Assembly: GCA_947179485.1 (NCBI GenBank)
Contig: OX359245.1
Span: 40,287,067-40,351,066 of the forward strand
DNA: 64,000 nt
Reading direction: 5' to 3'
DNA from: Allacma fusca
Taxonomy: Eukaryota > Arthropoda > Collembola > Symphypleona > Sminthuridae
The position numbers were made by a program, and so were the translations under genes. Shown here piece after piece: positions 1 through 64,000 of this stretch. The notes under the pieces were generated by a model. The model ran no database searches, was not told where the DNA came from, and worked only from the letters and a program-made list of their open reading frames with translations. Each line of letters begins with the position of its first letter. Position 1 is the stretch's first letter.

Positions 1-145
1 CTCAGAAACAGTGATACGACTGAAATCTATGAATGAAAATATTATGTATTAGCAATCGCGTATTCCAAAATTCACCCGCACTTATTTTTCGAAACGTTTC
101 CAGAATGTGACACTCGATTAAAGAACAGGTTCTCACCGATTTCAT
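1..145 (-). CDS. WxxW secreted peptide precursor, copy A (cut by window edge)
   Basis: This is the 5' part of a minus-strand gene. Exon 1 is 137-145 and codes only Met-Lys-Ser, followed by a GTGAG donor at 132-136. Exon 2 starts at base 26 after a TAG acceptor and runs off the window edge; it begins Ile-Ser-Val-Val-Ser, the start of a hydrophobic signal peptide. The visible bases match copies B and C almost exactly, so the missing part should code the same short spacer and a C-terminal WxxW peptide. Exon 1 (137-145), the donor and the acceptor are seen directly; the rest is inferred from the copies. Function is unknown; a secreted, processed peptide is inferred from the complete copies. Confidence 0.75.
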
Positions 146-242
146 GGTTGATTGTCTGGTCTTGTTATATAAACGGATGTTCAATGATTCACAACTTTTA
201 CTTGGTTCTGTGTTCCGTGCGTTAGCTTGGAGTGTGTGTGGC

Positions 243-278
243 AAACTGAATAAGCTTTAGGAAACGCTGCCATTTATA
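243..278 (-). promoter_or_regulatory. Core promoter of peptide copy A
   Basis: A TATAAAT box (272-278, minus strand) lies 31 bases upstream of the A in TTCAGTTTG (+1 at about 247), an arthropod-type initiator. The same pair at the same spacing occurs in copies B and D. The predicted 5' UTR is about 100 bases. Confidence 0.7.
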
Positions 279-2657
279 CAAGCCATTATCTCAAATGTCA
301 TACATCGTTCCTTTTCCCTGGTCACATGAGATGATAAGCTCGTTTTGTTTCTGATAAGTGCCTTGGCTGAACCTGAACAAATCATCGGAATGACATGAAC
401 CAGAATAACCAGATTTCAAGTCGTAATGAGGTGTTCGTGTTTCAGCATTTACTTAATTCTCGTGTCATGTACATAGTAAGCATGAATAAGACGTGCAATA
501 AATAAATATACACCCGTGGTGTTCCGTTGGGAAACCATTTGTTTTCAACAATATTTTTGTTTTTGTGTACAACTGAATACTCCACCCAATCTTAGAGTCG
601 AATTGTCTTTTGGGCGTTCGGAGCATTTCCTTTAAGTTGGCTCTCCCTGACTGTAGCAGCACATCGTTGACGATACACGACCGTGCATTGGCGTTTAGAG
701 AAACAACTACTATTTTCACGGATAACCATTTAATATCCAAAACTATAATTGCTAAAATGCAATAATTGCGTAGCACTACCGACACAATGTATGGCGATGG
801 AGCCATTTTTACCATAGTCAGCAAAATGGACAGAGCCGCTCTCTTATGTCAAGCATAAGGCGGTGCAATTATTTAATTTCTCGAAATCGTAGTGTGTGTT
901 TTCATACCTATGTTTGAATTGTAAATATGGAAACGAGTAATATATATAAAAGATCGTTATTTATTGCAATGTATGGATATGGGCTGGCCTTTCTGTTAAT
1001 TGAAACCCAGAAATCAGCCTTAGTAACGCTTTCTTATGTAATTTATCTCGATGAAACTGGTTTTAATAATTACTCATCTATGATAGCTGCGGTTATTCCT
1101 GGCTTGTGATGTATGAGTGAGGCACATGTGAGTTTAAATGGTAGAGTAGTTATCAGCAAGGATTTTCCGCGGCGGAGATTCGGTTTACATATGTATATGT
1201 AATTTAATGAGGTAAAGCTAGGACACAAATATATGTTGTTAAGCATAATTTAACGATTGAGTTGTCACGCAACGTCACAGATACTCGGAGCTTCTGATTA
1301 ACCAAGTATAGTACATTTATGTAGTACACGTTTACATTTCTCATGACGTCGTGCTTTTCAAAAGCCGTTTAAACCAGCCAAAATACTACTTACTATTCTG
1401 AGACGCCAAACCCGTCTCTTTCTTCACCATGCTTATTTAATTGGTATTTTTCTGCTTACTTGCACATTATATTGTTGTGCATGTCCTTGAAGATCAGCAA
1501 CTGGAAATTTACTGGAGGAACAAAATGCTACCAAATAAATGACCTGCCACTGATTTTTGATCGCATGTTTATATGTGCCGTAGATACACATGGGAGTATG
1601 TTTTACATATAGAGTGGCGAATATTTGAAATCGAATTGCACATACAAACAGTAACAATACCCCTGGTGCATGTGGTTCATAACTAGGAACACAGACTTCC
1701 CTGCTGCTATATATCTGACTATGTATGCAGTTCATTGCATGTTTTTCGATTAGGACCTGCATATATATTTGCCAATGGTTTTTTCGCCATCTTAAGAACT
1801 AAATTTAGTTGGTTTCCAGTTTTTAGAAGAGCCTGTTAGACTAGAATAAATAACTAGCGTTCGACAAAATGCTTCTCATTACTTTCTATTCGCTCTTTAT
1901 AGTTTGAAACGGTGATACTCGCCTTCGTGATGCACTCTCAATAAACTAGAAATCTGCGATCTGTCGAAATGGTAATGTCGCAGGTGTAATTAGTCAGTGT
2001 AATGGAATCTCGGGAGATATTTGTACACGACAATTTCTTCAGCAATCCAAACCACGTTGGTCAACCAGACGCATGTAATCTCAAGTTTTATTCCCAGTTC
2101 AATATAGCTGTTTGACTAATAGTCAAGTTTGGTTTGACGTCGGCATGGTTTTCCTGCAAGTAACTGCATATGGAAGTGTGCTGATTGTCAGCATCTATGC
2201 GCAGTTTATGGATAACAAAGCTAGGCGAGTCTTCGTACATAGAGCAGATGTGGATGGACAATTATTATGCCCTAAACTTATACTAATTTCCTGCAAGTTC
2301 AAAATTATGGCGTTGTGCGGTAAAGTCGTAACGAGTGATTTACTAATTTTGTGGAATATTGGTGAAGATTCCATGCATTTCCAAGTTACTTGGATCGTTT
2401 TTATGTGTACATATGCATGTATATGTCACCACCTGTTAGATTTAAATCCCAAAAATTATGTCTAATATGTACTGTAGATGAGTGAACCAAGATATGTAAG
2501 ATTTTATAAAATTCAGCAACTTTTAATAACACTGATATTGTGTTGGTATAAAAAATATATTGCACATTTACAATGCAGGATTTCCCCGAAGGGTTTCTAA
2601 TTAAGTATACGTTTCAGCAAATGACTTGGACGTGTTTCGGACGACCGAAAGTTTCAA

Positions 2658-3084
2658 CTAACGTCCGAACCTTCCGTATCGCGTCGAGTCGGCACTTGAC
2701 CAAGGACTCCATGCCCGGCTCTCACTATTGTACATAAACAAGAAACGTGATTAGTAAAATGACACAATTATTCTGGCAATCACTCATGATTAGCCGCACA
2801 ATATCATGTAAGGTGTTCTTACCGGTAATTTGTCATTGGACCCTCAGAGAGATACGGCATAGGGCCGTCCATTAAAGGCATTCCGAAAGGTAAAGCGCTC
2901 AAAACTCCCAGCAAGGTCAGGATAGTGATGATGCCCAGAAACAGTGATACGACTGAAATCTATGAATGAAATTATTATGTATTAGCAATCGCGTATTCCA
3001 AAATTCACCCGCACTTATTTTTTTAAACGTTTCCAGAATGAGAACCAGACACTCGATTAAAGAACAGGTTCTCACCGATTTCAT
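2658..3084 (-). CDS. WxxW secreted peptide precursor, copy B (complete, 70 aa)
   Basis: Exons: 3076-3084 (MKS), 2823-2959 and 2658-2724, with GTGAG and GTAAG donors and TAG acceptors. The spliced frame is 71 codons including TAG. Residues 4-25 form a hydrophobic signal peptide ending ...GVLSA, and 26-48 are an acidic, Pro/Met-rich spacer. Residues 49-52 are R-E-S-R, a minimal furin-type RxxR site. Residues 53-70, AWSPWSSADSTRYGRFGR, are the likely mature peptide. Gly69-Arg70 suggests trimming of the Arg and amidation, giving a 16-residue GRF-amide. The last intron falls inside the codon for Arg49, so exon 3 codes the cleavage site and peptide. The products predicted for copies C and D are nearly the same. 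A hormone, neuropeptide or defence role is possible; the sequence does not say which. Confidence 0.87.
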
Positions 3085-3181
3085 GGTTGATTGTCTGGTC
3101 TTGTTATATAAACGGGTGTTCAATGATTCACAACTTTTACTTGGTTCTGTGTTCCGTGCGTTAGCTTGGAGTGTGTGTGGC

Positions 3182-3217
3182 AAACTGAATAAGCTTTAGG
3201 AAACGCTGCCATTTATA
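3182..3217 (-). promoter_or_regulatory. Core promoter of peptide copy B
   Basis: TATAAAT at 3211-3217 and TTCAGTTTG with +1 at about 3186 are 31 bases apart on the minus strand. The predicted 5' UTR is about 102 bases. The spacing is the same as in copies A and D. Confidence 0.72.
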
Positions 3218-5349
3218 CAAGCTATTATCTCAAATGTCATACAGCGTTCCTTTTCCCTGGTCACATGAGGTGATAAGCTCGTTTTGTTTCTGATAAGTGC
3301 TCTGGCTGAACCTGAACAAATCATCGGAATTACATGAACCAGAATAACCAGATTTCAAGTCGTAATGACGTGTTCGTGTTTCAGCATTTACTTAATTCGC
3401 GTGTCATGTACATAGTAAGCATGAATAAGACGTGCAATAAATAAATATACACCCGTGGTGTTCCGTTGGGAAACCATTTGTTTTCAACAATATTTTTGTT
3501 TTTGTGTATAACTGAATACTGCACCCAATCTTAGCTTCGAATTGTCTTTTGGGCATTCGGAGCATTTCCTTTAAGTTGGCTCTCCCTGACTGTAGCAGCA
3601 CATGGTTGACGATACACGACCGTGCATTGGCGTTTAGAGAAACAACTACTATTTTCACGGATAACCATTTAATATCCAAAACTATAATTGCTAAAATGCA
3701 ATAATTGCGTAGCACTACCGACACAATGTATGGCGATGGAGCCATTTTTACCATAGTCAGCAAAATGGACAGAGCCGCTCTCTGATGTCAAGCATAAGGC
3801 GGTGCAATTATTTAATTTCTCGAAATCGTAGTGTGTGTTTTCATACCTATGTTTTAATTGTAATTATGGAAACGAGTAATATATATAACATATCGTTATT
3901 TATTGCAATGTATGGATATGGGCTGGCCTTTCTGTTAATCGAAACCCAGAAATCAGCCTTAGTAACGCTTTCTTATGTAATTTATCTCGATGAAACTGGT
4001 TTTAATAATTACTCATCTATGATAGCTGCGGTTATTCCTGGCTTGTGATGTATGAGTGAGGCACATGTGAGTTTAAATGGTAGAGTAGTTATCAGCAAGG
4101 ATTTTCCGCGGCGGAGATTCGGTTTACATATGTATATGTAATTTAATGAGGTAAAGCTAGGACACAAATGTATGTTGTTAAGCATAATTTAACGATTGAG
4201 TTGTCACGCAACGTCACAGATACTCGGAGCTTCTGATTAACCAAGTATAGTACATTTATGTAGTACACGTTTACATTTCTCGTGACGTCGTGCTTTTCAA
4301 AAGCCGTTTAAACCAGTGAAAATACTGCTTACTATTCTGAGACGCCAAACCCGTCTCTTTCTTAGCCATGACTATTTAATTGGTATTTTTCTGCTTACTT
4401 GCACATTATATTGTTGTGCATGTCCTTGAAGATCAGCAACTGGAAATTTACTGGAGGAACAAAATGCTACCAAATAAATGACCTGCCACTGATTTTTGAT
4501 CGCATGTCTACATGTGCCGTAGATACACATGGGAGTATGTTTTACATATAGAGTGGCGAATATTTGAAATCGAATTGCACATACAAACAGTAACAATACC
4601 CCTGGTGCATGTGGTTCATAACTAGGAACACAGAGTTCCCTGCTGCTATGAATCTGACTATGTATGCAGTTCATTGCATGTTTTTTGATAAGGACCTGCA
4701 TATATATTTGCCAATGGTCTTTTCCGTCTTTTTAAGAACTAAATTTTTTGGTTTCCATTTTTTAGAAGTGCGCGTTGGACTAGAATAAATAACTAGCGTT
4801 CGACAAAATGCTTCCTATTACTTTCTTTTCGCTCTTTATAGTTTGAAACGGTGATACTCGCCTTCGTGATACACTCTAAATAAACTAAAAATCTGCGAAC
4901 TGTCCACATGGTAATGTCGCAGGTGTAATTAGTCAGTGTAATGGAATCTCGGGAGATATTTGTACACGACAATTTCTTCAGCAATCCAAACCACGTTGGT
5001 GAACCAGACGCATGTAATCTCAAGTTTTATTCCCAGTTCAATATAGCTGTTTGACTAATAGTCAAGTTTGGTTTGACGTTGGCATGGTTTTCCTGCAAGT
5101 AACTGCTTATGTAAGTGTGCTGATTGTCAGCATCAATGCGCATTTTTTGGATAACAAAGCTAGGCTTGTCATCGTACATAGAGCAGATGTGGATGGACAA
5201 TTATTATGCCCTAAACTTATACTAATTTCCTGCAAATTAAAAATTATGGCGTTGTGCTGTAAAGTCGTAACGAGTGATTTACTAATTTTGTGGAATATTG
5301 GTGAAGATTCCATGCATTTCCAAGTTACTTGGATCGTTTTTATGTGTAC

Positions 5350-5859
5350 TGTAAAGGATTTATTCTCCTTTACTCCTCGTCATAGCAACGAGAGTTTGAG
5401 TCTTGAAGTTTATTGTAAATCATTTCTATCAATCAATTGAATAATAATGTTTCATTGAAACGATTCGTCCTGGCCAATGAAATGTACGTGTTGGTCTGAG
5501 AATGGAGTCAGCGAGAGAATCTCGAGGCAGATTCTTTCTGACCTCGGAGGTTCTCTGACGTACGATAGAGTCGCTGTCTACTGAGATTCTCAGTAGCCGT
5601 TTTCTTCAAAGGTCGCTAATAATAATTATTGCTTTCAGGCCTGGTTAGCTATAGCGTTACGCTTCAACCTCTCCTCGTCTTCACCACTTTCAGATCTGCG
5701 GTGCGCTTAGCTATTATTGTATTCTACCCTAGCGTTAGAACTGTTATTGTTGAATATCGTTCTCATTATTATTTGTGTGCAAATAAATACAGTTGTGGTT
5801 CAGCTGGAGTCAGCGTATTTGTAGGGAATAGTATTGAGCCATTAAAGTTATTCCTTAAA
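5350..5859. mobile_element. 510-bp insertion with GTAC target duplication (solo-LTR-like)
   Basis: Comparison with unit 1 (2405-2415) shows a clean insertion. The host site GTAC is present once in unit 1 and on both sides here (5346-5349 and 5860-5863). The insert starts TGTAAAGG and ends CCTTAAA, and contains AATAAA near 5783. Length, 4-bp duplication and lack of coding suggest a solo LTR, but the end is not the usual CA, so the class is uncertain. Confidence 0.65.
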
Positions 5860-6110
5860 GTACATATGCATGTATATGTCACCACCTGTTAGATTTAAAT
5901 CCCAAAAATTATGTCTAATATGTACTGTAGATGAGTGAACCAAGATATGTAAGATTTTATAAAATTCAGCAACTTTTAATAACACTGATATTGTGTTGGT
6001 ATAAAAAATATATTGCACATTTACAATGCAGGATTTCCCCGAAGGGTTTCTAATTAAGTATACGTTTCAGCAAATGACTTGGACGTGTTTCGGACGACCG
6101 AAAGTTTCAA

Positions 6111-6531
6111 CTAACGTCCGAACCTTCCGTATCGCGTCGAGTCGGCACTTGACCAAGGACTCCATGCCCGGCTCTCACTATTGAACATAAACAAGAAACG
6201 TGATTAGTAAAATGACACAATTATTCTGGCAATCACTCATGATTAGCCGCACAATATCATGTAAGGTGTTCTTACCGGTAATTTGTCATTGGACCCTCAG
6301 AGAGATACGGCATAGGCCCGTCCATTAAAGGCATTCCGAAAGGTAAAGCGCTCAAAACTCCCAGCAAGGTCAGGATAGTGATGAGGCTCAGAAACAGTGA
6401 TACGACTGAAATCTATGAATGAAAATATTATGTATTAGCAATCGCGTATTCCAAAATTCACCCGCACTTATTTTTCGAAACGTTTCCAGAATGTGACACT
6501 CGATTAAAGAACAGGTTCTCACCGATTTCAT
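6111..6531 (-). CDS. WxxW secreted peptide precursor, copy C (complete, 70 aa)
   Basis: Exons: 6523-6531 (MKS), 6276-6412 and 6111-6177. Splice sites and lengths equal those of copy B. Exon 3 has no base change from copy B that I can see, so the predicted RESR site and mature peptide ending RYGRFGR are the same. Differences lie in the signal peptide, where LFLSLIT replaces LFLGIIT, plus a silent change in exon 2. The coding frame is intact, but the promoter has lost the TATA consensus (see 6629-6664), so expression may be reduced. Function unknown. Confidence 0.86.
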
Positions 6532-7836
6532 GGTTGATTGTCTGGTCTTGTTATATAAACGGATGTTCAATGATTCACAACTTTTACTTGGTTTTGCGTT
6601 CCGTGCGTTAGCTTGGAGTGTGTGTGGCAAGCTGAATAAGCTTTAGGAAACGCTGCCATTTACACAAGCCATTATCTCAAATGTCATACAGCGTTCCTTT
6701 TCCCTGGTCACATGAGGTGATAAGCTCGTTTTGTTTCTGATAAGTGCTCTGGCTGAACCTGAACAAATCATCGGAATTACAAGAACCAGAATAACCAGAT
6801 TTCAAGTCGTAATGACGTGTTCGTGTTTCAGCATTTACTTAATTCTCGTGTCATGTGCATAGTAAGCATGAATAAGACGTGCAATAAATAAATATACACC
6901 CGTGGTGTTCCGTTGGGAAACCATTTGTTTTCAACAATATTTTTGTTTTTGTGTATAACTGAATGCTCCACCCAATCTTAGCTTCGAATTGTCTTTTGGG
7001 CATTCGGAGCATTTCCTTAAAGTTGGCTCTCCCTGACTGTAGCAGCACATGGTTGACGATACACGACCGTGCATTGGCGTTTAGAGAAACAACTACTATT
7101 TTCACGGATAACCATTTAATATCCAAAACTATAATTGCTAAAATGCAATAATTGCGTAGCACTACCGACACAATGTATGGCGATGGAGCCATTTTTACCA
7201 TAGTCAGCAAAATGGACAGAGCCGCTCTCTGATGTCAAGCATAAGGCGGTGCAATTATTTAATTTCTCGAAATCGTAGTGTGTGTTTTCATACCTATGTT
7301 TTAATTGTAATTATGGAAACGAGTAATATATATAACATATCGTTATTTATTGCAATGTATGGATATGGGCTGGCCTTTCTGTTAATCGAACCCCAGAAAT
7401 CAGCCTTAGTAACGCTTTCTTATGTAATTTATCTCGATGAAACTGGGTTTAATAATTACTCATCTATGATAGCTGCGGTTATTCCTGGCTTGTGATGTAT
7501 GAGTGAGGCACATGTGAGTTTAAATGGTAGAGTAGTTATCAGCAAGGATTTTCCGCGGCGGAGATTCGGTTTACATATGTATATGTAATTTAATGAGGTA
7601 AAGCTAGGACACAAATGTATGTTGTTAAGCATAATTTAACGATTGAGTTGTCACGCAACGTCACAGATACTCGGAGCTTCTGATTAACCAAGTATAGTAC
7701 ATTTATGTAGTACACGTTTACATTTCTCGTGACGTCGTGCTTTTCAAAAGCCGTTTAAACCAGTGAAAATACTGCATACTATTCTGAGACGCCAAACCCG
7801 TCTCTTCCTTCACCATGCTTATTTAATTGGTATTTT
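6385..7836. repeat. Tandem unit 3, truncated
   Basis: This unit is colinear with unit 1 to about 7836 and then stops abruptly: after the shared TGGTATTTT the sequence is unrelated. It carries peptide gene C. Confidence 0.88.
6629..6664 (-). promoter_or_regulatory. Altered core promoter of peptide copy C
   Basis: At the place where copies A, B and D have TATAAAT, this copy reads TGTAAAT (6658-6664). The initiator reads TTCAGCTTG instead of TTCAGTTTG. Spacing is still 31. This looks like early promoter decay in an otherwise intact gene. Confidence 0.55.
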
Positions 7837-9129
7837 CATTAATTTGTTAACATATTGTTGTGCATATCATGTAATACCAGCAACGAACTGACCGCTTTAG
7901 TTCTATATGCATCGTTTCACTCAATTATGGACAGGTTTTTTGATCGGTGCAAACTTCCATTTAATCTTATTGCTTGTCGACTTTCTTTGTTTCTTTAGTT
8001 GTTCGACGTTTTCGGCATTCTCGGCTGGCATTAAGTTTTTTTGTATATATGTTACTTACCACTCGAATGTGCTAATACTATAGAGCGTTTTCAAAACGTT
8101 ACTGAATCTTCTGAATTAAATTATTTTATTGATGTTAATGCGATGTGGTTATAACACATTATTTTGTGAGCAATGGCTTGTTTTCACCTGGTATTGATTG
8201 TGTGCATTATGTCATACGAGTTTTTTCCAAGATTGTTTTCGTAAACAATTTCGTATTTAGATAGTATTCGGCGGGCATAACTCTTTCAATATAAAATGTG
8301 ACTGTCGACCTATTAGTTATTTCTACACTATGGGCGGTCAGTTACGTTTATAAAAAGTAACGCACCGCGAATATTAAAGGCTTTGGCGTAGGATGGCCTC
8401 AGCTGCGTGCATTTTACCTTGCACCTTTTATTGTATTATGTTGAACTCATTCAAAAATTGCCTTTACAAGTTTTAAAAAATTGGTTTGATCGTTTGAAAA
8501 AATCATGTTACGAGTACTGATTGGCAATCGTATGAAAATTTTTTTGAAATCGTTGGAACAGTTTGGGGAAAACAAATATTTCTTTAAATTTTATTTGGTT
8601 TACGTACGAACACGCGCACAGATTTCTACCAATACCAAAATCATCCGAGGAATTGGCTCGAAGAATGTTTACAAAAATTTTGAACAAATTTGATCCAGCA
8701 TTTTGAGGAAAGGTGCGGAAAGTGCAGATTTTGTTTTTACGTACGAACACGCCGACCGATTTCAATCAATGCCGCACTCATAAGCGTTTTGACCTAAGCA
8801 ATTTTAACAAGAACTTTGAACCAAATCGGTCAAGTAGTTTAGGAGGAAAACTGCCTGACCGACGGACCCAAGAACCCACGTACAGCACTATCTGATAAGA
8901 TGGCTGACGCCACCCTAAAATGTGAAGAGAAGCTGAAAGCCGCTATTATGAATTTCGAACTCTTCTTTTCTGTCGCCATGATAATTATGATACTATGCCA
9001 ATGACATCATGAAATACAAATTGTTTGTGCTTGTTTGGTTTGAAACCATGAATCGAAACTGGGTCGAAGGGACCAACAGTGAGTTAGGCAGCTGAAACTG
9101 CTAAAGGGTTCAAATGAAAGCACTTTGAT
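7837..9129. other. Unit junction with an internal direct repeat
   Basis: No gene is supported here. A segment around 8600-8625 (TTTACGTACGAACACGC) recurs at 8738-8752 with similar flanks, ending near 8838-8870 in a GTAGTTTAGGAGGAAA stretch. That stretch also occurs at the very end of the window (about 63980-64000), so it belongs to a dispersed repeat. Confidence 0.5.
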
Positions 9130-9640
9130 GTAATTCAGTTAGGTTGTATTGGTTGTTCTTATATTGAGTTTTTTGATACCAATGATATTTATTACAGGTT
9201 TGGGATTCCATGTTCATATACTTATGTGCAGATATGGCTCAAGGGTTGTGGTCAATTGTTGTGCATACTGTATGAATGTGCCATACATAAACTTAAATCG
9301 TAGCATAGTAGCTATCAGTAAGAATTTTATCCTGCGGAAGATTCAGTTAACATACATACATGTAATTACATCTGTTGATGCATGTACACGATGATCGTGG
9401 TACCATAATTACAAGCTTGTGATGTCACGCAAGATAGATAAATGTCTGGAGTATTATGGTTAACCAAATAAACTAGAGTTGTTTGGTATAATATTTTGTG
9501 CTTCATGATACCATTTAAAAGCCGTTTAAACCAGCCACCGAGACTATTTATTTCGTTTAGATGTTGAAGTTTGTACAGCAACGTAGACCATACCTTCTGT
9601 GTTTGTAGGAATGCCAAATTGTAACTCCCCCTGTGGTCAG
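9130..9640. repeat. Remnant of an older copy of the tandem unit
   Basis: Blocks around 9300-9480 align with 1145-1320 of unit 1: CAGTAAGAATTTT against CAGCAAGGATTTT, then GTGATGTCACGCAA against GAGTTGTCACGCAA, then GGTTAACCAA against GATTAACCAA. Divergence is far greater than among units 1-3, so this unit is older. Confidence 0.6.
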
Positions 9641-9657
9641 CAAAATAAAGTTATTAT

Positions 9658-10622
9658 TAGAGCTTCCAATGTGTTCAACATTTCTGTTCCGTAGGAAATT
9701 CCGTTCCGTTCCGAAACCTACAAATAATATTGGTCTTGGTTCCGTTCCGGCTGTCGGGACATCGGAACATTTGAACTGACACCGTTCGGAACACAGAAGT
9801 AAAGTATTTTTTCCGTTACAGGTTGTGTTCCGTTCCGTATTATGCTAGTTTTTCCGTTCCGAAATATCCCGGAATTGTTCACAACATATACGTGAAATGC
9901 GTGTACAAATTACTGGCAACTTAATACATATACATGACATACTTTTAATACATTGGATGCTAGGGAATGCTATTATTTAATTATATAAAATAATATTTAA
10001 TAATAATTAGGCCATATAAAAAGAACTACTGTGCAGTATTATATAATTATTATTAATTATTTTTTAGTAATAAATATTTGTAGCGTGTATATTTCAATGG
10101 CCTAACAGTGTTAATTTCCTGCAAGCTTGCTTCATTACTGCTAATAATTTCGATTTCAGAATTTTCATTTCGAGAAAAATCGCCCATGCCCATGTTTATT
10201 AAACAAAATTAGTTATTCTGTTGATTTTCATGGAAAACGATACTCGCATTACATATAAGCATTTGCGCAAATTAAATCTGTGTTCATCCAATTTCGTTAT
10301 TTTGGCAAAAAACTGCTTACAAGCCAGTGTGATAAGAAATGTGTTTCCATTCTAGTTGAACGATGGCGCGACGCTTCAGAAATTGTACCGGGATCGGTTC
10401 GGAACGGAATAGAACAATTCCGCTTTCCGATGACATAAATTATATGGGACATTTTTCGTACCGATGCTCTGAACCGTCCCGGTCCCAATATTATCGGTAC
10501 AAGTGCTCATGTTCCGGTTTTGTCCCGATTCAATGACGGAACCAAAGAGAATGTTCCGAAAGTGTTCCGTTCCGTTTCCGAACACGGAACTTCGGGATTT
10601 CGGAAACCCGAAGGAAGCTCTA
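9658..10622. mobile_element. hAT-like non-autonomous element filled with TTCCGTTCCG
   Basis: The ends TAGAGCTTCC and GGAAGCTCTA are inverted. They are flanked by GTTATTAT (9650-9657) and GTTATTAC (10623-10630), an 8-bp duplication with one mismatch. The left and right arms consist mostly of TTCCG/CGGAA repeats in both orientations, while the middle is AT-rich. There is no transposase ORF. Confidence 0.75.
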
Positions 10623-10782
10623 GTTATTACAAAACGATATATTATATGAAATGATTATTTTGTTTTTGTAAAATAAATATATAAGTACGCCGACTTATAG
10701 TAATTACTTTTACAAATAACTTAACATGCCAACACAGTATTCTCAAACAGCTATCCGTGGCTATGGTATCACTTAGGAATCC

Positions 10783-11268
10783 TAACTGGTCGGAACGGTT
10801 CAATTCTCAGTTCGGTTCGATTCCTATGCTGAACTGAATTAAAACTAGATTTTAGATTCAATTCAGTGAAAACCAATTAAATTCAGTCCAGTTCGAAATT
10901 TGGAATTGAATTGAGCTGAACTGAATGGAAAACCAACGGTTTCCACAGATATACATACAAATACGTTTTCTAGAAATGACGGCACTGTTTCACAAGCACA
11001 CAACAAAAGGAAGCTAAATTAAGAGTACAAATCGCTACATAAAGGAAATAGAGTTTGTAAGCGGTGGATTTTTTTTTTAATGTTTAGGGCAGAATGAATT
11101 GTTTGAACTTCAATTCATGGAAAACAATTCAGTTAAAATCGAATTAATGAATTGAACTAATCGGTTCAGGTTCATTTTGAATTGAATCGAAAAAGTAGTG
11201 AATTGAATTGAACTGAATTGAGCTGACCTGAAAATCTCCAATTCAGAATTGAATTGATCTGAGCACTA
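10783..11268. mobile_element. Non-autonomous element filled with GTTCAATTCAG motifs
   Basis: This segment is saturated with TTCAATTC/GAATTGAA and TTCAGTTC variants. The left end CTGGTCGGAACGGTTC matches the right terminus of the 60340-60801 element. The right end GAGCACTA is the inverse of the TAGTGCTC terminus used there. The exact left boundary and duplication are unclear. Confidence 0.6.
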
Positions 11269-12575
11269 GTTAGGAAGGCATGCTTTGACCTAACGGTTTG
11301 TTCATTCTCGGGAACAAAAATAAAATTATGTCAAAATACACGAATGCGAACAATTAGGAAACGACAGCCTGATGTAAATCATTTTTTGACATTTAATACA
11401 ATCTGCAAGTCAATCTTCTAAAGTTTAGGTTTGGCCAATGCACGCAGTTCTTGGCAGAAAAGGACGGAATGACACCGGATTGTACTTTTATTAACGAATC
11501 TTACTTCACCGCTTTCTTTGGAACCATATTTGCTAGTTTCAAAATTTTTATCCGAGTTCTATGGGCATCGTTTACCAACCGGCGGTCCACAAATTGTTTC
11601 CATTTCTTTCTTATCGGTATTTATGGTTTACAGGGATGACAAATGTTTGCGTACTTGGTTGTGATAAAACTGGAACTCTCGTCTGAAGCTTACATAGATA
11701 ACACAACAAGTGTAATTAGTTAGTGCAAATAAATGAGTTTTGGACTTCTTAAATGTGTACTTGAGGGATTGATATGAAATTCTAACAACGTTTTTCGCCA
11801 CAGCGTTCGCGATTTCAAGTTTGTCTTCGTTTTGTAATATTGCGGTATGATTATTTGACAAGTTTAGCTTGACTGCTGCGTAGCTTCAGATATTCAAGTA
11901 CATACGGTATTGTATCAATTGTCATCACTTTCATTTTCAAAGATTTTATGGGCTCCCTATTTATTTCCTTTCGCACGATTCTAGTTCAGGTGAGAAGCAT
12001 TACCGCTTAAGTGTGTACAGATGGGTTATACTGATTGTCAAAATTTTTAGCTCAAATATTTGAACATATCTAAAAATAACACATTCAAGCAAAATTCATC
12101 AGTTTCGAAAGAACTTCAGGTGGATCTTGTGCAGAAGTATTATTTCGTAGACTTATTATTAGTACAGATATTGCCACAACATTCAAAAATATGCCTAAAT
12201 GATCATATTTGATGTGTGTCTTCGGTTATTTAGATTGTGCTCAAAAGGAAGTAAATTTTAAAGTTTCATTGTAGCATTTATGAATTTTCAACAGTTTATA
12301 GATTCCCTAAACCTAAACGTCATCACCTACTTCATGGCTATTTCACTGTATTCATAACAATATTCTCTCCAATATTCAAAATAAATGAACTCAGAAAGTA
12401 CGTAAATAGTCACTTCAAAATTAGCTGTAAAACGTTTATTGACAATGTTATAATGTTGATCCAAAAATATACTTAATATACTTAACTTATAAAATACACG
12501 ACAGTGATAAAAATATTTTACATGGTATAAAAATTAAGGAGTTTCCGCGACGTTAATGAATCCAGCATATTTGAA
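11269..12575. repeat. Remnant body of the old tandem unit upstream of copy D
   Basis: Weak colinearity with unit 1 persists: GTGTAATTAGTTAGTG at about 11710 against GTGTAATTAGTCAGTG at 1985, and ATACTGATTGTCA at 12030 against GTGCTGATTGTCA. No ORF conserved in units 1-3 survives here, so the body is probably non-coding. Confidence 0.5.
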
Positions 12576-13014
12576 TTAACGTCCAAATCTTCCGTACCTT
12601 GGAGAGCCTGCACTTGTCCAAGCACTCCACGCCCTGCCTTCCCTGTTAAATATTAAAAAGAAAATTGATTAGTTTAATGACACAGTTAAACAGGCAAGCA
12701 CTCAATTTTAGCAGCACAATTCACTATCAGCTTTCTTACCTGTAATTTGTCATTGGACCCTCGGGCAGATACTGCATATGGCCGTCGAGTGAAGGCATTC
12801 CAAAAGGAAAAGCACTCAAACTCCCTAGTAAGGTCAGGATAGAACTGAGGCCAAGGGACAGTGACACGACTGAAATCTATGAATTGAATTAAGATATACA
12901 TATTAGTAAAAACACATTGGAATGAAGCAATAATGCAACTACTTTTCAAGACACTGTTTCTGAAGGAAGTATCGAACTGAATAAATTTAGGAAAAATATT
13001 CTCACCAATTTCAT
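12576..13014 (-). CDS. WxxW secreted peptide precursor, copy D (complete, 70 aa)
   Basis: Exons: 13006-13014 (MKL), 12740-12876 and 12576-12642, each the same length as in copy B. Residues 4-25 are a hydrophobic signal peptide and 26-48 a spacer starting FPFGMP. Residues 49-52 are R-E-G-R, and residues 53-70 are AWSAWTSAGSPRYGRFGR. Surrounding introns and body have diverged heavily from units 1-3. The exon lengths, RxxR site, both Trp, and RYGRFGR are nevertheless kept, with many changes between. That pattern argues for selection on the protein. Predicted product: a Trp-rich peptide ending GRF-amide. Function unknown. Confidence 0.88.
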
Positions 13015-13116
13015 GGTTCTGATGGTTTTTTCTCCTTGAGCGAGCAAAATTCTGAGAAGATTTGCAACTTAGACTGCTGTAGCTGCTTCTGTGTATTAAC
13101 CTGAAGTGTTTAGAGC

Positions 13117-13152
13117 AAACTGAATGTCCTGTATGAAACAGCCGCATTTATA
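13117..13152 (-). promoter_or_regulatory. Core promoter of peptide copy D
   Basis: TATAAAT at 13146-13152 and the initiator TTCAGTTTG with +1 at about 13121 are 31 bases apart, as in copies A and B despite overall divergence. The predicted 5' UTR is 107 bases. Confidence 0.72.
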
Positions 13153-13453
13153 TGTACAGACCATTATCACAAATGTCATTACTGCGTTCCTTTGGTATAA
13201 TTACTGATAATGTGATAAGCTCTATTTGCTTCCGATAGTACCACCGGCTGCCAGCTGTTCCTAAACAAAGTATCAGAATAGAACGAACCGGAATAACCCG
13301 AGTTTTTATATTGTAATAGAGACTGGGAATTTCAACATTTTATTACGTCACTTGTCACGTTTGTATATACACGTCAGTTTCTAGAATGTGACTAATAATA
13401 CATGTTTACTGGTTTTTAAGTAAACCATTTTTGTTCAACATTTGTTTTTAGTA

Positions 13454-15697
13454 CCCGCATGGAAATCACTGTTCACAATTGTGCACAAAATCCCCTGTTC
13501 AAAACAGGACCACTTTTGTGCACAAAGCATGCTGAACAATTATTTGTGCACTGAACTATGTGCACAGCGTTTGAGCACAAACCAAGGTTCAGGAAACGAG
13601 ACGCACAAAAGTTTGCTTTACCAAAAAATGTATTCCTTGAACTCCATAGCTAGTAAAAATGCAAATGCCAAATAAAAAAGTCAAATTAAAATATTTCCAA
13701 CAAATCTTTATATTATGTAATTTATTGTAGCACTAGAAATAGTGGTTAATAGCAACAACACATAGAAAGAACAATATACAAGATACCTATGTATTAAATC
13801 AGTATGCATGTTACATATTTCAAAATACTACGAGGACAAATTACAACAAACTTTTTTAATTCCTAGAATACATATGTACACACACTTTTAACCACGTAAC
13901 ATACACAAATTTTTTGCACTTACTTAGTAAATACAATTTTAGTATTTCTACCTATTGGTTTTCGTGAAATACAATTATGACTACATACAAAAATACAATT
14001 TTTAGCAAAAAAATGACGACTCAATTGACACTCGGCTTAAAATTTGAATTAAATTTGTAAACTATTATATATTAATGATCATTACGTAAACAACAAAATG
14101 GTAACTTTGAAGCCCTAAAAATATGATAAATTATGCAAGCTAAAAAATAACAATTCTTTAAAATTTCTAACTTCTGTATAAAAAATGTGTACCTTATGAC
14201 GAGCTAATAAAGCAGAACATATTTTAAATGTTTTTCACAAATATTTGGATGCAGTCCACAAATTTTCACAAAATGGGTGGCTAGCTATTATGCTATAGGG
14301 TTGTTACCAGGACGCATTTCCTTTTTGGTACATAGATCCCTGCGGGAGAAAATCAATAGAATCACATTAGGGAAATTACATTACATTTTTTTTATTATTT
14401 TTATTATTATTATAAAGGCAACACAGTATTAAGTGCTGGAAATCAAACTTTTAAATTATCACTGTTACAGTGTTATAAATTAATCAACAAATTAAATTCA
14501 ACATTCAAATAAAGTTATATTTACAACTAGCAGTTTAAGCTCCAACACATACCAAATTAAGTACTTACATGCATTACAAATTACAACTTATATACACTTT
14601 TCACTATGTTACTTATGCACTATGCACATACACGCTAATTTAATAAAAAAATTACGTATACTAATATATAAGTGTGTATGTATAAATAAATACACAATAA
14701 TTAAATGCTTTACTTACCAATTCAGTCAACCAGTCGTACGTAATTAATGAAACCTCACACGGTCGTTCCCGTCCCGTGTCCGTTATTTCGTCGAATCTTC
14801 CACTCCCGCTACAATTATAGTTGGTGGCTGTACAACGCATGATTTGGCTCTCCGCTGCTGCTTGCGCACTTACACTACACCCGTAGCATATAATGATATT
14901 TGTGCGCCGCCGCTCATATTGCTCATAAGTGGGGCTTTTACGTCACATGGTGTCGGTGAAGAAGCAACGTTGTTTAGATACGATTTCGAAAATCAAAATG
15001 ATCTACGCAGACAAAAATACATTCTGGTAGTTGATGGAACCAGTTCATTATGCGTTTATTAAAATTGCATGCATACCACTTGTTCCTTTTAATCGAATGT
15101 ACATCTTGACCATATTACCTCTTCACCGGTGTTTAAAAAACTTTTATTTACTATAGTTAATTGTAAGTTGTGTTTGCCACTTTAAAATAAAATTTTTGGC
15201 GTATTTTATGTTGTACACTAAATTTGTATACAGGCGTCTGATGTTCGAAAATACCGAGAATAAGGCAAATAAAAAAAGGATAAAGCAATGGTGGCAACCG
15301 ATTGATATGATAAATGTACATAAGAAACTCATTTGTTAGCATCCGGGGCAATAGGCAACGTGGTGCAAATGTTGGACTTATGAATTTTAAAGTACTAGAT
15401 TTACGTAATAGTAATAAGGCCCATTCAGAGGAAGAAATTGTTGACATTCGCTCGACTTTTAAACTATTGGTTGGGCAAACATCTTTAAATTATAATTGTT
15501 TGAATATTAATCTTAAGTTAGTAATAAAAAATATGCACAATTGGGTTGTGCTCATCTGAATGTGCTCAACTAAGTTCTTAGATTTTGTTCACAATTGTGC
15601 ACCTGGAAATTTTCAAACTTTGTCTGTGCATAATTGTGCACAAAGTTTTCGTTCGGGATTAGTTTGAGCACAATTGTGCTGCTAATTTCCATGCGGG
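13454..15697. mobile_element. 2.24-kb DNA transposon with CCCGCATGGAAAT ends
   Basis: The left end CCCGCATGGAAAT and right end ATTTCCATGCGGG are inverted and flanked by TA on both sides. It interrupts the upstream body of unit 4. Subterminal zones contain several CACAATTGTGCAC-type palindromes on both sides (13475-13590 and 15535-15680). No transposase is recognisable; the interior ORFs of up to 96 codons resemble nothing I know. The TA duplication fits Tc1/mariner-type insertion, but the family is unassigned. Confidence 0.7.
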
Positions 15698-16276
15698 TAT
15701 GTTGTCGGTAACTGCTAATTTTGGTGAATCGTTCGATAGTGTGTAGAAAAATTGGTCATTTGTCGTAACCACTTGCTGAATCAAAATCATTTTAAGTCGC
15801 AAGACTAAATTGATCATCTCGAAAAAACTTACGTAAAGCAACGAAGCATTTACATAAATGCTTGAAATTGTGGTGTCAGTAATTTTTAAATCAGGGTGTC
15901 CAAATAATATTTGCTGTGTACATTGGCTCATATGTTATTACTATCTGTAGTGTATGTGTGTACATATGTACACATATAAAGGTTGCTGCAAAATGCTTTG
16001 TAGTATTTATTTTAAACGTGATATCGCCTTTCATCCTGGTACGATTGTTTTATTACAATCATAAAAACATATTGTATTTGAAGTTGGGTCTCCGGCTTGT
16101 ACTTGATACCAATTACAAAATGAATAATCGGGTTTTAGGAGCACATTTTGATATAACTTAACTCGATTGAACCAATTCCTATAATGATGTAGCTGTCTAC
16201 GATTGCGGTAGTTATTCCTGGCCTGTAATTTACGGTGTGTCACACGTGAGCTCCAATGGTAGCTGTAGCTATGAGG
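15698..16276. repeat. Continuation of old unit 4 body
   Basis: Between 16190 and 16276 the text TGCGGTAGTTATTCCTGGCC, then CACACGTGAG, then CCAATGGTAG parallels unit 1 at 1088-1145. It shows that unit 4 continued past the 2.24-kb insertion. No gene seen. Confidence 0.55.
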
Positions 16277-16652
16277 AAGGATTTGAGGCTGCGTACTGTC
16301 GGGGCATTTGGAAATGACACTTGGCCAATTAAGGACAGGTGTGTTACGCACGCCTCTCTTGCCTCCGATAGGCTTGTGCTTGCTACCATAGATATGACTG
16401 TCAACCATCGATTACTTGTCAACCATAGATTGACTCTTTATCTGTAATATGAGTGAGTCAACCATCGAGTTTCAATTTGTAAATCCGTGCAAGAGATTTA
16501 CATTGCATCTGCATACATGCTTTTATTTCGCGCTGAAAATCCTGAAAAATAATCAGCCTATCGGAGGCAAAAGAGGCGTGCGTAACACACCTGTCCTTAA
16601 TTGGCCAAGTGTCATTTCCAAATGCCCCGACAGTACGCAGCCTCAAATCCTT
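16277..16652. mobile_element. Fold-back MITE with about 98-bp arms
   Basis: Bases 16277-16374 and 16555-16652 are almost perfect reverse complements, starting AAGGATTTGAGGCTGCG. The loop is about 180 bases and non-coding. It sits in the old unit body exactly where unit 1 reads AAGGATTTTC. Confidence 0.8.
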
Positions 16653-18539
16653 GAAAGTTTGAATATTGTTTTTTGGTGATGTCATACCTAAAATATGTTT
16701 AAACCAGCATGGCTACTATTAATTCCGTTTAGGTTCTGAAATCTTTGTCACTTTTAAATATGCGTTTTAAATAACGTTTCACGTTTAATATAGTATTTGT
16801 AGTGATTTCTACAGACACATAAATATATGCTTCGTCGTTGAAGAGGCAAAATGATCTGTGCTGTACAAAAGCATGCGCACGTATATCATTTTGCCTCTTC
16901 AGTGACGATATTTCCTAGGATTGCATTTTCATGAGTCATAGCATTTTTTACATTTATCTACGTACATGCATGCATAATATTATGAGGGAGAATCTTGTAG
17001 CTAGATTGCTCAGCAGATCAATACATTAGGCTATATCAGCAATGCACGCAGTAATTTAGAAAAGCACAATTTTAGATAATACTGTATGCCGTACATATGA
17101 AATCGAAACTTGTGATTCGACGTTAACCCTTCAGATTAGCGCCTTGTGTGCAGAGGTAGTATTTGGGTACAGAACCAGTTCAAAATGGGAGCAAAACTTT
17201 TGTACCAACAAATTTTGGGTATACACTTGTTATACCACCAAAGTAGGGTACAGGTATTAATGGGTAATTTACATTACTTTCCAAAATATCACCAGTACCC
17301 CGCCCCAATATTTACATTAGCCCCTCCCCAAATAACACCCTTAATCCAAATAATTTATTTACCCCCATGTTATTAACATTACCACCCTATGCTCCACTTT
17401 ACCCTCATACCCAAATGTCTTACTAGCTTATTATCAAATTATAGTAATAATAAAATTAATAATAAAACTAAATAGTATTAATCTTACCCCCACACCTGTT
17501 TGGCTGGACTGCTTGATGTACAGGTAGGATTGGTTGAGGTACCTGCGGAACCTGCAATATCTGGGTATTTTTAAAGAAATGCAGAATCAAGAAGGCAGGC
17601 ACGGCTGCCATCTGTACGCTCTATTGAACACAACAGCGGTTGTGTAGTAAACTCTCGCTCCAGGGAGTGGAAATTTTTGTCCCTCTACAAATTATCACTT
17701 TTGTGCATAGTCTTAATAATTGTGTAACTGGGAGTTGGGACTTTTCATTCTGATCCCTTATAGCTCAAAACCCTTATAAAGGTATTCATTATAGAGAGAC
17801 CTCACTGTGTTATATATACCATTATACCATGAACAACTTCTGTCTCTACTTCATGACGGCATAATTTACAATTAGCACGTTAGACTTTTTTACTAGATTT
17901 TTATCTTTCCAGGGATATTGTACTTATTATTTTAATGAAAACGTGTAGCATATGTTTTGAACTTAGAGTAATGGAACTAATGATCTTTAAAAAGCTCATT
18001 TTTACTTCATTGAAGCTTGCAATGCTTTGGAAACAGAGTTTTGGGGATGACAAAAGTCACCAGTAAAAAATCAAAAATTATTAAAATATAAGGGTTGTAA
18101 TTAGTATGTTCTCAACACAAGAGGAAAATCTCGATCTGATGTGGTTTATCCATTTCGGGTACATATATTATGCTTTAATTAGGAGATCAACATCAGGTAC
18201 AAGAATTTTGGACCTTTTACTATGGGTGCATATGTATATACAGGTACGGCTAAGGGTACAAAAGTTTGAAATAATTACCTATTACTTGAGTACGGGAACA
18301 TGTACGGGTACGGCATTTGTGTATATCTATGGGGAGCACTCTTTGAGATGTTCCATTTAATAATACTTTGTGTTTATTCTAAATACCAGTAGTCAAGCCA
18401 GACGATAGACAATTTCACGATACTGTAATAATTATGACAACAGCATGCGCTCATCCATGAATTGATTGAAGTTGAGGGGGAAGTAGCTTATATTTTTTAG
18501 TCCTAGATTATATGTTACAACTACAGCTTTCAAGTTTGG
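16653..18539. other. Intergenic, no gene seen
   Basis: A 75-base hairpin at 16833-16907 (arm TGAAGAGGCAAAATGAT) is the only clear structure. C-rich TACCCC/GGGTAC patches lie at 17280-17410 and 18160-18310. Confidence 0.5.
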
Positions 18540-18866
18540 CATGGGTCGGATTTTTGTAAATCTCCCTGGAAGATGATTTCTGAATTTCCCTGCTTAATCT
18601 TATGTCCCTGAAACGATTTTAAAAACCCTGCTGAAAAAAGGTCAACGATTTTCAAAATCCCTGATTGCAAAAGTAATTTCCCTGCAAGACGTCAAATCCC
18701 TGCCAAATTAGGTCAACCAATTTAAAAATCCCTCCTTGCATAACAAATTTCCCTGAAGCACAATTAAAAATTTAAAAATCCCGACCAAAAGAAGGTTACC
18801 GAATTTAAAAAATCATGTTTTGCCTGGGAAGAGTCTTCCCGTCTTCTCACAAAAATTCGACCCCTG
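18540..18866. mobile_element. hAT-like MITE filled with AAATCCCTG
   Basis: The ends CATGGGTCGGATTTTTGT and ACAAAAATTCGACCCCTG are inverted. Flanks AAGTTTGG and TAGTTTGA agree at 6 of 8 bases. The interior repeats AATCCCTG or ATTTCCCTG about ten times. Confidence 0.6.
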
Positions 18867-19692
18867 TAGTTTGATATTTCATTGCATGTAATATGAGTAA
18901 TTGCTGTGTTTATATAAACAAGAGAATTTACTGTCGCTTCATATTACCCATTTCTTATAGATATATAGCATTAATTGAGCAATCAGCATGTTAGTTGTTA
19001 TTTGAGTAACAATATTTCAGAAATTGTATTCCTATAGACTTATTTTACCCATATTTACTATTTACAACCCATGTAACACCAATAATGCAAATTGCTAGCT
19101 CGTGATTCCGCCTTATTATACACATTTTGATATTCAAGGTCCTGGAGTGAGAAAATTCTGGATTATGCAATACAAGTCTAGCATTTGAGCTCGCATATAT
19201 AACAAAATCAGTCGTCACTCAATAATTATATCAGGTTTATCTTTTTTCCGTTCTCGTGTTCAATGTCAAATAACTTTTCACTCTCTCGTCATCCCGAAAT
19301 GACGTAACGCATTAATATGTTTGCACGTCCATTCAGCATACAATTACAACTCAATACCCACATAATGATTATGCATGCACTCTATACTCCAACACTAACG
19401 CAAGTCACTATACCCTAACGCTTTGATCTGCACTTTTTAACCTGCATGATGTTCAATTCAAGGATTTGTGGTCTATAGATACACTCTCTATAGCAACATG
19501 AGACTCACATCCATGCATTAACTAAACAAATGCGAAATACTGTCTACAAAACCTCACTTGAATATTTTGACTACTAACACCGGATCATCGTTACTGCATG
19601 CAAGCGCCCACAGAGAACATCAGCAAGATTTTGTACAGTATTTCATCAACTTAAAAGTTATTGCAAAAATTTTAGCAACAAAAATCCTTACA
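18867..19692. other. Intergenic region before the reductase pair
   Basis: AT-rich. I see no further coding exon or convincing TATA-initiator pair. It must hold the promoter of the 19693 gene. Confidence 0.4.
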
Positions 19693-20556
19693 ATGGCAAC
19701 TCCGAACAAACTCAAAATTGTGGTGTTTTACGGATCCACTCGAACCGGCCGCTTAGTTGAGCGTGTGGGCGCTTTCGTGAAAAAAGTTCTAGTTGACAAA
19801 GGGCTGGAACCGATCATATTTGGTAAACAATAAACTCTTGTATTTTGTACAAATATAATTTCCATAGCAGACAAACAAACTTAAACTATTATAATGCAAC
19901 TCCTACTGTATTTGTATATACCTCAAAATAGACCCAGAAGAAATGAATTTCGAAATGCTAAAATGTGCCCTGCACTTTTACCCTAATCGGGATGATGCCC
20001 CACAATGGTTAAAAGATGCGGATGCAGTAATCCGTGACGCCGATGGTTTCCTTGTGGTCTCCACGGAATACAATTCTTCCATTCCTCCAGCATTGAGCAA
20101 CATGTTGGATCATTTCCCCCCAGCGTCCTTCCGACATAGGCCAGTTGGGATTTTAACCTACGCCAAAGGTAACATTTATTATTTACTGTCCTGGGCGCAT
20201 GCGCAATTGGTGCGCAAAATTCCGCAACGCCAGTTTAAATATCTGCAAAATTACGGGTAAGTGTTATTCTCTTGCGCTTAATAATAAAATTATTTTTTGC
20301 AGGTTATTGGGGTGGAATTCGCGCCGGCGTAGTACTCAAGCCCTTCTTAAGTGACTTCGGTTTGGTAACGATTCCCGCCAACTGTCCTATTCCAACAGCA
20401 GGGGAAGTTTTTGACGCAGCCGGGAACTGCAAGGAAGAGCGCATTGCAAAACGGGTAGAAAGACTTGTAAATGAACTCAGATGGTACAGCGCAGCCCTTA
20501 AAAGTTACCGGAGCATTGAGACATTACCTCCACCCCCGATGAATGCTCTTGCGTAG
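19693..20556 (+). CDS. NADPH-dependent FMN reductase-like flavoprotein, paralogue 1
   Basis: Exons 19693-19822, 19932-20168 and 20303-20556 join in frame to 206 residues, the usual size of the FMN_red/flavodoxin-like family. The start ATG (ACAATGG context) is followed by a beta strand and the phosphate-binding loop YGSTRTGR (about residues 14-21). The second signature, TEYNSSIPPALSNMLDHF, lies in exon 2 and corresponds to the family's PEYNxSxPxxLKNxxD flavin-contact region. The family transfers electrons from NAD(P)H to FMN, quinones or azo compounds in the cytosol; the substrate here is unknown. The neighbouring 22912-24016 gene is a tandem duplicate with the same intron positions and phases (both phase 1). 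AATAAA occurs near 20766. Confidence 0.9.
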
Positions 20557-20914
20557 AGTGGTATATTACTAGTATATATTCTGTAATGTTTAATTACTAG
20601 TTGCGGAAATAATTATTGTAGTGTATTACGTACCACGCCCAAAGTTCCAAGTGTACTATGACACTGTGAGTCTTTCGATGCTGCTATTTACCTTTCACTA
20701 AAACTAATGAACGAAGATGTGCCAATAATTATTTTCCCCTACAATTAAAAACCCCCGTTTATTTTAATAAATACTGTGACACATAAATTTGATTATGCCT
20801 GTTACAGTATCTATTATATGAAGGAATTTTCCAAAAGCAATTCAAATGTCGTTCCATCTAGTAATTACAAGGGAGCAATTTCTTTCTGGAACTTTTTCGT
20901 TAAGCCAGTGAGTA
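20557..20914. other. 3' flank of reductase 1
   Basis: Likely 3' UTR with a polyadenylation signal (AATAAA near 20766), then plain AT-rich sequence up to the next element. Confidence 0.4.
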
Positions 20915-21410
20915 GTGATGCCAATGGTCTGGTCTGATCCAGATTTTATGAAACTGGTCTGGTCCAAAGCGCAGACCAGACCATTGGTCTGGTCCAGTTT
21001 TTCGGACCAGACCATTGGTCTGGTCCAGTTTTTCGGACCAGACCAGTGGTCTGATCCAGTCATTCGGACCAGACCAGACCAAAGACCATGGTCCGGACCA
21101 TGGTCCAGAAAACCATTCAGAGCAATTGAATAATCACATTTTATCCAGTCAAATTTTTTTTTATCCTCAGAAATGACATTTTTAATTTGTTCCACAGGAT
21201 TTCGTTAACTCATAAATTTTTATTTTGCGTACTTTTGGGACCATGGTCCTGTGGTCTGGTCTGGTCTGGTCCTGAAGCTGGACCAATTGTATCTGGTCTG
21301 GTCCAAGTGTTAGACCAGACCGGACCAGACCATACAAGTCTAGGACCAGACCGGACCAGACCAATAACGGACCATTATTAATGGTCCGGACCAGACCATT
21401 GGCATCCCTA
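20915..21410. mobile_element. hAT-like element filled with GGTCTGGTCC
   Basis: The ends TAGTGATGCCAATGGTC and GACCATTGGCATCCCTA are inverted. The 8-bp duplication CCAGTGAG is perfect (20907-20914 and 21411-21418). TAGnG ends plus 8-bp duplications are typical of the hAT superfamily. The interior is nearly all GGTCTGGTCC and its complement GGACCAGACC, apart from a short AT-rich centre. ORFs here are an effect of the repeat. Confidence 0.88.
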
Positions 21411-21604
21411 CCAGTGAGTGCAAATATCATACAAAATTACAAAGTCGGAATACTAACAAATGAATGCTACATATTCCTGGAGCTTTCAAACCGAACGCCA
21501 ATAGGGATGAATTAAAAAAAATAATTGTACGTATTACTTGTGTCGCACGTGGATGATGTAGCACCAAAACCAAGATTATACATGAATTCAATACTAGTAA
21601 TGCC

Positions 21605-21989
21605 CAGGGTTGGCAAAAAACCAGGCCAAGCCAGTGGCAAGAAATGGTAACAACCGGTTTTTATTGGACAGTGGACTTATTTGGATAGTATTAATTATGA
21701 CCATTTTATACCAACCTATACAACAGGTCCGGGCCGGTTAGAACCGGATTTTAACCAATAATAACTAGGCCATTCCTGACCACTTGGCAACCCTGTGTTC
21801 ATGCATACGCAATATTAGCCAAGCCGGTGGTACGTTTTGGTTAAAACCGGTTTTTATTGGATAGTGGATTTATTTGGATAATATTAATTACGACCATTTT
21901 ATACCAACCCAAGCAATTGGACCAAGCCGGTAAGAACCGGATTTTAACCAACAACGGCCAGGCCATTTCTTGCCACTTGCCAACCCTGG
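21605..21989. mobile_element. hAT-like MITE with CAGGGTTGGCAA ends
   Basis: Inverted ends CAGGGTTGGCAA and TTGCCAACCCTG are flanked by a perfect 8-bp duplication GTAATGCC (21597-21604 and 21990-21997). The inside holds two similar halves with AACCGGTTTTTATTGGA and its inverse. Non-coding. Confidence 0.9.
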
Positions 21990-21997
21990 TAATGCCT

Positions 21998-22911
21998 GCT
22001 TACACAACGTACCAGTCCCAATAAAGATGACGTATGTACATATGCACAAGGTACATGAAACATGAGAGCTAATGAGCCGTAATGGGTATAATAAAGTAAA
22101 TAATTATTGAAGCATGCAGTCCTTCATAAGAGACGTTTCAAAATAAAAATATAAATGGTTAATTTCCCTATTACATGTACAAACCAATTATTACATATGT
22201 ATACATGTGGATATTTACAATTAGACACATGTCATTATATATGAGTCCGTCATTTTGGTTTGCTCAATAAAATAATAGCACTTTATCCGTGAAGGAGCCA
22301 ACTGGTCTAGATCCTATTTTTGCACTAAAATCAAAGGGATCTTCATGGATCACATATAATTTGTGTAAGTTTTTACTGTTGGGACAGAGCAAATTCATTA
22401 CTCATGGAAATGTTTCTTCTTGTAAGAGCAAAGGAGTCAAATTTTGGAGCTCTAATTCTAAGGGGTACTTGTACAACGAGAGTACCCCAAGTCTAAATAC
22501 TTATATAAGCATTTATTCATTTATTATTTCCCATAGGACAGTAACTATTACAAAGGCAAGGAAGTTCCGTCTGCAACATAAACCTTACCTTAGTATTTCA
22601 GGTGAATTGTCAATATTTTAATTCAATTAAGGTTATTTGCATACATCAAAGCAATTCCTGAACGAACCAATTGACCACGGACAATGAGTAAGCTGCCATT
22701 TCGTCTTTCCCATTAAGCAAATATCAATTTAAGACAAGAGGTAATTGCTTTGCGAAATATCATTTCGTTCCCATTTATTTTCAAGAAAGCCCCGGCCAGT
22801 TTTAGTTATCTCCGAAACCTCTTCCTTTCATAGGAAGTAAAGGGTCGTCAGCGTTTGCTCCAAAAATTATTGTCGAATATTTTCCCTTCTAGAATTTTTA
22901 AATTTGTCAGA
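21998..22911. other. Intergenic between the element and reductase 2
   Basis: No gene is supported. The 110-codon plus ORF at 22289-22621 has no splice context or recognisable domain. Confidence 0.4.
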
Positions 22912-24016
22912 ATGAAACTCGTCCTTTTCTACGGGTCAGTACGTCCTGGCAGATTAGTAGACAGGGTTGGGTGTTTTGTCAAGGATCTGGTTGAAGCGAA
23001 TGGGTTTGAAGTCACCCTTTTGGGTAAATGAAAGGAAGAATAATTTTTATACAAAATTCAAACTTTAAATAAGGACACTGAAGAAGTTTTTTTTTTTTTT
23101 TAAATTTGTCTGTCTATAGATCCTGGGGAGATGCCATTTGAAATCCTCAAATGCCCCTTACATTTCTATCCGGACATTCTGGAAGCACCGGATTGGTTAG
23201 TAGAAGCAAATGAGAAGATTCGTGACGCTGAATGTTTTCTGGTGGTGTCAGCTGAGTACAATGCAACTATTCCACCAGCCCTGAGCAATATGTTGGATCA
23301 TTTTAATATGACGTCTTATCGACACAAGCCCCTTGGTCTTGTGACGTATTCCATGGGTAATGGCAGACAAAAATATTTTTAATTATTGCTATTGTACAAT
23401 TTTTTCTTTTACTTAAAATTCGTTGAAATCGCCCAATGAATACCATTAAATTTTGTCATTATGTACATATGCAAAGAATTTATAACACCGTCGGTGATGA
23501 GGCAAAATTGGCTATAGCATTTTTGATTGAAAGAAAAATATAAAAATTTATGTATCTACATATATGTAGATACATACCCAACTCTGAGGCAAACATATTT
23601 TAGACCATTTTGTCTTTAATCGAAACTGCATCTAATCTATTTCCCATCCACTTCCCTCCTGCAACCTCGGCATTTTATTATCATGTAGAATGAAACTATT
23701 ATATACAACATAACCTAAAAAATTACAATTTTTTGTATTAACAAATTTTGATTGATTCACAGGTCATTTTGGGGGAATTCGAGCAGCCAGTACTATCCGT
23801 CAGTTAGGGATTGAGCTGGGGATGGTTCCCATCCCAGCCAATGCTCATATCCCTATGGCTGAGACAACATTTGATGAAACTGGGATTTGCTTGGATGAGC
23901 GAGTGTCAAGTAGGATCCTCCGGTTAGTGGAGGAGCTTCGATGGTACACTACAGCTCTGAGTAGCTACAAAGCCATTGAAGCCCCTCCCAATGCTCCACA
24001 ATATTCATTAGAATGA
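22912..24016 (+). CDS. NADPH-dependent FMN reductase-like flavoprotein, paralogue 2
   Basis: Exons 22912-23023, 23120-23356 and 23763-24016 give 200 residues. The N-terminus is six residues shorter than paralogue 1. The phosphate loop is YGSVRPGR (residues 7-14), and exon 2 carries AEYNATIPPALSNMLDHF. Exons 2 and 3 have the same lengths as in paralogue 1 (237 and 254), with phase-1 introns at identical sites, so the pair arose by tandem duplication. Predicted role: flavin-dependent NAD(P)H oxidoreductase, cytosolic, substrate unknown. AATAAA is near 24258. Intron 2 (23357-23762) contains a perfect 28-base palindrome. Confidence 0.9.
23549..23576. repeat. Perfect 28-base palindrome in intron 2 of reductase 2
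   Basis: The half-site TATGTATCTACATA is followed by its exact reverse complement. It lies in an AT-rich intron and may be a small repeat end or a chance product of alternating TA. Confidence 0.6.
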
Positions 24017-24520
24017 ATTTTATTTCCATGCTAAAATATATAGCTTTTCGGAACGATTCCCAATCACCCGAAAATTCAGCACAAAACCGCTTGCAGCCAC
24101 AGTTCCATTGTAGCAGGATTTAGTAGTGCAGATAAAAGCATTTGTTTTATGTAGTAATTATTATTCTCTTGTCTAATTGTAAGTAAATAGTAAATTATTG
24201 TGAAAAAGTATCCATTCTACACGAGCAACTCCTGTAACTTTCGATTCTTCACTAATGAATAAAACAGCATTGGGAAATAAACGACGATTGTGTAATTATT
24301 TGTCAGTGTGAATCAAGCAATAATAATTATTACAATCACTTATAGTTTATTCAAATACAAATGCTTTACTTCAAGTCAATAATATCAGTTTAAAATATTC
24401 TGAGAGTCACTATAAGCTTACAAAAGTTACGCTATGTGGTACTTATAACTATGCAAAGATACCCATCATGATGTACGTATATGGAAATAAATTAAATACG
24501 AAAGTCAGGGGTCAGTCAGA

Positions 24521-25090
24521 TCAGAACAGTTTCCCGTACCTTACGTGGGAAGCACTTTCCCAAGGGATCCAAATTCGACCCTCTCTAAAAAAAACAATAA
24601 TTAATTTTAATAATTTAAAACTGGATTACGTGATAACATGATAGATTATAATAAATAATTAATTTTAGCTACAGTTCTCAATTATAAATAGTGTGAGACT
24701 AGCTCATTAGCTGTAATTTTTAAATAATTACGGGTCAGTCAGAGATAATGAAAGCATTGTGCATAATTAATTACCTACAGTCCACTGGAAACGACGGCCC
24801 GGAGAAGTACTGTCCTGCCGGGAAAGGATAGGACACGACGGAAGTCATTCCATAAGCTACCAATACCATGATAAATGCCAAAGCAGACTAGAAGAAATAA
24901 AAAAAAATGTATTTTATTAAATTAATCTTTATCAACCGTTGACTGTTTAGAAATGAAAGTTCCAGTGTACAACGGTACAGTGAAATTTACATACGTATGG
25001 TATATTTACTTACTATGCACGTATATGGTAAGCACTCACATACTGTATGTGTGTAGTAAACAAAAAATCTCAACTTACCCCAAACTTCAT
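24521..25090 (-). CDS. WxxW secreted peptide precursor, copy E (divergent, 62 aa)
   Basis: Exons: 25079-25090 (MKFG), 24775-24887 and 24521-24584, with GTAAG and GTAAT donors and TAG acceptors. Residues 5-23 are a signal peptide and 24-41 a spacer beginning YPFPAG, recalling LPFGMP of copy B. Residues 42-45 are R-E-G-R with the Arg42 codon split by the phase-2 intron. Residues 46-62, IWIPWESASHVRYGKLF, are the peptide. It shares the WxxW core, the S-A, and the RYG of the tandem copies, but has KLF at the end and no Gly for amidation. Identity to copies A-D is limited to these features and the gene structure, so the family is old. Function unknown. Confidence 0.82.
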
Positions 25091-25291
25091 GTTGCTCAAG
25101 TTTTTTAAGTTGTTTGCTGAAGAATTAAAATCTCACAATATGAATTATTAGAGTACAAGTTTTTTTGTATTGAAGACTTAGAGTTTGTTAAAAGCTCTGT
25201 GAAGGTTTGAAGGGTGAAGGTGACTAATTGTCATTTCCATCTGGAATTTCGACCAAAGACTCAGTGTAACGTTTTTTTTGGAGCAAAGAGT

Positions 25292-25298
25292 ATTTATA
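25292..25298 (-). promoter_or_regulatory. TATA box of peptide copy E
   Basis: TATAAAT on the minus strand, 202 bases upstream of the ATG. No clear TCAGT initiator is seen at the expected place. Confidence 0.5.
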
Positions 25299-26322
25299 CT
25301 ACAAGTGTTGTGGAGACTCCGTGAGGCTATTGTGAAATATGGTAATTAGGCTGCGTTTTCATTGAGCAATAATGAATGACATGCCAGGGGATGATAACGT
25401 CATTAGTCATCATGCTCACCGCTTTGCTACTGATTACGCAGGAACCCACAAATCCAGGTACAATTGCGCGACAAATCGGATTAAACGTTCGAGAAGAAAT
25501 GACTCGTTTACATAGAACCACTCTTTTCTTGTTTTGTTGTTCGAAAGGATTCTGTCTGAGCCAGTGTTGGACCATTATTTCAGCTAGAGTTGATGCATAC
25601 GTATCTATATATTCCCTTTTAAATATAATATTATACATACATGATTATAGAAGATGTTATATGTCCAGAGGCTCGAAAACCCTAGCTCTAATAATTCTAT
25701 ACTTACTTATACAAACGAACTATATTACGGCTGATATTACTGCCTAAATACTTCTGCAAGGACTTACGAACATTTGAGGACAATTACGAGCGTGCTGTAT
25801 ACTTAACCATAAGTACAATTGGTTATATTCCATATGCTTGTTTCCTTAAAACGTTAGGAATGGATATACACGTATGTAGTTGGTTTTATATCATGTATCT
25901 AAAATCATTTCAGTTTTAGAACTAATGTTACCAAATCTAACTATGTAACTATAGGGGCTACCAAAGGGAAATCGATATGGGCAGTTGAATCGAGGAAGTA
26001 ACAACAAGCAAGGGCTGCTGACATTCATTCAAACCATCAACCAGCTGATAATTAAGTTTTGGGGTAATGACTTTTAAAGCCTTATTGCTTTGACTTTAAC
26101 CCAAACAAATCCTTATGCAGTTTTAAGTACAGGTTTTATACATAATTATGGAATTACCTCTGGAAAGTTCAGCAGTTGAAATTGCAGTTTTATTGTATAA
26201 ATGGATAGAGTTTATTCAGAAATTTCTGGAGATGCTTCATATCATGAGCATACAACTGTAATATATAGGTCCAAAAAGAATACAAGTCTCAGAAATAAGT
26301 TTTATTGGAAAGAATAAGTTCT
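25299..26322. other. Intergenic, no gene seen
   Basis: Overlapping ORFs near 25327-25747 on opposite strands have no domain, signal peptide or splice sites I can defend. Confidence 0.4.
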
Positions 26323-26741
26323 TCATGCTCTCTTCAACCCAGTCACAGCCGATGAATGAGTCCAAGCGTTCCAAGCCCGTTTCCCCCTTAAATTAAAAAA
26401 TAATAATTTAGAAAAACAATCCTTTAAATTCAAACAGTTACTCAAATTATTATGTCTTTAATAATACGACCTTCAGCTATTATCAAACAAAAATTCTGTA
26501 CCTGCTAAGAACAGCCTCAGAAGGACTGTCATTTTTACCCTCTGACCTTTGGACGAGAACTGCTCCTTGCACAAAAAATATGGCCAAGGAGAGGAGGAAG
26601 AAAGTCGCAAAGAAATTCTGTAATAGAAATAATTTTAATTAATCCTAGAGCTTGTAACAAATCCACGCTTTATAGAAAAATAAAGGGAATTAATACCGAC
26701 AGGAAATAAATTCCTGAAGAGAAACTTACGTAAAGCTTCAT
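26323..26741 (-). CDS. WxxW secreted peptide precursor, copy F (divergent, 63 aa)
   Basis: Exons: 26730-26741 (MKLY), 26502-26617 and 26323-26386. Residues 5-23 are a strongly hydrophobic signal peptide and 24-42 a charged spacer. Residues 43-46 are R-G-K-R, a good furin/prohormone-convertase site; the Arg43 codon is split by the phase-2 intron as in all members. Residues 47-63, AWNAWTHSSAVTGLKRA, are the peptide. It keeps A-W-x-x-W and a following Ser-rich part but has lost RYGxxF and any amidation signal. Exons 1 and 3 are the same length as in copy E (12 and 64 bases). Function unknown. Confidence 0.8.
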
Positions 26742-26849
26742 ATTTGATTGCAAAGAATGATATTGCAAAAGAGAAGAGAATAACCACAGCCCGTATTGAT
26801 CCTCGAACTTCAGGAAGTATATGCAGGCCCTGTAGTAGTAGGTTCCGTT

Positions 26850-26856
26850 ATTTATA
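26850..26856 (-). promoter_or_regulatory. TATA box of peptide copy F
   Basis: TATAAAT on the minus strand, 109 bases upstream of the ATG, similar to the layout of copies A-D. Confidence 0.5.
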
Positions 26857-28206
26857 CTCAAATTTCAGGTAAGAAAAGGGTCCAAGATTTTATCTGACAG
26901 GTTCAAGTTGGCTATTGCTGTATGTATGAGATACAGGGGAACCTTTTCCGCTCGTTGGAGATGAGGTCCTCCGGTGAAGGACGCTGAGGTTTGGTAATTA
27001 TTTATGATGCTATGCTTAGATACTCGTGCTCAAGATGCTATATACATAAATAATTACGTTACATACATAATATGTACACTTGAGAAACGTTTAGGTGAAT
27101 TCTGGTTCAGGAGCCCTTAGTATATAGTTTATATTGTTCATTGTGTTTTCCAGGAATTCGGTGATGCAAACGTGATTCTTACCGCCTTGAGCCGGTAAAA
27201 TCTGTACTTTGGGACGAAAACAAAATGCTAGAGATTTGCATTGCTTCTTTATTCTACGTATATGTACATACATACGCTACGAGCTCCTAACAATCAAACA
27301 TATAAATTTATAACATTTAAACTGCCTAAAACTGGAATGTTTTAAAAATGTACATTGGACGTTTACAATTTTGGAAGGTTGCTTCACCTTTTCTTACACA
27401 AATGCTTACAACGTGTTCGCGTGATTTTTTTTGAATGACACACGTGTAGTGTTTGGGTTATGTGAGTTGTTTACATTTTTTGATTCTTTTGTTGGTCCAT
27501 ATGTTTTCAGTAGCAATCAGTTCGAGCCACTTGACTGTCCCACAATCAGTAATTGCTAGCAAAAAGGGGTTTGGGAATCAAAGAGCCTCAAAAGCGACAC
27601 ATGAGTAAACAAACAGATTTATCTGGGTTTCGAAACGTTTGGTGAGTAAACAAATGGATAAGAAATGACCTAATCCTTAATTACCAATTCTTAAGAAGAT
27701 TCAGTAAGTTCTTTAGATATGGGTGAAAATAAGAATGTTTATTTTTAAATATTAAAACGAAACCCCATTAACGCTCTAACTATCAACATCAGGGAATGAT
27801 TAAAGAGAGCTAATTACCAGTCCTCGTTGTCAGAGCTTATCAACGCTTTGGAAATTTGATTTTGAGTCAAGTCAAATCCAAGTCCAGCAATGTTTTAGCT
27901 CATTTTCGATTATTTTATGGGAGCATTATTTGTCTTAGAGAACTTACGCAATCCGTATCAAAATAAATGACATTGTTTTCAAACCTTATTTTACCATATG
28001 GATACATGCATACTTACATACATATGTAAGTTATGCAATATCACAGAGAATGAGGAATCATAAATCATAAATAGCAACGCATATACTTCTCCAACATTCC
28101 AGAATAAAACCATTGAAATCTCCAGAATTCCCTTTTTTGACATTTTGAGCTACTATTACCAGCAATTTTGATAACTCCTGTCGTTTATTGTTTGTCCTTC
28201 AGCAGC
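26857..28206. other. Intergenic, no gene seen
   Basis: AT-rich. A CATAAATA box at about 28066-28073 lies the right distance upstream of copy G to act as a weak TATA element. The ORF at 27091-27273 is not supported. Confidence 0.4.
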
Positions 28207-28547
28207 ATGTACCAGGTAAATTTAATTATTTATTTAATTACTGGAAATTATTTTATTTAAAATAATATCTTATAAATTTTATTTAGAATTACATCGGGGC
28301 ATTTTGGGCATTTCTGCTACTTTTCGCAGTAGCGACTGCTATTCCATTATACTTTGCTGTTGATGATCCGCAGCGACTATTTTCTCGGTAATATTTAATG
28401 GGTAAAAAGAATTTCTTTTGTAATATTTTCAAAGAGTATGATACAGGATCAGGTGCTGTTGGATGTGTCATTAAGAAATAAATATTTTGTTGTAGGGAGG
28501 GAAGTCTTTGGACACCGTGGTCCCATGCTGCCAAGATATTTTACTAG
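28207..28547 (+). CDS. WxxW secreted peptide precursor, copy G (divergent, 53 aa, plus strand)
   Basis: Exons: 28207-28215 (MYQ), 28287-28387 and 28496-28547, with GTAAA and GTAAT donors and TAG acceptors. Residues 4-21 are a hydrophobic signal peptide and 22-36 an acidic spacer. Residues 37-40 are R-E-G-S, so the RxxR site has lost its second Arg. Residues 41-53 are LWTPWSHAAKIFY. The phase-2 intron again splits the first Arg codon. It is the only member on the plus strand. The start REG, the WTPW core and the intron phases link it to the family; the short C-terminus lacks RYG and amidation. Processing, if any, would need a different enzyme. Function unknown. Confidence 0.76.
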
Positions 28548-29904
28548 GGATTAAACCATATTTACTATTCAAATGGTGCAGATTAGAATAAAATTGATTT
28601 GTTATAAGATAATTCATTTGTAATAAATACTACTGCTTCAATTTTACCATAAAGCATTATTGGGATCCATTAAAAATTCTTATATTTAGATGGAACACTA
28701 TTTTTTTTATATTTGGGTGTATTAAATAATTTGTGTGTATTACATTTGTAGTAATCCCTGTAATAAAAAGTATAATGACTTGGTGGTGACAGCACTAATT
28801 CCCATGTAGTGTTTAAAGTGATACTAATGAATATTTAACATACAGTTTACAATTCACAAAATTAACAAGAAAGTAGATACATACTCTCTATGATTGGAGG
28901 CGGCGTATATCCTCCTAGCTATAGCCCGACAAACTCAACTAGTCAGTTCCTTGATTAAATAAAAGTAGCCTTGTCGTGAACATGCAAACTTCCCACAGAC
29001 CCATAATTACGTACACATTACAGCAGAGCTCTCCCAACTCACAATACCGCAATCAAGTAATCATGTAAATACTTACTGCTTGGGTTGCTGCACGATCTAT
29101 GTTTCTATATAGTAAATCGGCTTTAGTTCCTAACAGGGGACAGTAATTAATTTTGTTCAGCCCATATGGCGAGCCAGCTATACAGGGGTAACGTGAGAAA
29201 TACTCTATCTTGTTCGTACCGTCTCCTGTCAGAAACTTTCGCAGTGTCTGGTTATTTGGGACTTGGGAGCTTTCTATAAATAGTACTGATATTATATAGG
29301 TACACAGTGTAGTAGCGAGTATGCACAATAGGGAAGTTGTACTATGTATGTACTAGAAAGTATAACCTGTGGGCTGCACGGCTGTAGTACTGTACTTGAC
29401 TCATTATCACACAAAACTGAATCCATGACCCTCAGTTTTAGAAAATTTACAGATTGGTTTCCTTGAGTTCGGGCTTGCTTCAATTACGTTCTGCTATGGA
29501 TGTACATATTATACAAATATAGATGCAGTTTGCATATTTATCGGATTATATGCAACCTTCTTATTGTAGTTCATGTTTGTTGCTTGTGAGCGAATGCGTG
29601 CACGCTATTATACAGTATGCTCTCATCATTAGAGACGCCCTTACAAGAATATTTTCTCTAAAGAAGCAATACCTTTCGATCTTTCTTATTTACCATGATG
29701 CTAAATTTTGACATTACAAGAATATCATGCTCTATTTTGTAAGTATTTAAAATTGCCTGTTCACTTATTAATAGCATATGTACATTACACCGGTGAATAT
29801 ATAGCCGAAGCTTTTAACATACCATGCATGTATGCTCCATACACCAAAGAAAATGAAACATGCTAGGATAATGGGATATTTTATTATCTTTGAACGTATG
29901 GGGA
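28548..29904. other. Intergenic with one possible orphan exon
   Basis: On the minus strand, 29088-29302 is open between an acceptor-like TTTATAG and a donor GCAGTAAGTA. It would code about 70 residues with Cys and Tyr. I cannot find partner exons or a family, so I do not call a gene. Confidence 0.25.
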
Positions 29905-30253
29905 TAGGAATGCCAATGATCTGGTGTAGAACATTTTGTAATGGTCCAATAAATGAATTGGTCTGATCTGGTCCTTGATTTTAATGGTCGGGTCTTCCAG
30001 GAGCATGGTAAAAATAGACCAGCCCACAAGACCATGGTTCTAAAAGCATGCAAAATATAAATCATAACTCAACAAAATCCAGAGGGAAATGCTCCAGAAT
30101 TTAATTTAGTGAGAAAAAAAGAAATTCACTCAATATAACGGGATTATTTAATTTAATTTGAACTTTTTCTGGACCATGATATTTACTCTGGTCTGAGCTT
30201 TGGACTGAACTAGTTTCATAAAATGGAATCAGATCAGACCAATAACATCCTTA
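29905..30253. mobile_element. Decayed copy of the GGTCTGGTCC element
   Basis: The left end TAGGAATGCCAATGATCTGG and right end CAGACCAATAACATCCTTA match the ends of the 20915-21410 element with several changes. Flanks TATGGGGA and TATGGGAC agree at 6 of 8 bases. The interior repeats are eroded, so this copy is older. Confidence 0.65.
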
Positions 30254-30850
30254 TATGGGACATCATGGTCAGTCACCAAGTTACCATTGTAGTCATACAT
30301 TAGTGCATACATGGGAAGGCCTCATGTTGTTAGATGCACTAAATTCCAAAGATTTTCTGGACATTATTAGGTATAAATGGGGTTTTCGTGTAAATCTTTT
30401 CCTGATTAAATTATAAATTATGAAAAACCACAGATACACTGGATGTCTACAAATTGGGTTTTACCCATTTTATCGCCTTAAGGTGATTATAGTGAAAGTT
30501 AGAGCAGCATTAAACCTTATTTCGTCCTTACTGATAAAAAGCCAATTTATGACCGAGAGTCGTAAAAACACATGATTAGAGATTATTATTAACTATTATA
30601 TTCCGTTTATTTTCGGATAACAAATGGAAGAACGAATCATACAAGTTTAATCATTATTTCATACACATGTGTAGCTACGATTACTTGCTATCTTATCTGA
30701 GCAGAAACAAAATAGGTTTCGCTATCTTTCAAACAATAACAATCATAACCCTAACTACATATCACAATGTTCCATACACAATATGTACAAAGAATAGAAT
30801 GAAATGCTGTAAATGCTGGTTCGATCCCCGTTATAGGACACTACTGTGAG
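30254..30850. other. Intergenic, 3' of the XDH-like gene
   Basis: No further gene; it probably includes the 3' UTR of the minus-strand enzyme gene. Confidence 0.4.
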
Positions 30851-33800
30851 CTAAATCTTCCGGCCAAAGCTGCCACAAGCATTTCTGATTTTTTCAGCCG
30901 TGGCAGGAGCATCAAATGGAAATTTCATATCTAGATTTGCATCTCTTCTCGCTTCTTTAACAGCGTTCTGGATAGCAATAAATACCGAGGAAACCAAAAG
31001 TAGGGGTGGCTCGCCGATGGCCTATATGAATACAATTTAATACACGCACATCATTTGATACTTTTATTATTTTTATTCAAGACCCTAAAATAATAAAGCT
31101 TAAAACTTTCTCGAGAGAATATCTGTACCTTTGAAGAGTACACGGCCCGAGGATTCGATGATCCTTTCAGCAGTGAGACATTAAATTCTTGCGGTATATT
31201 TGCTACTCCAGGTATTTTATAAGTTGCTGGTCCAGTGGCTGTCAAATGACCATCTGGAGTCACACCCACTTGCTCCATGGTGACCCAGCCAATCCCCTGC
31301 ACAAAAGCTCCTTCAATTTGACCAATGTCAATAGCCGGATTTAGACTCTGGCCAACGTCCATCACTATATCCGTACGGATTATCTGGCAATTATTGTAAA
31401 AGTGTTATTTACCAATCCAATTTTTTTACTACAAAATTCCAATAGACAAAATTCAACACTCACTTTGAACTCTCCGGTTAAGCAATCAATCTCAACTTCA
31501 GTACATCCGGTCCCGTAGACTTGATAATTACATATTCCGGTGAATTCAAGCCTATTGAAATAATTCATAGAAATTGTTTTTGCAGTAAGAAAATATTCAA
31601 AATTTTATTTTGGAAAGTATACCCACTTTGTAAAACCCGTAGTGGACAAATTAACCCTAGCAAGGTACGCTGCCTCCACCCAGCTTTCCCAGGTGCCATC
31701 AGGTTGTGCTTCTTTAAATGGCTGAAGTCGTTTTGACAATATTTCGCAAGCCTCCTGAACATCCGGAATAAATAATTTTTATTACATGCATTTGTCAAGA
31801 ATTCGAAATACATAGATGTACATATACACTGATTGCAAATAAATCATTACGACTCCTTATTTCTTATGAAAAATATTAAATGAAGGATTACAACAACAGC
31901 AGGTCCATTCAAGTCTGTAGTCATGCTGCCAGCGGAGGTTGAAGTGTTGGGAACTTTATCTGTCGAAGTTTCCCGATGTCGAATTTTTGTTACTGGAACT
32001 CCAAGAGCTCTACTTGCAATCTACACATTTAAAAAAAAATCAGTATTGACTTAAAATTTATGCTTACAATCAGAAAAACCAACTTGTGTTAAACAAGGTA
32101 TTTTTTGACTGCCGAGAAAATATATTGTAAGCTTACCTCGTAAAACACATATGATAAACTACCTAAAATACAAATGGGTTTATAAAAAGCTGACCTGCAT
32201 CATTTTGGTTTGAAGTCCTTGACCCATCTCAACTCCTCCATGATTGATAGCAACTGATCCATCCCTATAAATCATGACGAGAGCTCCCCCTTGGTTCATG
32301 GTTGGAACAGGGAAGCCAATTAAGTATGTCAACGGTATAAGGGCGAGCCCTTTCTTGATAAACTTGCTCTTCAAATTAAAATCCTGGACAGCTTTGAGCC
32401 TAGCTGTGTAATTGGAATTAACTTGACACTCCTCCCAGCATCTTCTAGTGTTGCTATTCTCAATAATGTGTCCAAATGGGGTGACTTCGCCATTTTTGTA
32501 AAAATGCTGCTCACGAATCTGAAAATGTAAGATTTTCAAAATTAAACCCCAAAGTTTACAAAGACTCACTTAAAGATTTTAATGATTTTATTTTAAAAAT
32601 CACATTATTTGTTTTACTTCATTAGGATTCATCCCGAGTTCTGCTGCAACAGCTTCCACAATATGCTCAATCATAATTGCTCCTTGGGGAGCCCCAAAAC
32701 CCCGAAATGCTGTGTTGGACTGAGTGTTCGTACGAAGAGTGTGACCTTTCAGATCACAATGCTCAATATTGTAAGCAGTGGCTATGGCCCTCAAAGCAGA
32801 ACCCAAAATAAATGTTGAATAATCATTGGACTCCCCAGCATTACTAAACACATTAGCTTGGAGTGCAGAAATGAGCCCCTCTGAATTGAAACTAACAGAA
32901 TAACGACAGAGCATTTCATGTCGCCCTCCCACGATCTTCATGTCTTCTTCTCGGGTAAGGACGCAACGGACTGGTCGTTTCAAGCTGTTTACAACAAATA
33001 CAAATGAATTAACTTCCTTAATTCAAATAATTACACGGACAATATTAATTTTTATGAAGAGGTTTATACTCAAGGGCTGCCAATGATGCAGCAACTGGGA
33101 GGAACAGGATTCTCGTCTCCTTCCCTCCGAAACCCCCTCCAAGTCTTCGAGTAGTGATGATAACTTTGTTTGCGGGGAGACCCAAACATTTTGAAACGGT
33201 CTCCTGAGCATGAGTCATTGCTTGAGTTGTGAAGACAATCTCAAGCTCATCATCCTCTTTGGGGTAAGCAATGCAGGAGTTTGGCTCCATATAAAAATGC
33301 TTCTGACCTCCAGTCCGGAACTCTCCTTGAAGAACCTTAATGTCGCTTTTTGCGAAGCAGTTATTGACATCCCCTCGTGTCATCTTCAGATGATCCAGGA
33401 AGGTCTTTGTGGTAATCGCTTCGTCAAGGGTAAGAACTGCGGGTTTGTCTTCGTACTCGATTCGAACTAATTTAGCTGCTGCTGAAGCAACGTCCTTCGA
33501 AGTAGCAACTACCAATGCTATGACTTGACCATGGAAGCCAACTGTATCATCAGCGAAGATACATTCGTCGTGAGTATGAGTTGGACCAGCGGGCCTATTC
33601 TTAGCACCGGGTAAAGATGAAGAATCATAAATTGCAAGGACACCTTCCAAAGCTTTGGCAGCAGTATAATTCTTGTTTAATATCTTCGCATGAACTTTTT
33701 CACTGAGGACAAAAACTCCGAAGGCCTCTGTGGCTGTTTCAGGAATGTCATTTAAGAAGATAGCTTCTCCTGTGGTTTGCTTTAGAGCTGGTAAATGTAC

Positions 33801-36493
33801 TACGGGACGACCCACTAGATCATCAAGAGATTGGGTCCCGGAAACTTCTTGAAATAATTGTGAGGCTTTTTTAAATGTTGGTTTTTTTTCCTGAGGTTTT
33901 TTATCTTGCCATTGTTGAATTGCTTCCGAGAGTTTGTACAGTATGCCTTTTATTGATGCACTGTCAGTGAAATTAGTTTCAGCGATACGGTTATGAAGTT
34001 TTGGAGCGTTTTCGATTAGACTTAGTGATTCTTCCGTTGTTGAAAATTTTCTGTCAAAATAAAATTATGAGAGAAAAATTTCAAGTTAGTGATTGTTGGA
34101 GATGTTAACATTTTTTCCAGACACTTACTTTCCAATCAAGTACTGTTCAAGTTGCTTCGGGAAAATAATTCCCGTCATGATGCCATCGACGGTGAATTTA
34201 GCTCGAACTACTTCGGAACCTTCGAAGCAAATCCTCGTAGCGAAGAAAACATTTGCGGCGGCCACAAATTTCCTGTCGGACTGTTTAATACTCCAAATGA
34301 ATTCGTTGCTGGTGGGTAGCGGTATCCTCAGATTTATGATAATTTCATAAGGACTAATGTATGTTCCTCCGCCAGGTTTAAGGAAATCGTCATCCAAAGG
34401 CATGAATCTTTCGGAACTGCCTGTAATAATCCGTATTTACAACTTTTCATATTTCTTATTTCCTTACATTTAAAGCAATGGTGTTCCAAATAGCTTATCT
34501 GCATTTAACCTAAATTATTATCAAAGCATTGTAAGGTGACTACTCCACCAGCAGCAGCGAAAAAGGTGTTTGAATCTGATGCCGGATTTCCTGATGGAAT
34601 GCTTCCTCCGATAGTCTAAAGAAATAAATCAAGTGTTTATTAAATACCTCATTATTTATTAATCCCAAAATTAAATTCCCTAACTAACAAGTTGAATTTG
34701 AGATGGTTATGTGTAATTTCAGCTGATTCAACTTACAGCAGCGTTTCTGGTTTGAACGTCACCCAAAGTAGAGAGCATATTAAGTATGGCGGAATATAGA
34801 ATCGAGTTATTTTTCTGTTTCAGTTGAAGAAAACAAAATGACTGGAGATCCGAAAATGTCGCTCGACTGCCAATAACCAAGTGAGTGTCATTTTCTTGGA
34901 TTGTGTCAAGTTCGGGAATCCCCCTCGGAATTTGAATATACACGGGGCTATCCTTCAATTCTAAATTCAAAATTTTGAGACTGAATAAGAACATTTTCAA
35001 GTTATCACAGACCAGATAATCACCAAAAAATTTTTTTTAAAGCAACTTCAGAATAAGCTTCTGCTCTTACGAATCTCAGTATTTCCACCAACCAGCTTTG
35101 CAAAGGAATACTCATATTTAAGTTTTAGCAAAGATTTCAAGCTGTGCGGCCGGCACCAGGTCGCAAACTGGTTCCGAAATATTAAAGCTTTCTCGTAATC
35201 TTGTGCATTGAGCTGTAAAAGCATATAGTTTGGTATTTCCCAGCTTTTACATCTGAAATACTCTAGAATGATTCGAATTGTTTCTTATGAGTACCTGTAA
35301 CTCTGAAGGAAATATTGGTTCCTGAGTTGGGTCATAAGGTCTGAATTCCGAAGGATTTATCAGACTCTGCTCCGTCTGGTTTTCAAAACAGTTTCCATTG
35401 ACGTCACTCTTGGTTTCTCCATTCTTGTTCCTGCAACAGTTCTCAGCTCCGCAAAATGTTTTCAGTCCTTGGAGGATCGGCCGGTAGCCCGTGCATCGGC
35501 ACAAATTACCTTTTAATAATACGACCCGTTACATCAATCAATAGTTAAGGAATACTTGATAACTATAGAGGAATGAAAGCAATATTGACAGAACTTGAGA
35601 AACTGCTCTGATAATAATAATTATTCATGATAAAACAGTGACATTTATAACAATCTTCGCTTTTCCCTCCTAAGAATAATGCAATATCTGCTTTGTAGAA
35701 ACTTCGGGGTCTAAAAAACGTCTGGGTCTTTGTTGTACCATATAACGAGCTCTCCAGCTCTTCCTCACTGGGTGTAGGATTATTTCGTAAGAGGGCGTAA
35801 GTGGACATGACGAAACCAGGAGTACAGAATCCACATTGAGAACCATGACTTTTAGCTATCCTCTCTTGGATTGGATGAAGCCCTTGCTTGATGCTTCCGA
35901 GCCCTTCCACCGTTACTATTGAAGTACCATGGAGGGAACATAGAGGCGCTAGGCAAGCGTTGACGGCTGCATTTCTACATCGGTTATTATAAATTTCGTT
36001 TGATTATTATCACAGCATGATGAGATATATTTTTACTTCCTGAGCAAATTACGTAATTTTTCCCGTTCCAGAGTTCACATAAGACACCATGACCGTACAT
36101 GCGCCACAGCCTCCTTCATTACATGCATTTTTCGCACCGTACAATCTCACTGCAAGGTGTTTATCAAGATTTAAATTCACATTTTTAATTATAACGGTTA
36201 ATAATTGGTAATCGTGCTATTTTAGTATTTAATAATTTTGTATAATAATTGTAGGCAATGAAAACGACATTAATCTCATTATAGTTTCAAATATTAAAGT
36301 GACTTACATTTGTCCCGTAGATAACGAAGCAAAGACCATTGTGGATTCGGGTTCGGCTCGAGGACCTTTATTGAAGTAAATTTTTTTAGAGATCCAATTC
36401 TCATTAATTTAAACGCAATTCCCAAATAGTTATAAATTAGACTACCTTTTTCCCGTTCACAAAAAATATGAGAGTGTCACTCCCAGTTGACAT
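30851..36493 (-). CDS. Xanthine dehydrogenase/aldehyde oxidase family enzyme (17 exons, 1286 aa)
   Basis: Exons from the 5' end: 36446-36493, 36308-36365, 36053-36149, 35739-35974, 35295-35509, 35071-35212, 34737-34960, 34510-34615, 34129-34420, 33070-34050, 32618-32984, 32195-32518, 31892-32020, 31627-31754, 31464-31551, 31129-31383, 30851-31021. They sum to 3861 bases with consistent phases and no internal stop. Domains: 2Fe-2S cluster I with CNEGGCGAC (residues 45-53); cluster II with HGSQCGFC and [11 protein letters not shown] domain about 219-472; molybdopterin domain to the end. Glu784 in FGGKETR, Phe896 in AFRGFGAPQ and Glu1234 in GEPPL match catalytic residues of xanthine dehydrogenase (bovine Glu802, Phe914, Glu1261). 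The family hydroxylates purines or aldehydes in cytosol or peroxisomes. Oddly, the position of bovine Arg880 appears to be Ser862, so purine use is uncertain. Confidence 0.9.
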
Positions 36494-36931
36494 TTTAGTG
36501 GCTATGGTTGCTGATTTTGCGGTAGTTGATTTATAAGCTTAGGGTTTGTTTTCTGAGCTTTTGAAGCCTCCGACCAGAAATTGGGAATTCAGTCAAACAA
36601 CTTCAGAAGAGAGACTGGAGAGAGGCTGTGTTATTTACAATATGATGGCATGCTTACTTACAGACGTATAATCACAATTCGGTAGTTAACCGCAGTAGCA
36701 CTGAAGTTGGATAGTTCTTGCTGAAGTTCCTTCCATTCAATTGCGTATATCCATTCCCCATATGCATTAACAATAGTTTGAGCATAAAACATAGTTTATT
36801 TACAGTATGCGTGCAAGTGTCTACCTTGCATGTTGTATTGAGGCTGTCTATCTCACCAGGGCTGACCTTCAAATCACTGACTCTTAGCGTTAATTATTAC
36901 TGAAACGGCTTTATTGTACTTGGAGTGATAC
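36494..36931. other. Promoter-side gap between XDH-like gene and retrotransposon
   Basis: Only 438 bases separate the start codon from the 3' LTR of the retrotransposon, which has the same orientation. No other gene seen. The last four bases, ATAC, are the left target duplication. Confidence 0.5.
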
Positions 36932-37485
36932 TGAAACATAATGATGTTTAGTTGCTTATTATGAAATAGGGTTTATAAATGGTCCTTAGGATTTTATGCA
37001 ACAAGGAGTGGTTTCACTCACACCTAAACTCAGATATATAAACTACTCGCAAGTAAGGGGGTACTGTCTGGGTGACACGGGTATTTCTGAAGTGTAATAC
37101 GGGTAAATGATTGTGTAATAAAATATGATTGGAACTGTGTATTATATTCTGATAATATACTTAACGTGTGTATATTTATTAAGTCTTATTCCTTGAGTCT
37201 CTCTTTTACAACCTCTAAATCTATTTCACAAGTTAGATCTTTGCTCTCGATCTTCCAATATCCAACTAAACTTCTATCTCCTTCCAAACCTCTCAAACTG
37301 GCTTGGCGTCCTTTCTTATCTTCTTCCAACTCATCACATTTCATTCCTTAGAGTATCTTATTTTACCTTTGCATTTAAGGTACATTTGTAAATCTAATCT
37401 TTGATCTTATTCAAATGTTGTTCCTTAGGAACATTTTAACTTTGAACTCTTATTCTATATTTCTAATATATTTCTATCCGCGACA
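36932..37485 (-). repeat. 3' LTR
   Basis: 554 bases; read on the minus strand it starts TGTCGCGGATAG and ends ATGTTTCA (TG...CA). A TTTATATATC box (about 37035) and AATAAA are present. Being upstream of and parallel to the XDH-like gene, it could act as an added promoter. Confidence 0.95.
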
Positions 37486-37500
37486 CACCCCCTTCCCGAA
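37486..37500 (-). promoter_or_regulatory. Polypurine tract (plus-strand primer)
   Basis: Read on the minus strand, GGGAAGGGGGTG directly precedes the 3' LTR, as expected for the primer of plus-strand DNA synthesis. Confidence 0.75.
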
Positions 37501-38476
37501 AAAGAATTCGTCTCGAATTCAAACAATAAATTCATTAATTAATAGGAGTGTGTACTTATATACATCATAAACAAAACAAAAACAAAAACAAAATTCAGAC
37601 TTAACAATCAGTCTAATGAAATGTATAAGGAAATATAATAATTATATTATATTGGTTGATGTGCAATTCCTTAGGAATTGAAAAAAAAAATGTAATTCGT
37701 ATAACACTATAATTTTGAATTATACCATCTTGTCAATTTCTTCTCTTGATTCTATTGAAAACACTATATGTAAGGTCATCAGACTTCATGATCTTCGTAT
37801 CTCCATGTGTTGTATTATGTTGTAGAATTCGCTACTTTGGTTGGGATCACAATAACCATAACATAAATACTGAAACAAATATAACATGTTTCGAATCCGA
37901 AGTACATAATTAGAATACACGCTTTTAATTATTTTTAATCATTTCCTCTAGTCATATCATCATCCTTAACTTTAAATCAATTCAAGTGACATCATAATTC
38001 TTATATTATTGTAAATTAAGATTACCGAACGTGTTATTAAATAACTATTGGATGTAAGCAAGCAAAAATTAACTGCAAAGCCAGGAAAAGTCTCGAACTA
38101 AGTCTCGTGCTCTTCCTGTAGTAGTAAATATACAAACAAAATTAATTTCACATCACAATTTCATAAATGTATTCACATTAATTTACAACTGTGGAAAAAC
38201 AAATTCACATATTTTTCCATTTTTATAAGACTTCATATGTTTATGTAAGCATTTTTAAAATACTTAGAATACTTCTATGTACTGAAAATTCATTTCAATA
38301 TTACATACGGTATGGTTACCAAATATATTAAAGCTTATTTTCTCTTAGGAAATAATTATCAGTTTTACTATTCTACTAAATTATCTTAACTTCTTAAAAT
38401 TATGAAGCACAGCACTAAGATTATTATCAACACACGTTGACGACTGACTGAAATAAGATGTTGCTCACTGCAGGGC
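37501..38476. other. 3' untranslated part of the retrotransposon
   Basis: AT-rich, between the pol stop and the polypurine tract, with no ORF of note. Confidence 0.5.
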
Positions 38477-41400
38477 TTACTCCTTATAGAAACCAGGAGG
38501 CCGTGCGGCGAGTCTTTTTGGTCGGCGCAGAGCTTCTGACGGATCAAAACGCACTGCCTGCCGGAGGAGTGCTAAAGACTCTCCACTGGCAGACAGACGC
38601 CGCTTGGCTCTTGGCTGTCCCGACTGTGCTGATGATTCAGCCTCAAAAATTTCCTCCTCACCCAAGCTTACGGGCGGACTAGAGAGAGAGGGAGCTATAT
38701 ACGTATATGCATGTGTCCCTGTGGGATCACTAACGATACGTTGACGTTTACTTACACTAGGCATATCCTCTGTACCAACATGTACATGCTTAGTGGCTAC
38801 TTTCTTAACATTTACATTATCTTTACTGGCAATTCCTAAGTCATGTATATTTACAGTGATAGGTTGTGTTACGACTGTCTGTGGGATTTTAATTTTAGCC
38901 TTCTTAGGAATACCTTTATAAGTGTAACTTACAGGTATACTCTTAGGGATTTCAGGTATTATTTTCCTAGGAGTTTTAAGTTTGGCTTTGGAAATTTTGG
39001 ACTTTAGGACGGGTTTATTTAAATTAATCTTAGGAGTTTTTAATTTCGGTCTTGGAGTTTGACAGGAAACCTTCCTTAGGGATTTCAACTGGGAATCATT
39101 TTGAATTGGATTCGTTAATGCAATTGTAGGGTTATTAAAAGGAAGGAACACTGTGTCTGCACTCGTAAGTATTTCCGTCTGTGTGTGTTCATGTACATTC
39201 ATATCACTCGTAAGGTCTTTCTCTTGTGTGTTTTCATTACGGAGATCACTAATAATTGGAATAATCTCTGTGTGTTTATTAATCACTGTTATGTCTCTGT
39301 GTTTTAGTTTTGAGAGTTTGAATAATCGAATTTCCCATTTTGGGTATGTAATTAGTGTCTTTGTAGTTTTAAATTGTTCTAAATAATCCGAACATAAGTC
39401 TTTTTCCTTTAGGATTTTTAATGTGTTACGAGTGTTGATACGAGCTTCTATAGCGTCTATAAGTACATGTGGAAAGGCTTCGTATATATTTAGAGTCTCA
39501 AAATTGGAACTCGCAGCACTTTCAGGTAAGTCTGTGAAACTAATTAAGTCATTTAGTTCATTTTCTTTATCATTGTGATTTTCCTCTAGGAAAATTGACT
39601 GTTCACGTTCAAACACTTCGTTGCTAGCTTCAAAAATATTATTATTAGATAGGTTTAATAATTCCTGACTAATATTCTGTTCTGAAGTGTCAGTGGAACT
39701 TTGCTGTGTACGACTTATATTGGAAATCATAGATAAACGTGAGTTATTTGTATGAAGTAAAAATTCCTTAACTGCTTCATTAATTTGTAAGTGTTGTACA
39801 TTTATATTCACTTCTTCCTCATTATCAAATCTAGATGAATTAGGGTTATTTATTGCAACTATATCACTTAGGATTGAGTTCGCTGCACTTTCCTCTGAGG
39901 AATTTGGAGTTGAATTTATTATTTCAGTTCTGTAATTAGAATTATTAAAGAAAAGTTCTCCAGGGGTAAATTGTTCAATTTCCCTAATCTCTGGAACTAC
40001 GGGTTGGAAATTCCCGAACATATCAAATTCTGCTTGTTGCAGTTGTTCAGAGTCACTATCATTATGTAACTCTTCAATGTCAATACGATTATGAACTATG
40101 TCTGGTTCTTCGAGGATTGTATTTTGAATTATTGTATTATTATTTGTAATATTATGTAACTCTAAATTTATGAGTTCACTTTGATTTAAATGTTCACTGA
40201 GTCTTGAAGTGCTAGCTACTTCCTCAGGATAATAATTATTTGTATTCATGATTTCATCATTTGTGTTCATGTTAAATTCATTCATTATTTGTGAATTAGG
40301 ATTGAAATTAAAATTAAAATTAATTTCTGGTGCTTGAGGGATGGAATTGTTGAAATCTCTAACAACGACAGGTTCTGGTTGGAACAACTGTGGCGGAGCT
40401 ATTACGATTTCTTCAAGTCTCCTTCTTGTGGACCTAGTGACGGGAGGCAATTCTATGACTTCTCGTACTGGTCTTCTACTTCTGGTATTACGGTATGGTT
40501 CTGAAGTTTCCTCAGGCTGATTATTATTGGAATTTTCATTTTCTGTTTGAGTATATGTTGGCTGACCTCTATGAGGAGTGCGCATCTCTTCATCTTGGTT
40601 ATTTGTATTATGTAATGTATGTGCATTACCAAAGGTAAATGGAGTTATATTCGATTGAATATAACTTTGTCGAGATGGAAAATAAGTATTCCTTGCTGGG
40701 ATTGTACTGAAATGTGAGGAATAATATGAAGTTGAATTTCCTTCGTTCTGTAGTCCCGTTGCTGAAGTGATATCTGCTTCCTCAACTGAACGTGGAAAAT
40801 TATTGCCTCTTGATGCTAATTCATTAGGCTGAGGAGAAAAGGTGATCAATCTTTCCCTCAGGTCTTCATTATCGTCTTGAGCGGAATAACTTTCTGATGA
40901 ACTGGAACTATGTCCTTGACTGTCTTGTCTATGTGGTACATAAGTTTCTCTGCGGTAGTAATTCGGGTTTTGAATAATTCTTGAGCCAAAGGAGGGAGTC
41001 ATACTAAAGTTATTATCAGTATATTTTCCTCCAGGAATTACATATGGATATTCTTCTTCCCATTGCACAGGTCTTACATATGGTGCAATGTTATGTATAT
41101 GTACATTACGCAAATTAGTTCCCATATGAAGTAATAATGGTTTTACTTGGAATGCTTGGTCTGAAATTACCTTGACAATTTCATACGGTCCAAGCCATTT
41201 TGGTCCGAGTTGATGCGGATTTTGTGCCTTTAATTTCACTAAGTCTCCTTGCAAATAAATATGTTCTTTTCTCTTTGCATTAAATATTTCATCTCTATGC
41301 TTTTGCTGTTGAGTAGTGAGTATAACTGCTTTTTCAGTAGCTTTTTGTACTTGATGAGCTTGTTCCTCAGGAGAATTTATTTCATGCGGAATTAAAACTG

Positions 41401-44400
41401 GTGTAATAAGATCTAATATGGTCAATGGTTCTCTGCCATGGAATAGAAAATACGGAGAATAGTTTGTGCCTTCGTTGACATGAAAATTATGTGCTCGAAC
41501 TGCTAAGGGAAGTAAAGAGTCCCACTTGTTATATTCTTTATCAATGTATTTCTTTATGAATGTCTTGATTGTCTTATTCTGACGTTCAACAATCCCCATA
41601 CTCTGCGGACTGTTAGGCATGACTATAATATGCTTGATTCCTCTGGATTTTAACCATAGTGGAAATTCTCCATGTGCGAAGTGCGTTCCACCATCTGTCA
41701 CTATTTCTCTAGGAAAATGATGTTCCTTTATAATTGTATTTTCCAGAAGTCTCTGGGAATCTTTGGAAGTATGAGTCTGGGATGTTGCTGCAAATACATA
41801 TCGTGTAGTGTAATCTATCATGATTAATGCATATTGATGTCCCTTAGGTGATTTGGGTAATGGTCCAATCCAATCCAACGCTACTCTTTGAAGAGCTTTA
41901 GCTGGCGGTGGAATTGTGTGTCGATGACCTGCCACTGCTGTATTTCTGGGATTATGGAGTTGACATACTTCACATGATTGTAAAAATTTCTGTACATCTC
42001 GAAACATATTTTGCCAGTAATATCTGATATACAAAGCTGAAAAAGTTTTGTATATTCCGGCATGTCCTCCTTCAGGGTCGGAGTGAAATAATTGCATAAT
42101 TTCATGTTGTAAAGATTTTGGGATGACTAATCTCCATGGATTTGCTGTAAGTCCATTATCAATTCTGTATAGTAGTCCATGGATTAATGCATAATTTTTA
42201 CCAAATATGTGAGGCGGATCGCTGACATGGTCCCCTTCTTTGACTAATTTCAATATGATATCTGATAATTTTGCATCTTCTGCCTGTTTCCTTAGGAAAA
42301 GGTCTGAATTTCCTCCAACTGTTGCTGCAATTGCCCTATCTTCCTCACCAATTTCAATTAAATTTGAATTGAGTAAAGTCGTAGATATTCTTCTTATCAC
42401 TTCTCTGGAAAGGCAATCTGCATGCGCCATTTTCTTTCCAGGGACGTGTTCAATGGTATGAGGTTGGGCTGCCAACATCATGGTCCAACGAGCTATCCGG
42501 TTGTGCGGATCTTTGAGGGTCATGATGTGTTGAAGGCTGTGATGGTCCGTACGTATATGGACCATCTTTCCATATACATATTGGCGGAACTTTTGGAGTC
42601 CCCAAACAATGGCGAGGCATTCCCTATCTCTAGCGTCCCATTTCCTCTCGGCTTCTGTGAGAGACCTTGAGGCATAGTGTATGGGATGCATGGTCTTATC
42701 GTCAATGCTTTGATGTAAGATAGCGCCTATACCATAAGCACTAGCATCTGTGTAGAGATATAGTTCTGCATCAGGATTATAAAATTGTAGGACGGGAGCT
42801 GATATTAATGCATGTTTTAATTGTCGGACAGCGTGGTCACATTCTTCAGTCCATGTAAATTTGACTGCTGCCTTCTTCAATTCGTTCAAAGGTTTTGCGA
42901 TGTTTGCATAATCTTGAATAAATTGGCGATACCATTCAGTCATTCCAAGAAATCTCCTTAGGGCTGCTATTGAAGTAGATGGGTCCATATTCATAATTGG
43001 TTCCATTTTCGTATCTATGGGTCGTTTCCCTTCTCCACTAATCATTAAGCCTAGGAATTCTATTTCTTGAAAACCAAATCGACATTTCTTTAATTTAAAC
43101 ATGAGTCCAAAAATCTGTGCTCTTCGGAGTACTAATTCAAATCTGATAAGGAGGTCTTCGAATGTTCCTGCATATATTAGGACGTCGTCTATGTATACCA
43201 GTACGATGGAATACCTCAGGGTGCCCAAGATATCATCCATCATATTTTGAAACTCTCCTGGGGAATTCCTGAATCCAAAAGGAAGCCTATTCATGCAAAA
43301 TTTCCCATCAGGAGTGGTGAATGCCATTTTAAGCCTGGATTTTGCATCCAGCATCCTCTGTAAAAAACCTTGGACTGCATCTAATGAGATGAACCATCTT
43401 GCCCCATGCAAGCGGTCAAATTGATCTTGAGGAATTGGCAATGGATATGTATTCTTTATTACGTTTGGATTGAATCTTCGTAAGTCTAAAACGTAACGCA
43501 TGGTACCATCTGCTTTCTTTACTAATAAAACTGGGTTGTTCCATGGTGAGTCACACGGTGATACAATGCCTTGATCTATATGCTGATTAACCAGTTTCCT
43601 TAGTTCATCTTGTTCTGTAAAAGAAAGCCTATATTGTGGCGTATACACTGGTTTGGCATCACCAGTGTCAATAGTTACGTATTTATAATTAACGCATCCA
43701 AATTCGGTTTCATCCTTTGCAAAGCAATTACGGTACTTATTGATGACTTGCAATAATTGTTGTTGTTGATTTTGATTTAATGTAGGTCCAAACTTGCATT
43801 CATCAGGTGAAAGTGGTGAAAGTATCTTCGTATTTCCCTTAGGAATCTGTTCGTTGTCATTCTTGAGTTCTACTCCATTAAATTCATCATAGTTAGCAAA
43901 TCTTCTTAAAGTCTGTAATGTTGTAGGCCTTTTTGAGGGATTCCACACCATTGTGTAAGTCTTGCCATCTTCCATTGGGCAGACTGTATCCCCGAAAAAT
44001 AAATCTCTTCTGTGTTTACGGATGGGGGAAATTAAGACATTCCCCGTATAGTTGTCTTGAGTCTTCAGGTCTACTCGAGTCCAAGAGCGGGGAAGCAGCT
44101 CATAGGGCCGGGTAGACCGGACAATGCACATTCTCCGGATAGTCGGTGACGAGGACAGGCTGCAATCGGCCGAAGAATCCTCAGGAATAGAGTACTGGGA
44201 AGGCTGGCACCGAGACCTGGTGGTAAGGGTGTCCTCCGACTTTTCCTCCAAAAGTGCCACCGACTTGGGGTTGCACGTGATTGTCGCCCGATGTTTGTAA
44301 AGAAAATCTCCACCAAGGAGTAATAAAGAGTTGACATTTGGTATGACGGCGAATTTATGCGATGATATTATGCCATTGATATAATAATGAATAATGGCTG

Positions 44401-44731
44401 TCTTGTTATAAGTGATTGTTGAATTAGTGGTTACTTGTGTAATTGACTTAATCTTGTGTAAATTAAGCTTAATCCCTTCAGGACTGTTGCGTTGTATAGC
44501 GTACGCACACGCTGGAGAAATGGTTGAGAGTCCACCTCCGTTGTCAATTAATGCTTCAATGAAGTATTCATGTTGACCAAAAATCTTCAATTTGTATGTT
44601 ATGTCCGTGGGACTAAATTGATGTTTGAGTAAATACTCAAATTCATCTTGTAAATGTGTAGAGGATTCAGATAATTGAACTGAATCCGGGGTGACTTGAG
44701 ACATCTGGTCTTCACCCATATCTGGTTTCAT
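38477..44731 (-). CDS. pol: Retrotransposon pol polyprotein (2084 aa from first ATG)
   Basis: Protease region near residues 58-145, with ALIDNG in place of the usual DTG/DSG. Reverse transcriptase about 385-565 with YIDD at 513-516. RNase H about 655-775 starting LYTDAS. The integrase zinc motif ends at Cys920/Cys923, and the catalytic triad is Asp953, Asp1013 and Glu1049 (35 residues between the last two). A GPY/F-type module spans about 1160-1222. Residues about 1225-2084 form a long Asn/Ser/Glu-rich tail of unknown function that ends in basic, Lys/Pro-rich blocks. The reading frame stays open upstream of this ATG to 44893, overlapping gag, so expression is probably by -1 frameshifting rather than from this ATG. 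Confidence 0.95.
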   Translation of the reverse strand: MKPDMGEDQMSQVTPDSVQLSESSTHLQDEFEYLLKHQFSPTDITYKLKIFGQHEYFIEALIDNGGGLSTISPACAYAIQRNSPEGIKLNLHKIKSITQVTTNSTITYNKTAIIHYYINGIISSHKFAVIPNVNSLLLLGGDFLYKHRATITCNPKSVALLEEKSEDTLTTRSRCQPSQYSIPEDSSADCSLSSSPTIRRMCIVRSTRPYELLPRSWTRVDLKTQDNYTGNVLISPIRKHRRDLFFGDTVCPMEDGKTYTMVWNPSKRPTTLQTLRRFANYDEFNGVELKNDNEQIPKGNTKILSPLSPDECKFGPTLNQNQQQQLLQVINKYRNCFAKDETEFGCVNYKYVTIDTGDAKPVYTPQYRLSFTEQDELRKLVNQHIDQGIVSPCDSPWNNPVLLVKKADGTMRYVLDLRRFNPNVIKNTYPLPIPQDQFDRLHGARWFISLDAVQGFLQRMLDAKSRLKMAFTTPDGKFCMNRLPFGFRNSPGEFQNMMDDILGTLRYSIVLVYIDDVLIYAGTFEDLLIRFELVLRRAQIFGLMFKLKKCRFGFQEIEFLGLMISGEGKRPIDTKMEPIMNMDPSTSIAALRRFLGMTEWYRQFIQDYANIAKPLNELKKAAVKFTWTEECDHAVRQLKHALISAPVLQFYNPDAELYLYTDASAYGIGAILHQSIDDKTMHPIHYASRSLTEAERKWDARDRECLAIVWGLQKFRQYVYGKMVHIRTDHHSLQHIMTLKDPHNRIARWTMMLAAQPHTIEHVPGKKMAHADCLSREVIRRISTTLLNSNLIEIGEEDRAIAATVGGNSDLFLRKQAEDAKLSDIILKLVKEGDHVSDPPHIFGKNYALIHGLLYRIDNGLTANPWRLVIPKSLQHEIMQLFHSDPEGGHAGIYKTFSALYIRYYWQNMFRDVQKFLQSCEVCQLHNPRNTAVAGHRHTIPPPAKALQRVALDWIGPLPKSPKGHQYALIMIDYTTRYVFAATSQTHTSKDSQRLLENTIIKEHHFPREIVTDGGTHFAHGEFPLWLKSRGIKHIIVMPNSPQSMGIVERQNKTIKTFIKKYIDKEYNKWDSLLPLAVRAHNFHVNEGTNYSPYFLFHGREPLTILDLITPVLIPHEINSPEEQAHQVQKATEKAVILTTQQQKHRDEIFNAKRKEHIYLQGDLVKLKAQNPHQLGPKWLGPYEIVKVISDQAFQVKPLLLHMGTNLRNVHIHNIAPYVRPVQWEEEYPYVIPGGKYTDNNFSMTPSFGSRIIQNPNYYRRETYVPHRQDSQGHSSSSSESYSAQDDNEDLRERLITFSPQPNELASRGNNFPRSVEEADITSATGLQNEGNSTSYYSSHFSTIPARNTYFPSRQSYIQSNITPFTFGNAHTLHNTNNQDEEMRTPHRGQPTYTQTENENSNNNQPEETSEPYRNTRSRRPVREVIELPPVTRSTRRRLEEIVIAPPQLFQPEPVVVRDFNNSIPQAPEINFNFNFNPNSQIMNEFNMNTNDEIMNTNNYYPEEVASTSRLSEHLNQSELINLELHNITNNNTIIQNTILEEPDIVHNRIDIEELHNDSDSEQLQQAEFDMFGNFQPVVPEIREIEQFTPGELFFNNSNYRTEIINSTPNSSEESAANSILSDIVAINNPNSSRFDNEEEVNINVQHLQINEAVKEFLLHTNNSRLSMISNISRTQQSSTDTSEQNISQELLNLSNNNIFEASNEVFEREQSIFLEENHNDKENELNDLISFTDLPESAASSNFETLNIYEAFPHVLIDAIEARINTRNTLKILKEKDLCSDYLEQFKTTKTLITYPKWEIRLFKLSKLKHRDITVINKHTEIIPIISDLRNENTQEKDLTSDMNVHEHTQTEILTSADTVFLPFNNPTIALTNPIQNDSQLKSLRKVSCQTPRPKLKTPKINLNKPVLKSKISKAKLKTPRKIIPEIPKSIPVSYTYKGIPKKAKIKIPQTVVTQPITVNIHDLGIASKDNVNVKKVATKHVHVGTEDMPSVSKRQRIVSDPTGTHAYTYIAPSLSSPPVSLGEEEIFEAESSAQSGQPRAKRRLSASGESLALLRQAVRFDPSEALRRPKRLAARPPGFYKE

Positions 44732-44844
44732 CTTCTTAATTGTAGGTTGGAATTCTTCCTTAGGAGAAGTTCCTAAATCTTGACTTAAATTAGTTTTCTT
44801 AATAATAGGCTGGCTTCTATTCTGTACATTATTTACATTGTTGC

Positions 44845-44887
44845 TAGTAGTCAGTTTGTCCCGTAAAAACTGACCGACTAGTTTAAA
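44845..44887 (-). promoter_or_regulatory. -1 ribosomal frameshift signal between gag and pol
   Basis: On the minus strand the heptamer T TTA AAC (44887-44881) sits in the gag frame directly before the gag TAG (44880-44878). After a 5-base spacer there is a stem: GTCAGTTT (44874-44867) pairs with AAACTGAC (44857-44850) around a 9-base loop, extended by a G-U pair, a bulged C and four more pairs (TAGT/ACTA). The pol frame is -1 relative to gag and is open across this site. Heptamer class, spacer and stem match well-studied -1 signals. Confidence 0.85.
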
Positions 44888-46377
44888 TTGTCATTATTGT
44901 TGAATGCTTCACTCTGCGGAGGCTGCTTACGTTGAGCATTTCCTGCCACAAGTTGAAGAACTGAGGAAAGGAGTTGACGATCGCTGTTTCCTCTGTAATT
45001 ATTTTGCTGACCTGGTTGAGAATAATTATTTTGTCTTCCATTGTTGACGTCATAATTGTTGTTGTTGGAATAATGACCTCGGTAGTTACTATGATTATGA
45101 GGATTGTACCCTTGTTGATAATTTCCTCGGCCACGGCCTCTTCCACGGAAATTGCTGGTGTAATTATTCCCTCTGGAATAATTAGAATTGTGAAAAGTGT
45201 GATTGTTGTTTGGCTGCTGTTGTTGGTTATTGTGATTGTATTGGGAAGAACCGCGTCCACGACCTCTGCTAAAGTTACCTCTAGAGTTGTTGTTGTTGTT
45301 ATTTTGAATTTTGTAGCATGTAGTCGCATTATGCCCCTTTTTTGAACAAAATTGACATACTTCTGTGAAATTACGAACTTGAGAATCATCCTTCTTTTCA
45401 TTATTCTTCTTCTCAGCTTTGGTTTCTTCCTTAGGAAGAGTGGCTACTGTAAGAGTAGTGACTGGAGTTGATGTTGTATTTTTCAGAGTTAATTCGCTTT
45501 CTCCATCCACAATAATTTGTAATCGAGCCGAAAAGACAGATAAATTTTCTCTGTCTGGTTCGAAAATAAATCTCTCAAATTCATATGGAATCTTGCGTAG
45601 CATTTGACTTATTTTCTTTCTTTCTGTGAATGTACCATCAACTTGAGAAAGTAGATCGCAGGATTCAATGATGAACGTAGTTATGGGCTTTTTAGGATCA
45701 AAAACGTATTTGTCCCATGCTTTCTGTGCTACCTCAGATCGTTTGTCATTTTTAAAATGCTTTATGAAGTGGTCACAGAATCTGTTGAGTACTTCATGAG
45801 AACTTAACTCTGCTCTCCATGATTGTAGTGTACTATCAATGCTTTCGTACCAGGCTACGACTAATTTTGATTTCGAATTTTTGAAAAAGTGATGTAAAAT
45901 AGGTACCAAAAATTCTGTATCAATTTCTAAGTTTTGGCTTTCCTCAAGTAAATTATTATGCCAAAGTGATGCATCTAATTTGATGTCATAAGGTAATATA
46001 CGTTCTTTCAATACCTTAAATAATTTCTGATTTCTCTGGATCCTGGTTAAAGTGTCATCAGTAGACGAGTCTCTGTCTTGATTTTGAGATTGAAAGAAAG
46101 TTCTGCCAGACCTGAATTTAGATCCCCAATTGAAAGAAGAATCTCCCATACGATGTACAAAAGGAACCTTCTGCTTAGGTGGTTCGGTTTTCTTGGGAGC
46201 CTCAGGAACCTTTCCGGTCTTCTTCTGCAAAACATCCTTCTTGGCCTGTATTCGGTCCATGTCGCTTTTTAAAGAAATTAATTCCAAGTCATACTGCAAC
46301 ATTTCGTCAATGTCATCTTTGTCATCAGTTTTGCTGGTCTCTCCAAGATTTTCAACTTCACCGTTGTTAGACATCAT
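44878..46377 (-). CDS. gag: Retrotransposon gag (499 aa)
   Basis: The structural protein that packages the element RNA. The N-terminal part is acidic with Lys-rich stretches. A retrotransposon gag-type capsid region lies around residues 130-270. One CCHC zinc knuckle, CQFCSKKGHNATTC, follows near residue 345. The last 150 residues are Asn/Gln-rich with RGRGRG clusters, probably RNA-binding. It ends in TAG at 44878-44880, directly after the slippery heptamer. The start is the first of two adjacent ATG codons. Confidence 0.93.
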   Translation of the reverse strand: MMSNNGEVENLGETSKTDDKDDIDEMLQYDLELISLKSDMDRIQAKKDVLQKKTGKVPEAPKKTEPPKQKVPFVHRMGDSSFNWGSKFRSGRTFFQSQNQDRDSSTDDTLTRIQRNQKLFKVLKERILPYDIKLDASLWHNNLLEESQNLEIDTEFLVPILHHFFKNSKSKLVVAWYESIDSTLQSWRAELSSHEVLNRFCDHFIKHFKNDKRSEVAQKAWDKYVFDPKKPITTFIIESCDLLSQVDGTFTERKKISQMLRKIPYEFERFIFEPDRENLSVFSARLQIIVDGESELTLKNTTSTPVTTLTVATLPKEETKAEKKNNEKKDDSQVRNFTEVCQFCSKKGHNATTCYKIQNNNNNNSRGNFSRGRGRGSSQYNHNNQQQQPNNNHTFHNSNYSRGNNYTSNFRGRGRGRGNYQQGYNPHNHSNYRGHYSNNNNYDVNNGRQNNYSQPGQQNNYRGNSDRQLLSSVLQLVAGNAQRKQPPQSEAFNNNDNLN

Positions 46378-46764
46378 AAGTGTTTATGTATAGTCAATAG
46401 GTTTAAATGAAATGAACTGTTCAGAGTTTCAAACTCGAATGGTGCACTGAAATTATCACCAAAGTTATTTTCCTATACTGTTCAATGTAAAAATTTCCTC
46501 TCTCACTCCTCAGGTGCACTTTCTATAGTTTAACACAGCACTGAGAGAAACTGAGAAAAGATAGGCGTTGCCTATGGGCGTGTCTTAACACTGATTGGCT
46601 GTTCGTATGTCCAGATGTTAAGCACTGAAAAATGTTTTTAACGTGGTTGATACGGCACTGCGGCGTGTTCAAAATGGCTACCACGGAGTTGGATTAGTTT
46701 TTAACACACTATGTTTCAAAATTTTACTGTTTTTCGGAGATCACTTCACAAAAACACCCGGGAA

Positions 46765-46785
46765 TCGACTTGCATCCTCCACCAG
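46765..46785 (-). promoter_or_regulatory. Candidate primer binding site
   Basis: One base inside the 5' LTR the minus strand reads TGGTGGAGGATGCAAGTC. TGG complements a tRNA CCA end. I cannot name the tRNA. Confidence 0.5.
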
Positions 46786-47339
46786 TGAAACATAATGATG
46801 TTTAGTTGCTTATTATGAAATAGGGTTTATAAATGGTCCTTAGGATTTTATGCAACAAGGAGTGGTTTCACTCACACCTAAACTCAGATATATAAACTAC
46901 TCGCAAGTAAGGGGGTACTGTCTGGGTGACACGGGTATTTCTGAAGTGTAATACGGGTAAATGATTGTGTAATAAAATATGATTGGAACTGTGTATTATA
47001 TTCTGATAATATACTTAACGTGTGTATATTTATTAAGTCTTATTCCTTGAGTCTCTCTTTTACAACCTCTAAATCTATTTCACAAGTTAGATCTTTGCTC
47101 TCGATCTTCCAATATCCAACTAAACTTCTATCTCCTTCCAAACCTCTCAAACTGGCTTGGCGTCCTTTCTTATCTTCTTCCAACTCATCACATTTCATTC
47201 CTTAGAGTATCTTATTTTACCTTTGCATTTAAGGTACATTTGTAAATCTAATCTTTGATCTTATTCAAATGTTGTTCCTTAGAAACATTTTAACTTTGAA
47301 CTCTTATTCTATATTTCTAATATATTTCTATCCGCGACA
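46786..47339 (-). repeat. 5' LTR
   Basis: 554 bases, matching the 3' LTR except at 47283. It drives transcription of gag and pol on the minus strand. Confidence 0.95.
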
Positions 47340-47343
47340 ATAC

Positions 47344-48693
47344 CTATTGCTTTGACTTGAGTATAGATTACATACATAGCATCGCATGTATCTTTCCATT
47401 AGAGATTGTAAGCCAAATGCCCTGGCACCGATTCAATACTCATGTTTCTAGTTTGAAGCATATAACTCTAACCACCGTTTGGATTTCATACAGCCCAGCT
47501 GGCTAAACAGAGCAAAATGAGTCTCATAATATTAATTTTATTCTCTTCAAGTACAAAGATAACACTTTGACAATGATGGATTGTATTTTAATTGCCTTAA
47601 TTCTTGTTAACGACGCATATCTCAGGTGAGTTTGAGGTTTGTTAGTTTTTAAAATTGTCGTTCAATTTAAATGTCATGTTATTACAACAAGGGGGCTTCG
47701 CACCCTTGTTGGGCCTCCACGATTCGTGTGAAACACGCCCCCTAACTCCAACCCTGTGCAAGTGGAAAATGTATCCATAGACCATTTTTTGCCTCTTCAC
47801 CAAAGCTGGATTACCAAAGTATGCTTTAAATAAAAAATATTATCACATTGTTCCCACTTTACATCAGGCATTTAAGCTGCTTGGGATTCTTCGGGAATTA
47901 ATATCTATTTAACATGCGGCTTCTCATTTTGAGGGATAAAAAGCCGTGTGAACCATGCAGATTTCTGCCTAATTCCAACCAGACTTGACATGCATACCTA
48001 TACAATGTGAGTTGTTTCGTAAACAAGCTTTACATACAATCTATGAAAGCACCAATGACTTTAAGCAGTATATCAAAACGTAGAAGAGGATTAAAAATTT
48101 GGATAAGGATAAAAAGTGTAGGTGCATTCAGCCAGGTTGTATGTACATATAATTACATGTTTTTACTTGACAGTAATGCTTTTATTCGGACTGGAATAAT
48201 TCAATGGTCTATGGAATGGAACTTGAAAATGCAAGGGTGGATAATATTAAAAGTTATGTCAAATACCATTTGATTATCAAGCTATGATTTGACCTAAACA
48301 GTACGAGATCTTCGGTCACATCATATCACTGACAGTGACTAAGGCCGTCTTCCAAGTCTCATGAATTTGTGTCATTTGAAATGAATCGACATTTCAAACT
48401 TAAGAAAAAAAGAAATGTTGACAGTAAATTTCGTCGTAGTGACATGCAACAGTCCGAACCCCTTAAGGGAAGTGATTTTGACTTACAATACAAGTAAAAA
48501 ATATACGTAACAAAAAATTAACGCTACTTGTCAATAGTGTTTGTTGTCAAACGCAAGTCAACCGCAACAATGAGTCCAACTTGCAAGTTCGGTTTAATTG
48601 AGGTTATTTTACAACAGGCAATTGCAATTTTTGGTGCAAGTGTAATTTCTGCCCACTTTTATTGAAATTATAAAATAATTAAATGGTCACAAG
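47344..48693. other. Intergenic, no gene seen
   Basis: A small hairpin, CAAGGGGGCTTCGCACCCTTG, at 47688-47710 and a GCCTCTTCACC repeat piece near 47790 are the only features noted. Confidence 0.4.
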
Positions 48694-49579
48694 TAGTACT
48701 CGGAACAGTTCAGTTCGATTCAAAATTTGCAGTTCAGTTCAGTTTGAGCAGTGAACTCAAACGAAAATTCGGTTTCGGTTCAGTTCAAGTAAAAACAGTT
48801 CAGTTCAGTTCAGTTTCACGCGATGAACTGAACTGAATCGGTGAATCAAACAGTTCAGTCGCAGTGTTTGGTAAACATGAACAATTGCGGATGTACACAT
48901 ATAGAGCTCCGAATTTAGTTATTCGAGTCAACCCCAGAAAAAACTGATTTCTTTTTCCTTTTAACCTGTTCCTAATCGCATTCACCATAGCAATCAGTGC
49001 ACTGGAGAATGCACAAATTATGATGACGGTAATGTACTCTGGAATGGCCCTGTTTCAGAATCTACTTTTAGTACAGTAATCCATTGCTTCCATTTAGTAT
49101 TGCAGCTTTGGGCGAATTCAGTATTTACATTTTCCTTAGGATTCGTATCAATTTTAATTTTTTCAGCTCCGTAATAAAACCAGAATTTTAAGTAGCTGTT
49201 GAAGTTTTAAAGAAAGTAATGCGAAATGCAATTTCTTTAGCCCCAAGCTTGGTCCAGCAACATAGCAATGTCCCATGGAATTATTAAAAGAAAAATTGTT
49301 AAATAATAAAGTAGTTAATAAACCATTATTCGTTAAATAACTATATTTGAGAATGAAAGATAAGAATGTACGTTGGTGGCGACATTTCCAGCAAGGAGCC
49401 CGTTTGCAAACCGTTTGAACTGCAGTTTGCATTACATGGTTCAGTTCGATTCAAATACTGAATCGAACTGTTCAGTTCAGTTCAACAGCTGAACTGAACT
49501 CTATTTATGTGAATCAAACTGAACTGAACTGAACCGAATCGGAATTTTTCGGTTTTGAACTGAACTGGTCCGAGTACTA
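48694..49579. mobile_element. hAT-like element with GTTCAGTTCAG arms
   Basis: The ends TAGTACTCGGAACAGTTCAG and CTGAACTGGTCCGAGTACTA are inverted. The 8-bp duplication GTCACAAG is perfect (48686-48693 and 49580-49587). Both ends consist of repeated TTCAGTTC; the centre (about 48880-49430) is ordinary sequence without a transposase. Confidence 0.9.
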
Positions 49580-50112
49580 GTCACAAGTATCGGTTAAGCA
49601 ATTACGAGTTCTTGCAAGTAAGTATAAGAAATATTAAAATAATTATTATTAGTTTATACTTTTGCTCCACGTTTTACCCTTGAAAAATTGATTGCTCGAG
49701 TTAATAGTTAAAAAAAATAAAACTAACAAAGGGAAACTAACCCGTGCTGGAACATATTTTTCAGATATATTTTGTATGCAGAATAATTATCTTTGGGCCA
49801 GCAATTGATCTTAAATATTAAGTTCCATTTTGAAACCCTCGCCAGTATTCAATTTTATTATTGGAAGAGCAATATCAATGTTTCATTCATTCTTGCATCC
49901 TTTCCCAGTATGTCATTTTAAAGTGTAGATATTCGGTCTACTCGGTACATAATCTCTGAAGAATTCAACAATCAGTAACTATACTGATACGTTTCGCTAT
50001 GGGAGAGCGTTTAGCCCCCCTGCATACTGTATTGTCTGTTTCTTATCTGCAAAACGAAGGGTTTGATGGTTAGTGAAATCCTGATAATAATTTTTACCAA
50101 ATTTAATTATAA

Positions 50113-50374
50113 TACGACTTGGACCCGGGAACGGGACCGGGAACACCAGCAGTGGGAACGGGTGCGGGTCCACAAAATTTTTAATTTCTGGGTAAGGGAA
50201 CAGGAACGGGTCGGGGTACACATTTTTATTAACTTCATGGGAACGGGTAACTAAAATGCTGTTCCCATCATAACGGGAACGGGTCCGGGTACGGGAACAC
50301 TTAAGGGGAGTACCCATTGAGCGGGAACAGGAACGGGAACGAGAACAAACTTTTTGTACCTATCACGACCACTG
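50113..50374. mobile_element. Element filled with GGGAACGGGAAC
   Basis: Dense GGAACGGG repeats. The right end CGACCACTG resembles the YAGTGGTCG terminus of the neighbouring hAT-like elements. The left end and duplication were not found. Confidence 0.5.
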
Positions 50375-50822
50375 AGGTGTAATACCCCATTCGATTCGTC
50401 GTGTTGACCAAGAATCTTATTTTTATTTCAATTTTCGGATTTTCAAAATTTTGACAGCGAAACTTTGAAAAAACCGTCAATTATAATATATTATTTCAAT
50501 TATTTATAATTATTATTTATAATTTATAACTTTTCAAAATTTTAACTGCGATATTTTGAAGAAACCGTCAATTTTGACCAGTTTTTTGACATGCCATTTT
50601 TTCATCTAATTGTAAGAATCATGACATGACCCCGCTAAAGACAAATTGTTTAAGACAGTATTTAAATAATTTAAAACCCTTAATTCCTGTCCGCTGGGAT
50701 TCAAAATTTAAATGAAAACCCGATTTTGAAGCCTCGAAGTCCTTTAAAAAAAACTGGAATAACATGGTGTCGCAGTTATATACATACATCTTGGTTGATA
50801 TCAGTCCATTGATATTTTATTG
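50375..50822. other. Intergenic, no gene seen
   Basis: A loose duplication of TTCAAAATTTTGAC with GAAACCGTCAATT occurs at 50440-50490 and 50530-50580. Confidence 0.4.
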
Positions 50823-51338
50823 CTCTACAGCAGTGCTCGGACTGGGTACAGGTAATACTCGGGTAAATGGGTATGGGTACTGGTATGGGTACTACCTGGG
50901 TACAGAAGTTGCGTACTCGCAAGCACGCGGGTACTACCCGGGTACTTTGGATTTTAGAAAATGAAGTGGGTGCAGGTACGGGTACGGGTATGGGTACTCA
51001 CTCAGTGACAGTCGGGTAGTACCCATTAGATACGGGTATTACAATGTAAAATACCTGTACCCATGGGTGCTGTACCCGAGTATTTTTGGGTACTTCAAGG
51101 ATTCTTGCTGGGATGGATTACTATGGCTAACAATAAGACCTGCCAACCGTGGAGTTGCTTGTTTCTTTGTATACAGATACTTGCGTTAGTGACAGAGCCA
51201 ATGACTTCGTTTCATTTATTATTGCAATCTAACGCTTCTAATGATTGCTCTCAGATCTAATAAAAAACAGATAGTCAGATTGCCTGTTTATCGACTAAAA
51301 CAATGAAGCTCTTCAAAGAATAATTTCATGGGGCAGGG

Positions 51339-51374
51339 CCAATGAAGCTAATTAAATTTAATTAGCTTCATTGG
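51339..51374. repeat. Perfect 36-base palindrome
   Basis: The half CCAATGAAGCTAATTAAA is followed by its exact reverse complement. It may be the remains of a small fold-back insertion. Confidence 0.75.
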
Positions 51375-52345
51375 AAGCGTAGCATTATAATTATTTAAAG
51401 ACGCATTACGAGATAAGTTCAAAATAAATATACATATTTATTAGTTTCGAGACAGATCAGTTATTTAATGGTACAAGTACCCAGGTTTGCCCATTTGAAA
51501 ACGCTGAGGCATCTTGTGTATGCAATTTGAGCATTTAAAATTCTGGGCATTTATGACACTTTGAATATTTATACAATTCTGGAATGGAAAATATTATTCA
51601 CTGCAGACAATATGTATATTTCAAACAAGAAACAATTCGAGAGAACACATTTTATTTCATTCAGTAAATTATTATTTTAGCGTAGCAGCATGTGAATTTT
51701 ATCAGTGCTTATTAAAAATAAATCATAAATAAACTTAAATAATTTTTTAAACAATTTGAAATAGCACCCCTTAACGCCCCCTTAACGCCTAGAGTAATTC
51801 CCAAAACCCCGGGCATTTTAATGTGGGTCAAAAAATTAACAAATTAAGCAGTTTCAGCTGAACAGGTAAATGTCTTCTGGCATTTTCAACCTGTCAAACT
51901 TGGAGTACCCGAGTAATACCCGGGTACAAACAATAGATACTCGAGTACGGGTACAGGTTTTGGGTACATTATGGGTACGGGTAAATTGTGGGTACAGGTA
52001 CTACATTGTAGTTTCAAGTATGGGTACGGGTACTGAAATAATTTACCCGGGTACGCGGGTATGGGTACGGGTATAGGTACAGCATTTTGCCGTACCCGAT
52101 ATTCGGGTACGGGTATGGGCAGGCGCGTAGCCAAGGGGGGGGGGCAAGGGGGGCAATTGCCCCCCCCCCATTCAAAATAAAATACTCTCAAATCACTCAA
52201 AAAGTTAAAAATAAATCAGTCCATACGGAGACATGCAAACATTTTTAGTGATTTGACAGTACAATTTTTTTATTTGTAAAAAAGAATCACTTCGAAACTC
52301 AACATATGCAGTATTCCATGTAAATATCTGTGTATAAACAGCGTA

Positions 52346-52620
52346 ACTCTAGAATCACCCATGAAATTTGCATGTTTCGTGTGAATGATTTATTACCAAC
52401 GGCTCCGCCCGTCATTAATTGACCCATCCATACGCGCGAAAATCGTATCGCAATGTTTGTCCATTGCGAGAGCAAAGAATTTCTAGATCAATAAATTTCT
52501 ATCGAAATGGAAAAGCATTTCGATACGATTTTCCCGAGTATGGATGGGTCAACTTTTGACGGGAAGAAGCCGTGGGTAATAAACCATTCAATAAAGAGAC
52601 GTTTTGGGTGATTCTAGAGT
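52346..52620. mobile_element. Fold-back element nested in the nested element
   Basis: ACTCTAGAATCACCC (52346-52360) and GGGTGATTCTAGAGT (52606-52620) are inverted. Inside them TTATTACC...GACCCATCCATAC is mirrored by GTATGGATGGGTC...GGTAATAA. The arms are imperfect over about 90 bases. Confidence 0.7.
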
Positions 52621-52867
52621 ATATTTTTATTGTGTTCATCCTTGCTTAGCGGGTGATTTGAATGCATTGCGAAATCCCGATTTCACTTTGACCTTTGCCT
52701 CGTCGATTTGACTTCAACCTTCAATGGCAACAAAAGTATGGTAACAGCAGCTTTAAATATTTTCATATTAAAAGCTTTTAGCTTCTGTAACTTACACGCA
52801 TCGCTTCGAGGGAATTTTTAAGCTGGATAGAATTATTAAATTAGTGAATTGTATTTAATTCTTCATT

Positions 52868-52939
52868 ATGAAAAGGTCAAGCACGCCTGATATCCGCAGT
52901 TTCTTTTCGAAGCAAAGACGTGTGTCACAGGAACAGTAG
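52868..52939 (+). pseudogene. Fragment resembling a hAT transposase N-terminus
   Basis: A 23-codon frame begins ATG AAA AGG and contains TPDIRSFFSKQRR before a stop. The IxxFF pattern after a basic start resembles the N-terminus of hAT/ZMYM-type transposases, where a PIP-box-like motif is common. No remaining transposase follows. The link is by motif only. Confidence 0.4.
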
Positions 52940-53260
52940 GTTAAGCACCAGCTGAAACGATAGAAGCGAACCCAGGTCTCGAAATTCTCCGAAATCTGAT
53001 CAAGCCCAATTAAAAATCTGGTCCAAAATTATTCAAATTTGATGGAATCGTAAAACGTGGAGAATTTTAAAATCTGAAATTCAGTTTGCAAAATTTGATG
53101 CGTTTTACGTTCGTGAATTGGATTTCCCGTAGAAAGTGTCAGTTTACATATGTACGTTCTAATTAATGTTGCCCCCCCCCCTTGGCCAATTCCTGGCTAC
53201 GCGCCTGGGTATGGGTACGGGTACACGGTTTCTGTACCCAGTCCGAGCACTGCTCTACAG

Positions 53261-53786
53261 GTTAAAGTCATGTTAGTCGAAATTTTGAAATCATTTGACA
53301 AAGTTTTGATGTGGTATTCAAATTTACCAACTTTTTGATTACTGTTGAGAAGTGAAATGGCATAGTTTTGCTACTGTGTAGCAGTGGTAATTGTTACTGC
53401 TGTTAATTTTATTTGAAGAAAGTGAATTTATTTTATTTAGCTATTTTTGTCATTTCTAAGTTAATTGACAATAGCAAAAGTATTGAATATTACTTTTATA
53501 ATAATAATTGTAATGCAAGTACTATGAAATGTAGCATAGTAAGCTTATGTAATGTATTAGTACATTGATCTGGTTAAGATGCAATGATGACTAATGCTTG
53601 TAACAGAATGCATTAAGACGCGGAACTGTTAACATCTCAATAAATACTCTTGTTAATCTTTCGAATAGTAATTCTTGTATTCGGGCAAGTCAATTACTTA
53701 TTTACACTTGCAATCTGCAACTTTCATAGTAAATCAAACTACATCGGGATTTTACTGTTTATCAGTCACACACTCCTCAACAATTA
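53261..53786. other. Intergenic, no gene seen
   Basis: Plain AT-rich sequence up to the next element. Confidence 0.4.
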
Positions 53787-54620
53787 CAGTAAAACCTGTA
53801 TATAATGGCCGTTCATATAGTGGTTTCCTGTCAATAGTGGTCAAATTTGGCTTCCCGGTCCCATCTCCTATCCTTTATCATAGGGAATTCCCTCTATATA
53901 ATGGTTTTCTATATAGTGGTAACCTGTTCATAGTGGTCTAATGAGCATGCCCCTTCAGTTCAAAATACAGCTTAAAGCACCTGTATATAGTGGTCAACCA
54001 GTCAGAACGAAGGGATACAACTCGCGCAAACCCGAACCAATGACACAGCTGTTTGAGTTTAGTGCAATTAAAGGCATTTTGGGGCGTTTTTATCTCCAGC
54101 CGTTTAATATTGCATGTATTTGTACTAAATCAAACGATGGTTTATTGGCTATATTATTAGTCCTTTGAAGTATTTCAATTAATTAGTGGTTACTTTTAAT
54201 CATTTAAAAAAATTATTATTAGCTTTAAAAGATCTCAGATGATTTAATCATCCTGAGGTAATTCGAAACGAAACTTCGTCGAATAAATAGGTCGACAAAT
54301 ATTTTTACCCAATTTCTCTATGGAAAATGCCTAAAAGGCAAGGTGCTTTGAAGATCATTGCAGTATTCTTCAAGATTCCCTTGGCAAGGTGAAAATTCGA
54401 AGTCTCAATTAGAAGTAAATTAGTGATTATTTTTAAAAAAGTGTAAAATTGCTGGTTGTCAATAACATATGCAATTCAAACTGCTGGATTCCTGCTCGTA
54501 TGCCTGTATATGTATGTTTATATAGTGACTTTTGACCACTATATACTTATACAGTGGTCCCTGTCTATAGTGGTCAAATTTCGGCGTCCCTAGGAAAACC
54601 ATTATATACAGGTTTTACTG
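53787..54620. mobile_element. pogo/Tigger-type MITE
   Basis: The ends CAGTAAAACCTGTATATAA and TTATATACAGGTTTTACTG are inverted and flanked by TA. Many TATAGTGGT copies lie just inside both ends. This terminus is typical of pogo-like Tc1/mariner elements in arthropods. No transposase remains. Confidence 0.85.
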
Positions 54621-54622
54621 TA

Positions 54623-55309
54623 CTATACTTACACCGGTCAAGGCAAAATTATCTAGAATTTTTGATTAGTATCAAAAAACATACGTACTCGACTTTTCGC
54701 CTGATTTAATTTGTCAATTTATTTAAATTACTCAAACGCTAATAACCCCAATGAATTTCTGCAAGATTTTGTGAGCGAATGCAAAACTTTACAATATCTA
54801 TAATGGAGAATGGTTTCGGGATAAAACATTCTTCTTTCGATTAAATGTGCAATTTCCAGATGTCCTTACGCCTATATATAATAATATTACAACAAAAAGG
54901 ATACAGTAGCTGCGAGAAAAGTACAATAATTCGTGAATGGAAAGCCCGGACTATATTTTAGACCACAACTGTATACTGTATTGCAAGAACTGATAAAAAC
55001 TTCAATAATCATATTTTGGAAAAAGTATTCTCTGTGACTTACATTTTGGAATTTTTGATTCAGAATCCTTTGCAGTGTATGCATTTAATGTTGTTAGGAG
55101 TAACAAAAAAAATAATCGGACGTGAAGAATAAGTTACCCCAATTGCTAACTTATGTAACACGGCTAAAATACCCAAGATTATGTTTCTAGTAATTTGAGA
55201 CAATACGTAATTTAATTTTAATTGGGAGCAAGTGATTTCCAATGTCTTAATGGGAAAGGATTGTTAGAGAAATATTTTTTTAAATAATAAAGAATATTCT
55301 GTCTGAATA
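54623..55309. other. Intergenic, no gene seen
   Basis: ORFs on the minus strand at 54887-55242 lack recognisable domains or splice structure. Confidence 0.4.
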
Positions 55310-55317
55310 CCTACGTG

Positions 55318-57194
55318 TACTGCTGCAATATTGTTTGTGTTTTGTTTGTTCTTTTGTTCAGTTCTTGTTTTTTGAACAAAACTAAACAAACAAAATCGGT
55401 TTTCAAAAAAACAAAACTAGAACAAAACAAAACTACGACAAGATAAAACAAAACTATAACAAACAAACCACCATGACAGCGTTTAATAGCTGATAAAGTT
55501 TTCAAACTTTGAGTTTGAAAATATGCCCAAAAATAACATGACCTCAAATTGACCTTATTGAATCACAAATAGCAACATGACCTCAAATTGACCTTAGTGA
55601 GTCACAAAAAGCAACTCGATTTCAAATTGATCTTACAGTATTAAGTCACAGATAGTAACATGACCTCAAATTGACCTCAGTGAGTTACAAGTTCCGTGAC
55701 CTCAAATTGACCTCAGTGGGTCACAAATAGCAACTCGATTTCAAATTGACCTCAGTGGGTCACAAATAGCAACTCGATTTCAAATTGATCTTACAGTACT
55801 GAGTCGAAGATAGTAACATGACCTCCAATTGACCTCAGTGAGTCATAAAAAGTTTCATGACCTCAAATTGACCTCAGTAAGTTACAACAAGCTCAATGAT
55901 CTCAAATTGACCTCAGTAAGTTACAACAAGCTCAATGATCTCAAATTGACCTCAGTAAGTTACAACAAGCTCAATGATCTCAAATTGACCTCAGTGGGTC
56001 ACAAGAAAATCCATGACCTTAATTTGACAGTGGGCTACAAGAAAATCCATGGCCTTAATTTGACCTCAGACCTACAAGAAGTTTCATTACCTCATTTTTC
56101 GATAGGTCACAAGGATTCTCATGACCTTAATTTGACCTTGGTGGGTTATTAGTAGAACCATGACCTTACATAAACTTTATAACGAATCTCAAATAACATC
56201 ATAATGACCATTAGGAGCTATTGATGTGCACGGTTTTATTTACATGTGTACCTATCATTTATGCTTTGAACCACTGTGCTTAAGTAAGATCAACAAAATC
56301 TTTGCACTATTTACAGATGTTTAAGGCCAATCTAAAGTTATTGAACAACGTGTAACTTAGAATGCCTACTTGAGGTCAATGGAGTAATAATTATTGTTAC
56401 ATGCTATGACTATTTAACCTGTACTGATATTAGATGTTTGGGTACATCGGATATTGTAAACGAGATCAATTTCTGTTGGACACCAGTAGTTACTTATTTG
56501 GACAAATGTCACCTCCACTGCTGAAATTCGATTTTGGTTTTAATAAAATGCAGAAGGATGACTTGGATGGTAAACTATAAACTTTGATTTGATCCCAAAA
56601 TGTTGAAACTAGTCTCACTGTGAGTTGACAGGAAGACAGAAATAAAAGAGGCCTAAGCAATCCAAAAAAACAATACGGGTGATTAATTCAATCAAGGCAT
56701 TGGGCGAACCAAAAACGATGCGTATCGGTAGCACTAGCTAAATCCCACAACAATCGTTTGTTGATATATTATGTCTATATATGCGGTCATTTCAGGTCTT
56801 GTGGATGTATGGAATGACATTCCCTTACACTCCTAGAAACTATCAACAAAAGGTTAAATGATTGTATTAATTAAGAATTGTAAAGTATATCCGCCTAAAA
56901 TTAGTTAAAGCCCGTTTTTTGGTTTTAACGTCCTTTGTGAGCGGACCAAATTTACACCAATCAACTACTATATGCTCTATTACTAATATACAACAATTAA
57001 TCAATTTCACAAATTTCTAACATCTCCTACATGCGTAGAACAAAGCAATATGAATTGTTTTTTGAACAATACGGATTGTTCAAAAAAAACAAAACAAAAC
57101 AAAACTCGGTGAACAAAACAAAACTCAAATTGTTCTACTTTTGTTCATTTCCGAAGAGAACAAAACAAAACAAAATGAACAAATTACAACACTA
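55318..57194. mobile_element. hAT-like element with GTTTTGTTTTG arms
   Basis: The ends TACTGCTGCAATATTG and CAAATTACAACACTA are imperfectly inverted. The 8-bp duplication CCTACGTG is perfect (55310-55317 and 57195-57202). Both arms are (GTTTT)n/(AAAAC)n. The interior starts with a long tandem repeat (55530-56165) and then ordinary sequence. Confidence 0.82.
55530..56165. repeat. Tandem array of about 43-base units
   Basis: Units read TGACCTCAAATTGACCTCAG followed by a GTnACAA segment, repeated about 14 times with variation. The 107-codon plus ORF at 55829-56152 is just this array read in one frame. Confidence 0.85.
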
Positions 57195-57202
57195 CCTACG
57201 TG

Positions 57203-60200
57203 AATACTCTCATACTCAGGAGCCCTGTAACCATCCTGCCTTTAAGCAATTAAGTGCGTATACCAATAATACTTTTATCATCAACCATGTTGAAATAATT
57301 GGAATACGTGGATATTGCTTAGAATCAATTTATTTGCCAATATAACTTTTATCATCCTCCAAATACGCATTACTAATCCCAGCACACTATCTCTGTAAGG
57401 GAGACTCAATGGGCTTCAATATTTTCTCCCAGATTGATATATTGTCCCTTATAGACCTCTAAGGTAAAAATTCCCCTGTAAAGATCACACAGCAAATAAA
57501 TTTGTTTTAAGCACATTTTTGCCATACACAAATTCAAATGTAATACTAAGTATATTACATTATTGGCTTAATGTCAATGTTTACAAGAAGTAATAACTAA
57601 CTACCCTTCCTATGTCCTCTGTCAGCTAAAATTTATCACAAGCATGTGCGTTTGAGTTTATTGACATTGTGGGAATACCGCAGTAATTTTGGTACATATT
57701 GGGACAGAAATTCACCATTATGAGAACATAGGGGAGAAGGCTAATTGTAAGCTTCTGTTAGTCATAGCACTAACTTTGATTTAGATTAAAAGGTGACCGA
57801 ATATTATATAGGAAACCAACACTGAGAAAGTAGCATTATTTAAATCCTTTAAATTATCTACAAGCGATTTTTTGCAATTTTGAAGACAACATCAAAATCT
57901 TTCAAATTTTCCCCTTTTTAATCAAAACTTCACTTTATCGTTGCATAGAGCTTTCGAGCTAGGCGAAATTTTAAAAAATTACATAAATCTGGAAGAAAAA
58001 ATTCTACAAAATCGGGGGAGTTACATATAATTATATTTTTTACACTTGTATAAGTAATGGAAATTTTTTTAACGACAATCTATAGTAACAGTAGTAGTAG
58101 TAGTATATCCCCTAGTGGTGGCCTCAAGTGTTTCCATTTCAACAGTACTACTATCCATACACATTTCGCAATTACAGCGCATTTATTCATACCGACAAAA
58201 TTTCAAGAAAAATCTCTCATAAGAACTCGGCACGCAAAACTACAAATTACTTTTGCTCATGATTGGATGGTAATGGTAAGGCATACGTTTTTAAATGTCC
58301 CTATATTTACCATTCCTGGCTCTGGGACGTAATCCGGTCTTAAAAATAATTATTGCATGATTCGATTGAGCAAAAAACTAAATTTGAGACAAAATCCCTG
58401 TTTCTGAAAATCAAGTCTCTATTTTCATTGATTTAAAAAATAAAATTGTCAGACCAATTAGCTGTTCAAGGGACGATTTTGTTTTCGGACGAACAAAAAG
58501 GCCAAAATTTCAAAGGCATCCTTGGAACCGACACAACCGGAGTCCAACAGAAATCGGACCCATGTATTGTTGGTTTTAGTTTAGTACTTCATTCTTATGT
58601 ATGTAACAATATGACATAAGTACAGTCTGCTTAGACAAAACTTGAGTTTAGTCGTTGCAATAACTATCGAACTTTTCCTTTGTACCTTCTGCAAATTAGT
58701 GCAAATCATCTGTAAAAATAATGGTATTCACATACTGGATGTCATTCAACAATGACACATCAACGTATTTAAGCGCCATTAAATAACGTTGACCCACTGT
58801 CATTGGGTCTCTATTGTTATAGAAATACCCCATGTTTTTACACAACACTGGTTTGTCTCCACTCCTACAACAATGGATTGATAATAATTAACCTCAGCGG
58901 GTTCTATTCTATAGACTAGGTAAAAAGGTATCATGTAAGAAATACAGAAAGCAACCTGTCCAGTTAATCTCAAGGAGAACAATAAGACAGTGGGTAGTAT
59001 TTTAGTATACTTGGTTCTGAAGCAAAGTCGGCTTCTATATATACATTTCGGTTCTCAAAGTAGTGATAGTAATTGTCATAAGACGTGTGCAAAAGATTAA
59101 AAAGTTACTTATAGTTCTTAAAATAGACTTCAAGTTACTTCAAAAAATTGCGGGATTGCTACACTTCTGTTGGTCACGATAGGCGGCCGAACGAATTTAA
59201 CAGCAAGCAGTAAAAAAAATATGAATACTTCATTTACACTTCGTACTTTGTAGATATTACCTAGGGAAAAAAATCGCTAGGCAATAGAACGTGCATACAT
59301 AGATACATTTGTTCACGTCACTCACCGTATGCTTATTGTTAGCTTTCACCTTTCAATTAGATGAATTGCAGATTTTTTTTGCCTGGAAGTGACAGAGCGG
59401 AGGAGAATAAAAAAAGGCAGGATAAAAAAAAATTTTCCTCAACAACCCTGACAAGTAGTACTCATTTGAAATGAACCCATGACTGTGTAAATTTCACCAT
59501 CATAAATTATTAAACAGGAGAAGCATCCTTTTGTAAAGGCTTCCAAGAGACGCTGAATTCGAGGAAAAAGCAACATTGTACACATGTGTAAAATTTGCAC
59601 AATTATTTTAATTTACTTTTGAAGCATTGCATGGAAGGTAATTTAATTGTGTATAACATGGTGTGAATACATTTTATGTTAATGAACCCTGTCAATGCCA
59701 GAATTATGTGCATGCCCAAAAGTAAATACAATCTGCAGTATTTACCTTAAAGTCAGATCACCAGCCCAGTTTTAATTTTTCCTCCTGCTTTCATCCTATC
59801 TCACATTTTATTATTTATCTTATGCACATATGCATTTATGTATGCTATTCTCAACAAAAGATGGTAACACTCATTATGAGCAAGCATGGATAAAAAAGGA
59901 TAGCGGACGAGGACAGACTTCATTGAGCTTCCATTAAATCAACTGCAGATGTAATCCTCTTGCTACTAGCAATATTTTTATTGCATTGAGCCCCACATCG
60001 TGTTGATTCTCTTTTAGACATCGGATGTCCCAATAACCTATACGCTTAAGAGTGCTCAAGATGTGACAGGTTGTATCATTCTCATAATCAAGTATTAACT
60101 TGACGTCCTGGCTTGGTCATCTCCACCTGAATTTGATTTTGGGGACTTGACACCGTTACATTAGATATTTTATTCGCTGTGCTCAAAATTATTTTTCGCA

Positions 60201-60339
60201 AGTCCTGTGAACTACAAATAAATATGATGACATTACTTGTGGGGCGCAGTGAGATATCTCTGTTTTAAAAGTGCCAACTAAATTTTGTTTCTCATTTATT
60301 TAGTGAGTCGTATTTGAATTTATAGATACTGCAGTGATT
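57203..60339. other. Intergenic, no gene seen
   Basis: A short AGT microsatellite lies near 58090. The ORF at 58057-58332 contains it and has no other support. No RNA gene or splice-consistent exons found. Confidence 0.4.
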
Positions 60340-60801
60340 TAGTGCTCGGACCAATTCAGTTCTGAGCTGAAATTTTCAGTTCAATTCAATTCACTACTTT
60401 TTCGATTCAATTCAAGATGAAATTGAACCGATTGATTCAGTTTATAACTTTGAATTGAACTGAATCGTTTTCCTTGAAATTGAAGTTCAAGCAATTCATT
60501 TTGCCCCCAAACATTTCAATAAAAAATCCACCGTTTACAAATTCTACAGAATCTTTAAGTAGCGATTTGTACCCTTAATTTAGCTTCCTTTTGTTGTGCG
60601 CTTGGAAAACACTGCCGCCATTTCTAGAAAGCGTATTTCTAAGCATATCTGTACAAATCGCTGGTTTTCGATTCATTTCAGTTCAATTCAGTTGAAAATT
60701 TTGAACTGAACTGAATTGAAAATCTAGTTTAAATTCAGTTCAGCATGTGAATTGAACTGAATTGGAAAAAACTAAACTAAACTGAACCGTTCCGACCACT
60801 A
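60340..60801. mobile_element. hAT-like element filled with TTCAGTTCAATTC
   Basis: The ends TAGTGCTCGGACCAATTCAG and CTGAACCGTTCCGACCACTA are inverted with mismatches. The 7-bp duplication AGTGATT lies at 60333-60339 and 60802-60808. The interior motif is shared with 10783-11268. Confidence 0.82.
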
Positions 60802-60808
60802 AGTGATT

Positions 60809-63800
60809 ATAGTGTGCGTAATTTATGTTAATTTCTTGCCTCCGTACCCCACAAGTTATACAACAATTCTGCCAAAATTCGAATAGGCGCAATGACACAA
60901 TATTTGCAATACGACCCCTCAAGACAGCACTCTTAATTTGCTCAAAAATCCAAAAGGGGCAATTAAACAAAATTTGAATAAATTGCCATCACATAAGGCA
61001 TAAGGTAAGCCTAATCAGCCAAGTTTGCTTTTACCTGCATAGTTCATATACATACGTATCAACAAAAATAAGATCTCATTCAGCAGGTACATGCTGCTGA
61101 GCTATAGTCATGTCCTAATTGGTCTAAATATTATGATACTTAGCTAGTTTTTAGGGGCAAAGCGAAGCAAAAGACCCTCGTAAGGACGCCGTGGTTTCTA
61201 AGTGCCTGTGACCATATTTACTCACAATAAGTTTCCAGGTTTTTCGTATTTTTTACGTTGGTAGTAGGGCTCCCAGATTTTCAGATTCTCAAATCTGGTC
61301 TAATCAGATCTAAGGGCAAAATATTTCGGGTTAAAAGTAATATTTTCTTATTTTGCGTATGCACCCTACATGTGTATTTGTTACGTTATAATGTGCATGT
61401 GTACATAAGAAAGACGAGTAGTTGTAACTTACTTGACTTTGTGACTGTTGTATCTGTAGTTGTATATTTTTCATTGGATTTCGTAGTTGTAAGTACTTTT
61501 TTGTTCGCAATAAAATGTTTGTACATTTGGGAACAACTCTGGTTTTTAGTTTAGCTCACAATCAGTATTTACATACACTTTCTATGGTTACAATTAGCCT
61601 TCGGCCCTTGTCCCGTAGACATCAGAATTAATACATTTTGTGTTTTAGTACAGGTACCTTGCCCAATGTCCGAAAATGCACAAACGTTCGGACCATCACG
61701 CCCCAACAGCTACTATTTTAGTTACCCCAATTTTAATGAGGTTGTGCTATTTTGGAATCCGAAATTAGGTATTTATCTCATAAAATCTGAATTGCAATCG
61801 GCGCTTCTTAAGTTTTAGAGTTGCTTTACTCCGCAATAGGCCAGAGTTCATTTTATCACTGATTTTCAACTTCACGTTTCAAATATCATAGGGAAATTTC
61901 GTCAATACTAAGATTGACTATAAACGTTGGGAATAGTAAGAGCAGCGGTACAATCTTGGAGAAATGAGTAGATAATGAAGTATGCACACGTAATTATTAC
62001 GTTACATTTTTTGTCTCACATTTCCAGCTTTGATTTATGTCTAAATATAGTTTTCTCAACTTCGGATTCCGCCTAAAGGGCAGCATGTGAAAATAATATC
62101 ATCACTATATTTTGGGATAGACAATAGAAGGTTTTTCAAAAGCAACTTTGGTAGGTCATTTTACGCTGATTAATACATAAAAAGCAGTGCTAATGTAAGC
62201 TTCCTTCAAATAAGGACAAAATGCAAGCTCATCAGATCATTAGGAATGCATGTCTCTTATCATTATTTACTTATTCCCATTCAATCATGTCCGCTTACAC
62301 GGCAGCAAATATTTTTGAAAATTGAACAAGAACTTACATGATCTTGAAGTCTTTTTTTAGAGTCTAAAGTTTTACTTATTTTATTCACGGTCACTGCGAA
62401 CTTTAATAAATACTTCAAGCAATTTGATCGTCAACGCCTGGATTTTGGAATGTGTATATGTGATTGAGTAAATATTTAGCCTCGTGGTATTAAATTAAAT
62501 ACTTTAATGAACTGATAGAGTCAAAGTGTGGCGTAGGAGCAAACACGAGATAATTTTAAAAAATCGTCTGCCAGATAATATGACAGTATGTGAGTTAACC
62601 TGTGGAAATTATCTATCCTCACTTTTATGTAAAATGTCATGTGTCCCAGATACAAAGTATGGGGCTCAAAATCGGTAAAGATCAAAAATGCAACTAATCA
62701 ATTATTATTAATAGCAGCGGTGTGACATTTTAGTTTGTATTTTTAAATATACCAAATAATTGATTTCTTATCGGCATGACCGCAGTACAGTACATCATTA
62801 TTGTTATAATTTTGTATGATATATAATGGTAACATCTACGGAGGGTTCGTGACGTGAACTGTGTGTCAATGCACACAGAGCACAGGGTTGTCAATAACCT
62901 TTTTCCCTTATGTTCTCCACAAGTGTCAAGTGTGTTAAATGTCTGGAGCACTTTTCTTCTCTCAGTCACTTCTCTCAGTGCGTGCTTGTCCATATAAACA
63001 TTAGAGTCATCAAATCTTCAGCTCAAGGATAAGTTACTGTGCTACATGCTTACATTACTGTGTATTAATGTACGAATCATGTGTACGTTGCATATTTAAA
63101 TACTATATATTTTTAGAACAACTTGGTATTGGGTTTTATGCGTTCATTTTATTATTTAATTGCCTATAAATGGGTACCATGAGAGTCAAATAGCTGGTAA
63201 TGACGCATCTTATAAAAAATCGTATTCCTTTGATTTTACCGACCCAATAATAGGACGTTCAATAACTTTTGCCCACCTAAGTTCTCGAAGATCTCCAAGA
63301 TCCAAGAATTTCAGAGCAATATTGTTCCATAAACAAAATAAAGAGCGAGTTTCTGAAGAGAAGTCACTTATTCGTTCACACGGAGTTTGGCCCTTGTTTT
63401 GATCGTTTCAACTGCACGGATTGGATGTTTTTTTGGGAATTTCTCGAGATAATAAACAGCGGAAGATCTCTTCCAATGTGATTCCGACTCGGAAGAAACC
63501 CAATAGAGTCAGTGACCTCGACCAAGACACAGGTGTGAAAGCAACAGCAAACCAAAACTTCTGCTTGAGAAGAGAATAAACTATTTCAGAAATTCAGAAT
63601 GACTGCAAACTCTAGAGATTGAAATACGTTTCAGCACTTGGGAACCAACTTGAAATGCAAGGTGAGGATATTCTGATTTAAAAATTTCCCAATAAAGAAG
63701 CCAAAATAAGCTGCTACCATGACGCCAAATTTAGGCTTATTCGTTGTTTATACTCCGATCTCACCCTGAGTTATCCCTTTTTATTTATATTTGTGAATAT

Positions 63801-64000
63801 GTACAAGTGAAAAGCTTATACTGGCTCTCATCAGTCTGAATGTTTTTGGCTCCGACCAACATGTGTACTGGGTACCGTTCACGAGCCAGCGTCTGGCGTT
63901 AGCACTGTGGCTGCAGAACAAGTGGGACATATACCCATTTCTCGCAAGCTAGCGCAAGCCCTGAGCCACGCCCTTTAAAGGTAGTTTAGGAGGAAACTGT
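60809..64000. other. Right end of window, no gene supported
   Basis: Several ORFs of 75-98 codons occur, but none shows a domain, signal peptide with splice sites, or repeat relationship. The last 20 bases match the dispersed repeat at about 8838-8860. Confidence 0.4.

Follow-up and report, generated by a model that had tools for sequence, protein, structure and literature searches.

In the springtail Allacma fusca, about thirty genes appear to encode prepropeptides that would each deliver one short C-terminal peptide with a W-x-x-W core, and we put the probability of this processed-peptide mechanism at roughly 0.72, a figure that covers the mechanism and no role. Each locus combines a hydrophobic leader with a spacer that varies and a final exon carrying x-W-x-x-W. 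The earlier note on the 64,000-nucleotide stretch of DNA analysed here (the window) had described a family of secreted W-x-x-W peptides, and this description is borne out by intact spliced frames, purifying selection, partly shared core promoters and the presence of about 30 loci. The gene coordinates, exon layout and split Arg codon that it had given agree with our models as well: the six complete genes, B–G, could each be reassembled into an uninterrupted frame across GT-AG introns, with a first coding exon of 9 or 12 nt, an exon 2 of 101–137 nt and an exon 3 that opens with the last base of an Arg codon divided by intron 2. The cores are AWSPW in B and C, AWSAW in D, IWIPW in E, AWNAW in F and LWTPW in G. 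The features lie in the window as follows.

1 to 145, minus strand: gene A, partial; 137-145 are exon 1 and 1-26 the opening 26 nt of exon 2.
2658 to 3084, minus strand: gene B; exons 3076-3084, 2823-2959 and 2658-2724; exon-3 peptide RESR-AWSPWSSADSTRYGRFGR.
3183 to 3217, minus strand: core promoter of gene B; relative to the ATG, TATAAA lies at -133 and TCAGTT at -104 (hand-converted coordinates).
6111 to 6531, minus strand: gene C; exons 6523-6531, 6276-6412 and 6111-6177; exon-3 peptide identical to that of B, RESR-AWSPWSSADSTRYGRFGR.
12576 to 13014, minus strand: gene D; exons 13006-13014, 12740-12876 and 12576-12642; REGR-AWSAWTSAGSPRYGRFGR.
24521 to 25090, minus strand: gene E; exons 25079-25090, 24775-24887 and 24521-24584; REGR-IWIPWESASHVRYGKLF, no amidation signal.
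26323 to 26741, minus strand: gene F; exons 26730-26741, 26502-26617 and 26323-26386; RGKR-AWNAWTHSSAVTGLKRA, the most divergent tail.
28207 to 28547, plus strand: gene G; exons 28207-28215, 28287-28387 and 28496-28547; REGS-LWTPWSHAAKIFY, no R-x-x-R.

The precursor from gene B has 70 aa, and gene A, cut by the window edge, is complete in the genome at C1:40286791-40287211. A genome-wide pattern combined with rebuilding of the chains yielded 30 W-x-x-W peptide loci, a number that is a lower bound because the pattern demands E-x-R/S and stretches around the arrays lay outside the reading. The earlier count of seven genes, B–G being complete and A the cut end of a seventh, is too low for the genome. 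Eleven of the loci, among them A, B and C, form an array whose unit measures ~2.9 kb; seven form a second array, some 90 kb to the left of the first, and the remaining 12 genes lie on two scaffolds. Unit identity is 97.9–99.7% among nine units of one array and 98.7–99.9% among seven units of the other. Gene D, which had been counted with A–C in a single tandem array, shares only ~735 bases with the B/C unit (12570-13304, promoter included), and by this comparison it is a diverged neighbour of the 11-copy array and no regular repeat of its unit. The pattern gave 39 matches, against 2 for a backward control, and 28 of the 39 are family members. The other 11 were dropped: L019 has a weak chain, RESRCWISWTRT, and no chain was found for L021, L047, L048, L049, L050, L051, L052, L054, L055 and L056. 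An open chain is present in 29 of the 30 loci, L046 being interrupted by an insertion within exon 2.

A hydrophobic leader stretch lies within exon 2 of every open chain, where the scans themselves required one, and a furin-type R-x-x-R precedes x-W-x-x-W in 29 of the 30 loci, G (REGS) being the exception; the genome pattern partly demanded R-x-x-R, and loci lacking it were accordingly found only in the window. We envisage a cut by signal peptidase and then one by a furin-like convertase after R-x-x-R, a site split by intron 2, which would release the peptide beginning x-W-x-x-W. Gly-Arg precedes the stop codon in 22 of the 30 loci, and an amide is therefore predicted; L020 ends in Gly-stop and seven loci have neither. 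In the AWSPW/AWSAW clade, the end ...RYGRFGR would be processed by a carboxypeptidase and PHM/PAL to ...RYGRF-amide, or to an RV-amide in two copies. Predicted amidated products are AWSPWSSADSTRYGRF-amide, AWSPWSSADSVRYGRF-amide and AWSAWTSAGSPRYGRF-amide. The predicted peptide has 13–20 residues, with 23 in L053 and 34 in L065, and among the 14 distinct exon-3 peptides none contains Cys and five lack the Gly-Arg-Phe tail. Counting against the mechanism are the lack of R-x-x-R in G, the missing amidation signal in seven of the 14 distinct sequences (E, F, G, L018, L046, L053 and L065), the bare Gly-stop of L020, the five tails without Gly-Arg-Phe, the interruption of L046 and the promoter departures of C, G, L053 and L065 described below.

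The C-mannosylation enzyme requires that a small residue follow the first Trp and that position -2 not be Cys (PMC12990085). Ala, Gly, Ser or Thr occupies the +1 position in all distinct sequences except E, F and L046, and none of the 14 has Cys at -2; the sequence rule for DPY19 substrates (W-x-x-W, small +1, no Cys at -2) consequently holds in 11 of the 14, and the first Trp is perhaps a plausible C-mannosylation site. W-x-x-W, as a rule with a small +1 residue and without Cys at -2, is shared with the WSPWS motif of the thrombospondin type 1 repeat (TSR) and with DPY19 substrates; unlike that repeat, the exon-3 peptides have no cysteines, no TSR domain was found in the five proteins scanned, and the modification is a prediction.

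Comparison of the copies shows strong purifying selection on the last exon and rapid divergence of the spacer from clade to clade. For C and D, dN is 0.134 and dS 0.723, a ratio of 0.18 (bootstrap 0.08–0.40), which divides into 0.07 for core and tail, 0.26 for the leader and 0.22 for the spacer; being constrained between these two genes, the spacer may not be wholly disposable. Among six representative genes, exon 3 carries 8–16 synonymous differences per ~14 sites and 4–7 differences per ~49 nonsynonymous sites in 14 of 15 pairs, and the protein identity of exon 2 is 23–40% in 13 of the 15. Because change in exon 3 is mostly synonymous and exon-2 identity is so low, the most constrained part is, on these alignments, the short C-terminal peptide; between clades the spacer falls to 23–40% identity, while the last 22 residues retain 77–100%. 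The ratio of 0.64 for B and C stems from three differences only and is uninformative. In DNA identity, B and D share 82% of exon 2, 58% of intron 1 and 52% of the 3' flank, and exon 3 (75%) scarcely exceeds intron 2 (73%).

The family had been called apparently undescribed, and within the searches made no match to a named peptide family was found. The sole relative found among 5.8 billion proteins, in a search that needed shared 5-residue words, is the unnamed A. fusca protein P0001 (NCBI/UniRef, 70 aa), which is the same spliced product, one residue off B, one off C and identical to seven array-1 precursors, and to which no name, domain or function is attached. When only E, F and G went into a profile, the protein database yielded four candidates and no relative. 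Pfam gave nothing above cut-off for the five proteins scanned, and the sub-cut-off matches of F and G (ETRAMP, DUF4006, DUF6338) were taken as chance. So was the PDB hit of D, a sigma factor (E 0.053); no credible relative of D, the only protein searched there, was found. Six peptide strings sought in the literature gave only an unrelated match. As for a viral source, pattern stretches turned up in two viral-contig scans (25 in one, 18 in the other), and confirmation as a relative was obtained for none.

Allatostatin-B/MIP peptides have Trp residues six apart (W-x6-W) and a W-amide end, and NPF ends in R-x-R-F-amide. The spacing here is W-x-x-W, none of the 14 distinct peptides ends in W, and the amidated forms end in Y-G-R-F or Y-G-R-V, so that the family stands apart from both, as had been proposed. 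Arthropod amidated neuropeptides (RFamide types, allatostatin-B/MIP, AKH) share with it a leader, a basic cleavage site, a Gly-Arg signal and an aromatic peptide, and we know of none that matches the W-x-x-W core and RYGRF tail. The springtail antimicrobial families (diapausin, Alo, defensin, cecropin, diptericin) have, in the sections of PMC10051947 drawn on here, a Cys framework or a glycine-rich or helical make-up and average 40–97.5 residues; they were set aside, the exon-3 peptides having no Cys, a predicted 13–34 residues and no Pfam match above cut-off in five proteins.

The core promoter of gene B recurs in D, with TATAAA at -138 and TCAGTT at -109 from the ATG, and in C both elements are altered by one base each. 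This TATA-initiator layout (TATA and CAGTT) is common to six of the 12 promoters examined; no TATA box lies within 500 bases in G, L053 and L065. In the upstream sequence of these 12 promoters, of which B and D are related, canonical kappa-B is not enriched (1 vs 1.3 expected), its loose form is at the 97.5% limit of 6 (6 vs 1.9), CRE-like TGACGT is high (6 vs 2.2, 97.5% limit 5), as is CTTATCA (5 vs 1.2, limit 4), and GATA (25 vs 19.0, limit 27) and TATA (32 vs 19.1, limit 34) lie within theirs. We draw no regulator from these counts.

Two arrays of near-identical genes, together with diverged copies in which the peptide is almost unchanged, point to selection for amount and for expressing one molecule at different sites or times. 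The role we would name first, at somewhat less than even odds, is an abundant haemolymph or exocrine effector, the larger part of that likelihood falling to an immune one. The rival roles overlap with the processed-peptide mechanism.

A peptide hormone is a tentative alternative, in which amidated AWSPW...RYGRF would act on a receptor and the copies would supply a tissue-specific or boosted ligand. The combination of R-x-x-R and Gly-Arg-stop is the classical arrangement for amidated peptides, constraint is strongest in the last exon and the CRE-like motif is high upstream, B and D being related; yet half of the distinct sequences lack an amide signal, which, with multi-gene arrays, would be unusual for a neuropeptide. 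Such a peptide is also absent among the family names compared in the sections of Derst et al. 2016 (PMC4770511) drawn on here, which describe duplication of single-copy peptide genes as scarce among basal hexapods, with usually two copies for NPF and up to five for ITP, against ~30 loci in our case.

Held with similar reserve, an immune effector family would resemble the Drosophila bomanins in being lineage-restricted, clustered, short, secreted and made in bulk on infection. The arrays of near-identical genes and the small predicted peptide suit it, as do two precedents in the sections consulted: the bomanins, a taxonomically restricted family of 12 genes whose short forms act by amount more than by sequence (PMC10059942), and a springtail antimicrobial survey that suspected undiscovered families (PMC10051947). 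The likeness to bomanins (lineage-restricted, multi-gene, short, secreted, with amount mattering) is one of layout alone. Against immunity stand the poor fit of the five springtail families above, the lack of canonical kappa-B enrichment, which is weak evidence (the loose form was at its limit), and the conservation of the peptide between copies, with no diversification.

An improbable third role is that of a structural or surface component (cuticle, secretion, egg coat), with the R-x-x-R and Gly-Arg ends incidental. Cuticle protein genes commonly have a tiny first coding exon ahead of the leader, high copy number suits bulk demand and the spacer is constrained between C and D, but that spacer is the part that diverges between clades while the last 22 residues hold, and the five scanned proteins have no Pfam domain above cut-off.

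That the ~30 genes make essentially one W-x-x-W peptide, its first Trp probably C-mannosylated and its main clade amidated, as a new arthropod signalling or effector class, is a reading we regard as doubtful. If true, the family would join the stick-insect hypertrehalosaemic hormone, an arthropod peptide with a mannosylated Trp. Whichever reading applies, genome sequence alone defines the family, in a hexapod lineage that branched early, and the predicted product is exact enough to be made synthetically and looked for with mass spectrometry. Its short W-x-x-W peptides form a natural panel for testing C-mannosylation of arthropod secreted peptides, and the peptide would here be multiplied by gene copies, not by repeats within the precursor.

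Pseudogene relics or chance exon chains are a very improbable account, suggested by the insertion in exon 2 of L046 and the weak matches to D of F (E 0.016–0.023) and G (0.023–0.043, with G to E at 3e-5 to 4e-4), and opposed by the C–D ratio, the 29 open loci, the random sequences below and the scores of F (16.2 bits) and G (16.3 bits) on a profile from which both had been left out. The full three-exon chain with W-x-x-W, a template composed after the genes were seen, occurs at exactly six places in the window and in none of 200 order-3 Markov sequences (both strands), which is a fuller test than shuffling (0 in 30). When W-x-x-W was allowed elsewhere in exon 3, one chain arose in the 200, and any aromatic pair in its place added no gene in the window. 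The combination of acceptor, W-x-x-W and early stop gave 12 rows in the window, two genes being counted twice, against a mean of 3.05 (range 0–7) in 20 order-1 Markov sequences. Without the W-x-x-W requirement the window held 26 chain models, several of them alternative acceptors of the same genes; W..W occurs in six of these and every other residue pair in at most two.

Splicing reconstructed all six complete genes of the window, each with three coding exons: a first of 9 or 12 nt, a second of 101-137 nt that encodes a hydrophobic segment, and a third of 52-67 nt that opens on the final base of a split Arg codon, with GT-AG introns of 71-191 nt between them. The architecture proposed in the earlier note (a short first exon, a signal-peptide exon and an exon 3 starting inside an Arg codon) was thereby rebuilt in B-G, with a hydrophobic segment encoded in exon 2. 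The complete genes are oriented as follows:

Genes B, C, D, E and F: minus strand
Gene G: plus strand

Gene A, truncated at the window edge, is full-length in the genome sequence. The note's count of seven falls short of the approximately 30 loci in the genome. The finding of W-x-x-W genes is real and was understated.

A scan of the window for the full three-exon chain returned exactly B-G and nothing further, and the count in 200 order-3 Markov sequences of window length was 0, or 1 if the motif was allowed elsewhere in exon 3. A weaker scan, asking for an acceptor, W-x-x-W and an early stop, yielded 12 rows in the window vs. a mean of 3.05 in 20 order-1 sequences. Keeping in mind that the template was composed after the genes had been seen, we dropped the W-x-x-W requirement and recounted the chain models of the window itself. 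There were 26, some representing alternative acceptors of the same genes; six had W..W at the right place, and any other residue pair occurred there at most twice.

A genome search with the whole protein revealed that the array containing A, B and C extends across the window edge and that a second array lies on the opposite strand. A pattern consisting of acceptor, split codon, E-x-R (or S) and W-x-x-W matched 39 times vs. 2 for the backward control; based on the surrounding DNA, 28 of these matches are family members and 11 are not. Two members beyond the 28, F and L065, carry other R-x-x-R sequences, bringing the family to 30 loci on scaffold C1, where the window occupies 40287067-40351066, and scaffold C10:

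C1:40263329-40293597, array 1, 11 copies
C1:40150199-40173653, array 2, 7 copies
Window, four loci: D, E, F and G
C1:40180684, L029
C1:40195418, L030
C1:40199608, L031
C1:40.119 Mb, L020
C1:39.92 Mb, L065
C1:18.53 Mb, L018
C1:44.71 Mb, L046
C10:23.72 Mb, L053

The chain is open in 29 of the 30, the exception being L046, with an insertion within exon 2. One springtail carries about 30 genes for essentially one kind of short, predicted secreted peptide. Array 2 ends about 90 kb to the left of array 1, and units are 97.9-99.7% identical in array 1 (nine compared) and 98.7-99.9% in array 2 (seven). An insertion of about 510 bases between B and C (5350-5858), missing from the neighbouring array unit, accounts for the longer, 3447-base spacing of these genes. 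The insertion in L046 (C1:44713383-44716410) is about 400 bases long and, by eye, flanked by a short direct repeat; similar DNA seems to be present in the window near 21625-21988.

Between C and D, 23.5 of 50.7 synonymous and 19.5 of 159.3 nonsynonymous sites differ, a ratio of 0.18 (bootstrap 0.08-0.40; none of 999 replicates reached 1). The leader alone gives 0.26, the spacer, which is therefore not free between C and D, 0.22, and core and tail (codons 53-70) 0.07. The B vs. C ratio of 0.64, from three differences between recent copies, is uninformative. In DNA, B and D are 82% identical in exon 2, 58% in intron 1, 65% in the 5' flank and 52% in the 3' flank, while exon 3 (75%) hardly exceeds intron 2 (73%). 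Among six representatives (array 1, array 2, D, L029, L030 and L031), the proteins of exon 2 are 23-40% identical in 13 of 15 pairs, the exceptions being array 1 vs. D (76%) and L030 vs. L031 (72%), and those of exon 3 are 77-100% identical. For exon 3, 14 pairs show 8-16 synonymous differences per 13-15 sites vs. 4-7 per approximately 49 nonsynonymous sites, and the closest pair shows two and none. By these pairwise comparisons of the two exons, the last exon is the most constrained part, with the spacer diverging much faster between clades.

Most of the 14 distinct exon-3 sequences begin with R-E-[GS]-R. All 14 then have x-W-x-x-W in which Pro or Ala stands ahead of the second Trp; the residues after the core are rich in Ser and Ala, and nine sequences have Gly-Arg-Phe; the tail is Gly-Arg-Val in L030 and L031 and Gly-Lys-Leu in E, and no such tail occurs in F or G, the weakest members (16.2 and 16.3 bits when scored with a profile made without them). 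The core follows an R-x-x-R in 29 of the 30 loci; G has REGS instead. Gly-Arg-stop, a signal for a C-terminal amide, ends 22 loci (both arrays, D, L029, L030 and L031); L020 ends in Gly-stop, and the other seven lack both endings. Cleavage and C-terminal amidation are predicted steps, and a processed peptide as the family product is well supported by sequence. The first Trp of W-x-x-W is described as the target of C-mannosylation (PMC8433626), for which a rule given in PMC12990085 requires a small residue adjoining the Trp and excludes Cys at the second position ahead of it; as a known arthropod case, that paper names the stick-insect hypertrehalosaemic hormone. By that rule, 11 of the 14 sequences would be good candidates.

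Among 12 promoters, a TATA box followed about 30 bases on by CAGTT, itself some 80-110 bases before the start codon, was present in six (B, D, array 2, L029, L030 and L020). In E, F and L018 a TATA box is present but what follows it matches less well; G, L053 and L065 lack such a box within 500 bases, and gene C has one base altered in each element. In these 12, canonical kappa-B sites were not enriched (1 vs. 1.3 expected), and a looser form occurred six times vs. 1.9 expected, at the 97.5% limit.

The family's description as apparently undescribed was supported by the searches made: no Pfam match reached the cut-off for D, E, F, G or P0001, an unnamed 70-aa A. fusca protein identical to the precursor of seven array-1 copies and one residue away from those of B and C, and P0001 was the sole relative in protein database searches. 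The best PDB match of D, the one protein compared, was an unrelated sigma factor (E 0.053). No such family is named in passages of a basal-hexapod neuropeptide survey (PMC4770511), title and abstract searches found no description of a W-x-x-W family, and six peptide strings sought in the literature gave one match, an unrelated food-science paper. A springtail antimicrobial survey describes five families and expects further ones (PMC10051947); those five, as described there, do not fit these peptides. With its multi-gene arrays the family looks more like a source of a bulk secreted effector than of a hormone, while a hormone role stays plausible in view of the amide signal and the strong conservation.

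Other features of the window are:

19522-24013, plus strand, between D and E: two adjacent apparent NADPH-dependent FMN reductase genes, the first judged by eye (FMN_red match within 23104-23379; the frame at 20239-20553 gave none)
31054-36003, minus strand: open frames resembling exons of an aldehyde oxidase / xanthine dehydrogenase gene (by a match for one frame of 339 residues, the rest by eye)
36932-47339: young LTR retrotransposon with 554-nt direct repeats (36932-37485 and 46786-47339, 99.8% identical) on either side of two open frames, one encoding RT, RNase H and integrase domains, the other without a Pfam match
55535-56064: about 12 tandem copies of a unit of roughly 39 bases, then a 36-base repeat
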